Shown in pieces: positions 1 through 64,000 of a stretch of DNA of 64,000 bases. Below the pieces are notes generated by a model that had not been told where the DNA came from, searched no databases, and was given only the letters and a program-made list of their open reading frames with translations. The DNA comes from Halichondria panicea (lineage: Eukaryota; Porifera; Demospongiae; Suberitida; Halichondriidae), in assembly GCF_963675165.1 (NCBI RefSeq), contig NC_087393.1, positions 2,671,502 to 2,735,501 of the forward strand, given 5' to 3'. The position numbers and the translations under genes are program-made. Position 1 is the first letter of the stretch; the number at the start of each line of letters is the position of its first letter.

Positions 1-2759
1 ACCTTTCGGGAACCTGTTGAAGAAGGTGGCCCCAGGCCTTCGTTCACATAGTATTGGGGGTCACTTGGTTGCCTTAGTGCCAGTTGCACACTGGGAGGTA
101 GAGAGTCTGATCGGACATTGCCATTGCCATTGCCATTGCCATCTTGTGTGAGTGGTATGACAGAGTAGTAAGGATGGTCGATATGCTGTGGAGCCAGACG
201 AGCATAGCTATTGTTGCAATGAAGCTCAATATCGTCAGTTGGTGAGGGTACATGCACATCCACACCTGCACGTTATGATCATTTAAATCAGCTATACCAA
301 ACAGCAGATAATTTTACGGGATAAACATTTTCGGTTTTCGTAACCCTGAGCACGAATATTTACCCACAAATGAAGCTATAATTGTTGACCACCTTTACCT
401 GCAGTGCAAGCAGCAACCACGAATTGACGAAATATTGTTCAGTCACGAATGTTTTGACCCCCCGAAATTACCCGCTATACAATAGTTTACCATTATGTGA
501 CATCTATAATGGGCCGTCAAAATACGGGTGACAGTAATTTGATACAACCATAATAAGCACTGGATTGTGGTGCTGTGATACGTCACATTCTTACAGTAGG
601 GGATATAAATTACAGGGATGAGGGAACCCAACTAATTGCAAATATATCTCACTTCTCATTTTCTGCACTCTGTTTCGTCTCTTAGTTGCTCTGACAACAC
701 AGCTTACAATCACAGTGATAATGAGCACTATTGCGACCGTGAAGACCAGTGTAGTTGAGAGGATGACCACAAGTAGGCTACTATCTGGTTTGGCTGGATA
801 GGGTGTTGGATCAGTGTGCAAAACTGAGTTATAAGTTATTAGCACTTACAATAATTCACTTCGCACAGGGCACCTGAAAATCCCTCTAGACAGACGCAAT
901 GATCATCCTGCATACATATAGATAACACAACAGAACAGTGTTCACTCACTTATAAGTTAACAAAATCTTTCCTATATATAGTCAAATAAACCATGACCTA
1001 TAAATCGAATTCAGTTATGGACACACCCTCAATACATCCTAAAAAGGTGTAGTATACGTATATACCTTACAAGTTCCTCCATTCATACAGTTTCCCACAG
1101 TGCACTCCGAAGGGCTTCTGTGGCAGTTCTCTCCCACATAATTTTCAGGGCAGGAACAATGATACATATTTGGACCATTGTTAGTGCAGTTTCCACCATG
1201 CAGGCAATGATCATTGTGACCACAAGGGTCAAGATCTGAAGCAGATAACAATGCAGGGATAAAGACGTGATCTTTGCTTTCGGCAAGGTATAAAATTTTC
1301 AACCTTTTGATAAAAGGAAATTAAATCTATATCTATAATTATGTTCATTACATGCTACTGTGATAAATTGCGTGTATATATGCATGCCCCTCCTATATAA
1401 GGCATAGAAATTAAGTGGGATTTGCTTATTGACGATAACTTTCTCACCAATATCACAGAGTGTGCCGTTGTATCCAGGTTTACAAACACACTCCCCAGGA
1501 CTGTTACAGTATCCACCTGCAGAAGCTGTATGCACGAAATAGGCTATCATTCAATGAAAAGTATATAAGGATTTGTTTGGGTCTTAACGCATGTGTATAG
1601 CATATATCTCATATAACCTCCTAATTTTAGCATATCTCATAATAATCTCCTAATTCACGGCATTTCATGGAACTTACAGCAATTGGTAAGTGGTACACAT
1701 TGTACACAGTTGGTGCTCTCATCAGTGTATCCTGGTTTGCAAACAATGTTCCCCAGTGTATCACATCTGTAGTGACCAAGACTATTGTATCTGTGCTCAC
1801 AAAACTTTGAGCAGTTGGCCCCATAGTAATTGGCAGAACAAGCCAAACGAAAAGCCATGCTAAATATCGCATGTCCCAGCAGTCCAGAATAGGAAGCTAT
1901 TGGTGTTGAGATGGGAGAAGGTGTGAGGCTAGACAAGTCAACAATCACAGTATCAACGTATTCATCATTTTCAGCACCCATAGGATCATCAGCATCAATG
2001 ACTTCAATGGCAAACTGAGCAACACCCTATATACCAGTAATTGGTGTGTGTGCAAACAACAAATTAACTAGCTGTTTTGCGTCCAAATGCAGAAAAAAAC
2101 GCCTACATGCAGTCATACAGTCAATACATGACATGTAATTGTACAAGTATACACGCACTATTGATACTAAACAAAGTGCATGTATTATATAGATCTATAG
2201 AATACTATATATTGGACTTACAGGCCAAGATACTCCAGTAAAAACTACTGGGTTAGGGGCTGATGACTCCGCGTTGGATGGGGAGAGTTGAATTACTCCA
2301 TCTCCCATCTCAAATGCAATCGTATCACTGTTGGCAGGCCGAGTGCTAATTCGTCCATGTGTGCATGTATCACTAATACCCATAATATTGGAAAATTGAG
2401 CCTCTCGAAGGCATAAAACAAATTTGTTGTCACAATTCACGGCACACATGTCTGGGGAGTCAGTTCCATCGCAGCATTGAATGTTGGGAGCTATACCAAG
2501 AGTGTGATTCAAATTGTTGTACACGTGCAATGTGACATGGAACTCAAACGCAGCATCAGCTCTGTTTTGAAGCTGGAATTAAGAGTAAAGAATAAAGAGT
2601 AACATATTCAATAGCACTATAGGATCTATGCCACACATGCATGGAAGAAGAAATAGATTTACAATCAATATAGCTTACCTTGTAAGAAAAAAGGGCAGTC
2701 ACTAACATAATCTTCACTAATGGTTGAACTCTAACCACCATTCTACTGTGCTGTGACAT
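1..2759 (-). CDS. Delta-like Notch ligand, C terminus off the left edge
   Basis: Single-pass membrane ligand for Notch on neighbouring cells. Exons on the minus strand: 2679-2759 (start and signal peptide), 2222-2572 (cysteine-bearing N-terminal MNNL-type region), 1678-2026 (DSL domain, beginning at the ANYYGANCSKFCEHR stretch), about 1445-1523 (first EGF, GYCNSPGECVCKPGYNGTLC, typical after a DSL), about 1069-1237 (EGF repeat and start of the next), 850-907 (end of that EGF, CVCLEGFSGALCE), 653 to about 824 (transmembrane helix and a basic stop-transfer run), and 1-265 (cytoplasmic tail). All junctions are GT-AG. The tail carries a (Gly-Asn)4 run encoded at about 121-145 and is still open at position 1. 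The order signal peptide, MNNL, DSL, about three EGFs, TM is that of Delta; few EGFs and no visible cysteine-rich region argue against Jagged. Exon edges are by eye. Confidence 0.85.
330..490. repeat. possible MITE in the Delta intron
   Basis: AT-rich stretch bounded by TACGGGATAAACATTTTCGG and CCGAAATTACCCGCTATAC, a loose inverted pair. The ends resemble the CCGTATAGCGGGT family at 39965-40148. No target duplication was recognised. Confidence 0.35.
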
Positions 2760-2929
2760 GAGTTACTAAGATGTTGTAGAATCCTTGGTCAAAATCTGCA
2801 CAGATTGAATGTGCAGAGCTTGCAAATCGTTCTACTCACCAGACTCCTCCCCCTCCCCCCCCCCCCTGAAAGTAGAATGCTGAATCAAATGGAATCTAGA
2901 CTTAGATCTACAGTAGACGTCTCGTTTAT

Positions 2930-5413
2930 ATGATGCTGTCTTTAGTTACTATACCAGAGAAAGGACCTACAGAGCTCAGTTTAAAACTACCTCAACCCAG
3001 ATCAGGAGCATGTGTTTCAGTCCTCAACTGCAAAATGTATGTTTGGGGTGGCCACACTCAATTCCTACTTGAAGTAGGAGGTGATTGTTGTCCTATAGAA
3101 GACAATCTCCCTAATTCTGATGAGAGCTATATGGATGTGTACAACCTGTCTTCACGAAACTGGGAGCAGTATCCTACCTCCGGGGATATTCCCCATGTCG
3201 GTGATGGACCAACAATGGTGGGGTTCGAGGAGAGTCTCTATGTCTTTGGTGGCTTTAATGATGGTGTTTATATAGGAGACTTGTATGAATTCAACACAAT
3301 CACCAACACCTGGTCTTGTGTTGCAATGTCCGATGATGCCGTAAAGCCTTCACCACGTTATGGACTAGGGAGTGTCCTGTATAACGAGAAAATATTTATT
3401 TTCGGTGGTATCAGTCCTCTTATCGACTCTCTTCAACTAGGGGCGAAGTACTTCTCAGCCCAAAAGTTTAAAAGGGAGCTCACGTACGGTTTCAACAATG
3501 AGATGTTCCTATTTGATATTAAAAAAGGTCAGTGCATTAATGTACATTGTAGACGTAATTAGACTACCTAACTGGATAATTATGCTCGCAGCAACTACCT
3601 TTGAGAGTGATCTAGCTGGGTGGAGCCTGGTAAATTCCATTGTGACAGACAACTAATGATCTCTGATCAGCTAAAACTATAAGTTTATGGCATACCAGTT
3701 ACCGGTAACCACATAAGACGACGCATTCCTATGACATCACACAGTAAGGTTGCAGCGAAACCTTTACCCATAAACATGGCCAATCATTAATGGTGTGGTG
3801 TAGCCATATAATGAACCATAGAATTTCGGGGCTACTTTTAATGCAAATAGAATCGAAGTTGTATGACTGACATGCATGCTACAACTCTTAATTATTACAC
3901 AGGTTGCTGGACTGATGTTGAGCTCAACGATCCTCAGAAGAGGCCTCCCCCATGTGCTTTTTCACTTTCAATATGGTCAGTCCACATCAAGCTGTTCTTT
4001 TTGGAGGATATCATCAAGGTGGAGATATGTCTGATGTCTACCTATTCAATTTTGAAGTGATGGTGAGTGTTGTACGACACAGAAATGCATCACTATTTTA
4101 AATCAATGACATACCTTCTGTCCTCCTGTGTATAAGTATAGCACCGAAGAATTATTTTTTTGCTGTTGCCTGTTTTATAGTAGTGATAGCTCCTAGGGCC
4201 CCAATAACCCCATGCTAGATTCATTAGACCATTCTCCTATTAGCTGCCATTGTGAGAATGGTAATCCGCTCTAAACACAAAGTGAAAATTTCAAAAATGA
4301 TAGCAACGTGGCCACAGCAGTATCAAAAAAGCTGGGTGCATATGCAGCTGCTCTAATCTGCTGCAAGCGTGCCTGTGGTCTCAGGAGTCACTGCGCTCTG
4401 TCTGAGCTTACTGCTGTAAGCACACTATGATTGTACAAGTATAGCTAGCTTATTGTGCATATGCAAAATAACTCATGTAGAAGTTGATAAGGATTACGAG
4501 TCCCAACAGCAAATATACATGTATACAGACAAGTAGGTGCTCACTTCACTCGCCCTTGAGATGTATTTACGACAAATAGCCACGCATGGACAGGTGATCG
4601 TATCGTGTAATTATACACATACAAAATTGCTATGTCAATTATGGATTTAAATGTGGCATGCTCTTATGCTCACCTCATGACACCTGTACATGTCACCCTA
4701 GTTTATGCTATTTTCATATTAATTACTGTGTTCAAACTGTATTAGGCCTGGAGTGGAGCAATTAAGCAGCCAATTCCAAGCGAACCATGGCCAGCTCGGA
4801 GGAGTTACCACACTGCTTGTTCTATCTATGATCCAAGTGAAGAAAATCCGAATGTTGATCCACATTTGCTGATATTGTGGGGGAAAGGAGCTGATAGTAG
4901 ACATTGCAATGACATATGGATTCTTAACGCAGTGACTATGAAATGGACTGAGGTGTGAAATCGACTATAATATTATTTAGATAATCTTGATGTTTATCAC
5001 TCATTAATTTTGCAGGTTCATCTTAGTTTGAACTCCAAGATGGGCCATATGATGGCAGGTTATTATTTTGATGAAAAAGCAGAGTTGGTCACTTTGGGAG
5101 GAAATATACGACGCTCTTCTAAATCCGATAGACATGTCTCTACTGACCTTACTATTTTTAGTTTCGGTAAGGCTTTTATATAGTATTAATGATATCATAG
5201 TTATACCTGGCTTAGTCATATTCACGGCCTTGATGTTAGGTAGCAGTACAATATTATGTCAATCTGTGCACCTGTAAAGTTATGAAGTTTTGCTTCGCAG
5301 GTGTTCTGTCGTTGACTGAGTGGTGTATTCTTGCCGTCAATATACATCAATTACAACAATCTGAGGTCTTCAGTCGTCTTCCACCTTATATCAGAGACAT
5401 AGTCACAAAATAA
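2930..5413 (+). CDS. kelch-repeat protein, one-base frame break in exon 2
   Basis: A likely beta-propeller, protein-binding kelch protein; partner unknown. Exons: 2930-3527, about 3903-4066, about 4747-4954, about 5017-5167 and about 5302-5413, all GT-AG. Kelch blades show as MYVWGGH, LYVFGGF, IFIFGGI, AVLFGGYHQGGDMSDVYLF and LVTLGGN, each after an R/P-rich turn. In exon 2 the frame entering from exon 1 runs to PPPCAF at 3957-3962. The kelch motif that must follow (AVLFGGYHQGGD) is in another frame; one extra T in the five-T run at 3958-3962 would join them. This is a sequence error or a recent one-base deletion. The start is the first ATG of an ATGATG pair at 2930, and an upstream exon cannot be excluded. 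It lies 171 bases from the divergent Delta start, so the two may share a promoter region. No recognised orthologue name. Confidence 0.7.
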
Positions 5414-5446
5414 AATTATGAGGAATGTAATATTTACATATACTAG

Positions 5447-8400
5447 CTAGTGTGAGCTAAGCATTTTGATGTTTTGAAAAATATAGTTCACAGTTTCATT
5501 CTCTTCACATTTCTTAAGAGCATCCACTAAATCTTTGTAACGTCTATTGCTGGAACGTTTATACCATGTGTTTAGAATTTAATACTTCAGTTCTGAAAGA
5601 TCCCTCATATTTTCATTTTCATATTCAAGGCACTCCACGTCATTTGTAGACAAAGAGAGTTCGCTGGCAACAAGCTTCCAATGCCTTATGTATTGTGACA
5701 ACCTCGCTAATGATGGAGTAGTAACGGTTTGTTCTAAACACTTTTCTTCCTCAGCTGACAGTGGTTTCTTAATTAACACAGTTGAAATATGAGCTTCTGC
5801 TAAAGAAAAATTGAAATGAGTAAAACACTTGATTATTCGCCAATTAATATGCATAGTTGTAAGTACCGTATTACCGTACTAGAATGTTTTGCGAGCATCA
5901 AACATATCCAAACTTGTTTAGTGTTGATCACTTCGCAAAATGAAATTTCCAAACCTAAATTAGTACTGGTAATGACGCTTGCCAAAACGCTAGTTTGGGG
6001 GCCAGACCTTTTCTCAGGGGGGGGGGGGGTGGGGTGGGGGGAGAAGGGAGAAAAAGTCTGGATACTTTTGCAGCATTTCCGCGTGCTCTTAACTTGGAAT
6101 ATCCATTAGTTAGAGACAATGGAGGTTTAAAGAAGTAGTAGATGTAGCAATATACTCTCATTTCATTGGCTTTAACCAAATTCAGACGCAATACTCACAT
6201 TTAAAAATCACATGACATAGGATGTGAATTTCATTGGCTTTGGCCACATTCCGCTAGAGCACACGGAAATGCTGTATGAGTCTCCAGACTAGCTTTACTT
6301 GATTTTCCCCTCGAGATATTAAGTCTGGCCCCCAGACTACTACCAAAACAATTCAAAGGGTATAAACTTTAACTTTTCTGCTGATTTGGCTCATTTGCAA
6401 ACATTAATTTTTGTTTCACCAGCAAAATATTCTAGTAACCGCTACCTATGGTTACCTATACATGTGATTTATATACATGTGCTGTAAATGTTGTAGACAT
6501 ATAATTATATACAAATTTAGTGATATTGAGGCATAATCGGCATGCACCACCATGACAGCTAGAATGTATGTGGACCTATATAATAAATAGGTAGCCTCGA
6601 TTCAAGGCCGCTTTAGAGCGGACTTGAGTCGAGGCTAATAAATAGGGCAATCCATAATAAATTATTATACAGTGTACACTTACTCAGGTACCAATAGCTA
6701 TAGATAGGTCTTGACTTTGCCTATTATTGCCTATTATTCTTATTAAATTGCCTGGTGATACGTACAGTGGTATACTGTAGTTCCATGTTTAACAGGTTCA
6801 GAACTACCTTAAGGTGACATATATTTTCACAGGTAGATTTGTTTGCGATTTCACTGTTTAGCTGCATTTTGCTGGTATTTAAATTCTACTAAAAGTCGTG
6901 AAATTAATGTTTCATACATACTCGCAAATGTTTTAACAATAAGATTCATTGCATTTTCCTGCAGTACAAATTTTTGCGATTTTACTCTCATTCGCAGAAA
7001 ACAGCAAAAATTAATACCTACGAAAATAATTATGTCACCTTAAGGTATAATTATTAGTGCACGCTTGGAACATACAATCACTGGCAAAATGCATAATACC
7101 ATATCATAGCGGGTTATTTTCGAAGCTAATATTTGTTTGTGCGATTACTCATACTGCATGATTGTATTTTCGAGGATAGAGGATTAAATGACCACACCCC
7201 TACAGTAGAGAGGTCTTTCAATACCGGCAGTAAACCATGATTCCCAAATTTTAGAGGCACTAAAATTAATACGACTTAGCTTAGCTTACCAGCTGGTTGT
7301 AAACACATTCCGTAAGTATCTGGAAGAATATTATTTCCATCTCTTGCATCTTTGATTATTAATCAACCTTAAGATGGGATGCATGTTGTGAGACTTGGTG
7401 GATGTCCATAACCATACTCGGAGGGTATAGATCATCTGTAATGTATTCTTCTGCGATCCTGCTGTCCTCTTTTTTGCCAGCGTAATGTTTTACAGTTGCT
7501 TTTTGGATATCACACTCGTTAATCTACAGATCATGATCACAATTTCTTTCGTATACACATCTACATTCACTTACATATTGCTTTTTAGGAGTGACTTCCC
7601 ATTCTTCTGATTCTTTTTTCAATTGATCACACATAAAAATTATTTTTGATGCAGTAAAATTGTATATGCTTGATCAGGAGCCGCGGCTACTAAATGTTTC
7701 ATTTTGCTGGAAGAGGAGGCTACAATTCAAGAGAGGCGTTTATTAGCTCCAGATAATTTAGTTTGTCATCAAAAGTTGTTTTCACCTGCATAAACTTGAA
7801 CTCTGCCATGAGAAAGTCTTTGTGAAGCACTAACAAGCTGCTACTTGTAGCTACGTACATGTAGCTAGCTGCTAGTAATAATTTTTTTGGCTGCCACGTG
7901 CAGAAATGCTAGAGTCAAAGTTCACTGAGGCTACTATTTGAGAGCGGCTACTAAATGTTTCATTTTGCTAGCAAGGGAGGCTACTATTTGAGTGCGGCCT
8001 TTATACAAGAGCGGCCTCTGATCGAGCATATACGGTAGGTGTTTTCCATGATCCAGGCTTCTCTTTCATTCTCTTTTTGCACAACTGTATATATAATTAT
8101 ACATAGTGAGTCTAAATACATTATGTACAGCAATAATATAATAGCCTTACCTCTATTGCACCAGGACAATTCACACATGCATAGATTAAAACTTGATACA
8201 ATGTTTTCCTCTCGTTATTTTGTTCATAAAAAAGCAATACATAGTCTAATTTTGGAATATGTGGTCTAACGTATGGTGGTAGAAATCCTTTCTGAGTTTT
8301 AGTATGAGTATGCTTATTGACAGAGCGTTTACTTGAGTACGTTTGCTTCTGAACTCCTCTATAAAACGATGGCCGATAAACTGCACAGAAAATGCAAAAC

Positions 8401-9852
8401 TCTGTTACTTTAAAGGATACGAACGGTTTTTTGGCTGAAATTTCTGGTAAATCCTCAATGATCGAAAAGACGAACACTCCATCCTCATTGTAGTGAGACA
8501 TATCGGTGTGAAAAACAGCTATTGCAGAGGTGTTTCTATATTCAGGCATGCTTAAACAGTGGGCAATATGAACTGTAGCCGGAGAGGTAAGGTTTCCTTT
8601 GGCAGTTACACAGATAAAATCACTGATTCGATACACATCGCTCGGCAATTCGAATTTGCCACATGCACACGTTCCTGCTTTAAGTGTCAGTTGGACTTTT
8701 ACTGCTCCTGGAGGAATATCAATCTCGAAGTCAGTAATTGGTGAAGACAGTTTACCGCCTTCAGGTCCAACTTCAATTTGTATTGGGCCATTTACAAGGT
8801 TTATGACGTCCATTTCATTGAGAGCTATATTAATTAAAAAGGTAAAAATCTTATACAGTATATAGAACCTCGATTATCCAGCTTGGCAACTTTCCCAATG
8901 ATATAGGGTCAACGAGAATGGGCGTGTCCTTTAAATGTGCATTACAGCTCTTAGCAGGTGCTTATTTTCTGCGCATGCGTAGGCAACCATGTGCACTGCT
9001 GTTTATCAATTAAGTGGGTAGATCGAGGCGTGGTTTATCTATTCATTCATATTCAGTTATCCGGCCTGCCTCTGGAACCAAGGTGCCCGGATACAATCGA
9101 GGTTCTACTGTACGTGTATCGTAAAATTGTTATAATACATGTAGACGATTACTTAGATTTGCCTGTTATACTATTGTTATACTACCCAATTGCGGCGGTA
9201 GAGCATTCATGATATTTCCGTAGGCCCAAGCCACATAAAACAGGCAGCTATAATTACATTCATGCACTCTTGATGAAATGCACAGTTCATAGTATTACTA
9301 AACCAATCAAGATACATGTACTATGATACATGTACTATGATAGATCAAAGTGTGGGAAATTTCAAAACTAAAAAAACAGTAGAGCGACATCAAATGCCAT
9401 TCAAACTCACCACTTGTACTTGATGTTGTACTTGATGATGGATGTAGGTCATCCTTCAACACTGTAACTGGGCTTTTACTTTCGGCCAAAATCACATCCT
9501 GTACTAGAGACGCCTTGAGGTGTGGAATTTGATCTTCAAAGTGTGTACAATGACTCTCATCAAATGTACGAATCGCTCCTCGTATTGTTTCTAATATAGA
9601 CACATCCACATTGGTGTCTTTCACACCAACGTCACGTATGCACTGGGTAAAAGTCACACATGTCTCAAAATCTTTGATTCGTATATAATTTGTCAGACAT
9701 TTCATTCCATTTTTGCCAGTAAACTTGCTCCTGTCAATTTCTCGAAGCACATTCCTTTCAACAAGTAACGCAATAAGATTCGTATTGTCTGTTACGCTGC
9801 TACGGATTTCTCTCTCGAGTTCAATAAATACAAAGTGATGAGGCTGACTCAT
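5447..9852 (-). CDS. CARD + ZU5 + death-domain protein with in-frame stop in the death domain
   Basis: Probable death-fold signalling adaptor. Exon 9411-9852 starts at ATG and encodes a CARD-like helical bundle (RNVLREIDRSKFTG, then a leucine-rich end) and a Ser/Thr-rich linker. Exon about 8155-8827 holds a ZU5 domain (GPEGGKLSSP, IDIPPGAV, followed by a UPA-like stretch). Small exons follow at about 7570-7640 and 7372-7530. The last exon, from about 5803, has the first half of a death domain (SQYIRHWKLVASELSLS) and then TAA at 5579-5581. The same frame continues after it with ILNTWYKRSSNRRYKDLVDAL to TAG at 5447-5449, which is the missing second half. A C-to-T change from CAA would explain the stop. 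Known ZU5-death proteins include UNC5, ankyrin and PIDD; a CARD at the front is unusual. Linkage of the five exons is inferred from strand, order and phase; two genes are possible. Confidence 0.62.
5865..6428. mobile_element. MITE of the TACCGTATTACTA family, interrupted by another MITE
   Basis: Both ends carry a CCGTAxTAGAATgTTTTGC-like inverted repeat (5868-5895 and complement near 6400-6428). Its body matches the copies at 28151-28304 and 49077-49258 (motifs AATGAGCCAAATCAGC and GAAGTGATCAAC) once the insert at about 5991-6342 is removed. Confidence 0.7.
5991..6342. mobile_element. 352-base MITE inserted inside an older MITE
   Basis: Ends are TAGTTTGGGGGCCAGAC and the complement of TAGTAGTCTGGGGGCCAGAC. 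Flanks are GCCAAAACG on the left and ACCAAAACA on the right, an imperfect 8-base duplication of host sequence. It contains a second inner inverted repeat (about 6056-6090 and 6257-6289) and a G10 run at about 6018. Confidence 0.65.
6592..6637. mobile_element. 46-base palindromic mini-element with 9-base target duplication
   Basis: The element starts TAGCCTCGATTCAAGGCCGC and ends as the near inverse, GACTTGAGTCGAGGCTA, so almost all of it folds as a hairpin. ATAAATAGG flanks it exactly on both sides (6583-6591 and 6638-6646). Same family as 20716-20781 and 45280-45348. Confidence 0.8.
6807..7045. mobile_element. MITE with perfect 15-base inverted ends
   Basis: Ends are CCTTAAGGTGACATA and TATGTCACCTTAAGG. 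A TA dinucleotide flanks both sides, so a Tc1/mariner-type origin is possible. The interior has TTTGCGATTT and TTTTGCGATTTTAC but no coding content. It lies in the intron of the CARD/ZU5 gene. Confidence 0.75.
7680..8036. repeat. degenerate repeats related to the GGCCGC palindrome family
   Basis: Several stretches such as GAGGCTACTATTTGAG, GCGGCTACTAAATG and GCGGCCTCTGATCGAG recur in both orientations, with GCTACTAAATGTTTCATTTTGCT present twice (about 7686 and 7948). It looks like decayed, overlapping copies of short palindromic elements in an intron. Confidence 0.45.
8856..9110. mobile_element. pogo/Tigger-type MITE, copy 1
   Basis: Ends are CAGTATATAGAACCTCGATT and the complement of CAGTAGAACCTCGATTGT, flanked by TA. 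About 75% alike to 34241-34538 by eye (shared ATGGGCGTGTCC, TATTTTCTGCGCATGCG, GGTTTATCTATTC). CAG(TA)GAACCTCGATTATCC ends with a TA duplication are typical of pogo/Tigger elements. No transposase. Confidence 0.8.
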
Positions 9853-10749
9853 TCTGGGACAGTGTCTGTGGCAGATATAAAACTTTTTCTCAAGTCTTAC
9901 AATCTACATGTAGATTCTGTATTAAACTGTGGTCTGTGGTTAGCCCACGCAATAAATATGGTAAATTCAGTCCAGAGGCAGCTCCCCAGCCTCTTTCACC
10001 GGCCTTGAATGAAGTGCGGCCTGGGATCTAGGCATTACCCAGCCCCTCTCACTAGAGCGGCCTGGAATCGAGGCTATATTCGGTGCAGTGCTATGCCAGT
10101 GACCCTCAGGCTCCCTACCCCCCCCCCCCCAGGACCAAGATCATTGGTAATTATAATATTTATGCTTTCTGTGTATCAAGATAGTGCTTTATTCATTGAT
10201 CAGGTATTATTGGTCTGCATGAATATGATCTACTGTTTATACTCTGCATGGATCCATTCCAAGAACACTCAACTCACTGTATGTATGAATACTGTTTACA
10301 CTTTAGGATCCATTCCAAGAACACTGTAACCAATGTGCTTGATGTCACATTTAAAATGTTGCAACATCAAACACATTGGTTTACTCGGTTACTCATTGCA
10401 CGCATACCTATAATGGCATAACAACATCACATGATTGCGGATTTAGGGATTTGGGACTATTAATAGAAACTGTGGAGCTGGCATATCATAACATAACAGT
10501 TAGATAATTCTGTGTGTGTGAGTGTCTAATTTACTGTCTGTGTGACCTGCCGAGTTCTGTCTGGCTCATTCAGCTCCAGTAACCTGCAGCTCTTACCCTC
10601 AACTTTTTCGTTATACTTCCTATGAGTGAGTTAATGTAGATCTATAGTTGTTGTTTATTGCTCATTGCTCATTCTACATTATAGATTCCATTTGGCTTTG
10701 AACACTCTCCTTAACCTCATTCACGATAATATTATATGTACCCGTACCC
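9853..10749. other. 897-base gap between CARD/ZU5 and HELZ2-like starts
   Basis: No gene seen. It separates two divergent starts. About 9990-10075 holds two overlapping copies of the TAGCCTCGAT palindrome family. A C11 run lies near 10120. A direct repeat containing GGATCCATTCCAAGAACACT occurs at about 10249-10268 and 10308-10327. CAACATCAAACACATTGGTT mirrors ACCAATGTGCTTGATGTCAC at about 10328-10380. Confidence 0.6.
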
Positions 10750-13700
10750 ATGGCTATGGCCTCAGGTACTAGAGTGGTATTACCATGGGAGAACATAGTT
10801 TGTGCAAATTGTTTAGACAAAAATCCATACGCCATTTGGTTAGTAAAATATTGTTGCTTTGATGCGCAAGCTCACAAACAACCACGGACAACTGTTGTAG
10901 TAATTGATGTGAAGAATGTTAAGCTTGTCAGAGTTAGACAGAGTCCAACTGGGACCAAGACTGGAGGTCCCAAGATGTGTAAACAACAAATGTCTCGAGG
11001 CACATGCAGAAATGGAGATAGTTGTACTAAAGCACACTCAGAAATTGAGCTCGATTGCTGGAATGCGACTTATTTCTTAAGACAAAGTAAGTTATAATTA
11101 TTACTTGTGTTTACGGCTCTCAGCAATACGTCATGATACATTTCACAGAACACGAAGACCTCATGAAACAGCTGGGAGTGCTTAAGCCCACTATATCATC
11201 GGAAGTTTGCAAGCAATGCCTGTCTGCTAATTCGAGAGCTGTGTGGCTGACTTGGCTAACATGCACTGACAGTAGCCATGCCGGCGAAGACCGTGTCACT
11301 GTGGTCATGAGGAGAGAAGCAATGGAGTTGGTAACTATTCCCGTAGAGTCAGGCCACAAAACACGTGCCTGTAAGGAAGGGGGTAAATGCAAAAAAACTG
11401 ATTGTTCATTTGCTCACAGTCAAGAAGAGCTTGAATACTGGAAATGGTCCAAATTGAGTGGAGAAATTTACAGAAAGCTGGAAAAAGTTTGTTACCCTGT
11501 ACACCAAATGACAGTTAATGTGAAGTTCAACTACTTATTACAGGTGTCTATGGACGTTTGCAAGAGCTTTTCCTACCCATGTGATAATTCAGCCTCTATG
11601 ATGGATACAGCCGGGTGTAGACAGCTTTCATGTGACAACTACAAAGAGAAGTTCCACAAACTTATCTATCTTGATAATCTGGAGCATGCCAGGAAGATGG
11701 TTGCAGAGTAAGAAATCTAATTACAAGAAATGTACAGTTATAAGAAATAGACAATAGTCTAATGATTATCATTTACACTTACCCCAATTCTGGTCATTGG
11801 TTAATTCTTGGTATGCACAATTTGACATGACCACCACAGGTGTGATGGTGACCTGACCATTGACAATGATCCTAAACATGGAGAACTTCAAACAAAAGAA
11901 GTTCATGTCGTGGGCATGAGCAGCACGAGCATGGATTATGCTTTCCAGAAACCAGTACCATGCAGAGCAGATATTACTGTATATGGTGCTGCTAGTGCAA
12001 GCCACATTTCCGGTAACGTTGAGAGTAAAGCAGACAATACTTTGGTTGTGAGAATTAAGGCAGGTCAACTACCACTGCAATTGCCTATAAAAGCTAACGT
12101 TCACTTTGAGTACGCTCACTGGAAATTCCAGCGACTGCACTGTGCCATTGAGTATGCACAACCTCAGCTGATAAAAAGACTCACGGCACCTCTACCTTCG
12201 CCTGTTCTAAATGATCTGTATATCCCTGAATTTGAATCCATCCAAATTGATAGTGAATATCAGCCAATAGTGTTGAGGAAGATTTTCAAGGGTGGACTAG
12301 GCTCCCCATTTCTTCTGCTTGGTCCTTTTGGCACTGGCAAGACACATCTTTTACTGGTAGCTGCTTTAGCACTAGGAACGGCTGGTGGCAGAATCCTCAT
12401 CTGCACACATCATAACAGAGGAGCTGATACTATTAGCAAGAAACTTGCCTCTGAGCCAGAATTTGCTGATAAAGTTCTTCGATTATACCCAAATAATTCA
12501 GAAGCATCAAAAAAGCACAGGTTTTTTTGTAGTGCATCAGCACCTAATCTAATCCGCTCTGAATTTTCTTGCTATACTATTCTGGTGACAACTTTTACAA
12601 CAGCCCTAAAACTCATTGAGCGACAAGACCTTCAGGGAAGTTTGTACTTCTCCCATATTATAATTGATGAGGGTGCACAATCCAGGGAACCTGAGGCACT
12701 GGGAGCTTTATTAATGGCAGGACCACAAACCTGTCTCATCATTGCTGGTGACAACAAGCAGGTAAGCTAGTATCAGTTGTAGCAGGAGTGCATGCACTCC
12801 TGGTAGTAGTATGCACTTTTATTCAGGTTTGTCTTCTCATAAGGTTGGTCCCAATGTCTTGGTGCTGAGTGATGTAGCCAGAAAGAATGGCCTTGGTGAA
12901 TCCCTTATTGAGAGACTACTGAAGCTCTATGAACAACGAATGCCAAAAAGCTTGAATCAATCCCGATACTCCCTCCTTACAAACTATCGAAGCCACCCCT
13001 CCATCCTCATGCTAGCATCCACTTTGTTCTATGATTGCACCCTTCAGAGTCGCAGCACAATCCAGACCCATCCCCTGGCCTCATACCCCATCGTATTTCA
13101 GTGCTCCTCTCTCCAACAAAAAGAGGTAGGGGTATCCAGATATGTGAATGAACAAGAAGCAAAACTGCTGGTCAGTAAAGCCCTGGAGTTTATTACAACA
13201 TGGCCTGAAAATGATTTAAAACGGACACCTTCTGTAGCATTAATGGCTGGATCGGATGCACAGGTAACGATGTTGTATTATTGTAGGTACTAATATTTCA
13301 TGGATATACATGTAAAATTTAGGTCAACTGTTTACGCTCGGAGTTTGCCAAGTTGCAGCACACCCAAGATTTGTTGTGCTCTGCCAAGTTGCAGCACACC
13401 CAAGATTTGCCGTGCTCTATTCAGTTCTCCTTGACGTACGCAATCCAAGGTCTATACTATTGGTGTATTTCTATCACTGTATGTGATACTATAGTGAGTA
13501 TATTGATTTATCATCTCTTATTTAGTTAGTCATCACTTGAACGATTTAACTGTAGACACACATTGTAGCGGGTCTGGTAATTAATGATTCTTTCCTATGC
13601 AGGTAGCGAGTTTGATGCTGTGTTTTTGAGTACTCACGAGCCAACTGACAAGGAGAGTAAACCACTTAACACTGTGCGGAGCATCTGCAATGAATACGTC

Positions 13701-16700
13701 TTCAACACAGTCATAACGAGATCTCGATCTCTGATTGTTGTTGTGGGGAACCCATTCCAACTTATCAAAATGAGCTCATACTTTTCGATCAATTGCTGGT
13801 CTGAGCTGATTAAGCGATGCCTCGCCTGCCAGTCCTTTCATCTACCTCAGGGCACAGTGGAACGACTATCTTACGTGATTGAGGAGCTTCATGCATTTGT
13901 TTTCTCTCTTGAAAACACTACCACATGTACAAATGACAGCAGCAATGAGGGCTATCGCAAGCTCTTTCTTTCACAAAAAAATGAGCAAATGGCCAAAAAG
14001 CTTGTTGAAAACCCGGAGAATATCATTGGTACTAGACATTGGTATGATTCAGATGATTCTGACACTGACGAGCAACAAGTTGCAACTGGTGAACTTGAGC
14101 TTCTGTCTCATCGTAAGGGGAAGATTTTGTCAGATGACCCAGCTATTTCAGGCCTTACCATCAGCTTAGCTGAAGAACGACGATGCCATTTTAGTGGTCA
14201 AAAGGTCAGAGTTGATAAGATCTCAAAAAAGATAATTGTTGATATTGAGACTGCTCGAGAGTTAAATAAGAAGTACTTTGGGCACACTTTTCTCTGTCGT
14301 GTTCAAGAAAACAGTATGAATCGATTCTACCCGTTCAACAAAACCATTCCTGTTTTAAACAATATGCCGAACCTTACAAGAGACATTTCTTCATATGGGG
14401 TAGTTTGCTTTGACCCAAACAGCATCGGCAACCGACCTAAAGCGTGCAATTTTATTCCAAAAGAATGTGCCGTTAACATGGTGTTCCTCGTGACGTATCT
14501 CAGGTGGCGCAAACGTTTTCCTTACCCATTAGGAATAGTTACGGGTGCTCTTCCTTGTGGAAATTCTGTTTTCACTGGTGACCTCCTCCTCAGGTTAGTA
14601 CATAATATCCCAATGCCAGACAACCATTTGCATTGTGAAATAGTGAGGAGTAATTGTCCTTTGTCTCCCAAATGCCGTGAATTCAACAATGTGATAACTA
14701 TAGACCCTAAGGGATCCAAAGATCACGACGATGCTCTATCATGTGTTAGAAAGGGCTTCAGGAAATTTGAAATTGGTGTTCACATCACAGATGTTCAAAT
14801 GTTTGTCCCGAAGGATTCTGAAGACGATCGAGTGGCTAGGGCGAGAGGTTGTTCTGTTTACAGCTCCACTGCTGAGTGCGTCAGTCACATGTTACCACAG
14901 CAAATAGTAGAAGCAGCCAGCATACTTCCTGATAGCCAGCCAAGAGACTCTTTTTCAGTCGTTGCTAAAGTTTTACTTTCTCCAAAAAATTACGAAGTGC
15001 ATGGCTTTGACAATGTTGAAATTGTGAAGAGTCGTGTCACATCCAAGTATGAGCTAACATATGCAGAAGCACAGACATCTCTTTTTAATGCTGACAAGAG
15101 TGATTCTTTACACAAAAAACTAGCTGTATTATGGGCTGTTACTTGTTACTTGAGACAAAAGAGACTTAATAATGCAGCCAAACATATTTCCGTTGATGAA
15201 CTTGATGAAATCTCAAACCCTGAGGCTCATGTTTTAGTCGAAGAACTTATGATATGGGCGAATAAAATGGTTGCTACAAAACTTTTTGATGATAATTTTC
15301 CGGTGATTCACCGATGCCAGTCTCCTCCGAATCAAGAAGATTTGGACAAACTAGTAGCAACATATGGCCATCATATGTCTGTGTCTCTGGATCTTCAACA
15401 GCATGTCGTAGACCAAGATACTTATCGAAGTGTGGAGATACTACACGAAACACTCAGAGAAATGAAGGCCGCTTTGGAAGAAGGAAACGTGAAAACTGCT
15501 TTGCATCAAGTTTTATTTGAGCATCTCCAACCACAAGTGGCTGTGGCCCATGCACTCTTCAACGTAATCCGCAATCGCGCTTCATATTGTGTTGCAGTTA
15601 ACGGTGATCCTCCAGACAAATATTCCCACAACTCCCTCAAATGTGACCACTACACTCATTTTACCTCTCCAATTCGACGCTACATTGATCTGGTCGTACA
15701 GAGAATGTTACTTGCTGCACTAAATAAAGAAGAAGATAGCCATAGCCTCGAAGAGCTTCAAGAAATAAGCCGAGATGTTGGAGAGAAACTTAGAGAAGCT
15801 GACAAGTATGAAAAAGACAGACAAAGTCTCGATATAGCACTAAAACTCCAGCAATCCAGCCGTAATTACACCTGTTTTGTTAAGAATGCTGAGGCGGGTG
15901 AACTCACTTGGACATTTCATGATGTCACAATGAAAGCAGCAAACCGGTTTATAAGAGGTGTTCCGTTGAAGTACCTCAATGCCATAACCATTTCTCGAAG
16001 AGATTCCTCTCCTGAGCCAGAAGATGAGGAAACTCTGGATGAAGAACAAAACTGCTCCTGGAAAGTAAAAATTGCATCTGCTGAAGGAAGTCCTCACAGC
16101 TTTCTTGCTAACCGCTTCCTTATGGGTCAACGTACCTCTGCTAACAGCCAACTCCAAATTAGCATGTTCACGGGAGAGAATGAGCCACTTACAAACGATA
16201 CAAACTTGAAACAGCAATTACTCTACGCTTCCATCTGCCCATTCACACAGAGCATAAATGTACATGATTGGAAACAGTTGCAGAAGCATGCTTGTTCTTC
16301 AGATGCCATTGATCCAGAATCTGTAGAAAGACTTCTCCCCTCATCTAGATCTCCAACCATGCCCCAGTACAAGTTCCCAAACATTAGCCATTCCCCCCTA
16401 TGGGTGTACAAGCTGTGTCGCCCCCTGCAAAGCTGTGAAGTCCTCAGAGTACAGCTAACAGGCTGCTTTAACAGTAACACCCAGATTATCTCCCCTGCAG
16501 TGCAACTGCTTGAGGTGGGACCCAACCTACGAGTGTGCATTCAGCACAACAGCAACCCTGCAGATTGCTTCACCGACACTTCGCAAACTAAACCTCCTGA
16601 ACGAGGCCATGCTTCCATTGAACAGTACTTTCACTACTGGGAGCGAGCTTTGTTGGCTGAGGCTGCCACTGCAAGCATTCTTGACACAGAGCTGCTCATC

Positions 16701-19700
16701 ATCACAGATGTAAAGCTCGAATGGCCAGAGTTAAAGCAAATCGTTGACTCAACAGGTCATGTATTCTACAAGCTACCAACAGGTGGGCTCGAGGATGATC
16801 CTATGTTATACTGTGTGTGTATGAAGCTGAGTGAAAGTTTCGCTACTTTTTCACAAGACTTCTTCAACATCAATGTCGGTGACTTGATGTGTGTACGCTG
16901 CTTTGAGAATGACGAAGGTGTGAGAGGTGTGTTCCACATGGTGGTTCATTCCGTTGCTGAGGATTGTCAGTCAGTGTACCTTAAGTTTGTAGGAGAGAAA
17001 GCAAACTTCATTAGTCCACTCATTTTAAAGTCGCTGAAAAGGATGTCTAACGAGGTTCAGCTCATACCACTCACTCTCCCATTCAGGTTAGTGCCAATTG
17101 CTCTAGGTTCCAGTATACCTATTCTAAACTTTCCAATTTTTAGGCGTATGTATAAAAGTTTGTGTAAGCTGAGATCGTCTCACAGAGAGATTCTCTCCTC
17201 CGCAATAGCGACTGGAAAAATTCATTCTGAACTTCCAGGTAAGCGTCTAATTTACATATAGCAGTTAAGTATTCTTTTGAGTACAGGAAAAGTTCCAGAT
17301 CTAGAGAATGAGAAAATGTTGACTAGTTGTGAAGCGAGAGTAGCAAATTCAATTTGGTCATCAGAAAAGTCCGAAGCAAAACTACTAAACTGCCACCAAC
17401 TCGGAGCTGTGCAGCTAGCCTGTCATAGTGAGCGGGACTTTGTCATGATTCAAGGCCCACCTGGTATGTGCGCTTTCTTTTGATATACCATATCTGAGTG
17501 AAACGTTGATTGCTCTGTATTCATGTGTTTAGGCACTGGGAAGAGCATGACAGGTGCTCACATAGCATATGCTCTTGCTGTAAAGCTCAAGAGAGAGCTT
17601 AGACAACACTCAGCTGAAAACAAGGACAACCTCAACCCTTGTGTAATGTACTGCGGCCCCTCACAACAATCAGTTAATGTTGTGTTAGGTGAGGCTCATT
17701 GTATATTAATAATTATGTTGTATATTAATGCGCTTATGTAACTTATAGACATTTTAACGTCATCTAAGGAAGTGAATGCCTCGGGTTTGAAAATTGTACG
17801 TGTGTACAGTAACGCAATTGAGAGCAAGGATTTCCTGGGTCCAAAGTATAATCCACTTGTGTTTAACCCTATCAAAGTGGACGGAGAGTGCAAAGAAAAG
17901 TTTAAAAATTATGCCTTACACCACCTAATTCGTCAAGAGAATCCAAAAATCAAGGAATTGGATCAAAAATGTGAGCAGCTCAAAATTAAAGGCCTTATTC
18001 CGAGTTTTTCCAAAAGGAACAAATATAGGAAGCTAGTAACAGATACCTCGATAAAAGTTTTAAAGAACAATGTTGACATTGTTTTGTGCACGTGTAACGA
18101 GGCTGGAAGTTATCGCATAACTAGCAGTGTTTCTCCTGAGTATTGCATCATAGATGAGTGTGCCATGGCAACAGAGCCTGAGTGCATGGTGGCAATTCGA
18201 AGAGCAAGGAAGGTTATTCTAATTGGAGATCACAAGCAGCTGCAACCTGTGCTCCGAAATACATATGCTATGAATATGGGAATGAGTAGATCATTGTTTG
18301 AAAGATTTGTAATTTCCCAGAATGTGGGACTTCACATGTTGGAAACTCAATACCGAATGGTGAGTTAATTTTGTGCGACAAGTGCTTCATTTATATTTTC
18401 TGCTAACAGCACGAGGCACTCTGCGAGTTCCCATCCAATGAATTCTATGATGGTAGACTAAAAACAGACGAATCCGTGGCCATAAAGCACGCTCAGAAGT
18501 TGGAGAATTTGGCTGCGTTCTGGCCTCAAGGCAGGGACACTCCGATGATGCTGTGTGATGTAGTGGGGATAGAAGAGGAGAATCACACTGGGCACAGGGG
18601 GTCTGCCAGGGTCGGCGTTGAGTCCAAGAGGAATACCGCAGAGGCGAAGATAATTGTGAGGGAGTAACAGAGAGATACCATGGGGAAATGAGAACCCACA
18701 TGCAACACCTACTAATATTTAGGCTTAGCTGCGCTTGCCATCGTTAACTCGAGGCGTGTATGTAGGTAGCCGCGGGTTAATTAATGTGTGCTAGAAATTT
18801 CAAAAAAAAATGAAAGCCGATAATTATGTGAAGAGCTCTATCAAGTAGCGTATTTAGATCCAAAATTTGTTGGACACAAACCACTGATCTTATGGTACGT
18901 ATCTAATCTGATATAGGACGTACATTAAGCTCTGTTCTCTAGTTCATGTCCTATATATACATTTTATTTTTGTGATTTTGTAGGCTGCAAAAGCTGAAGA
19001 GCTCATCTCCAAGTATGGTATACAGCCGGAGGAGATAGCTGCCATTACTCCTTACTCTGCCCAGAAGGAGGAGATAAAGAAACAGCTGCAACTGCTTAAA
19101 ATAGATAAAGTGGTTGTGAAAACAATTACGGATGCTCAAGGTAAATCTATGTGAAATGGAACTATATAATTATATCACTCTCCATGTAGGAAGTGAGTTT
19201 GGAATAGTTCTACTTTCTACCGTTCGATCTCAACCGCTCAAGAAGCTGCCTACCACTAAAACTAAAGTAGGTGGCCGTGGAGAGAAGACATTTGATTTAG
19301 GATGGAGGAGGGAGAACCTGGGGTTTATTACGGACAAACACCAGATCTGTGTGGGTATCACACGCTGCAAGTATGGACTCATCATAGTGGGTAAGCTTAT
19401 AATTTATCACATCATATAATTATACCCATGTGTATACATGCAGCATGCAGACATAATTATTATTGCATGCATGGATACAGTTCTTGTTATTAATAATCCA
19501 GTCAACCTTTCAGTTTGTATACAGCTTCAATTCAGAAAAGTGGCCGCGGCTAATTCTAATCCAATGGCTTGATAATTTATGAATCATTATGCTCTCTATT
19601 TGATTTTCATTTGCCAAACCACACCCAAAATGTCATATCCAGTCGTATTATACGTATAAAAGTACTGGTTTGGGACGATCAGAACTGACCAGTATACGGA

Positions 19701-20156
19701 ATATATAGCAATCGAGGTAGCCGCATTTCAGGGAAAATTTTGTGGAGTAATGGTCAAGCTAGCAATCTTATCCATGCCAAACGAAACCGGTATATTGAGC
19801 TCAAGGTGACCCTATAATTCAGAGATCAAGATTAGCAAAATTTTACTGTATATCCGTGGAAGGATCTGAGGTAGCCTTTGCAAGCTTTTTTGGGGCACCT
19901 GGCATAAATTATGGCCTTCATAATATCAGGAGTGCATGCACTCATGATAATATTTAATTGGTATTTTTTTCATTGGTCATGCATGCATGGGATCAAATTA
20001 ATTGGCTCCTCCTCATTCCTGTATAGTTATATGATCTGTGGTCCACAATGAATTGCGTATATACATGCAGGAAACAAGAAGTTGCTGACGTATGATCTAA
20101 CTTGGAGAAGGCTTGTACAACACTATGAGGAAAAGCAGTGTGTACGTTGTTTCTGA
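10750..20156 (+). CDS. HELZ2-like protein: CCCH fingers, helicase, RNB exonuclease, helicase
   Basis: Architecture matches vertebrate HELZ2, an interferon-linked RNA helicase and 3'-5' RNase. Exons: 10750-11086, 11149-11708 (with a possible 57-base intron at 11487-11543), about 11840-12761, about 12845-13263, 13323-13449, 13603-17239 (with a 57-base intron at 17087-17143), about 17286-17464, about 17533-17685, about 17749-18360, about 18410-18655, about 18984-19140, about 19190-19390 and about 20071-20156. Two N-terminal modules each pair a CxxCL motif with a CCCH finger, C-X8-C-X5-C-X3-H and C-X5-C-X4-C-X3-H. Helicase 1 has GPFGTGKT, IIDEGA and GDNKQ. The RNB core keeps all four acidic residues (IDPKGSKDHDDA) and the YTHFTSPIRRYIDL signature. 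Helicase 2 has QGPPG/TGKS split by an intron, IIDECA, GDHKQLQPV and QYRM. Stop TGA ends at 20156. All motifs look functional. Confidence 0.88.
11487..11543 (+). other. 57-base, stop-free, in-frame candidate intron
   Basis: GTTTGT to TTATTACAG inside a HELZ2-like exon. Length is a multiple of three with no stop, so splicing or retention would both keep frame. Confidence 0.45.
13347..13418 (+). repeat. 36-base exact-type tandem duplication inside a coding exon
   Basis: Units 13347-13382 and 13383-13418 differ at only two bases and encode AKLQHTQDLLCS then AKLQHTQDLPCS in the helicase 1 region. In frame, hence tolerated. Confidence 0.85.
17087..17143 (+). other. second 57-base, stop-free, in-frame intron
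   Basis: GTTAGT to TTTTTAG within the largest HELZ2-like exon. Removal joins LPFR to RMYKS, the expected family context; retention adds 19 residues. Confidence 0.6.
19545..19830. repeat. MITE fragment related to 49681-50027
   Basis: Shares stretches such as AACCACACcCAAAATGTCATATCC and CAAGcTAGCAATCT with the element in PSMD12 intron 2. Ends are not clear. It sits in the last intron of the HELZ2-like gene. Confidence 0.55.
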
Positions 20157-20996
20157 GGAGGACTAACACATTTTACTGGTATTATTTTATTTGTATATGT
20201 ATATACTTAGCATAATAAATTTTAAGAATAGCGCACAACACCCTTCCTTGACTCCTGTACCTATATAGATGTAAATTATAGAGCTAGTTCTAATGTATAC
20301 TTATCAGTGTAGCACTTAATTATGGCTGCATGCATGTATTATATATAATTATACCCTTTTGTTCACAGCATGCACATATAATTTATGCCTCGGTGCGCAT
20401 GCGCAAATGGGGTATATACGCTACTTGGAATGCCATTGCAGCCTTTTCAGAAGAATGCGTAGAAAAACTTGTCCATAGATACAGCCATACTACTTGGACT
20501 TCATCGATCCTTTTTAACAACAATCATGATCGATCATTACCCACTCTTTGAGTTTCTCTGCGACTCTGGATTCTGCCTGCATGCAGCAAAATTAATAATA
20601 CACGCCACATTATAAACATTTTAGCATTAATTTATTTGCTGCATGGTATAGCTTTATATTGGGTGACCGGCATATATATTAGTTACAGTATTATAATGAA
20701 GATCAAGGCATACGGTAGCCTCGATCCCAGGCCGCAGTTCCCACTTCACTTAGGGAAGTGGAAGGCCGGTGAAGGAGGCTAGGCATACGGGTGTGAATGC
20801 TGCTTGTTGTAAAAATAATGGCCTCTGCACTATCTACAATTATGCTTTCTTTGGCCCACCTCTATTGCAATAATAAAATTATTTTTGTTAACCAGAAACA
20901 ACGGAATAAATAAAAACTGATTAATTCCGTGATAATCACATAATAATATTACTTTATCTCTGTTATATGCCCTTAATTAGTATACAACATATAGCT
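20157..20996. other. 840-base gap between two convergent genes
   Basis: No gene seen. It contains AATAAA-type signals near 20214 for the HELZ2-like gene and the 66-base mobile mini-element at 20716-20781; otherwise AT-rich. Confidence 0.6.
20716..20781. mobile_element. 66-base palindromic mini-element with 9-base target duplication
   Basis: Starts TAGCCTCGATCCCAGGCCGC and ends GTGAAGGAGGCTA; the middle has an inner CCACTTC/GAAGTGG hairpin. GGCATACGG flanks it exactly at 20707-20715 and 20782-20790. Confidence 0.8.
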
Positions 20997-23900
20997 CTAG
21001 AAAGGTACTGGTAAAATATTTGTCTCCTCAAGAACAGCGAATACAGCAAACAGAAGGTAAAAAAGCAGCAACACTACACCATATATCCTGGAATGGGGGA
21101 CAGAGTTAACAAGAAAATTATAATAACAATTTCAAGCAAAACCCAATAGTCAGTAAGCCTTTTATTATTATAATTATTATGGACTCCGGTATATAGATGA
21201 TGTACCGTAATAAATGTTATGCAATCTGAGAAAAGATACCACTTCGGTCGTTAAATACTTGTTGATAGAGCATGCAGAAATTCCTACGCAATACTATGCT
21301 GAGAGTGCACATCATTATACCTCATTCTACAACTAAGAAATTGCATTATTGAGAAAACGCCCTTCAAAGATTCTCGTCCCTCTTCTCAGATTGCATCACA
21401 TAATTATTAATTTTTTGTACATCACATAATTAATTGTAACAAACTTTTTTGGTGAGAATTTGAATATGAGGAATACCAGAGCAGTCATGATGAGTGACAC
21501 AACCAGGAACACCCAAGACAGTTTGACAGCAGAAAAAGCTGAGTTGGCTATGTCAAATTTAAATGGCTCCCCATACTGGTAGAACACAATCTTCACCTGC
21601 ACAAGTTAGTGCATTGACAATGTTAACACTATATATGCTTGGTATATAGAAGGATACCACTAACTCAGATAACTTTGTACAGGATGACATCAAATTTAAA
21701 GCATACTCAATGTACTGGGACTATTATGCGTGTACATATAATATTATAGTGTAAATAATATCGCATTCAAAATTACGTGGACTAACAATAATGGCAAAGC
21801 TGAGGCCAACCACATGACCCATAAGAGGGGCACCAAAACATGAAGCAAACGCCATCTGTGGTTTGTCAGATTTTGCAACAACAGTGTTTGCCACCCAGTC
21901 GGCCACAGAGTTGCCAACGGCCAGCACAGTCAAACCCAAGATTCCTGCATAAAGGAACACAACACAATGGGACTTAGAAACCAAGATCTGACTCTAAAAG
22001 CATAATTATTACTAATTTCTTGGCTTCATTATAATCTAAGAATACACATGCAGTGGACATACTGTACCACCTATAACACCATGCATAGACCTTACAAAAC
22101 TGAATGTGCAAATGTGAAAATGTAATGAGCTTGCGCTCCACAAAAAAGTTAGCACATCAGCACAGCGGTAACTTCTTGAGCACCTGTGTCTATATGAAGA
22201 AGTAGTCCAAAAGCACGAAGAATGCTGACAACTTCATTTGCAATGATGTTAAGCCAGACAATTGCAGAAGCAAAGGTCACGGGCACCAACAGTATCTGCA
22301 CACACCAATGTGGAGGTCTTTTGGGTCTCAACACACAGAACAGAAACAAAGAAAACACTGTCGCTGTTGGTAGGGAAATTAGATGATAAGACAGCTAAGT
22401 ATAATAATGTGTCGGCTTATAATTATTATAATTACAAAATTTACGTGCATGGCATGGCTGATGCAGTCTGGGACGTCTAACTATAGTTAGTCTTCTGTTC
22501 TATGGTTTCATGCAATACATGGCTGGCACGTCACGCACCCTGTGCATGGTTCTTCTAACACCTCAATCCTTAGAAACAGTCACCATGAAAATGTGTACTG
22601 TTCAAATGCAAGTATTGGGTCTCAACACGCACGCACACTGATATATATATGCATGATTCCAGTGCTATAAATAATATGTCGAAAACATACCTGCTAGTAT
22701 GAGAATTACAGGCAGTGGAATGACATTGACATAGATGGTGAATCCTTTCCATCCTTTCACAGCTATGAGAACAAGCATGGACAAAGGCAGGGGGGAGAAT
22801 GAAGCGAGGATGTAGTGCACAACACACCACCTTCCATCCTATAGTTGATTAGAGTTGTGGTACGCATAGCTATTGTGCAATTCCTCAAGACACAATGCCA
22901 TGCATGCCATATATTGTACGTATATTGTGCTTAGAGACAATGCCTATTATAATGAATATGCTGCACCTGCTTAAAATTCTTTGAATCACATGTGCATGCA
23001 TGTTATTCAGCTTGTTATTGCACTTACATGGGAGAAAGGAGGTACGGTTATCCAACGCAGAAGAGAAAATGGCAGCTGAATGAACCAGATTATCTTAACA
23101 ATGAAGTTTGACTTTTTCGGCTATAGTGAATAAATATAAGCCTAACTACACCCATCCATCACGTATACAATTACACATACCCAGCTGAGGCCTGCTAAAT
23201 AGCAATTTTTGGGTTCCTCAGGTTCCCTTGGCAACTCTATGAGTGATTCATCTTCTGTACACGTCTCTTTCACAGTTGAAATAGCTGTACAAATAAAATG
23301 TTGTGGGTATAACGTTAAAAGCAGTGTACGTATGAAAAACACTCTACATATAGATACAACCGCAGAGTCAGGCATGGATTAAAGAAGTCAAACACAGTAG
23401 ATCCTATAATACTGGATAATTATAGTACAGAGGGAGTGGTATTAACAACAAGATGCTCATAGAGCATTCACCCTGTACATTGAGCTTCATTGCACGCACA
23501 CAGCACAAAATAACGTACAATAACCGTAATGACCTTATTATAACATTATCAGTATGGAGAATGATCGTGAATCTATAAAGCAACGATTATAGATTGATTA
23601 GAAAACAGTGTTTTTGTCGCCTTCAAAGATCGCCTACAACTTTCAACTATAATTAGCCTATTCAACTACTGCCTCATTAGCAGTTACAGCAGTCTAAAAG
23701 TGTGTAGTTCGCCAAACAGCCCATTTTTGTGTCCACACACCAATCACTCTACCCCTGCTGCTGCGTGCGCACACGAGGTAATAAAAAATCATACCATAAT
23801 TATGTATACGCTGCACAATTCACAATGTGAGTACACTGTGGCATTTGCATTACAAACAACCATGTGACATGGTTAATTGTTTGTAATGGCAAATGCCAAT

Positions 23901-26900
23901 GTGAGTCACCTTTTTTTTTGTAATGGCAAATGCCACAGTGTACTCACATTGTGAATACGCTGTTACATACAATGTATAATGGTATTCACATATAGATCTA
24001 GTGATAGCCATCATCAGATATGACCTTTCATTATTTTAACACAAACAGCTATAGTTAAGTTAGCAATAATGAAGGCAACAATCCTGATAGTGTGGTTGTC
24101 TTTTGTTTCTGGTCTGGCACATGCTGCAAGAATAAAGATACACCTAAACAAAGAGAAGTATGAAGAGCATGTATTCAAGAGACAAGCTAGTATGACAGAA
24201 ACTGCCTGTTCCGATGCCATAGAGATATTAAGAAGCAACCTGACTTTACCTGGCATGCTGAACGATTTGAATCCACGGGTAAAATTTTATCAATCAAACA
24301 TCGCAACAAACAATGTCAATGATTTCTTAGACATGACAGAAGTCCCCCTAATAAACAATCCTACGACAACACTAAGGCAAGTACTTGGGCTGCTGGCAAA
24401 TAACACATGCATCCCTTTTTTTTTTGGCGGTGCTGTTCGAGATCAATTTCTAGGTCGCTCTCCCAATGATGCAGATGTTGAGATTGATTGTCCTATCGAA
24501 ACCTTCTTTAATGTGTGTATCTCAGCTTATGGCGAAGCTAACTGTGGTCGATCTTTGTCAAGACCTCTAGGTCATGTTGGAGTGGAGAATGATCAGATTC
24601 TTGAAAATGTTGACGTTGCTTCAACTAGTATAACTTTCTATGCTCCAATTTCACAATTAGAATATACTGTCAACTCCATGGCATTTGATTTGAATGGAAA
24701 TGACGTGATCATCGATTTGACTGGAACTGGCGAAATAGATGTTTGCAATAAGCGAATCAGAATACCATCGGATAACAATTCCCTAGAAAGTTGGAACGAA
24801 TGGTTAGTTGATACGAATAGCAGTGCTCTATTGCGATTTTGGAAGCTACGAGTCAGAGGATTGACCGCTTATAACAATGCTACTTTGAATTTCATTACGA
24901 ACCGATCTATGATCCTCATAAACAATGATCCCAACAGCTTTGGTACATCGTATTGCTACAATGTGTATGGAAGCGACTACATTTCAGCAGAAAAAGTATG
25001 CAATGCAAGTGACTCTGTATGTGAAACCAATTCTGGAAAAGCTGGGCAATACAACGAAGTTTTCGCTGAAGATTTTGGAGACTATTGGACAACAGAAATC
25101 GAGCCGAATTTGCTGCCAACTTGTGGATCGAGTGCATTTGCTCTTAGTTACAGCATTAGCATGATGTCACTGTGTGTAGCACTTCTGCTCGTATTGTTTC
25201 TGTAAGCAGGGATAGAACTTAAAGATGTTCGCTATATAGATACGCACACGTAGTGTGTATATAGTGATGTGAGTTCCATGTCTTATATTATAGAAATCTA
25301 TGTGAGCTGAAGTGCATTGGTAGATCTATATATATATATATATATATATATAATTATATATAGCATTAGATTTAGCAGTTATGCATTAATTTTATGTTTG
25401 TACAAAAAAATTCAACAGTTATGAGCACATCCTATACAGTACTTCAGTACTTCAATATAATTCAATATAATTATACATTCACGTAATTGTTATAGGTGTG
25501 GATCTATAAAACTAAGCCTGCCCAGTAGACATCTAGGTAATACATTGACCAAACAAGAAATGGCTGTACACATAGTTGCATCTGGATCAGCAGGACTGCA
25601 GTTAGCCATTGGCCTGAAGCTCATCCCATATGTGAAAGCAAGAATTGAAGAGTGGGAGAGTAAGAGCAAGAATATCAATATTCTGGTCACAGGAAAGACT
25701 GGGGTTGGAAAATCAACTTTGGTCAACGGTATTGTCGGCAGAGAAGTAGCCAAGCAAGGAGACTCATTGGATCCCGAAACATGTGAAGTTACTGCACACA
25801 CAACAAGAGAAGGTGATATTACCGTCAATGTGTTTGATTCGCCTGGTTTGCAAGATGGCACGAAGAATGAAGCTAAGTATTTGGCTGATATGAAGCAAAA
25901 GTGTGCCGATGCTGATTTGGTTGTGTACTGCATGCGAATGTCTGAAACTCGAGTTCCAGAAGGTGGTCCTGATATGAAAGCCATTAAATTGCTAAATGAA
26001 ACATTCGGACATGATATGTGGAAGAACACAGTGTTTCTACTGACATTTGCTAACGATGTTGTTGAACTTGCTAAGTTGAAGGCATATGACGACCCAGAAA
26101 AACAACAGAAGTACTTCGATAAACAGCTTCAAAGTTGGGAGGCACTGATTCGTGAGCGGCTGCGCACTACTGTTGAGGTTCCTAACGATATAGTTAAAAA
26201 AAATGATTATAATCCCAGCTGGCCACAAAAATAAACCATTGCTCCCTGATTCGGCTTCTGTTGCAGGTGAAAGCCACTGGCTGAGTAGAGTTTGGCTGAA
26301 GGCATTAGGAGTGACTAAACCACAAGCACAACTTGCACTGATCAAGCTCAATTTGCATCGCATTCAGATGAACGAAAGTGAGTATGAGCATGATGGGGAT
26401 ATTTTCGGTCAACTAATTAGCAAGCACAAGCTGGTTTTTTCAGAGAAGGGTGCTGATATCGGTAAATCGTTGGGCATACCAGCAGGTGAGATAGTGGGAG
26501 AGTTGGCAGGCTTTCTCACTGGTCGTGAGTCGTTCCTTGATTCTCTCGTGCTGCATCTCGCAGCCAGAGCTGGAATTTTACGACCTGAGGAGATGATGAA
26601 TGAACCTTTGAAAGGCTAAGAAATGATATACTTGTGCTCAACAGTCGAATACATACATACGTATAATACCTTTAATTATAATTGACAATGTAAACAATAA
26701 TTATAGTATAATGATTGTACACATAATTAATTGATGTGGTTTCTGTGAGTGCTCAGGGAATAAAAGCTATTTATATTCTGAGGTCTAAATTTAAATACAC
26801 TCCATTTATTGTATATGGTCATAATTACGGTTTCTGAGAGTGCGCTCATTATAATTATATACATGATAGGGAATAAAAGCTATTTATATTCTGAAGTCTA

Positions 26901-29900
26901 AATTTAAATACACCATGTATGGCCATCCATGCAGGTAATAATTATATCAAACTAAACTATCTACAACAGTCTGAACTGAATGCGTAAAAATGGCCACACA
27001 AAATGATTCTTCCACAAAGGAATTGGAGGAGCCTGATAATAACCTGGAACTCTCTCTTCTGAATTTTGAGATTGAGCGCCTCAAGGGAGGATTGTAATAA
27101 ATTTAGCTTTCTAGCAGTGGGGAGGTCTGGAGCAGGAAAGTCCACCCTTTTGAATGCCTTGACAGACACAAAAGTCTTCAACAGCTGCAGTGATAGAAGT
27201 ACAGCCGGTACCAAAATCGTTTCTTGTCATAAATTTGAGAAAAATGGTGTAACAGTCACGGCGTGGGATAGCCCTGGATTTGAGGATTATTTAGGCAACG
27301 AAGAAGAGTACAGGAAGAAATTAAGAGAGAAATGCAGTGAAGTAGATCTGGTATTGTATTGTATATCATTGATGGATACTCGTGAGGTAAATCTGAAGGG
27401 CGAGAACTCGTCCCTAAACCAAATTACCAAAGCTTTCACAGGTGATGTGTGGGACAAGAGTGTGATTGTTCTCACATATGCGAATATGTTAGAAGAGCGA
27501 TTCAAAATTGACGGGAAGAACGTAGAAGCTGCTTTCGCACAACAGATTGATATGTGGAAGGAAAAGGTCCAAGATGCTCTTAGACATGCAGGTGTGGATG
27601 AAGTGATAGTCAAGCAAATTCAAGTAGCTGCCGCAGGCCACCCCAGCAGAAAACATCTTCCTGGACGCCAGTTTTGGTTGTCATTTCTTTGGATTGTATT
27701 GCTTGCTGCTGTGAAGAATGAACATGCCAAGCTAGCGCTACAAAAAGCAAACGAAGACAGATTTGTGCCAGAAAAAGACGGTGAAAACAGTTCACCCACG
27801 TCATTAGTTGTGACAAAAGACCACGTTGCAATTTTAGCTGGAAGTGCTGTTGGAATGGCTGGTGTTGCTATTGGTGGTACAACTGGTGCTTTGATCGGTG
27901 CTTTGGCAATTGGAATTCCAACCTTCGGAGTGGCGGCAGGTTTTGGGCTCGTGTTAGGGCTAGTTATTGGCGGTGCTGTGGGCGGAGGAGCTGGTACTGG
28001 AATAGGCACCATCAAGAAAATTCGAGACAAAAGGAGGAAGAAGAAAGAGGGTCGGTCGGAAAGTGAAAGCATTTCTGACTCAGGGGAAACATAAATGCTT
28101 TGAACCCTGAATCATACTAGTATGTAAATAATTGTTTATGGTTTGTATACTACCGTATTACTATAGAATGTTTTCTTTGCGAATGAGCCAAATCAGCAGA
28201 AAATTTTAATTTGCGATCTAACTATCGCGTTTTGGTAAGGATCGTGTGTCAAGTATTACATGTAGATATTTTTGCGAAGTGATCAACGCTCTAGTTAGAC
28301 GGTATGTGATGATGTCATGCACTGCACATAGGGTAAATATATGTGGTCAAATTGTGTAACCGTATAGCATGAACATTTTTGTACAAACTATCCGTTTAAA
28401 TATTTCGAGTGCAGGATAATGACGTTGAACCTATTGTGCCAGAGCATTTTTTGCAGTTTTAATTTTTGTAGAATATACAGTACTTTGTGTGGCTCAATGT
28501 ACTGTACATGTCAGTATATAAGAGAATAATAAGGCTATTAGCTTAGAGACAACAATAATGAAAATCTGCATGGGCCAAGTACAAGTACAAATGCACGCAC
28601 TATCATCAATTTCTCTAGGTTGAAAATAATATTGGCCTGTTAAAGATTGTATCTGGCATTTTTGAGCGAATTCCAGTGGCTGTAGTAAAACTAAATAGCC
28701 ATTAGGTATTCACTACGTAAAAGTTCCCGCACTCACAAAAAGTAATTTAGTGCCATAGCTACCTCATGACAAAAGCTAGCTAGGCATGGCGACTTGGCAA
28801 TTGGTGAGTTAAAACTTAGAGTCTGACAAAGCACTGGACTATGCACTGCGTTGTCTGAAACAAGAATTAAGGCGTCATTCCAATGAGCACAAGTCTAGGC
28901 TGTCAAACTCTTGGTGAAAGAAGGGACGTTTTTGTAGTGGTTACCTTATGGGGTTCAACATGCAGCGTGGACATGAGTTCTTGTTTCACACAATGCAGTG
29001 CATACATGTACGCTTCATCGCAGCCTAAGGTTAAACTCATACTAACCATATTGGCAACTCCTTCTCCTTTCTTTCATTATGACACGAGGGACGGAGTGTA
29101 CTCAATGGGCATGCATGCGTATATACACATACCTTTACGATACTTTTCCTTGGAATTCCCCTGAAAAGAGATAATCTCCTAACCACGTCTCTTTTCAACT
29201 TAACGTAAAAGCAGCCTGGCTAGCATTATTATGAGAAGCTTTAGAGTGTTACATGCAATATCAAGTATGTAAGGACAAGAGAAATGTATTAGGTGATAAT
29301 ATTGTACAAGAAAATTGCTGCTGAGAAAGGCTTATTAATAATTAATATGAGTATGATGATTACACTTAATCGTATGATGTATTATTGATGTACTATTAGT
29401 GCACTGGAATGTGCACATGCATGCTATTTACTCATGCTATTAAACCCAGTTAAGCTGTTGCAAAGGGAAATTGATACGTCATAAAATTAAGCCCATATAC
29501 CGTACTTATTCGATTTAAGGCGACACTTGCTTAAATAATTATGAAGCCAGAGGTCGTTTCTTTTGGAGGTTGAAGTCCTGGTGTCGCATCTAATTGGAGG
29601 TTACTCTACTATCCTCGATTATAGACCGCTTAAATTACATTGTTTCTTTGCGGCCTGGAATCGAGGCTGTGGTTTGACCTCTATTTAGGACGTGACATAA
29701 AAAAATAATTATCAACGCAGCAGTCGCTACTTTTAGATGTCAGAAAATTGGAAAAGATCGTAGGTGTCGCATAATTGGGGGGGTCGCTTTAAATCGAATA
29801 AGTATGGTAGTCCTCTCGCTTCCTTGTGTATAAATTACTGTATAGCGGATGTATAAATTTGCACAGACAGAATGATCGATAGAAGGTTTTCGTGGAATAG

Positions 29901-31627
29901 CAGCCTTTTTGCAGCATGCATGCATGTGATATTAAATTCGTGGGCATAAATGGTCACGGTACATGCTTTATCAGCGTATACTCCTGGCTACATACAGGCC
30001 TTCATGCGCACTCACGTTTCATAGCAACAGAGTTGGAGAGCGAGATACTCTTACTAGCACTCTCCTCATCATAGTACATTATTTCATCCAATAGATCCTT
30101 CTTCTCTGGCTGGTTCCTTTTTTTAATGCAGGCCTATGGTGTAAACCAGAAATAAATGTTTGCATGTAGTGATTATAATTATCTATGTATGTACAGTTAT
30201 GTGAATGGCTACAGAAACAAACTCACCCTAATGTAACTAACTGTGATTACAAATACTAAGTAGACAAAATACAGCACTGGAAACAGACAAGCCTCCAGCA
30301 AGTAGACCTGAATGTTGAATTTATAAAAACACAAAACAGTAGAAGAAGAAGTCTGACTTACAATTCCATCATAAGCCACAGCTACAATGATTACTACTAC
30401 TAGAAGGTAGGCAATGAGGTCACGCATAAAATCCAACTTATCTGAAATTTAAACAATAATATTAAGCACATTACATTAATTTTGTTTAAGCACATTCTGG
30501 TATAATGTAGATCTAATCTGTACGCACCAATTTTGTATAGTGTGAGGTTAGCTACCATGACAACAGTTCCCAGAACAACGGTAGTAACAAACAATCCTCC
30601 ACCACTCATTGATCTGCAAATGTTACAAGTGATACATTGTAGATGCGTACACACATTATTATGAGGTAGATGTGTATTATATACATGGATGCAAAGACAT
30701 TCAATGTTCATACACAGGTTATTACCCGAGTACTAAGGCTGTATCATCTTGAGCGATTCCAGAAAACGCAACAAAAATATCTGGAGCACCTGCATGCAAA
30801 AGCATAATGATTGCTCAAGGGGATGATAAAGTGTAATGGGTATTACCATTCCCTAATGCTAAAAGAGTAATGCCAGCGATACTAGGGGAGAGTTTCATCT
30901 TCTCTGCCAAGAAGTTGAGCGGAGGGACAAAATGATTGTCAACCTGAAAGATTTATAGATGCACGATCACAAAATACAATGCACAACCACAAAGCTGTAA
31001 AACCACAAGACTTAGCAAGTAAAACTATTGTAACACTGGACAAACAGAAAGCCTTATACCGTGGTTGCTAGAAGAGCGATGAGGTACATCAGCCATATAG
31101 TCATCAAAGCATATGCCACAGGCTGGTGAAAGGAGCAAATGATTGTATAACACTTACAGCTTACAGTCTATAATAATGGTATATGTACGTACCTCCATAT
31201 ATGGTAGATCACACACAACGAATGCTAGGTAGTCGATTAGCTCAGACTTCTTGCCACATTCAGCTAACACTAACTGGCAACTGCTCTCATACGATCCTTT
31301 GTCATTTGGATCGGTACAATTGTCACTCAGAGAGTTGTTCTGTAGTCTATCATCATCAACTAGTGATCCATCATCAGTGTTTATTGCTTTAGAGAATCTT
31401 GCTGGGAAGTCAAATATGCCCACTAAAGAAGAGAAGGGGTCATCATTAACTAGCAGAGTATCAGCGACAACAAGGGCATAATAGCTACGTCTTGGTTGAG
31501 TGGTTTTATCTTGCGGAGCAGCACCGTCAGATCTTGCAGACACGAAATATGGCAAAGAGCAAATAGTCAGCAACTGTAGCTTGCAGACTAGCTCAACTAC
31601 TCTACAGTACTTCATAGAACTCCTCAT
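20997..31627 (-). CDS. SLC8B1: Na+/Ca2+ exchanger, NCLX / SLC8B1 type
   Basis: Cation/Ca2+ exchanger; vertebrate NCLX exports Ca2+ from mitochondria. The first exon, 31193-31627, encodes a hydrophobic N terminus and the cysteine-bearing NCLX-type leader ending ELIDYLAFVVCDLP. Later exons give TM helices and the alpha-1 repeat SIAGITLLALGNG/APDIFVAFSG, split by an intron at about 30800-30845. Helices continue to the cytosolic loop exon 30016 to about 30132. After an intron at 23285-30015 the loop resumes at 23284, followed by more helices and the alpha-2 repeat GLTVLAVGNSVADWVANTVV at about 21905-21945. The last exon, 20997 to about 21083, ends VLEETNILPVPF. Both alpha repeats keep the conserved GN. 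The large intron carries three genes on the other strand. Joining the halves rests on family order: alpha-1 in one half, alpha-2 in the other, break in the loop. Confidence 0.82.
23818..23958. mobile_element. 141-base MITE with inverted repeats of about 35 bases
   Basis: ATTCACAATGTGAGTACACT and its complement form the ends, extended by GTGGCATTTGCcATTAC. An extra copy of TTGTAATGGCAAATGCCA lies internally. It sits about 110 bases before the ATG of the secreted protein at 24069, so it may supply promoter sequence. Confidence 0.75.
24069..25205 (+). CDS. secreted, probably GPI-anchored protein with CCA-enzyme/poly(A)-polymerase head fold
   Basis: Intronless, 378 residues, inside the exchanger intron on the opposite strand. 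Residues 1-20 are a clear signal peptide ending AHAA. Residues 117-140 match the class II nucleotidyltransferase head: GGAVRDQFLGR followed by DAD at 134-136, the metal-binding DxD. Residues 196-232 align with the next motif (LEYTVNSMAFD, VIIDLTG, KRIRIP). In true CCA-adding enzymes that motif starts with R-R-D; here the site reads Q-L-E. Residues 250-264 (SSALLRFWKLRVRG) resemble the following helix. Several N-x-S/T sites and cysteines fit an extracellular protein. The last about 20 residues are hydrophobic with no basic tail, as in a GPI-anchor signal. Role unknown: catalytic aspartates are kept but the base-recognition arginines appear lost. An 11-T run at about 24416-24426 encodes FFF. A MITE ends about 110 bases upstream. 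Confidence 0.8.
   Translation: MKATILIVWLSFVSGLAHAARIKIHLNKEKYEEHVFKRQASMTETACSDAIEILRSNLTLPGMLNDLNPRVKFYQSNIATNNVNDFLDMTEVPLINNPTTTLRQVLGLLANNTCIPFFFGGAVRDQFLGRSPNDADVEIDCPIETFFNVCISAYGEANCGRSLSRPLGHVGVENDQILENVDVASTSITFYAPISQLEYTVNSMAFDLNGNDVIIDLTGTGEIDVCNKRIRIPSDNNSLESWNEWLVDTNSSALLRFWKLRVRGLTAYNNATLNFITNRSMILINNDPNSFGTSYCYNVYGSDYISAEKVCNASDSVCETNSGKAGQYNEVFAEDFGDYWTTEIEPNLLPTCGSSAFALSYSISMMSLCVALLLVLFL
25327..25352. repeat. (TA)13 microsatellite
   Basis: Pure TA run between two nested genes. Confidence 0.9.
25560..26619 (+). CDS. AIG1-like GTPase, broken by a +1 frameshift at an A8 run
   Basis: Intronless GTPase in the exchanger intron, starting at ATG 25560. G1 is GKTGVGKS after a short helix, G3 is DSPG, and the G4 position reads LTFAND, which departs from the usual N/TKxD. 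After VPNDIV the first frame ends at TAA 26232-26234. The +1 frame opens at 26203 with MIIIPAGHKNKP, then HWLSRVWLKALG and a C-terminal domain to TAA at 26617-26619. The paralogue downstream has the matching segment (VAAAGHPSR, WLSFLWIVLL) in one frame, so the two parts belong together. The break lies in the eight-A run 26196-26203, where one A fewer restores the frame. Options are assembly or sequencing error, a new pseudogene, or slippage. AIG1/GIMAP and Toc GTPases are the nearest families by motif; function in sponges is not established. Confidence 0.68.
26757..26914. repeat. 45-base direct repeat before the second GTPase
   Basis: GGGAATAAAAGCTATTTATA with the following TTCTGAgGTCTAAATTTAAAT occurs at about 26757-26801 and 26869-26913, one mismatch. 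Each is preceded by GTTTCTGnGAGTGC. Confidence 0.8.
26990..28094 (+). CDS. AIG1-like GTPase with glycine-zipper membrane tail, +1 frame break near the start
   Basis: Paralogue of the GTPase just upstream, intronless. ATG at 26990 opens a frame of 35 codons (MATQNDSSTKELEEP) that stops at TAA about 27095. The GTPase domain lies in the +1 frame, with G1 GRSGAGKS soon after FSFLAV, G3 DSPG, and LTYANML where G4 should be, so the usual Asp is missing. No ATG lies between the frame change and G1. The break is therefore in about 27084-27095 (around AAGGGAGG), unless translation starts at a non-AUG codon. The C terminus has a long Gly/Ala helix region (about 27825-28005, GVAIGGTTGALIGALAIG, then GGAVGGGAGTGIG) followed by KKIRDKRRKKK and an acidic, Ser-rich end. 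This is a glycine-zipper membrane segment absent from the upstream copy. It suggests membrane insertion; role unknown. Confidence 0.7.
28151..28304. mobile_element. MITE of the TACCGTATTACTA family
   Basis: Ends are TACCGTATTACTA and the complement of TACCGTCTAACTAG. The body carries TGCGAATGAGCCAAATCAGC and GCGAAGTGATCAACG, as in 5865-6428 and 49077-49258. Confidence 0.65.
29500..29807. mobile_element. 308-base MITE with TA duplication
   Basis: Ends are CCGTACTTATTCGATTTAAG and the complement of CCATACTTATTCGATTTAAA, followed by a shared GCGACnC. TA flanks both sides. A copy of the TAGCCTCGAT palindrome family (about 29612-29671) is nested inside. Confidence 0.75.
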
Positions 31628-33297
31628 ATGTAGACTACAAACCTATGTCTACACTCATACGTTTTATTGAACTCTATACCATACATGTATGCACACAGAC
31701 AATTACAGTTACCCGATATATACGAATAGGAACTATACAGAAGCTGATAAATCCATTAAATACCAAGGCGACAGTAAGTACACTACATCCAGACAGGTTT
31801 GAGTATTGTAGTAGTGAATAGCACACATCAGCTCAACGACATTTAGCACCATGCTTCAGAACAAACCACCCTTGTATACCATTATCCTACAGTACAACAT
31901 AGTTATGCATGACATGTTCATGAGAAAACTGAGTTTTCCATCGCGCCCTTGCAATGGCTTGCATGTGTTTTTGCGCCACCACTAGCTAGCTTCATTAACT
32001 TTAAGGGTTAGGGTATAAAAATCACAACAGAAATGAATTAAACTATCGCACCCAAATGACCTCAGTCAATCAAGAGGTTAATTACAACATTTGACCAGCC
32101 TTCTGCAGCTAGAGGTTATACCCATTTTAATGTACTGGTTTGCTGCAATGGGTATAGCAAGCTGTTCAAGCAGGAAAATGAACTATCAAAAATACCAAAG
32201 GCTCTAGCTGTTACTGCTGTTACATAATTAATAAGATGCAGAGGTCAAAAAGGCAAGACAAGAAATTAAGGTGCAGATCGAGGTCAAAAGGCAAGACAAA
32301 AATGTTAAACGGTATACAAAAGCATAATGTAGGGTCTGTAAACAATTATAATGATCTGCAATTCAAAATGATCATTATAGGGGCAATTCAAAATGATCAT
32401 TATAGGGTATTGTGAATGATTACCATAGAAACTGGATTATTAGCCTAGCTTTACTCGATACAAACGGATTTTGATTTTAAGTGCACTCAAATTTAAGCAC
32501 TTTCCAATTATGCGAATGAAATTAGTGAGGATTCTTTGGGCACACTGCATGTACCCAAAGGCTTGTCTGATCATGCTGAGAGAATATGAAACTTAGATGA
32601 GGCGGACTTTGACCCTTTGTGTTACAGTTCCTGTTTTAAAATATGAATTTATAAATGTTGTAAATTGAGAATACAACATGATACAGATGTAGTTAGAATT
32701 GCCTGCTTGCCTAACTCGTTCTCTTTCCAACCATAAATCCAACGCAGCTAGCTATATAGTGAGTCATCACTCGTCACAGGGACATCCAGTTACTCGATGG
32801 GGCTCGAAAATAACTGCGATAATTTATAAGCACATCCTCGAATATAAGCGCATAGAGCTCTGCTATTGACCCCATTAGCGCACACGCTAATAATCCATGG
32901 TATAATGACGTCGAGTGATGTTCATGTTTGATTTAAGAGGGTGAATATGTTATATAGCAGGAGGTTATAGGCATAAAGTTGGTGACAGTAAGGAGGTGCC
33001 GACGCGTTCTGCCAAAACCAGATTCAGTTTTGGAGAAAATTTCGTATTAGAAGCAGTGGGTTATACACACAGCAACATAGAAATGTAAACAATAATTATT
33101 CAAAAAGTTCTGATCAACTGATTTTCCTGAAATAATTATAATGTAAAGTAAAATTCTATGCGTTAAGAAAAAGCTTCGAAAAAAGTTGAGAATAAGAAGC
33201 AGTTGTTTCAATAATTACAAGCTTTAAGTAAAAGTACATACAATTATCACACTGTACAAACAACAGCAACAGAAAATCAGACAATTAATACCTCTTC
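31628..33297. other. 1.7-kb gap between exchanger start and PH-gene end
   Basis: No gene seen. A 25-base tandem repeat GCAATTCAAAATGATCATTA lies at 32358-32407. A looser repeat with AGGTCAAAAaGGCAAGACAA lies at about 32244-32298. The rest is AT-rich. Confidence 0.6.
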
Positions 33298-36200
33298 CTA
33301 AAAGGCCCTCAGTGGCTTCACATCATCATCGTTTTGCTGCAGATAAAAAAGGAATTGATTTGATAGAAACTATACAATAAAAAAAGGAATAATTATATAC
33401 ATGTATACTATCAATGTTACAATGCATACTGTAAAAGTGGGTGGTTGGGTAAGAGATTGTCAAAATTTACAGGTAAACTAAATTATACTCGTCACTTTAA
33501 CGATAGATTCATAAATCCTGAACACTATAATGCGCACGTCAATGCGTTCATCTTAGGGTACAAACTCATACAGATCATTTTGGAAAATGCACTCACATGG
33601 ACTTGAGGAAGCTGGCCGTTCGGGTCCTGATTTTTGTCTCCAGTGGTACTTCTTCTACTTGCTTGTTTTGTGTCAGCTTAGAGATCAGATCTTTAGGAGG
33701 TCTCTTTGGCTTAGGGGGAGGGGCATCTACAAGTGATAGATATTTTGTGCTGGAAGTACTCAACACACTTATATACTTAACATCACAGCAAATTAATGCT
33801 AATGAAGACATACCGCGGGTTATTTTCGTATGGTGGAAATTTTTGTAATTTCGTATTGTACATAGATGCATTTATGGCTATGATAGTTACAATACAATTA
33901 ATAGAGTCAGCATTGGTAAACTGGGCTTGAGGCTGGTTGACACACTGCATGTTTGATGCTCTTTCTACGTTCATGTACGTATACATTTGCATGTACTGTA
34001 CGCACCTGGGTTGGAGGTCTCACTGACATTGTCTGAATGAGGAGTGCTACCATTAGACAGAGAGGGGACGCTGTGGCCAGAGCTGGTGATGTTACTCCCA
34101 ACGACTGAGGCTCCAGCCTTGAATTTGAACCCAAAGTCTGGAGTGCTCTGAATGCCAGACGTGAGTCTGTCCACTTTAGTCATAAGTATGTCCCTGTATG
34201 AAATGACAAGGTAGTATTAAGCAGATAATAACTGCAAGTACAGTAGAACCTCGATTATCCGGCCCTCCATTATCCGGAACCTCGATTATCCGGCTTGGCA
34301 GTTTTTTTTTTATCAGATCAGAAAATGGGCGTGTCCCTCAAATGCGCATGTGCGTTGCAGCTGTTACCATGGAGACATGCATGCTTATTTTCTGCGCATG
34401 CGCAGACAACCTGTGGCACTGCTGTTTATCAATAAAGTGGGTGGATCAAAGCGTGGTTTATCTATTCGGTTATCCGGCATATTCACTTATCCGGCCTGCT
34501 TCTGGAACCAAGGTGTCCGGATAATCGAGGTTCTACTGTACACATTAATGTTTACAGACACATGTACATGTAGATCGCGAATACTAGGCACACGCATTGT
34601 ATGTAAAACAGTAGACACCACGTACATAGCGGAGTGGGGCCCTCAATGCTACCCTGTACCAGCTTGGCTACTCTCTCAAAGAGAGCTAGCTTTCCAATGG
34701 TGTTCTTTAAGTAGGGTCAGTGGACCAAATGCACACAAGCAGACTCCTGGCTAGTAGTACCCACCACTAAAGTCAAAGTGGCCAAACTTCATTTGTAAAG
34801 AGTAGCCACTACATTTCCCCGAGTACACATCAACGTACACCCCCTTCACTCCAGACCACACCCACCTTTCGTTCTGGACATCAGTGAGGGTAGTATTTAG
34901 TTGCTCAAGTTGTTGCTCCAGCTCAGTTACCCGGCCCACCACCTCTGGGGTGTCCGGACCACACACAGGAGACTGCAGTGGAAGGGATATGGTATACATG
35001 TACAACTGTACATGTAGCTACTGTACACACAATCCTTCAACATGTACTACATATATAGTGGGTACTCAACACAATCGAGAAGCCTACTGTACATTGCATG
35101 AGTCCTCTCTCACCAGTGAGTTCATGGGGCTGGGAACTCGAGTGTCCTCAGACTCGCTCATCCTCCTGTGCGTGAATCAAGTGAGACAATAGTTATGCTA
35201 GTAAACTTACATGCATATACAAATTATCAGGAGTACATTAATGTACTCCTGAAATTATACATACACATGATTGTATAATTCTAGACAGCAAAAATGGTAC
35301 ATGTATGATTGGCCTCACTTTTCCATGCTCTTGTTTGTCTTCCTGATTGCAATCAGGTCAGTTACTGCCTTCTTATTTTGCACTTGGAGCTGGGACAGTC
35401 TCTCCCTGCCACTCTCAACCTCACTCTCAAGCTCAGTGACCCTGCAGGGTCAAAGGGAAACACTTGATACTCGTACGTCTTCCTATACTTGGCATACAAC
35501 ATACACTGTAAAAGCACCGTAATCTTCATACTTGATACTTCACGAAAGTAAGCAGCTATAGACATCAAATAATCATGAGAGTATACTAAACTTTGCGCAC
35601 CTGGTTTGAGACTGTGACAGTTGTCCCTCCAGCTCTGCTACTCTGTCTTGAGACACCAACCTCTTTCGTAGCTCATCCACCGTATTTTCGAGGCCCCTCT
35701 TCTCAAGTACCCACACCTCCCGCTCACCATTCAAACCATCATTTAATTCACGCCGCATGTTCTCCATTTCCATCTGCCATTTCAGCCTCTCCTCTTCGAG
35801 CACCTTGCTGGAGTCATTTTCTGGAGTAGTGACAAAATTACAGTTGAAAGTGGGTATATATAATAATTATGTATGCATAGTTGTACAAGAATTTTGTTAT
35901 TGAGTGTACTAGCTACACAATTGGTGGGCTGGAGCAGGTCCCAGTGAGTACTAAGACGCTCAATGCCTCACAGAGTCTATGAATAATTCTACGTACATTT
36001 ATATCCCGATAAAAATTATGTTGCACACTACGTTTAATATACAGTAACACTCAAGGCTAAATGTACGTATGTAGGTTCTTAATTTTGTTACCTACCCTGA
36101 TTTATGGCTGGTTGCTTAGACTCTGCAAGTGCTAGACTGGCTTGGAGGATCTTCACCTGCTCCAAGAGGTCGTCTTTGTCTTTGGCGAGCTGAGACAGTT

Positions 36201-38354
36201 CTTGTTTGAGCTCATTCGTTGATTCCTGTGAGTAAGCAAGTAAAAGGAGAGTTACATGTGTGTAAGTTGGTAAATCTTATGTCAAAGTTTACAACACTAG
36301 GAATTTAATATCGTGATACTCTCTACCCACCCAAAGTATTACAAAGCCAAATAGTGTACAATTCATAACATGAGATTCATTGCATGATAGGCACAGCTCT
36401 ATCCTTTTCTTTGAAGCTGCATTGTGCCATTAAAACACGTCAAAACTGCACTGGTCAGCTAGGCCATCAAAAGTAGCCACACACACCCGAGACACCAAAT
36501 TAACGCTCCCGATAAACAATAATTGCTATAATTATTATATTATCACATTGATTACTATTTGACTTCTCTGTATACACAAACTCCTTCACTAGTACTCACG
36601 GATGACTGCTGAGACTCTCCCTCCAGCCTTAGGGCAGCTTCCTCCACTGTTACCCTGGCCTTATCCCCCAGGGGGTTCTCTAATAGCGAGGGGAGCCCTT
36701 TGAAGCTGGTTGAGATGGGGGTGGCCGGTTCACTCTCTTTCTTCCTCAGGGAAGCCTCCAGGTCGTGGGCTACCTGCTCTATCTCCTGTAACCTTTGCTA
36801 GGAGTGCAGTGTATGTGACGTGTACATGAACATGAACACACTAGATACAACATCATGTACACTATTTCATTAAAAAGCTTACTATCATAATGCAAAAATC
36901 AATACACATACATACACACACCTGTACATGTAATTTGTCATAATGTCAAAATCACAGTGACACTAAACTAAAATGAGTCTTGGTTGCACACATAAAATAT
37001 TGATGTGTATATTCATCAACATCGGCCACGTACACACACCTTCTTGGATGATTACCTGTGTTTCACTGAGGTCCTCCTCTATTGTAGCATTGTTGGTCTG
37101 AGCATCCTCCAGGTCCTGTCTGGTCACCAACAACTCTTCCTCCAACTCCTGCATGTGGTGACGGGGCATTGGCGTATCGTACGTACATGTATGTGTAATT
37201 GTTAGGCAATTTGTACAGCTAGGTTAACTGGAAAATCAATTTATGTACACACTGTGAAGGGGGCAGTAATTGCATCGCCATTTGGTCCATTAAACGGTAC
37301 GCAACTTAGCAATCCAATGCCACATTAAACCAAGTTTTTAGTGTACAGTGCGTGTGCACTGAGTAAGCCCATACAGTACAGGCAGCTCAAACATAGTGAC
37401 AAGTACATCACAGACTGTACAACAGTACCTGCACTTTGTCGAGTTGCTCCTCTAGTTGTGTCTGCACACTGTCATTGACCGTCTCTAGCTCTCGTTTAGA
37501 CTTCTCCAGGCGAGATACCTACATGTATCATAGTACTATGAACATTGCAAAGGATAAGTGTCATACATGTAGCTGAGTGGTTGCTGAAAGACAGAAGCTA
37601 CAGTACCTGTTTATAGGCATCAACTGCATGTATTTACTAACCTGTGCTGACAACTGCTCATTCTCATCCAACAGCTCCTTTTCTCTAGAGGAGTGTGACC
37701 TTTTGACCTCCAATAGTTTCTGTTGCAGCTGTTTGTTGTGTGCAGAGTTTGCTTTGAGGTCAGACTGCAGACTGGCTAGCTTGTCTCGCAACGCCTCCAC
37801 CTGTGCAGATGTGCATATGCTACATGCATGTACACTCACTATAATTATTGTTACAACACACATACAATTATGTGTATTGAAGATTCTACACAAAATACTG
37901 TTTATACGCAGGAAAATCAATGTTGATAACTAGTTACAGGTACTAGATCACTAGGTAACCAAGCACATGTAGCAACAAACTAACACACTCACCTCTGCCT
38001 CTAGCAGCTGTACCACACTGTCTTTGTCCTCCTCCCTACCACTAGAGCCCCCTGTTGCTCTGTGTGGGTGTAGTCAACACTACTATACATGGTCATGACG
38101 TTAAAACAACATGCAACTTAATTCGTGTTATGAATCCTACATGTGGTATGCATTCTTTACACTCGACACACACACGTATTGATTGTCCATAACTAGTCTA
38201 GCTCAGTGAACTCACTGCACATATTTCCTCTCACTGACTGGAGTGGTAGTGGTGGCGGTGTCCCTATCACTGGTGCTAGTGGCTGACTGAATGGAAGTGT
38301 TGCTGCCAGTACGGGGGACACTGGATGTAGAGGGATCCTGTGGGTTGATGGGTG

Positions 38355-38387
<33 letters not shown>

Positions 38388-41300
38388 CATTTATGAGTAG
38401 TTGGACGGTTGGGATGGGGTAGCATACCGAGTTGTGTGTGTAGGATGGATGTGTACCGTTCTGAACGAGTGTGTATATAACCGAAACAACATCATTTACA
38501 TACGCACTAGGAAAACACTCAACTAAATAAGCTAAACACAACTGCTCACCCGAATGTCTGCAATGAGTGTCAGGGTGTGAGAGAGCACTGCTGTCCAATC
38601 ATCACAGTCGTCTTTGTTCTCAGCTGACAGGTTATACACTCGACCTGGCATCTGCGTAGGTAGGTAGGTAGGTAATACATACAATAACATAACATAGTAG
38701 TAATGCTTTTGATGAAAACTATACGTATGTTTGTGGTTTTCGCTGATTAAGTATAAATATATAGCGAACATTTATACTCACGTATTTAATATTACACACT
38801 ATACATGCATGCATGCTGCAAAAAGGCTGAAATTCCAGGAAAACTTTCTAAGGCATTTCCGCAAAAGTTTATACCCTTATACTCAGACAGACACACACAC
38901 CAGCCAACAATAAGTACTATAACCCGTGGCCGCTTATGCACCTCGGGCTACTGAAATAAGAATGTGCGGAAACAGATACCAGCAATATCAATACTATTGT
39001 CAGGTACGTATGTATTAGTAATGAATGTGTAGACATGCGTAAATATAGTAACAAACAGGAAGTGCTTGATTGATATTGAATTGCAGGGTTCAAGGGTGAA
39101 AGTTAGGCAATATAGAAACATGGCTTCTGCTATTGAGAGACTATTATGAGCTGTCTTTAATAACATCTACGTATTACACTGACACCTTGATGCAGGTTTA
39201 ATTGGGTATAGCAGCTGTGTACACTAATCTATGGGAGTCAGAATACCCGACCGCAAAAAAATTGCAGGTCACACTTCAACCGTGCATACACAGTGACTCA
39301 CATGGATGTCAATGCCATGTCCCTTTTTCCCTGGGGCATTCTCGATACTGGTGCTGTTGAAGAGATCTATATCACTCAGAGAGGAGTCAGTCTGTATGTG
39401 TGTGTGTGTGTGTGTGTGTGTTTGCGTACATATCTTGCATTTAAGGACTGTCGTAGGTTTCAAACATACAGTTCATTAATAGATACATTATAGTGGTCAC
39501 ACTATCTCACTACTCAGGTCATACACACTGTACACATGCACAGCAGCCGTACACACTATATCTATTAGTTATTACATAACAAAAATTACCTTACTGTCTT
39601 TGTAATAGTACAATTTTCCATTTTTGAGCCTGAAGTAGCGATCCTTCCACCCCTGAGCAACAGAGTTTACACATTTTGTCATGAATTTGCTCTCTTTACA
39701 GTATTTACAAATGACTATACTTATACTGTACGTATCACACACACTGCACAGGAAGATTATAATGTGTAGCAAACACACATTGTGACAGTGAAACATGTCA
39801 ACTCCACCTTGTTATTTGATCCCGTCTTCGCTAACCATCCCTCCTTGGTCAGAAACTTTGTCTACAAAAGTGGGATAGAATTATTACGCTTACAGCTGCA
39901 AATACACACATTCCATAAGAGTATCAATTACTTTTCAACAACACTGTTGCTAAGGCCTAGATATACCGTATAGCGGGTAATTTTCGTTGGTGTAAATTTT
40001 CGTATGAACACATTTATTTTTATTGTATTTGTACAGCTCAGGATAGTGACGTTGAATCTATTACGTTATACAATTTTCGTATGATGCTCTACAATACGAA
40101 ATAAACGAAAATGTCCACCGTATGAAAATAACCTGCTATACATGTACGGCACACAAACGTAAACTATTGAGTAGATGATTTATGGTTGAGCCAGGATCGT
40201 GTCTACATGATCATATTGGTACGAGAGTACACACAGCCAAACAGAGCTGATCATGGACATTAATACAAATACTCACCAAAGCAGAGATGCTCAAATGTCT
40301 GCTCTGTACACTCTCAGCCCTGTCTCTGTCCGACAGTAGAGTGCCATGCCTCCCTTCCTCCGAGAGTGTCCCTCGTCTACCATCATCAGGCAAAGTGCCA
40401 CGCCTCTCACCAGTGGTCAACGTACCCCTCCGCTCATCAAGGGCTTCAATATCTACCTCACACACATCCGCAAACTCACTCATCGGCTATAGCAGCAAAA
40501 ATAAATTTTCACAATGATTTACTAGCTACAATACCAATTCAGAAGCAGCAAATAATACACACAGTTCAGACAATACATGCCATATATGGCCTTCATTGTT
40601 AGAATCGTATAGCCGTAAGTACAAGGAGATCAGCCAAGACAAAACAAAAACAGTGTTGAGAGTTGAACACATCCATGTAAGTTATATGAAAGTGAAACAC
40701 AGATAATGCTTATAACTCCCCTCCCCCCTAGAGAACAGTTAGTCAACAAACAGGATGCTTCTACATCAAGGGCTCTGCTTACCAACACCAATCAATGCTC
40801 ACAAGACCATTGCAGTAGCCATAACTTTTACCGCAAGAGTTCATACACTCTTTGTAGCAAGGCCAGCATGTACATTCATGCATAGCTTGACCAAACCTGT
40901 ACGTAAATCAATATTCATACCTTTATCCACTCTCTATAACTCTTAGCAGACTCGGCCTTTACATAGAATGTCAGATCCCCAGTGTCGATCCCACAGCAGT
41001 AGGAGGTCTGTAGCCCTCGTGACTTGGCGTCAAATAACCGAGTGCATTGCAGGAGGTGGATCACACCAGTTGGCTTGCTCGTCTGTGTACCCCCAGTGGG
41101 ATATTATCGATTACAAACACAGTACCTAATTGTTACTGGTCAGCCTCAGTGAAGTGACAAATGAAATTAACAAGGATTAACAGCTTTCTTTAATTACTAA
41201 TAAATCTAATAAATTGTGTGTGTAATTAACCTACTCTAAGCCGTAGAAGATCGCCATAATGAACGTAGTACTATCATAATTTGTGTAATTAACCTATATG

Positions 41301-41885
41301 TATTAGTAGACCAATACGAATTAGAGAACCTTGCCTCAATGAAAATATGGATCAAAACAAACTCTCCATAATTATTTATATGCGTATGCACGCTAGCACT
41401 CACCTTATCGTTGTCATAGAAGTATAGGTCTCCGCTGGTGTTTAGTTGGAACCATTTTCGCTGCCACTTCTGTAGAAACGTGAAATTAATGTCGTTGGAT
41501 ACAATTATGTATAAAAGACAAGATGTTTTTTTATTTTTATGATATTTATCCAGCAAAGGAAAGGGTAGCACAATAGACTGTTAGATCTAGGCCTCTCAAG
41601 GGTGCATGCTCCCCATAACAAAAATAAAAACACAAAATTAATAAAAAAAATACTGCTTAAAATGAGAGATAAATAAGGTATAAGGTGAGATTGTAGGGCT
41701 ACTTTAGAACTAGTGAGAGAACTACTACATACAACAGAGCTAGGTAGGGAGTTCCACAAAAAACATCCTCTATAACAGTAATAAATCATAAGACTCACCT
41801 TAAAATTATGCACATATTTAGATACATCTGGAGCCTTGACAAGGTAACCCTCCTTCAACACAGCCTCCTGGATAAATGGATACAT
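33298..41885 (-). CDS. tandem PH-domain, long coiled-coil protein
   Basis: About 20 short exons on the minus strand with GT-AG junctions. PH domain 1 is spread over exons at about 41800-41867 (LKEGYLVKAPD), 41405-41468 (KWQRKWFQLN, LYFYDNDK) and 40930-41085 (ending YREWIK with the conserved Trp). Exon 40276-40492 is a linker with four RRGTL-like repeats. PH domain 2 lies in exons near 39835-39865 (EGWLAKTG), 39590-39655 (GWKDRYFRLKNGKLYYYKD), 39305-39395 and 38550-38650 (DDWTAVL). A Ser/Thr linker follows at about 38215-38340. Heptad-rich coiled-coil exons run from about 38060 down to 34870. The last exons hold a proline-basic stretch (PPPKPKRPPK, about 33680-33730) and end NDDDVKPLRAF with TAG at 33298-33300. 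The PH domains suggest phosphoinositide binding. The first ATG is 41885, but TTTATCCAG inside that exon could be an acceptor for an earlier exon. No confident orthologue. Confidence 0.75.
34241..34538. mobile_element. pogo/Tigger-type MITE, copy 2
   Basis: Starts CAGTAGAACCTCGATTATCC and ends in its complement; TA flanks both sides. The ATTATCCGG motif recurs several times near each end. It lies in an intron of the PH gene, with no transposase. Confidence 0.85.
38356..38383. repeat. (GT)n microsatellite
   Basis: GT run of about 13 units just past an exon of the PH gene; a similar run is at 39397-39421. Confidence 0.9.
39965..40148. mobile_element. 184-base MITE, CCGTATAGCGGGT family
   Basis: Ends are CCGTATAGCGGGTAATTTTC and the complement of CCGTACATGTATAGCAGGTT, with ATTTTCGTATG inside both arms. 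Related ends (GCGGGTTATTTTCG) occur at about 7110 and 33815. Confidence 0.65.
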
Positions 41886-42135
41886 GTCTAAAAGCTAGAT
41901 CTGTGTGGCTATCATAATTATCACACAGCTGTACAACTAGATTCAATTATGGATGGTCGCTTGGCTTATTCCAATTCTTGTCTAGCTTACCCCCATTTTT
42001 CAATTGTAAGTATTAAACTACACACTACAGTAGCACTAGCACTGGACTCAACTACACAGCTAGCTAGCTTGATCCGGGCAGCCAGGGGAGGAGCAGAGAC
42101 GTTGTCTTGCGTTGTCTGTGCTCGAATCCGGGAAG

Positions 42136-42162
42136 GCCGCGGTTTAATTATTAAACCGCGGC
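42136..42162. promoter_or_regulatory. 27-base near-perfect palindrome upstream of GMC copy 1
   Basis: Arms GCCGCGGTTTAAT and ATTAAACCGCGGC around one T, about 78 bases before the ATG. Copy 2 has the left arm and centre at 46458-46478 with a degenerate right arm, 65-85 bases before its ATG. It could be a dimeric factor site or an old hairpin element; only position and conservation support it. Confidence 0.45.
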
Positions 42163-42239
42163 TTTTCCAGCAGACAACAGCCTGCAGGATTGACAATCTA
42201 GGCGTGTCATTAGTATGCAGCCCCCTGATCCTGCTTTGA

Positions 42240-44047
42240 ATGGCTATTAGCAAACTTCTAACTGGCTCTCTAGTTGTCGTTGTTGGTTACCTAGCCTTCC
42301 AACTGCTTACATGGACTCCACGTAATTCTCCCTACAGAGTGGTGAAAGACAAGGAATTTGACTTCATCATTGTGGGTGCTGGCTCCGCTGGTTGTGTATT
42401 GGCAAACAGACTTAGTGAGATTGAAAATGTTTCAGTCCTACTCATAGAAGCAGGGCCACCAGACGATAAACCTGAGATACACATTCCGTTAGCTGTCAGT
42501 CAGCTCCAACTCACAGATATTGACTGGCAGTTCAAGACAGTACCTCAAGAGAATTGCTGTGGAGGATTAAATTCTAGACAATCGGCATGGCCTAGAGGTA
42601 AAGTTCTTGGTGGATCGAGCTCTATAAATGTAATGATGTATACCAGAGGTAATCGAGAGGACTATGATAGATGGAACAATTTGTACGGGGCCACAGGATG
42701 GGCATACGAAGATGTGTTGCCATACTTCAAGAAATCGGAGGACTATCGAAGCGAAGATGGTGACAGCGATTTTCATGGCCGAGGAGGACCAATGGTTGTT
42801 GAAAAATGTCGTTATGTTACTCCAGCAGCAAGAGCATTTGTGGACGGAGCCAAGGAGATAGGATTGCAAGAGATTGACTACAACGGCAAGTCACAGATAG
42901 GAGTGAGTCTAAATCAACTAAATAGTAAGGATGGTGCTCGATGGAGCACTGCACAAGCATTTTTGCATCCTGTCCGGCATCGTCACAATCTTTTTGTGCT
43001 GACAGAAAGGACTGTGCAGTCATTAGAGACAAAGTGACTGGTGTGAAGGTAATTGATAAATATGGCAGTGAGAGTATCATACAAGCCAGAAAAGAAGTGG
43101 TGCTGTCGGCCGGAACAGTGGGCTCTGCACACATCCTTTTATTGTCAGGAATTGGACCAGAGGAACAATTGAAGAAAGAAGGCATCCCTCTGAAAAATGA
43201 CCTGCCTGTTGGAAAAAACCTTCAAGACCATTTCATGGCGTTAGTAGCCTACTCCTCGGATGTCCCTTATCAATCTGGACTTTCACTAACCACTCCTTAC
43301 GTTGAAACGTTGACCCATATGGTACAGTACATGCTCTTCGGAAAGGGACCTCTCTCTGTCTCTCCAGTCGAGGCTCATGCTTTTGCACAGTCTGGTTTGC
43401 AAGAAGACGGTGATGGACGTCCGGATATTCATCTCCTCATGCTAGGTGGACGCGGAGATAAACAGTTTGCTGATGACTTGAATTATGATAAAGAGAAGAT
43501 CCATGAATTGGTTGGACAGTTATGGAGTGATGAAGAGCTTGTTGTTGTAACTCTTATTGCTGGCGTACTGCACCCTAAGAGTGTTGGTGAGATACGGTTG
43601 AACCCCAAAGACGTGTTTGGACCACCATTGATTGACCCAAAGTATTGTAGTCATCCTGATGATGTTGAAATTGTATTGAAAGGCATTCGTATGTTGGAAA
43701 AGATTCAGCAATCTTCTTCTTTCGACATATTTCGTACAAACAGCAAGATGAACTGTACCCTATCAAATGCCAAGTCTCCTTATCCTTTTGCTTCTGATGA
43801 TTTCTGGCGATGGTACATTTCTCATCTTCCATTGACGATCTATCATCCTGTTGGAACGTGCAAAATGGGCCCGGAAGATGACCCTAGTAGTGTAGTGAGC
43901 CCGAGACTAAAGGTGAAGGGGTTTAAGAACCTCAGAGTGGTAGACGCATCAATCATGCCTGAGATTGTAAGTGGGAACACTAATGCTCCAGTTATAATGA
44001 TTGCTGAAAAGGCAGCTGACATGATCAAGCAAGATAATAATTTATAG
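42240..44047 (+). pseudogene. GMC oxidoreductase copy 1, disrupted by a 10-base deletion
   Basis: Nearly identical to the intact copy at 46543-48357 along its whole length and also intronless. The first frame (ATG 42240) has an N-terminal hydrophobic anchor, the FAD dinucleotide motif [15 protein letters not shown] and the GMC signature [15 protein letters not shown]. It stops at 43037, just after TVQSLET. The rest ([10 protein letters not shown] onward, [17 protein letters not shown]) continues in another frame to 44047. Copy 2 has 10 extra bases (GAGTGGAGAC) at this point; copy 1 kept one GAGAC where copy 2 has two. That is the mark of a microhomology deletion. No other frame break was seen. 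The copies also differ by an in-frame nine-base indel at about 43463-43480. The second frame keeps no FAD motif, so a working enzyme is unlikely. Confidence 0.85.
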
Positions 44048-44779
44048 ACTAGTTGTTATACATTTTTGTGAGCAGAGGTTTAGAATCTATATCTAATAAT
44101 TATTATAAATATTAATATAGCAGCACACAAACATATAATTTCTCAGTCCTTAGTTGTTATAGCTACATATATATAATCTAACTTTCAACTTTGGGAGCAC
44201 AACCCCTGTGTGTGTGTGCACATGTAGATACAGTGCACAGCATAGACGAGTATCAGTGTTTAGTAGTTTAGTTACTAATATTTCATTCCAATTCTTGTCC
44301 ACAAACATAAAGTGAAGAAACAGGGTGTATGCGTCTAAATACAGAGGCTAACTAAGAATCACAAAAAGAGGCAATACGGTAAGACTACAAAGAGATGAAT
44401 AAAGTAGTAGCGCATTGCGTGATTAAATTCTATTGCGTATTACGTAACATGATACAATAACGGAAAACTGGTAAAGGTGGCTACAGACATCAATAATGAT
44501 AAAGATCGTTAATACAATAAAGTAAAGTGTTCACTACAAGTGTATATACATGTATGTGAATGCATTGTCAAGTGAATGAATGTATAATCACATTTTCGAG
44601 GCACTTCAATTTCGTGGGATCCTTTTCAATTTCGCGCTATTTATTTTGGTCAAATTGACATTTGTGTCTTCCGTTAGTGAAGCATTATATTTAGTGGTTC
44701 GTGGGATTGCTAACTCACAAAAACAAGCATCTCGAAAATGTTGCGCTATGCTGTATACAGATAGATTTTAGTAACTCTA
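44048..44779. other. 732-base gap after GMC copy 1
   Basis: No gene seen; AT-rich, with AATAAT signals soon after the stop. Confidence 0.6.
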
Positions 44780-46062
44780 AATTGGCAATTGCATGTACTC
44801 ACTCTCTGTTTCACAAAATTTCTCCCGATATACACAAGCACCTCTTGAATTCCCACCCACGGCGTGTCTGCACCACACAGGTACCACCATTCTGACATCC
44901 ACAGACATCTGCTGGAGGAGGAGTCCCAGCAGCCTGTAAAACACATCGCAAAATGAAATTATTAATGAAGGGCAAACAAATTAAGAGCTCATTTGTAGCA
45001 TATAAATATGTATTTACTCACCTTAATCATCACAAATTAATTTTGTATCTGAGAGATACACAGCCATTAAATGCTTGGAATTCAATTATGTGAGTCGATC
45101 CCTTTTGAACAGAGGAACTCGATACCCAAGATACTACAACAATATTCACAGTCTCTCCTGTGGATAAAGTGATACACTTCTGTTCTGCAAAGTTGCAATA
45201 AATCTGGGGGAAATAGTAGTAAAATCAAACTTTGAAGCATATGAATTCAGATTGCTAACAGGAAAAGCTGAAATTAAATTAGCCTCGATTCCAGGCCGCA
45301 CTTCATCACTTCTCTTCAGGGGAGGCCATGCACCAGTGAAGGAGGCTAAAATTAAATGTATCAGATCGATCAATTTCGATAGTTGTATCACCATTAGCAA
45401 CGAGCTCATACTCTCCAGGTCTGAGATCCTAACACCACTCGTATCGACTTCTTCTAGCAAATAAGTGTATTCTCCCCATGGGAATGACATGTTTGCTACA
45501 AATGCTCCCTTTGTCAAGTGCACTGTTTGGACGACATTTCGATTGCTGTCTAACATGGACAACTGAGGCTTAACTATCAAAAAACTTCAGGAAGTTGGCC
45601 ATAGATAGCATCACTCCATGACCTGACCAGCAGAACCTGCACCAGAAATGTGATAATGTGATAAGTATAGCCACATCTGTCATGCTGAGTAACTTAGTCC
45701 CATGCCTATATAATTATAATTATGTAATTATTATGTACAACAGGCAATGCAATGCATCCATGCAATTACGAACATTTACAGTCCCCCCCCCATCCCAGGC
45801 CAAAATTAAAGGCACCATGCATGCAAATAAATTATGCTTTTCCTCAATATAATTATACTTACACTCTGTTGGTGGATTAATTGATGCAACAAGTGTTTCA
45901 GTATCAGTCTTCTTCGTGTAATATCCAAAGAATTAATCTTGGTCCACAGAGAACTTGAAGTCTCCTGAGCCTAAGCACGCTAACCATTCTTCTGGTTCTG
46001 GGGATAACGCTCTGAGTGAACTACAAGTCTTGCACCTGCAAATAGTTACCTCAATGTTGTTC
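44780..46062 (-). pseudogene. remnant of a secreted EGF/hemicentin-like protein gene
   Basis: Pieces of an extracellular protein on the minus strand between the two GMC copies. At about 45860-46010 the translation shows SSLRALSPEPEEWLACLGSGDF and then an in-frame TAA. At 45580-45640 a segment LLVRSWSDAIYGQLPEVF runs into TGA, and the next part (IVKPQLSMLDSNRN, then FPWGEYTYLLEEVDTSGVRI) lies in another frame, one base off in a six-T run. A further shift precedes DLRPGEYELVANGDTTIEID. A 69-base mobile element with a 9-base duplication sits inside the next coding stretch (45280-45348). The last piece, at about 44794-44936, encodes a Cys-rich EGF-like unit (CGCQNGGTCVV) ending in TGA. Strand and order make one decayed gene likely. 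The resemblance to the extracellular part of VWA/hemicentin-type proteins is from memory and weak. Confidence 0.5.
45280..45348. mobile_element. 69-base palindromic mini-element with 9-base target duplication
   Basis: Starts TAGCCTCGATTCCAGGCCGC and ends GTGAAGGAGGCTA. AAATTAAAT flanks it exactly at 45271-45279 and 45349-45357. It interrupts the decayed EGF/hemicentin-like gene. Confidence 0.85.
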
Positions 46063-46542
46063 CGGATGGGCGTGTAAAGTGACAGTTTCGCCTCTGAAAA
46101 TAATAATTATGGAAACTGTGACATTGAGAAGTACGTATAGATGCATCAGCTGTGCACATTATTTTGACTCGAATGTGAAAGTTGAAACGTCCCAAATCGA
46201 GAATGGAGTTATGAGTGTACCAGAGTTGATAGAGAGTCCCATCACCAGTTCCATAAATACCCGCCACAAAACAATGAATGTAGATGCATCTGTATCATCA
46301 TTTGAGAACCTTCTTCTATAATAATTAATTATTATGATCTGTTCCTGTATAGTATATCTATTTGGCGCACGGTTCAAAGTACAAACATGCAAGCCAGATC
46401 TGTCATTAGTTGTGACCTTTTGACCTTGTCATCCTGAGGATTAAGCTGCTAGTAGAGGCCGCGGTTTAATTATTAAACTGGGCGGAGTCCAACTGCAAGC
46501 TATAAAGAGACCTATACCTGTATCATATCCGTACCTGTATCA

Positions 46543-48357
46543 ATGGCTACGAGAGTTCTTCTTCTAACTGGCTGTCTAGTTGTCGTTGTTGGTTACCTAG
46601 CCTTCCAACTGCTTACATGGACTCCACGTAATTTTCCTTACAGAGTAGTGAAAGACAAGGAATTTGACTTTATCATTGTGGGTGCTGGCTCCGCTGGTTG
46701 TGTTTTGGCAAACAGACTTAGTGAGATTGAAAATGTTTCAGTCTTACTCATAGAAGCAGGGCCACCAGACGATAAACCTGAGATACATATTCCGTTAGCT
46801 GTCAGTCAGCTCCAACTCACAGATATTGACTGGCAGTTCAAGACAGTACCTCAAGAGAATTGCTGTGGAGGATTAAATTCCAGACAATCGGCATGGCCTA
46901 GAGGCAAAGTTCTTGGTGGATCGAGCTCTATAAATGTAATGGTGTATACCAGAGGTAATCGAGAGGACTATGATAGATGGAACAATTTGTACGGGGCCAC
47001 AGGATGGGCATACGAAGATGTGTTGCCATACTTCAAGAAATCGGAGGACTATCGAAGTGAAGATGGTGACAGTGACTTTCATGGCCGAGGAGGACCAATG
47101 GTTGTTGAAAAATGTCGTTATGTTACTCCAGCTGCAAGAGCATTTGTGGACGGAGCCAAGGAGATAGGATTGCAAGAGATTGACTACAACGGCAAGTCAC
47201 AGATAGGAGTGAGTCTAAATCAACTAAATAGTAAGGATGGTGCTCGATGGAGCACTGCACAAGCATTTTTGCATCCTGTCCGGCATCGTCACAATCTTTT
47301 TGTGCTGACAGAAAGGACTGTGCAGTCATTAGAGACGAGTGGAGACAAAGTGACTGGTGTGAAGGTAATTGATAAATATGGCAGTGAGAGTATCATACAA
47401 GCCAGAAAAGAAGTGGTGCTGTCGGCCGGAACAGTGGGCTCTGCACACATCCTTTTATTGTCAGGAATTGGACCTGAGGAACAATTGAAAAAAGAAGGCA
47501 TCCCTCTGAAAAATGACCTGCCTGTTGGAAAAAACCTTCAAGACCATTTCATGGCGTTTGTAGCCTACTCCTCGGATGTCCCTTATCAATCTGGACTTTC
47601 ACTAACCACTCCTTACGTTGAAACATTGACCCATACGGTGCAGTACATGCTCTTCGGAAAGGGACCTCTTTCTACCTCTCTGGCCGAGGCTCATGGTTTT
47701 GCACAGTCTGGTTTGCAAGAAGACGGTGATGGGCGTCCGGATATTCATCTCCTCATGCTAGGTGGACGCGGAGATAATGGTGGTTTGAATTATGATAAAG
47801 AGAAGATCCATGAATTGGTTGGACAGTTATGGAGTGATGAAGAGCTTGTTGTTGTAACTCTTATGGCTGGCATACTGCACCCTAAGAGTGTTGGTGAGAT
47901 ACGGTTGAACCCCAAAGATGTGTTTGGACCGCCATTGATTGACCCAAAGTATTGTAGTCATCCTGATGATGTTGAAATTGTATTGAAAGGTATTCGTATG
48001 TTAGAAAAGATTCAGCAATCTTCTTCTTTCGATATATTTCGTGCAAACAGCAAGATGAGCTGTACTCTATCAAATGCCACATCTCCTTATCCCTTTGCTT
48101 CTGATGACTTCTGGCGATGGTACATCTCTCATCTTCCAGTGACAATTTATCATCCTGTTGGAACGTGCAAAATGGGCCCGGAAGATGACCCTAGTAGTGT
48201 AGTGAGCCCGAGACTAAAGGTGAAGGGGTTTAAGAACCTCAGAGTGGTAGACGCATCAATCATGCCCGAGATCGTAAGTGGGAACACTAATGCTCCAGTT
48301 GTAATGATTGCTGAAAAGGCAGCTGACATGATCAAGCAAGATAATAATTATTTATAG
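46543..48357 (+). CDS. GMC-family FAD oxidoreductase (choline dehydrogenase-like), intact copy
   Basis: 604 residues, single exon, uninterrupted. Residues 5-25 form a hydrophobic anchor ([19 protein letters not shown]), so the enzyme is membrane-tethered or secretory. The FAD-binding GxGxxG region is [19 protein letters not shown], followed by LLIEAGP. GMC signature 1 is [19 protein letters not shown]. The second signature region reads [18 protein letters not shown]. The C-terminal active-site block has HPVGTCKMG with the catalytic His, then VVDASIMP and [20 protein letters not shown] enzymes oxidise alcohols such as choline or glucose to aldehydes or lactones; the substrate here cannot be read from sequence. 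It sits 2.5 kb after its broken twin in the same orientation, with a related GCCGCGGTTTAAT element upstream, so this is a tandem duplication including some promoter DNA. Confidence 0.93.
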
Positions 48358-48633
48358 TTGTTATACATTTTTATGAGCAGAGGTTTTACAATAGAGCTAG
48401 CTATAATACAAAATGTACCTCATAGGGAATGCAATTTTTTCTCGGGGCCAGGGGGGTTTACAACAAAAACATGTTAAAGGGGGATCCCCCTGGTGGAAAG
48501 ATAGCTTCCCCCAGAGGTATGACATCTGAAGCAAATTACATTCTTTCTTATTCATTTCCGGGTGTCTGCTCGAAATCTTCATGAATTTTCTTTAGGCCAT
48601 ATAAATACATCTACACTACAATAGTATTCGGCT

Positions 48634-51356
48634 ATGGCAGATGGAAGGCTTGTCAAGATGGAGGAGGACTACAGTGACACTGTAGATAAAAGACTGCCTG
48701 AGTGTACAGAAATGGCACAGGTAGATACTGGTGGGCTTTAATTTGTACCTGACTGCTCTGCACATTATAATAATTATTATACTGCTTTGTACATGTACTT
48801 TGGCCCCTGTCTAATTATGCGCCCCCTGGACATTTTACCCACATTAAAGATGGAGCTAAAATAGGCTGTCTATCACAATAGTAATGATTATCTATAATAA
48901 CGAAAGGAGAATTTTATTACTCAAGTGTACTATAATACCTCCCAGAATGGTCGTCTCCATGACGCTTTAGAGAGTCTACTGTCATTGGAAAAAACAACGA
49001 GAACGGTACGCATAATTATGTAAATTTTTTTGCACGTTATTTGTAAGTACAATATGTCAATTTTAATTTAATGGGGTACCGTATTACTACAATATTTAGT
49101 CTTTGCGAATGAGCCAATCAACAGAAAATTAACTCTTGGTGATCTAACTATTGCATTCTAGCAATGATCGTGTGTATTTACCAGTACTAATTTTAGGTTT
49201 TGGGATTTTACTGCGAATTGATCACCCCTCGAAAAAGTATGTGATTGCTAGTAATACGATGTTCTAGTCTGTATTTAGCTTGTTAATGGTTTAGCCTATA
49301 AGTTGAGTGTACAATGTACATTGTAGTCTTTGTTAGGTCGATTGTGTGAAAGAAAATTGTTGATGACTACATTCAGAGGAGGATCGTCAAGGTCCTTAAT
49401 CATAAAGCTGCTTCCGGAGGACTTTAATAGAATTCCACTCATCTACTCTTCCTTTAGTATCTCCAATTCACGTGGAGCTAGCTGAGTTGTAAAGTCCTCC
49501 AGAATCGGCTTTATGATTATGACCTTTTGACCCTGACGATCCTCCTCTAACCTACATTAATTTTGTAGCTTCCCCATTTAATCAAGTACAATGTAGAGTG
49601 TGGTCTCACTCTGTAATAACTAATCCTCATTGTGTACAGTATATGTAGCATCAGAGGCGGTCAAATGTCAAGGTTAATTACAGTAGACTCTCATTAATCT
49701 CGTCACCCTTGGGACAGTGCAGCTTGACCGGAATAGCGAGGTGACTGCATTTCAGAAAATAGCTGTGGCTAAAAAATGACCCTACCTCGAATCTAATTTT
49801 GCGGTTCTGTCTCGAGGATAATAAATCATTGTGCTATCTATTTAAGTGCAAACCACACTCAAAATGTCATATCCTGCCGTAACAAACAAATTTGGGGCAG
49901 CTATAACTGACTAGTATGGAATAGCGAGTAGTTTTGTGCAGTAAAGATCAAGATAGCAATCTGTGCCAAACGATAATTATATTGAGGTGACCGTACTTCC
50001 GAGAGCCGGATTAGAGAGAGTCTACCGTACACTCAAAAATTATTGCGTACTGCATGTCTGACCTTTGAGAACTAAGCAAAGTTCTCTGAACGCTATTAAT
50101 GCTTGTTAGCACTGCTACACTTTATGCGCTTCAAAAGGGTTAGTCCAAAGGTCAAAGATCACAACATTGTCTTCATACCCTCGCTTAGAACTACATTGTA
50201 CTTGTACCTTGAGGGGTAAAGTTGATATTAAAAACAACTCATGACTGTAGCTACAGTTTTCACTGTGAAGCACCTAGGGTACAGTTGAGAACTTGCCCGT
50301 CTAAAAATAAAACTCTATTGCACGTAATCAAGTGCGAAATTGTAATTAGTGACCTTCTGACCCTGACGGACCTCCCTTTATAGTCTGTTTAGTCATAGCC
50401 CTAGGAAATAAGAGTTGAGTGTGAGTCTGTAACTAACCAATCCCATCGATTGTGTGCATTCTGTGAATGACTATATAATCCCTGTCAAATGAAGTAGAGT
50501 CTAGCTACTAATCCCATTGAATGTGGACTTTAAATCAAGTACACAGTGCATAATTATAGTCTATAAATTTAATCTGATCAGGTATACTGTGGGCTTTTAA
50601 TCTGTTACAACTATGCAGGCTAACGACTCAATATCAACAGGGCGTGTGATGAAGGCCATAGTGCAGCTATGCTTCGACACTCAAGAGTGGGACACCTTGA
50701 ATGAGCATATATTGATCCTCACCAAGAGAAGAAATCAGCTTAAAACTGTGAGTGCAGGGACTGTCCGATTAATATTTTATTCTATATTGGCTACTCACCT
50801 GTACCTTTTTAATTGTGAAGCAGAGTTTGTCGTTTATATTTATGTGTTTTCTGCAATGGCAATTATGGCGATCTGGCGATACTGTCTGAATTTACTGACG
50901 TGTGTATTACTATATCTCTTCAAGAGCCAACAAATGTTACCAAGCAACCATCTACAAGCTCGTGATCAATGTGTGTTTACTTTGTACAGGCTGTGGCGGC
51001 GATGGTGGAGGAGTGCTGCAAGTTTGTGGACCAGACGCCCAACCTAGACACAAAGCTGAAGCTCATTGACACACTTAGGACTGTGTCAGAAGGGAAGGTA
51101 CAGGCTAGCTATTATAGGCATCTCGTATAGTCATGTCTGTAAGTAACTTACATTGCCATACAATGGCTTATGCACATACCTTCAGCCTGGAGTAAGTACT
51201 ACTGTTACAAGTGTTTCTCCTTTAGATATCCCCCTTTGGGTTGCTAAGCAGTTAAGCCATTTAGGAGTACATGTAGTACAATGAACATTAATTGAACAGG
51301 TAGGCACTTTTAAAAGCTAGTAGTTCGTTCGTCTCTATTGAGCAAACAGTGTATAT

Positions 51357-51442
<86 letters not shown>

Positions 51443-54400
51443 TGCCGTACCTAACTCTGTGTATATGTATAACCTACCTGTAGATCTACGTTGAGGTTCC
51501 TCGAGCCCGGCTGACGATGGAACTGGCCAAAATCAAGGAGGAGAATGGAGAGGTGGCTGAGGCAGCAGCAATACTGCAAGAGTTGCAGGTACTTACATGC
51601 TCGGGTGTTCCAAACATACGTACTGTATTATGATGATGGTGATGAATAGGAGGCAAGTGTGGTAGGGTTTGTAGTGTGAGTTTTGTCCAATTGTTTGCAG
51701 ATACTACTACAGTATAAAGAGTGTGTATTGTTTATTATTTAACCGGCCCTTTATGAGAGGTTATACCTGTACTGATATACATGTACACTGTACATGTACA
51801 TACACATGTAAGTTTCATACACATGTACATGTAGTTACACTACTGTGCTATTATTATAGGATTCTGAAATCTGTGTGCATGTGCATGTATATCTTTGATC
51901 AATAACACTTTGTGCACAGGTTGAAACATTTGGGTCAATGGAGAAAGTAGAAAAGGTTCGATTCATCCTGGAACAGATGAGGCTCTGTCTGGCAAAGAAG
52001 GACTACATCAGAACTCAAATCATCAGCAAGAAGATAAGCACAAAGTTCTTCGCTGATGAGAATGATGTTCAGCAGGTATCATAATTAAGAGTGTACATTT
52101 GCAGCAGAAAGCTCGTTTGTGTTAGCCATTAGGTCGCAGTAATACATTCCAAGCTCTAACAATTTCATACCTGCCTACACACATTGGGTCTGTTCGCTGT
52201 ACTTGTTTGTGTATCGCTTTTTACCCTATAGGAGCTGAAGCTCAAGTATTACCAGCTGATGATCGAGTTGTGCTCACATGACGGCGATTACCTGGCCATT
52301 TGTAAGCATTATCGAGCTGTGTTCAACACTCCGCAGGTCCAGAGGGAGGATTCTCACTGGCAAGAGGTGGGCTGGCAGGCTATAGCAGTGGTTTTGATAA
52401 TGTACATAGAAGAGCTTTAGCTAGGTGTATTCTGTATAGCACAGTGTAGCTGGAACGTGTGTTGTTGTTTGAGTAAGCCCTATAATTATTTGTACTGTAC
52501 CTACATGTATAATTTATGTTGATGCTAGGTGTCTACAATGTATTTAAATGTACGTGTGAGTTTACATGTACCGTACAAGTACAATCATGTGCATAATAAT
52601 TTTTATACTGTCATCTTATGATGTGTATCGTCTTCAATAGGCACTAAAAAGTATCGTACTGTATGTCCTTCTGGCTCCATTTGACAACGAACAGTCTGAC
52701 CTCAAGCACCGCATCTACGAGGAAAAGCAGTTGGAGCAGATTCCATTGTACAAGTAAGTTTTACTGTAACACATATTGTATAAACAGGATTTTTAGCTTG
52801 GAAGGGGAACCGTTTTTGAGGGGATCCGGGGTCCTCCTTGCATTCTTTGAGACTGAAATATTTGCCTCCTGCTGCTAGGATATAAATTTTGATCCCCTGA
52901 AAATTTGTTGAGGAATGGTTATCTTAATTTGGGTTTTTTTGTGTGCTTCAAACCGTTACTTAGTCTAGTTCTATATGAGATTGGAGAAAAATCAATCATT
53001 TTATTATCGATCATTTTATTATGAGATCATTAATTTTTCAGATTTCTAGGGGGGATCCCAGGGCGTCCCCCCCTCTGTATGAAACCCTGGTAGTGCTTTA
53101 TCGTACCATATCAATGTTCTCCCTAATCGTTCCATAATAATTATGCCTCGAGGCGTAGCCGCACAAGGGATACGGTAAAACTGACTGTGTGTGTGTGTGT
53201 CTGTTTGTCTGTGTGTGTGTCTGTTCCAGCTGTAACTGCTCAACGGTTGCAATGCGACGAAAGCTAACAGCTTCTATAGGCTTCTAGCCACAATCTCTTG
53301 GATTTTGATTCGTGGATTAGCAAACTAAAGCTTCTTTCTCGAGTTATGGCTAGTTTGACTCACATTGAAGGCTGTTGCAGTCTCTTCAGAATCTTTCATA
53401 GCATCATCTGTCCGCACAAACTTTCTATTCAACATATGAGTTAGCCTTGCACTAAAGCGCTAGCTTTTTGTTAGCTACAATACTCAGAAAATATCTGTTA
53501 AAACAGCTAGCTAGCAGTAGCCATTTGTGAAAATTGATCTCTTTGGACACACCCTTTAATTATTCCTGTGGATGTAATGCGCATGCACGCTCATTCCCCA
53601 TGTGTGAGAAAATAATATCCAAGATCCAGATCCAGATCTTCCTGGCAGAATCATCTTTGTCTTGAGGGCCTGGTAAGCCACAAAACACTACCATATAACA
53701 ATATAGATAACAATATGCATGTACACAGGTCTTTTCTTCTTAGATATTATCAGGAGTACATGTACTCCTGATATTATATACACTGAACTACAGATCCTGG
53801 AAGAATCAATTTTCTTCTTTCTTGAGGTCCTGGTAAGCCACATAATACAATAAATAATAACAACAATAGATGCATGTAAATAAGTCTTTTCTTCTCAGTG
53901 ACTTTATATAGATAAGCTAACTTTAATATAAAATTCATTATAGAAACTAATATAACACTCTAATACTTTTGAGCGAAAGCAAAAACATGCATGGCGAGAG
54001 GCATTAGCACAGCGCCAGCTTGAACACTAGTTATAGAGGTGTTGCACTATACTTTATTCTTGTGCATGTATTTATGTAATACCATCTCAACATAAATAAC
54101 ATCCCACTATAATGGTTCAGTTTCATTAATTTGGGTTTTTTGTGTGCTTCAAACCTCACTTGTATTATTGAGATTGTAGCCTTTTTGAGAAGAAAAGTCA
54201 ATCATTTTATTATGAGATCATTAATTTAGAACGGTCATGTTTTAGTAGCGTACATGTACATTGTACTACATGTAGATCTGTAGTATCCTACAACATCTTA
54301 TGATTCACGCTGTCATTGCAGGGAGGTGTTAGAGTGCTTCAGACGTGAGGAACTGCTGGATTGGTCAGATTTCCAGGCACAGTATGGCCCTAGTCTGAGG

Positions 54401-55648
54401 ATAGGGGGTCCTGACCTTCCCCCCACACTCACTTTTCAACCAGGTGACGAGATTGCAGAGAAAAGGTGGGAGGACTTTAGGAAGAGAGTCATCGAACATG
54501 TGAGTTTGCATTTTTGTTCTTATAGACAAGAACCTCCGCCGTAGTATGCCTAATTGCACTATCCATACTGATTGGTACATGTACGTTTATTATTTAACCA
54601 ACAACTGGCACAAATGTAACAATAATTATATAATTTTGTAATGCACATGTGCATATTATGATGTATACCTTTTTCACAGAATATCCGTGTTATAGCCAAG
54701 TACTACTCTCGAATTAGAATGCAGCGACTTTCAGAGCTTTTGGCACTATCTATTGATGTAAGTGTACAGGAAATCATCAGTTATACCACAAGCAGGGCTG
54801 CATTGAGGAGGGGGCGAGGGTGGTATTTTGCCGCCCCTGGGATTTAACTAGCTATTCTCTAACACTACAATCATGTAATGATGATATCACTAAAGTGATA
54901 GCTACTATGACCTAAAATTGCGCCAGAAAATATCCAGGGCATGACCCCCCTAGTTTGGCATGCACCTTTGGTGCGCGCCCCCCCCCTATATTTTTCATTT
55001 GCCCAATTTGCTCCCCTGACCCAAAATCTTGGATGCAGCCCTGGTCAAGGGTATAATTATAAAGACGCTCTTTTACTGTGTGTGCGTGCTACATGTGTTT
55101 ATACAAGCTATAGCAAATTTATCTGTTACACGATATTACTGCCTACATTAAATTTGGCTCCCCCTTCACACATCTTCTTGTATATACAAGCAGCCAAGTT
55201 TAGCTTTTGATTGTCTGTTACACAATTACTACCTAAATTAAATTTGGCTCCCAGACCTTGTTCTTTTATGATGACACCCTTCACACATCTTTGTGGGTAC
55301 CGTCACTCCAACATGTGCGTAGATTTGACCACTATAAATGGTCAGCATACATTGGAGAGTTTGTTGAAAGTGTACACATAATTTTAGGACTCTGTTAGGA
55401 GCATACTACCATATCGATTTGTTTTTTTCGTCCAGGAAGTTGAGGAATTTCTCTCTCAGTTAGTTACTAAGAAGACGATATTTGCCCGAATCGATAGACC
55501 AGCTGGCATTGTCACTTTCCGAGAATCAAAAGATCCGAACGATGTATTGAATGAGTGGTCCACTAGTCTCTCTTCTCTGATGTCTCTAGTGAGCAAGACA
55601 ACTCACCTCATTAACAAGGAGGAAATGATCCATGCGATTGTCAAATAG
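48634..55648 (+). CDS. PSMD12: 26S proteasome non-ATPase regulatory subunit 12 (Rpn5)
   Basis: Lid subunit of the 19S regulatory particle. Eleven exons: 48634-48720, 48946-49005, 50619-50747, 50990-51097, 51484-51588, 51920-52075, 52232-52366, 52641-52753, 54322-54499, 54680-54757 and 55436-55648. They total 1362 bases, or 453 residues plus stop, close to the human protein as I remember it (about 456). All junctions are GT-AG and keep frame. The N terminus shows [11 protein letters not shown]. Helical repeats include [21 protein letters not shown] and [11 protein letters not shown]. The C-terminal PCI domain includes [25 protein letters not shown], and the winged helix [20 protein letters not shown], with VNFRE replaced by VTFRE. 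It ends HAIVK. Introns 2, 8 and 10 are swollen by MITEs and repeats. It begins 277 bases after the GMC gene. No defect was seen. Confidence 0.95.
49077..49258. mobile_element. MITE of the TACCGTATTACTA family in PSMD12 intron 2
   Basis: Ends are CGTATTACTA and TAGTAATACG. The body shares GCGAATGAGCCAATCA and GCGAATTGATCACC with the other copies. Confidence 0.7.
49375..49548. mobile_element. 174-base MITE in PSMD12 intron 2
   Basis: Ends are AGAGGAGGATCGTCAAGGTC and the complement (GACCCTGACGATCCTCCTCT); the arms continue through AATCATAAAGC. A decayed end (TGACCCTGACGGACCTCCC) recurs at about 50357. Confidence 0.75.
49681..50027. mobile_element. 347-base MITE with TA duplication
   Basis: Ends are CAGTAGACTCTCATTAATC and the complement of CGGTAGACTCTCTCTAATC, flanked by TA. 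Pogo/mariner-like by its ends. A related fragment lies at 19545-19830. Confidence 0.75.
51361..51440. repeat. (AC)40 microsatellite
   Basis: 80 bases of pure AC in PSMD12 intron 4. Confidence 0.95.
52920..54230. repeat. two copies of a 100-base segment in PSMD12 intron 8
   Basis: TTTTTGTGTGCTTCAAACC and ATCATTTTATTATGAGATCA appear in the same order at about 52926-53037 and 54130-54228. Between them lie a CCCC/GGGG-rich inverted stretch (GGGGATCC near 52818 and 53050) and a second local repeat (CCTGGTAAGCCACA at about 53668 and 53828). Confidence 0.65.
54793..55043. mobile_element. 251-base MITE in PSMD12 intron 10
   Basis: Ends are CAGGGCTGCAT and ATGCAGCCCTG, with GGGGG/CCCCC-rich subterminal DNA. 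No coding content. Confidence 0.6.
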
Positions 55649-56512
55649 GGTATCGAACTTATTAATGCATTGAACTATGACTTACATGGGTATGTTAATC
55701 AATATTTTATCATGAATGGTATATAAATGCTCTTCAATGGATTGTCTTGTTACAAAGTGCACTGTACATGTACTCTATATGCAAAACAAAGGGATTTTAA
55801 CCAGAACATCACAATGACATTGTATAATGTGAACTAGAGACGTATTTGACCGATTATGGTCCGCTCAGAAATTGCATAACATCAGAATTAGTTTCTCGTA
55901 TAATTTTTTTATACATGCTGTTTATGTGTGTGGGTGAGTGGGCATGGTGTTTCACCTCATTCCTATAACTACCGTAATGGGATAGATCTAGTTGATGTGA
56001 CTACAGTGCCTGGACAAAATCATTACACCTCTGAGTGGGGCACATGTTAGAAGCTGAACCCAAACATGGCATTCAGCTAGTCTTGTAAAGTGGCATCTCA
56101 TAGGTATGCTATATATTGTTCTCTATATATTTTACAGCTGCTGAGCTGCATTTATTAATTGCTGTACAAGTTCCAGTTTAATAGCACATCACACATAGGA
56201 TATGGATGTGCGACCATGTGACAACTTTCTGCAACTTATATATTTAGGGGAGTGGTCTAGATAAAGGGGTAATTTATTATAGATCTGGGGGTCGATCATT
56301 AATTTTTAGTTTCACTCCTGTTTTACAACAGACCAGAGAATAGAGACGTGGATAATTATAACCAAGACTTGAAGAAGGAAGGCACTTTGTGATCACTGTG
56401 AAGGAATCTACTCACTGTAAGTAAAATCACTGTGAAATGTTCAGTGTGTGTTCTTATACTTAAATTCTAGACCACCACCAGGTTGTAGATTAGACTGTAA
56501 ACCACGCCCTTT

Positions 56513-56748
56513 CTACGTATGGGAAAGGGACTGGCCAGGTGACTATCAACTACTCGTCTTCATTTGGGCCCAACATTTTGTGGAAGTGGTTCAGAGATCG
56601 AATATGGTGTGTGGTTCGCTGGTCACATGTACGTGTAGCTACAGCATTTATGCATACCCGCAAGACAGTCACGTATTAAACTATAACCATTGTCCATTGA
56701 GACGAGTCATTGATAGTCACCCGGCCAGTACGTCCCTTTCCCAGTAGA
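56513..56748. mobile_element. 236-base MITE
   Basis: Inverted ends share TGGGAAAGGGAC, TGGCC and GGTGACTATCAA, with small indels between the arms. Confidence 0.65.
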
Positions 56749-57484
56749 AAAGGATCGAGTGGTTTCCAGTCTAGTTGTATATCTAAATTAGTACAACCAG
56801 TAGGTTGTACATATAGGTTTGACAGTGCAATTGTGTGATTATTGCACAACATTTGACTCGTGTTCAGACTGCTCTATCTCTGCAGGTAGGAGCCAAATCA
56901 AGAAACTGGCTGGACAGATAGCTTATTATTTGTATAAATATTAGCCTCGATTCCAGGCCGCTCTCAATTGAGAAAGACGGCCTGGTATACACTGTCTGCG
57001 CATGCGTCAATTGCCCCAAGAATCTTGGGGATCGAGATATCTTAGTAAGTATAATAATTATTATTGTATATTTTACAATGATGTTATTGCACAAATCATA
57101 GCAGTTTTTAAAATAACACAGATACGTACTGACACATTTATGGCCTATAGAGACCATTGTTATGATGGCTTCTACTTCTCTTCTGCTCTTGCTCACTCTC
57201 TCTCCAGTGGTCTTCTTTTGTACTGCGGTAGAGTGGTGGGCGTTTTTCTGTCAGTACCGACCCGGCTCTGGCAAGTCTACTTGCTTCCAGACACTTTTTT
57301 TGATACCATTTAAAATATCAGTGCTCCTCGTATGAGCCTAGAATTGTGATAGCGATTTCTCTGTCTTGACACTAATAGTGTAATCAACCACTTGGGTGAC
57401 CATAGTACAAAAGGTTAAATTACAAAGAGTTTTACTAAAAAAATTTACTATTAATCCACCCACGTGCAAACGGTGGATACCAGG

Positions 57485-57852
57485 TAGGCAGGCCCTGGCA
57501 AATTATGCTCTTTTTTCGCCTATTATACTTTTGAGCATTGCCCCAAATTCAGCCTATTATGCTTGTAGAAAGAACCCATTATGCCCCACATTGGCGTCAT
57601 ATATAATTTTTTCAGCTAGCTGTGTTAGTATAATTATAGTAACAAAAAAATTTATCTCTTGTATACCGTTGTATTGTACATTTGTAACATAACTGAAGAT
57701 TCAACATAATCTTCTATGCATGTAAAAGAGTCATTGTTTTAAAAAACACGTTCAGCAGCAGAAGCAGAGGACCGTTGTATTTGCACCAAACAGACCAAAT
57801 TCAGCATAATGACCTAACCTCAAATTATGCCGGCATAATTTGCCAGGGCCTA
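57485..57852. mobile_element. 368-base MITE with 8-base target duplication
   Basis: Ends are TAGGCAGGCCCTGGCAAATT and the complement of TAGGCCCTGGCAAATTATG. ATACCAGG flanks both sides (57477-57484 and 57853-57860). An 8-base duplication suggests a hAT-type origin. Confidence 0.75.
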
Positions 57853-58566
57853 ATACCAGGCCCTCTAGTGAGAGGGGCTGGGATCGAGGCTATAAATAGG
57901 TGATATTATAGTCAATAAATATTCACATGCGCATAGGCATTACTATTGATATTTGCACTATTTTTTACCGCGTTTCCCCCAAAATGCATGTATCAAATAG
58001 CGTAAAAAACTAAGCAAAAAAACTACAAAAACATTTGCAAAAAATGTACATGTAAATAACGTTGTAGAGTTATGCACTCACCGAATTTATTGTTCTAATG
58101 TTTCCCGCGTCCGACCGCCAAAGTCTCGAATGTGACCTGATTAAAGCCTTGCAAAAAAAAAATTTGTTTTTAGTCAATAGTCAATTACCGTTCAATCAGA
58201 TCATCGGATCTGCATACGGCCTAAACTGTATGATTCAATTAGCCTCCACAGGTTCTCCTTTTTCTGTTCTTTAGCACAATCATTCAATAAGATAAATTAC
58301 TGATACGGTATTAATTGGAGGAATAAAGAAAAAATAGAGGTAGAGTTAGGAAAATGTATTGGGAAGTCGCGTGAGGGTAGAAGGGTGAAGTGGGCATGCA
58401 GTGCTAGAGATGTTGGACTGCTCACGTAGAGATCTATGACTGATAAAACTATGCCTGCAGCACCCTAGGCTGGACATGGACTTCAAACTGGAAGTTTGCA
58501 AGCTATTTATACATGCAAGCTAGCTAGCTATACTTAGCTAGATCTACTGGTCTATATCGTGTGTTT

Positions 58567-58919
58567 AGATTCTACCACAACCTTCGTTCCAACACTGGAT
58601 CGATTGTTCAGCCATAGATACTGTACACTCCGTGGATGTGAAACACTTCCGCCCACTACCAAAAGTCCTGAAACACTCATTGCAACGGATGACACGGACG
58701 GAGTATCCGGAATTCCGTATAGTATACGGAATCTACTGCATGGATACAATAATAACAGTAACTACGTGTGAGTGACCGGATAACTGAAGCTCCCAGTCCA
58801 AGTTCTTCCAGTGTTAACTGATTCTCTGCGCAGGAAGAGCCAAGAGAGATGTTCATGAATGAAAGTGGAAATGCAGAAATCATATTGGAACCTGACAAAT
58901 CTACATGTACACTGCTGAC
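58567..58919 (+). CDS. doubtful two-exon fragment of a secreted or membrane protein
   Basis: A short open stretch at about 58567-58768 (DSTTTFVPTLDRLF, then PPTTKSPETLIATDDTDG, ending NNNSNYV) meets a GTGAGT donor. After CTGCGCAG at about 58823-58830, a second stretch reads EEPREMFMNESGNAEIIL and ends LLT, TAA about 58919. The composition (Thr/Ser-rich with a Cys pair) looks extracellular, but there is no start, signal peptide or known domain. It lies inside an inverted duplication (58611-59866), so it may be a captured gene tail or chance. I do not recognise it. Confidence 0.25.
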
Positions 58920-59866
58920 TTAATTTTTGTGATGACATTGTATATAGCACAGCATGTATGCACACAGAATATTATATAGGCAGGCATCCATGCACGGAGA
59001 TAGACTTAGTAATAGACAACTAAATGGACAACTAAAACTGATTTAAAGTTGAAGGAGGATTCTTCTTCGTCTTATCGCTACTTGTGCTCGTACACTTGTT
59101 TGTTAGTCTTGCATCAGGGAATAATTATGCTCCTTTCCGCTTCCTTTGGTGATAGAGCATTACCTAAATTAAAAAAGTATGTTAGAATGCACATAATAAT
59201 TTACTCTGGCCGCTGTACAATCATCATGTATGCATTATCATCATACAGTACATTTGTATGAGTAAACATGTTCACCACAAAAAGACACGCTTTCCTGAAA
59301 TAACAAAACATTTACTGAGGGTCAAAATAGATTCTCCCGGTATAAGGACATCTATATTATTGAATGACCACATTATTTAAGTGATGGAGCTTTTTATTGG
59401 CAAGATCGCCTAACCACAAGATAGGTACTGTTGAACACCTATCATTCAGTTTGCTGCTAGCCTTATACATTTCCTTAAGTGCTGAACACATTCTCCCAGT
59501 ACTTCACTTCATAGACTAACAGGAAAGCAAAGCGAAATGTTCCAACCATAAACCCAACCAAAGATCGCCTAACCACAAACTTGTCACCTAGTAAGTTACA
59601 GACAAAAATGAGCTCCAACAGGCTATCCACTAATAATGCAGGCTCAATATACATGCTCTATGATAGACTTACCTCCCACCTACGAGTACAGCAGACCTTC
59701 TCCTCAACTGAAGCCACAAGTGCGCAGCTGTGCAATAAAAACAACACTAAAAGTGTCCATTTCTGCAGCTGGGTGCCGTTGCAGTGAGTGAACACGAATA
59801 CTCCGTAATCTACCCGTATACTACCTACGTTTCACATCCACGGAGTGTACAGTATCTATGGTTCAG
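58611..59866. repeat. 1.26-kb segment bounded by an inverted 34-base repeat
   Basis: CCATAGATACTGTACACTCC with the following GTGGATGTGAAAC at 58611-58644 returns inverted at 59833-59866. Both are next to GTTCAGCC. Exactness of the copies suggests a recent event. The interior has no recognised transposase. Confidence 0.7.
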
Positions 59867-60954
59867 CCATCCTACCTTATCTTACCACAAACGCATCCTA
59901 CCTTATCGGACACAACTTCTTCGTCCTACACTTGATTTTTAAGCTATCCTACCTCATCGAACCCTATCAGCCTCCTCTGATACGCGGATGGTTATTCGAG
60001 GTCGCTTCTGTTTCCCTCTCCTTCGTTTGCACCTAGTGGTTATAATTATTGTAGACCTAGTCTATCGGCCTTTTTTAATTATTGGAATCATAAAAATTGT
60101 TATAATAATACATTAAATTTTAATAACCAATTAATATGTAATAATTTTCTAACTAAAAATTGCTAGGATTGCCAGGAAAAATACGTAGAAACAAGAAATT
60201 CGGCGAGTGCATAACTCCGATCCGTTACAACGTCATTCACACGTACATTTTTCCCAAATTTTATGGTAGTTTTTTGCTGCTAGTTTTTTTACGCGCGGCG
60301 TACATGCATTTTGGGGGATATTTGTATGACATAATGACCATGCTGATAATGTTCCCTAATACAGTGTTGAGCACTGGCATACACGGTCCATCCATGCGCA
60401 AGAAGCCATTGTTCAATTGGCTAGTACAGTCTGTGAATAGCCTGTCAGCATGTCATAATTATTTGACACCTTGAGAAGACAATTTTCTTCAGGCCACTCC
60501 TAGCTCAGCAACCTAACATGTACTATCCATAACCTGTACATGTACATTAATAAGAGTTGTAATTCGCTCTGATCGCATTGCATGCTATGCCAGCGTAGCC
60601 TAACGCTGACGCAGCTGGTTCCCAAAAGGTCTATTTTATAATTTAATTACAAGTGGATTCACGTGATTATTGATGATGAGTGTCTAACCTCTTCTACAAT
60701 ACGGCTTAACAGGTCACTATTGCTTCATCTGACAGCAAACCAGTGAATGCGCTTATTTTTTTGTATGTACTGTACTGTGTAATCTTGTTGTGGTCAGTTA
60801 TAATTCTATAATTATAAGGTAAAATTACTGAGCTTCAATTGTAAGACAGCCTAATTATGGACTCATAGTTAACGCAGTGCTACTTACTTTCAGTAGATCT
60901 GTAGATGTATATCCTATTATAATGGTAATGTTTGGTTGTTTGTGTGCAGTGTCA
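59867..60954. other. 1.1-kb gap before the ZNFX1-like gene
   Basis: No gene seen. AT-rich; probably holds the promoter and an untranslated first exon of the ZNFX1-like gene, since an acceptor precedes its ATG. Confidence 0.5.
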
Positions 60955-63900
60955 ATGGCATCACGAAATAAACGTAAGCGATTAGCATCTGAGAGCGTTG
61001 AATATGGCAACACAACTAAACGTTCAAGAAAAGAGCAACCCTATTTTTCAACAGAAAGCCAACCTGGACCATCATTTCCACATCATAGTGAACAGCACTT
61101 CTTGTCGGCTAGCCCAACCCCAGATGTTAGTTGGTCCTCTAAACCTACCAGTTCACCAAGTACGAGCTATCGTTATGATCGTTATGAAGCTGAATCTAGC
61201 CAACGCTGTGATGCTCGTATACTTCTTCATAAGATTAGGAAACGACAATCGTCTGATCATGAATTAAGATATCAATCAGTGAAGAAATCTCCTCACAAAC
61301 GACTAAAACAGGAGCATATGTCACAAGCTGATCTGTGCAATCCTTATTCTCATTTTTCCGAAAAGAATGCAATCCACTTACTCCAAGACATTGTAAAATT
61401 TAGAAAGCGGATGCATGATGATGGAACTGTTGAAAAGATTCTCAACATATTAACAACAAATTCAGAGACTGAATTGCTTGTCATGCTAATTCAAGCTCTA
61501 TCCAGGACTAACTTAAAAAGTTTATCAAAACAACTGTTTTCCCCAGTATCAAATGCATCTTTTTTTCACTGCATTAGCTCAATGGTTTGCTCAATGCCCC
61601 AAGAACAAAATAAGCATAAAAGAAATTCATTCGTTAAAATTTTAAGTGACATTGCTAAGTTGTTTAGGGAACTGTTGGAAGTTAACCCGTTAAAAGCTTT
61701 TTTACACCTACCTATTGATTCATGCTGTGGGACAGTGGAGCAATTGTCTCGACAAGATTATATGTTCAAAAGTGTTGAAGAAAGCCTTTTGCAACTCAGA
61801 GCCCAAAGAGATTCAATTCGACAGGGATTGTATGATGTTAAGGATTGTGAATCAGTTCCTGATATGATTGCCTTGCCCACAGAAGAGGAGTTACATAGTG
61901 CCACCTTCCTCACAGCACTTAGAAAAAACATTATCAAGGGAGAGTTTCCAAGCGATACCGACTACATTTCTATCTTCTATAGCCTTGTAAGGGAAGATTT
62001 CATTCAACCTCTTCGAGAAGCTCTTCACAAAGTTAAACGCGAAGAGCAATTCCTTTATAAAAATGTTTCTATTGAGAGTTGCTCAGCAGTCGATTTAAGC
62101 AATGAGGATGTCATATGTAGACTGAAGTTCTCTACAACGAGGCAAGTTAAATGGCAATATTCTAAAAGGCTTACTTACGGTAGCCTGTTGTGCTTGTCTG
62201 ATGATGACTTTGGTACAGTAATTTTTGCTACTGTTTCAGAAAGAGATATTGATGACTTAAAAAACAACTGTGTAGAAGTGAAACTCATTGGAAAAGCTGC
62301 AGAAGACCCCAAGTATGTTTCCCCATCAAAAGAGTACAAAATGTTTGAGTCACCATGTTACTTTGAGGCATATGCTCCAATTATTCGCACACTTTGCTCT
62401 CTACGTGAGAACCTGAAGAAACTGCCGTTTAAAGACTATATTGTGAGGTGTAAAACTGACATTAAAAAACCTCTATACCTAGAAGAAAATCAGGATGCTA
62501 CGTTTAGTCTGTGTGGTGTAATTTGTTCTTGTGACCCACTAAAGTGTGAGCATGACTCTTATTCTGTTGAGGACATTGAACAAGCTAAACTCAATAAATC
62601 CAGTATTGTATCTACAAATTTATCCCAGTCAAAAGCTCTTTGCACAGCTCTCACAAGAGAGCTAGTGTTGATTCAAGGACCACCAGGCACTGGTAAAACC
62701 TATGTCGGATTGAAAATTGTACAATCTCTTTTGATAAACAAATCACTGTGGAATCCAGGTAAAGGGCCCATTATGATTGTCTGCTACACAAATCATGCTC
62801 TGGATCAATTTTTAGAGGGCCTTCTTCATTTAAAAGATCTCGAGGGAACTTTGGAAATTAGAAGAGTTGGTGGCCGCTCAAAAAGTAAAACTTTGGAGCC
62901 TTACAACATCAAAAAATTTGTGAATTTGGCCAAGAAAAATAAAGGAATCCGTTTCACAACAAAAAACTTTTTACGCAATGTACAAAACAGACTTAAGCAT
63001 CTTACAGATTTTCTTAATGGTAGAAATCCATCGATAAGTTCTGTTTCTATGTATAGTTTCTTCTTAAGTGAAGCTATTATTGAGGAACTTAGATGGCACT
63101 GTGATATCTATGAAATGGTTGTACCTGTATTGTCACAACTAGTGCCTAAAAAGACTGAAAAAAACCCTTTTCATGATTACATTAAGGCAGAGAGACATTT
63201 ATCATTTGACGATGACCGAGAATATACAATATTTGAAGAGAAGTCGCTAAAACAATTTGTCTCTTTCTTCAAAAAAGTTGCTTCAATGAGTAACAAAGAA
63301 GCTACTGAGTGTTTGGAGCAATTAGCTGAAGATGGATGGTTACCTTATGATGTGCATCTTAGACTGTTCAAATATTGTTTGGACAAGTTAAAGCATGCCT
63401 GGCAAAGAGAAGCTGAACACACAGCACAAGAGAATGCTGAGAATGACAAGCGTATACAGTTGATTAGAGTAAACTGCTTGCAAGAAGCAGATGTAATCGG
63501 TGTAACTATCAATGGAGCGGCAAAATATAAGGCAGCCTTAACTCAAGTTAAGTCTAAGATTTGTGTCATTGAAGAAGCTGGAGAGGTTATGGAACCACAT
63601 GTCATAACCACCCTCACGCCACACACACAACATCTGATACTCATTGGTGATCACAAGCAACTGCGACCAAAAACTAACTCTGATGTAATTGGTCGAGAGT
63701 ACAAACTGAATATATCTATGTTTGAGCGCCTCGTCAATAATGACTTCCCTGTTGAAACGCTCAAAATCCAGCATCGAATGAGACCCGAGATTTCACGTCT
63801 GGTGTCAACACATATTTATGATGGCTGTGTAGAAGATAGTGAAACCGTTCAGAGTTACGAAGATGTCAGTGGAATGTTGCATAACATGTACTTCGTTGAC

Positions 63901-64000
63901 CACCATCAATATGAAAGCCGAGATGAAGATAACACTAGTCCATTTAACACTCATGAAGCAGCTTTTGTTGTATACTTAACAAGATATTTGATTCAGAACG
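60955..64000 (+). CDS. ZNFX1-like superfamily 1 helicase, N-terminal part, open at the right edge
   Basis: One uninterrupted frame from ATG 60955 to the window end, 1015 residues visible. Residues 1-120 are basic and low-complexity (NKRKR, KRSRKEQ), possibly nuclear-localising. Next comes a helical HEAT-like region (IVKFRKRMHDDG onward), then a beta-rich stretch (RLTYGSLLCLSDDDFGTVIF) as found ahead of ZNFX1 helicases. The SF1 helicase begins near residue 565: Walker A is QGPPGTGKT at about 62674-62700, the Walker B position reads CVIEEAGE at about 63559, followed by GDHKQLRP at about 63649 and QHRMRPEIS at about 63770. EEA instead of DEA is usual in this family. ZNFX1 proteins sense RNA and act in antiviral defence or small-RNA inheritance. 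NFX1-type zinc fingers would lie past the edge. An acceptor (GTGTGCAG) at 60941-60948 suggests a 5' untranslated exon upstream. Confidence 0.85.
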   Translation, partial: MASRNKRKRLASESVEYGNTTKRSRKEQPYFSTESQPGPSFPHHSEQHFLSASPTPDVSWSSKPTSSPSTSYRYDRYEAESSQRCDARILLHKIRKRQSSDHELRYQSVKKSPHKRLKQEHMSQADLCNPYSHFSEKNAIHLLQDIVKFRKRMHDDGTVEKILNILTTNSETELLVMLIQALSRTNLKSLSKQLFSPVSNASFFHCISSMVCSMPQEQNKHKRNSFVKILSDIAKLFRELLEVNPLKAFLHLPIDSCCGTVEQLSRQDYMFKSVEESLLQLRAQRDSIRQGLYDVKDCESVPDMIALPTEEELHSATFLTALRKNIIKGEFPSDTDYISIFYSLVREDFIQPLREALHKVKREEQFLYKNVSIESCSAVDLSNEDVICRLKFSTTRQVKWQYSKRLTYGSLLCLSDDDFGTVIFATVSERDIDDLKNNCVEVKLIGKAAEDPKYVSPSKEYKMFESPCYFEAYAPIIRTLCSLRENLKKLPFKDYIVRCKTDIKKPLYLEENQDATFSLCGVICSCDPLKCEHDSYSVEDIEQAKLNKSSIVSTNLSQSKALCTALTRELVLIQGPPGTGKTYVGLKIVQSLLINKSLWNPGKGPIMIVCYTNHALDQFLEGLLHLKDLEGTLEIRRVGGRSKSKTLEPYNIKKFVNLAKKNKGIRFTTKNFLRNVQNRLKHLTDFLNGRNPSISSVSMYSFFLSEAIIEELRWHCDIYEMVVPVLSQLVPKKTEKNPFHDYIKAERHLSFDDDREYTIFEEKSLKQFVSFFKKVASMSNKEATECLEQLAEDGWLPYDVHLRLFKYCLDKLKHAWQREAEHTAQENAENDKRIQLIRVNCLQEADVIGVTINGAAKYKAALTQVKSKICVIEEAGEVMEPHVITTLTPHTQHLILIGDHKQLRPKTNSDVIGREYKLNISMFERLVNNDFPVETLKIQHRMRPEISRLVSTHIYDGCVEDSETVQSYEDVSGMLHNMYFVDHHQYESRDEDNTSPFNTHEAAFVVYLTRYLIQN

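Follow-up and report, generated by a model that had tools for sequence, protein, structure and literature searches.

Ultra-short MITE-like elements of Halichondria panicea share their ends with long elements encoding DUF6589 and RecQ helicase

Micro-elements of the window and their family

The window analysed here, a stretch of 64,000 nucleotides from the genome of the sponge Halichondria panicea, contains three stand-alone copies of a short element, 46, 66, and 69 bp in length, each lying between perfect 9-bp repeats (Table 1). Copies this short raise the question of how the two ends can be brought together by a transposase. Their positions and flanking repeats agree with a first-pass annotation made from the sequence alone, while its description of the family as palindromic applies to part of it. 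With DNA fold z values of -8.3 and -3.5, the 46-bp and 66-bp copies agree with the description. It fails for the 69-bp copy, for which 80 of 200 shuffles fold equally well and whose clear inverted portion is the outer 7 bases (TAGCCTC/GAGGCTA). A full-length hairpin is therefore dispensable, and a hairpin was rejected as a requirement, since the 69-bp copy has perfect duplications yet lacks a significant fold. The window contains 10 instances of the shared end itself, TAGCCTCGAT at no more than one mismatch, compared with a mean of 1.9 in 100 shuffles, none of which reaches 10.

The same annotation had listed further decayed or nested copies. Those at 9988-10076 (nested and decayed) and 29610-29669 (decayed) stand as described, while the matches at 56942 and 57892 are probably the opposite ends of a single 951-bp copy. 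A 67-bp copy elsewhere in the genome (L126) consists of the outer 37 and 31 bases of this 951-bp copy, with 1 base shared. The window also contains a duplicated GMC oxidoreductase gene (42255-44081 and 46561-48386; 95.9% identity over 1837 bp).

Table 1. Micro-elements, target-site duplications (TSDs), and relatives in the window
Feature	Position	Strand	Remark
TSD left of 46-bp micro-element	6583..6591	.	ATAAATAGG
46-bp micro-element	6592..6637	+	equals outer 21 + 26 bases of the long elements L051/L052, 1 base shared
TSD right of 46-bp micro-element	6638..6646	.	ATAAATAGG
Decayed and nested micro-elements	9988..10076	-	no clean 8-10-bp duplication
TSD left of 66-bp micro-element	20707..20715	.	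GGCATACGG
66-bp micro-element	20716..20781	+	ends unlike: left TAGCCTCGATCCCAGGCC, right TAGCCTCCTTCACCGGCC (read inwards)
TSD right of 66-bp micro-element	20782..20790	.	GGCATACGG
Decayed 60-bp copy	29610..29669	+	no clean 8-10-bp duplication
TSD left of 69-bp micro-element	45271..45279	.	AAATTAAAT
69-bp micro-element	45280..45348	+	ends unlike; whole element without fold (z -0.09)
TSD right of 69-bp micro-element	45349..45357	.	AAATTAAAT
Probable 951-bp non-autonomous relative	56942..57892	+	flanks differ at 4 of 9 positions, hence no clean duplication

The family is abundant beyond the window. Across the 131-Mb genome (39 contigs), the TAGCCTCGATNCNAGGCCG end is found 1884 times on the forward and 1848 times on the reverse strand, with 0 + 0 matches for the reversed-pattern control. 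Patterns of the form TAGCCTCGAT...AGGCTA give 850 + 853 matches at 34-64 bp and 214 + 233 matches at 65-95 bp, the latter including chance continuations past a short element, and the controls again give 0. The first 100 matches at 34-64 bp represent 72 distinct loci, 28 palindromic ones being counted twice, and extrapolation from 7.9 Mb of one contig gives about 1200 loci of this length genome-wide. For the analysis of duplications, 68 of the 72 loci were used, and clustering by their flanks resulted in 50 independent sites.

Target-site duplications and empty sites

Duplications of 9 bp flank micro-elements at many independent sites, as the first-pass annotation had proposed from the three window copies, and empty sites bear out the same claim. 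Before clustering, the 68 loci comprise 27 with a perfect 9-bp duplication, 11 with one mismatch in 9, one with a perfect 10-bp and one with a perfect 8-bp duplication, and 28 with none. Among the 50 independent sites, the corresponding numbers are 22, 5, 1, and 1, leaving 21 without an 8-10-bp duplication, some of which look decayed or nested. A null set, in which the left flank of one cluster was paired with the right flank of another, yielded no perfect and two one-mismatch repeats in 2450 pairs. The four remaining loci of the 72 divide into two with a perfect 9-bp repeat and two with none, and in the 65-95-bp list one of six short copies has a perfect duplication (L124; not L123 or L126-L129). 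Longer copies picked for pairing ends mostly behave similarly: of eight elements of 1057-1096 bp (L001-L008), five have perfect 9-bp and two perfect 10-bp duplications and one has a mismatch, and L027-L046 include 16/20 with perfect 9-bp duplications, one with 10 bp, one with 8 bp, and two with none (L027 having none at its true end). The 9-bp duplications include 53 distinct and varied sequences, 26 of which begin with G and 23 of which end with C, a weak symmetric preference.

The characterization of these elements as extremely small is also upheld in the 50-site sample, where perfect duplications flank copies down to 39 bp. At the 24 independent sites with perfect duplications, the elements span 39-60 bp, with 10 of them below 50 bp and 14 at 50 bp or more.

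Loci related to occupied sites, in which the element is absent, show the insertion. A 58-bp element lies between two copies of GTTAAAGGT in L018 and L019, while relatives without it (L115 and L116) carry GTTAAAGGT once, and 11 contiguous matches to this empty site were found at 81-99% identity. Likewise, a 47-bp element lies between two copies of GTGGTATCA in L057 and L066 and is missing from L117 and L118, which carry GTGGTATCA once; here, 40 of the 40 matches listed cross the junction at 84-99%, 11 of them at 99%. This 47-bp element splits a multi-copy sequence whose joined frame resembles a PHD finger by eye. For a third repeat, 5 contiguous matches were found, at 75-81%. Of 14 aligned loci from a family of 1.3-kb elements, 11 contain a 49-bp micro-element (nine by pattern, two with altered ends); L013 and L038 lack it, and L036 does not align there. 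The 9-mers beside this micro-element are similar, not identical. Since the 9-mer is single at empty sites, the flanking repeats do not predate insertion in the cases tested, which speaks against the possibility, raised by the first reading of the window, that the repeats had been there beforehand. No empty site for the three window copies was found within the window.

At three places, two elements stand in tandem, parted by one copy of a 9-10-bp duplication (L026:222-341, L139:51-236, and the junction of L013 and L027). In each of the first two tandems the duplication is present three times, with one mismatch in the first of the L139 copies, which points to repeated insertion at one target. 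Outside the L013/L027 junction, the 10-mer has no clean repeat.

Duplications around a short element could also arise if the copies had transposed as long elements and then shrunk in place by deletion, and some short loci do lack a duplication and look decayed. We consider this quite improbable, because near-identical copies of 58-59 bp lie between different duplications (GTTAAAGGT, GGGGGGTGC, AACCTGACC, CACTGCTGT, and ATTAATTAC), and the same deletion product is unlikely to form repeatedly at separate sites. The short copies would thus have moved while already short.

Long elements with the same ends and the candidate enzymes

Longer elements with the same ends were reached by protein searches starting from L013, a 2.45-kb element, also with these ends, that encodes a zf-AD domain above the Pfam cut-off and a piece of a helicase, and whose flanks differ at 3 of 10 positions and so form no clean duplication. 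One of them, L051, is 5643 bp long and flanked by the duplication GTGTTTACC. It matches DUF6589 (PF20231) on two stretches (E 1.9e-15 and 2.7e-31), DEAD, Helicase_C, and RecQ_Zn_bind on the opposite strand, and zf-AD at E 4e-4, under the Pfam cut-off. The C-terminal part of its helicase matches WRN (E 4e-29) and also RecQ. L052, a 3161-bp relative, shares these ends and is flanked by GGTTTTCGT, and L113, a further L051-type locus, has one end within the stretch examined, DUF6589 in pieces, and a zf-AD score under the Pfam cut-off. The element in L114 measures 6092 bp, with inverted ends identical over 84 bases and a 10-bp duplication, CCTCGCGCCC; it has matches to DUF6589 (E 1.1e-6, just over the cut-off), DEAD (E 9e-11), and a ZAD-like domain, and it shares its ends with the 1.1-kb family L001-L008. 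An extra open frame at L114:2053-2553 looks by eye like a Ulp1-like cysteine protease, with no Pfam match at E 0.1. L027 (4103 bp between its ends) was rejected as an autonomous parent, as it has no long frame recognised by eye and no duplication.

Genome-wide, 92 DUF6589 matches fall into 63 clusters. For 23 of these, a ZAD match lies no more than 7 kb away, against about 0.6 expected. Both ZAD and RecQ matches accompany 6 of the 63, a count that uses 43 of 150 RecQ matches, picked by eye and without a control. The 40 clusters with no ZAD match within 7 kb may in some cases belong to other elements. When DUF6589 sequences are aligned, a G-D-x-x-T-x-x-R motif is invariant in 14/14 loci and D-W-H in the 13/13 that have letters there. 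No clear relative with a solved structure was found, the one match having an E of 0.96, and DUF6589 goes unmentioned in the open-access literature searched. Through the shared ends, transposase with a RecQ partner becomes a candidate role for this Pfam family, which has no assigned function.

The first-pass annotation had instead suggested Mutator-like transposases (MULEs) as the driving enzymes, and a search for a MULE with the same ends found none in the 6 of 31 genome MULE-domain matches examined, each over a stretch of about 3.2 kb. Ends like TAGCCTCGAT do occur at four of these six loci. In L021, L023, and L026, complete micro-elements lie within a conserved repeat, as passengers, and in L022 there is a broken piece. 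At L021:2884-2919 and L023:2902-2937, the passenger is a 36-bp copy flanked by GGAAGTTGC and seems to be carried along by its MULE family. Because an inverted copy of the sequence beside this 36-bp insertion lies about 3.5 kb away, the family appears to have its own, different inverted ends; no empty site was found in it, as none of the matches listed crosses the junction. Duplications of 9 bp are typical of MULEs. That a Mutator-like transposase acts on the TAGCCTCGAT ends would agree with duplications of this length, which are present here and are not specific to MULEs, and with the 31 MULE-domain matches in the genome. Such an origin is nevertheless very unlikely, given that the ends occur only as passengers or a broken piece at the MULE loci examined, and that the long elements with the right ends bear ZAD-like, DUF6589, and RecQ sequences instead. 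Least probable of all is that segmental duplication, or carriage within other repeats, has spread the copies in place of their own transposition: more than one sampled locus does fall in 10 of the 50 flank clusters, and one micro-element is carried by the 1.3-kb family and another by the MULE family, but this accounts for some copies only, as 40 of the 50 clusters are single loci in the sample and 24 own a perfect 8-10-bp duplication.

The relation of short to long elements is most direct where a short copy is spelled by the two ends of a long one. We compared the ends of seven longer elements with 86 short copies of 35-344 bp, of which 74 measure 69 bp or less, and nine reproduce exactly the ends of a single one of the seven: the 46-bp window copy, L102, L112, L126, L016, L042, L043, L044, and L127. 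The proportion among copies of at most 69 bp is 5/74. For the 46-bp window copy, the match to its two ends is identical against L051 and L052. Of the other 77 copies, 5 are nearly spelled by the seven and 72 are unexplained by them, including the 66-bp and 69-bp window copies, for which no parent was found in this set.

We therefore favor, with a probability of about 0.86, the reading that the micro-elements are ultra-short MITE-like elements, internally deleted from the long DUF6589/RecQ elements whose enzyme mobilises them. The family's long members, of 5.6 and 6.1 kb, bear sequences for a ZAD-like zinc finger, for DUF6589, and, on the opposite strand, for RecQ. Internal deletion would have removed the interior of longer elements until hardly more than two ends were left, and the enzyme of the long elements would excise these short copies and insert them at staggered target cuts of 9 bp, sometimes 10 bp. 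Here, DUF6589 is the presumed transposase, RecQ would help transposition, and some present-day long copy may be intact and active.

Comparison with known systems

Within the known superfamilies, the closest match for the long elements is AcademH, reportedly discovered by Kojima in 2020 (Mobile DNA 11:15). Based on the helicase together with the 9-10-bp duplications, the long elements are probably AcademH, with DUF6589 as a candidate transposase. According to excerpts of the published accounts, AcademH elements have target-site duplications of 9 or 10 bp and a helicase (PMC10045372; AcademH is also treated in PMC10799480), features matched here by the duplications of L051 (9 bp) and L114 (10 bp), the helicase gene, and the inverted ends. 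The long elements are also of Academ size, at 5.6 and 6.1 kb compared with the 5565 bp that curated bivalve Academ elements average, as given in an excerpt of PMC10294476. In contrast, the ZAD-like protein and derivatives of 35-69 bp are absent from those parts of the AcademH descriptions that were compared. A further helicase-bearing group is KolobokH, which the relevant portion of PMC9587614 describes as having a RecQ helicase alongside a DDD/E transposase and as reported only in fungi, with RecQ on the complementary strand in one rhodophyte Kolobok. The RecQ helicase, and its position on the complementary strand as in the rhodophyte element, are shared with the long elements here. Membership in Kolobok or KolobokH was rejected, however, as Kolobok duplicates TTAA, while the duplications here are 9-10 bp, with 53 distinct 9-bp sequences.

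The micro-elements resemble MITEs in their inverted ends, duplications, high copy number, lack of coding capacity, and longer relatives that share their ends, and are filed here as an extreme new variant of them. MITEs are generally 50-800 bp, and the default minimum of MITE Tracker is 50 nt (PMC6171319, in part). The elements with perfect duplications differ in falling at 39-60 bp, with 10 of 24 sites below 50 bp. Part of the population is thus under the default minimum of at least one MITE finder and could therefore be missed in other genomes. No such micro-elements were found in the open-access literature searched, including that on very small MITEs.

How two ends are brought together on so short a DNA is a question shared with the internal eliminated sequences of Paramecium. 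As described in sections of PMC3464196, these sequences are transposon-derived, reach down to 26 bp, show a length periodicity of about 10 bp in which the second size peak is forbidden, and are termed unique-copy. Like them, the micro-elements are transposon-derived and far shorter than DNA readily bends; unlike them, as far as these sections go, the micro-elements occur in multi-copy families, duplicate 9 bp, and are without phasing. Length phasing at 10-10.5 bp was not seen in 27 perfect-duplication copies (24 from the independent sites and three further ones), a sample with little power (Rayleigh p about 0.5). Because DNA so short loops poorly and the lengths are without helical phasing, a different mode of synapsis may be used. 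It is tentatively hypothesized, as a possibility we hold to be doubtful, that a helicase-encoding transposon system moves substrates of less than 50 bp consisting of two ends of about 18-25 bp, with synapsis occurring between the ends of separate copies or on RecQ-unwound DNA. If the elements do move at this size, they come close to the smallest substrate that a eukaryotic transposase can use and offer a direct test of the loop-formation constraint inferred from the lengths of the Paramecium eliminated sequences.
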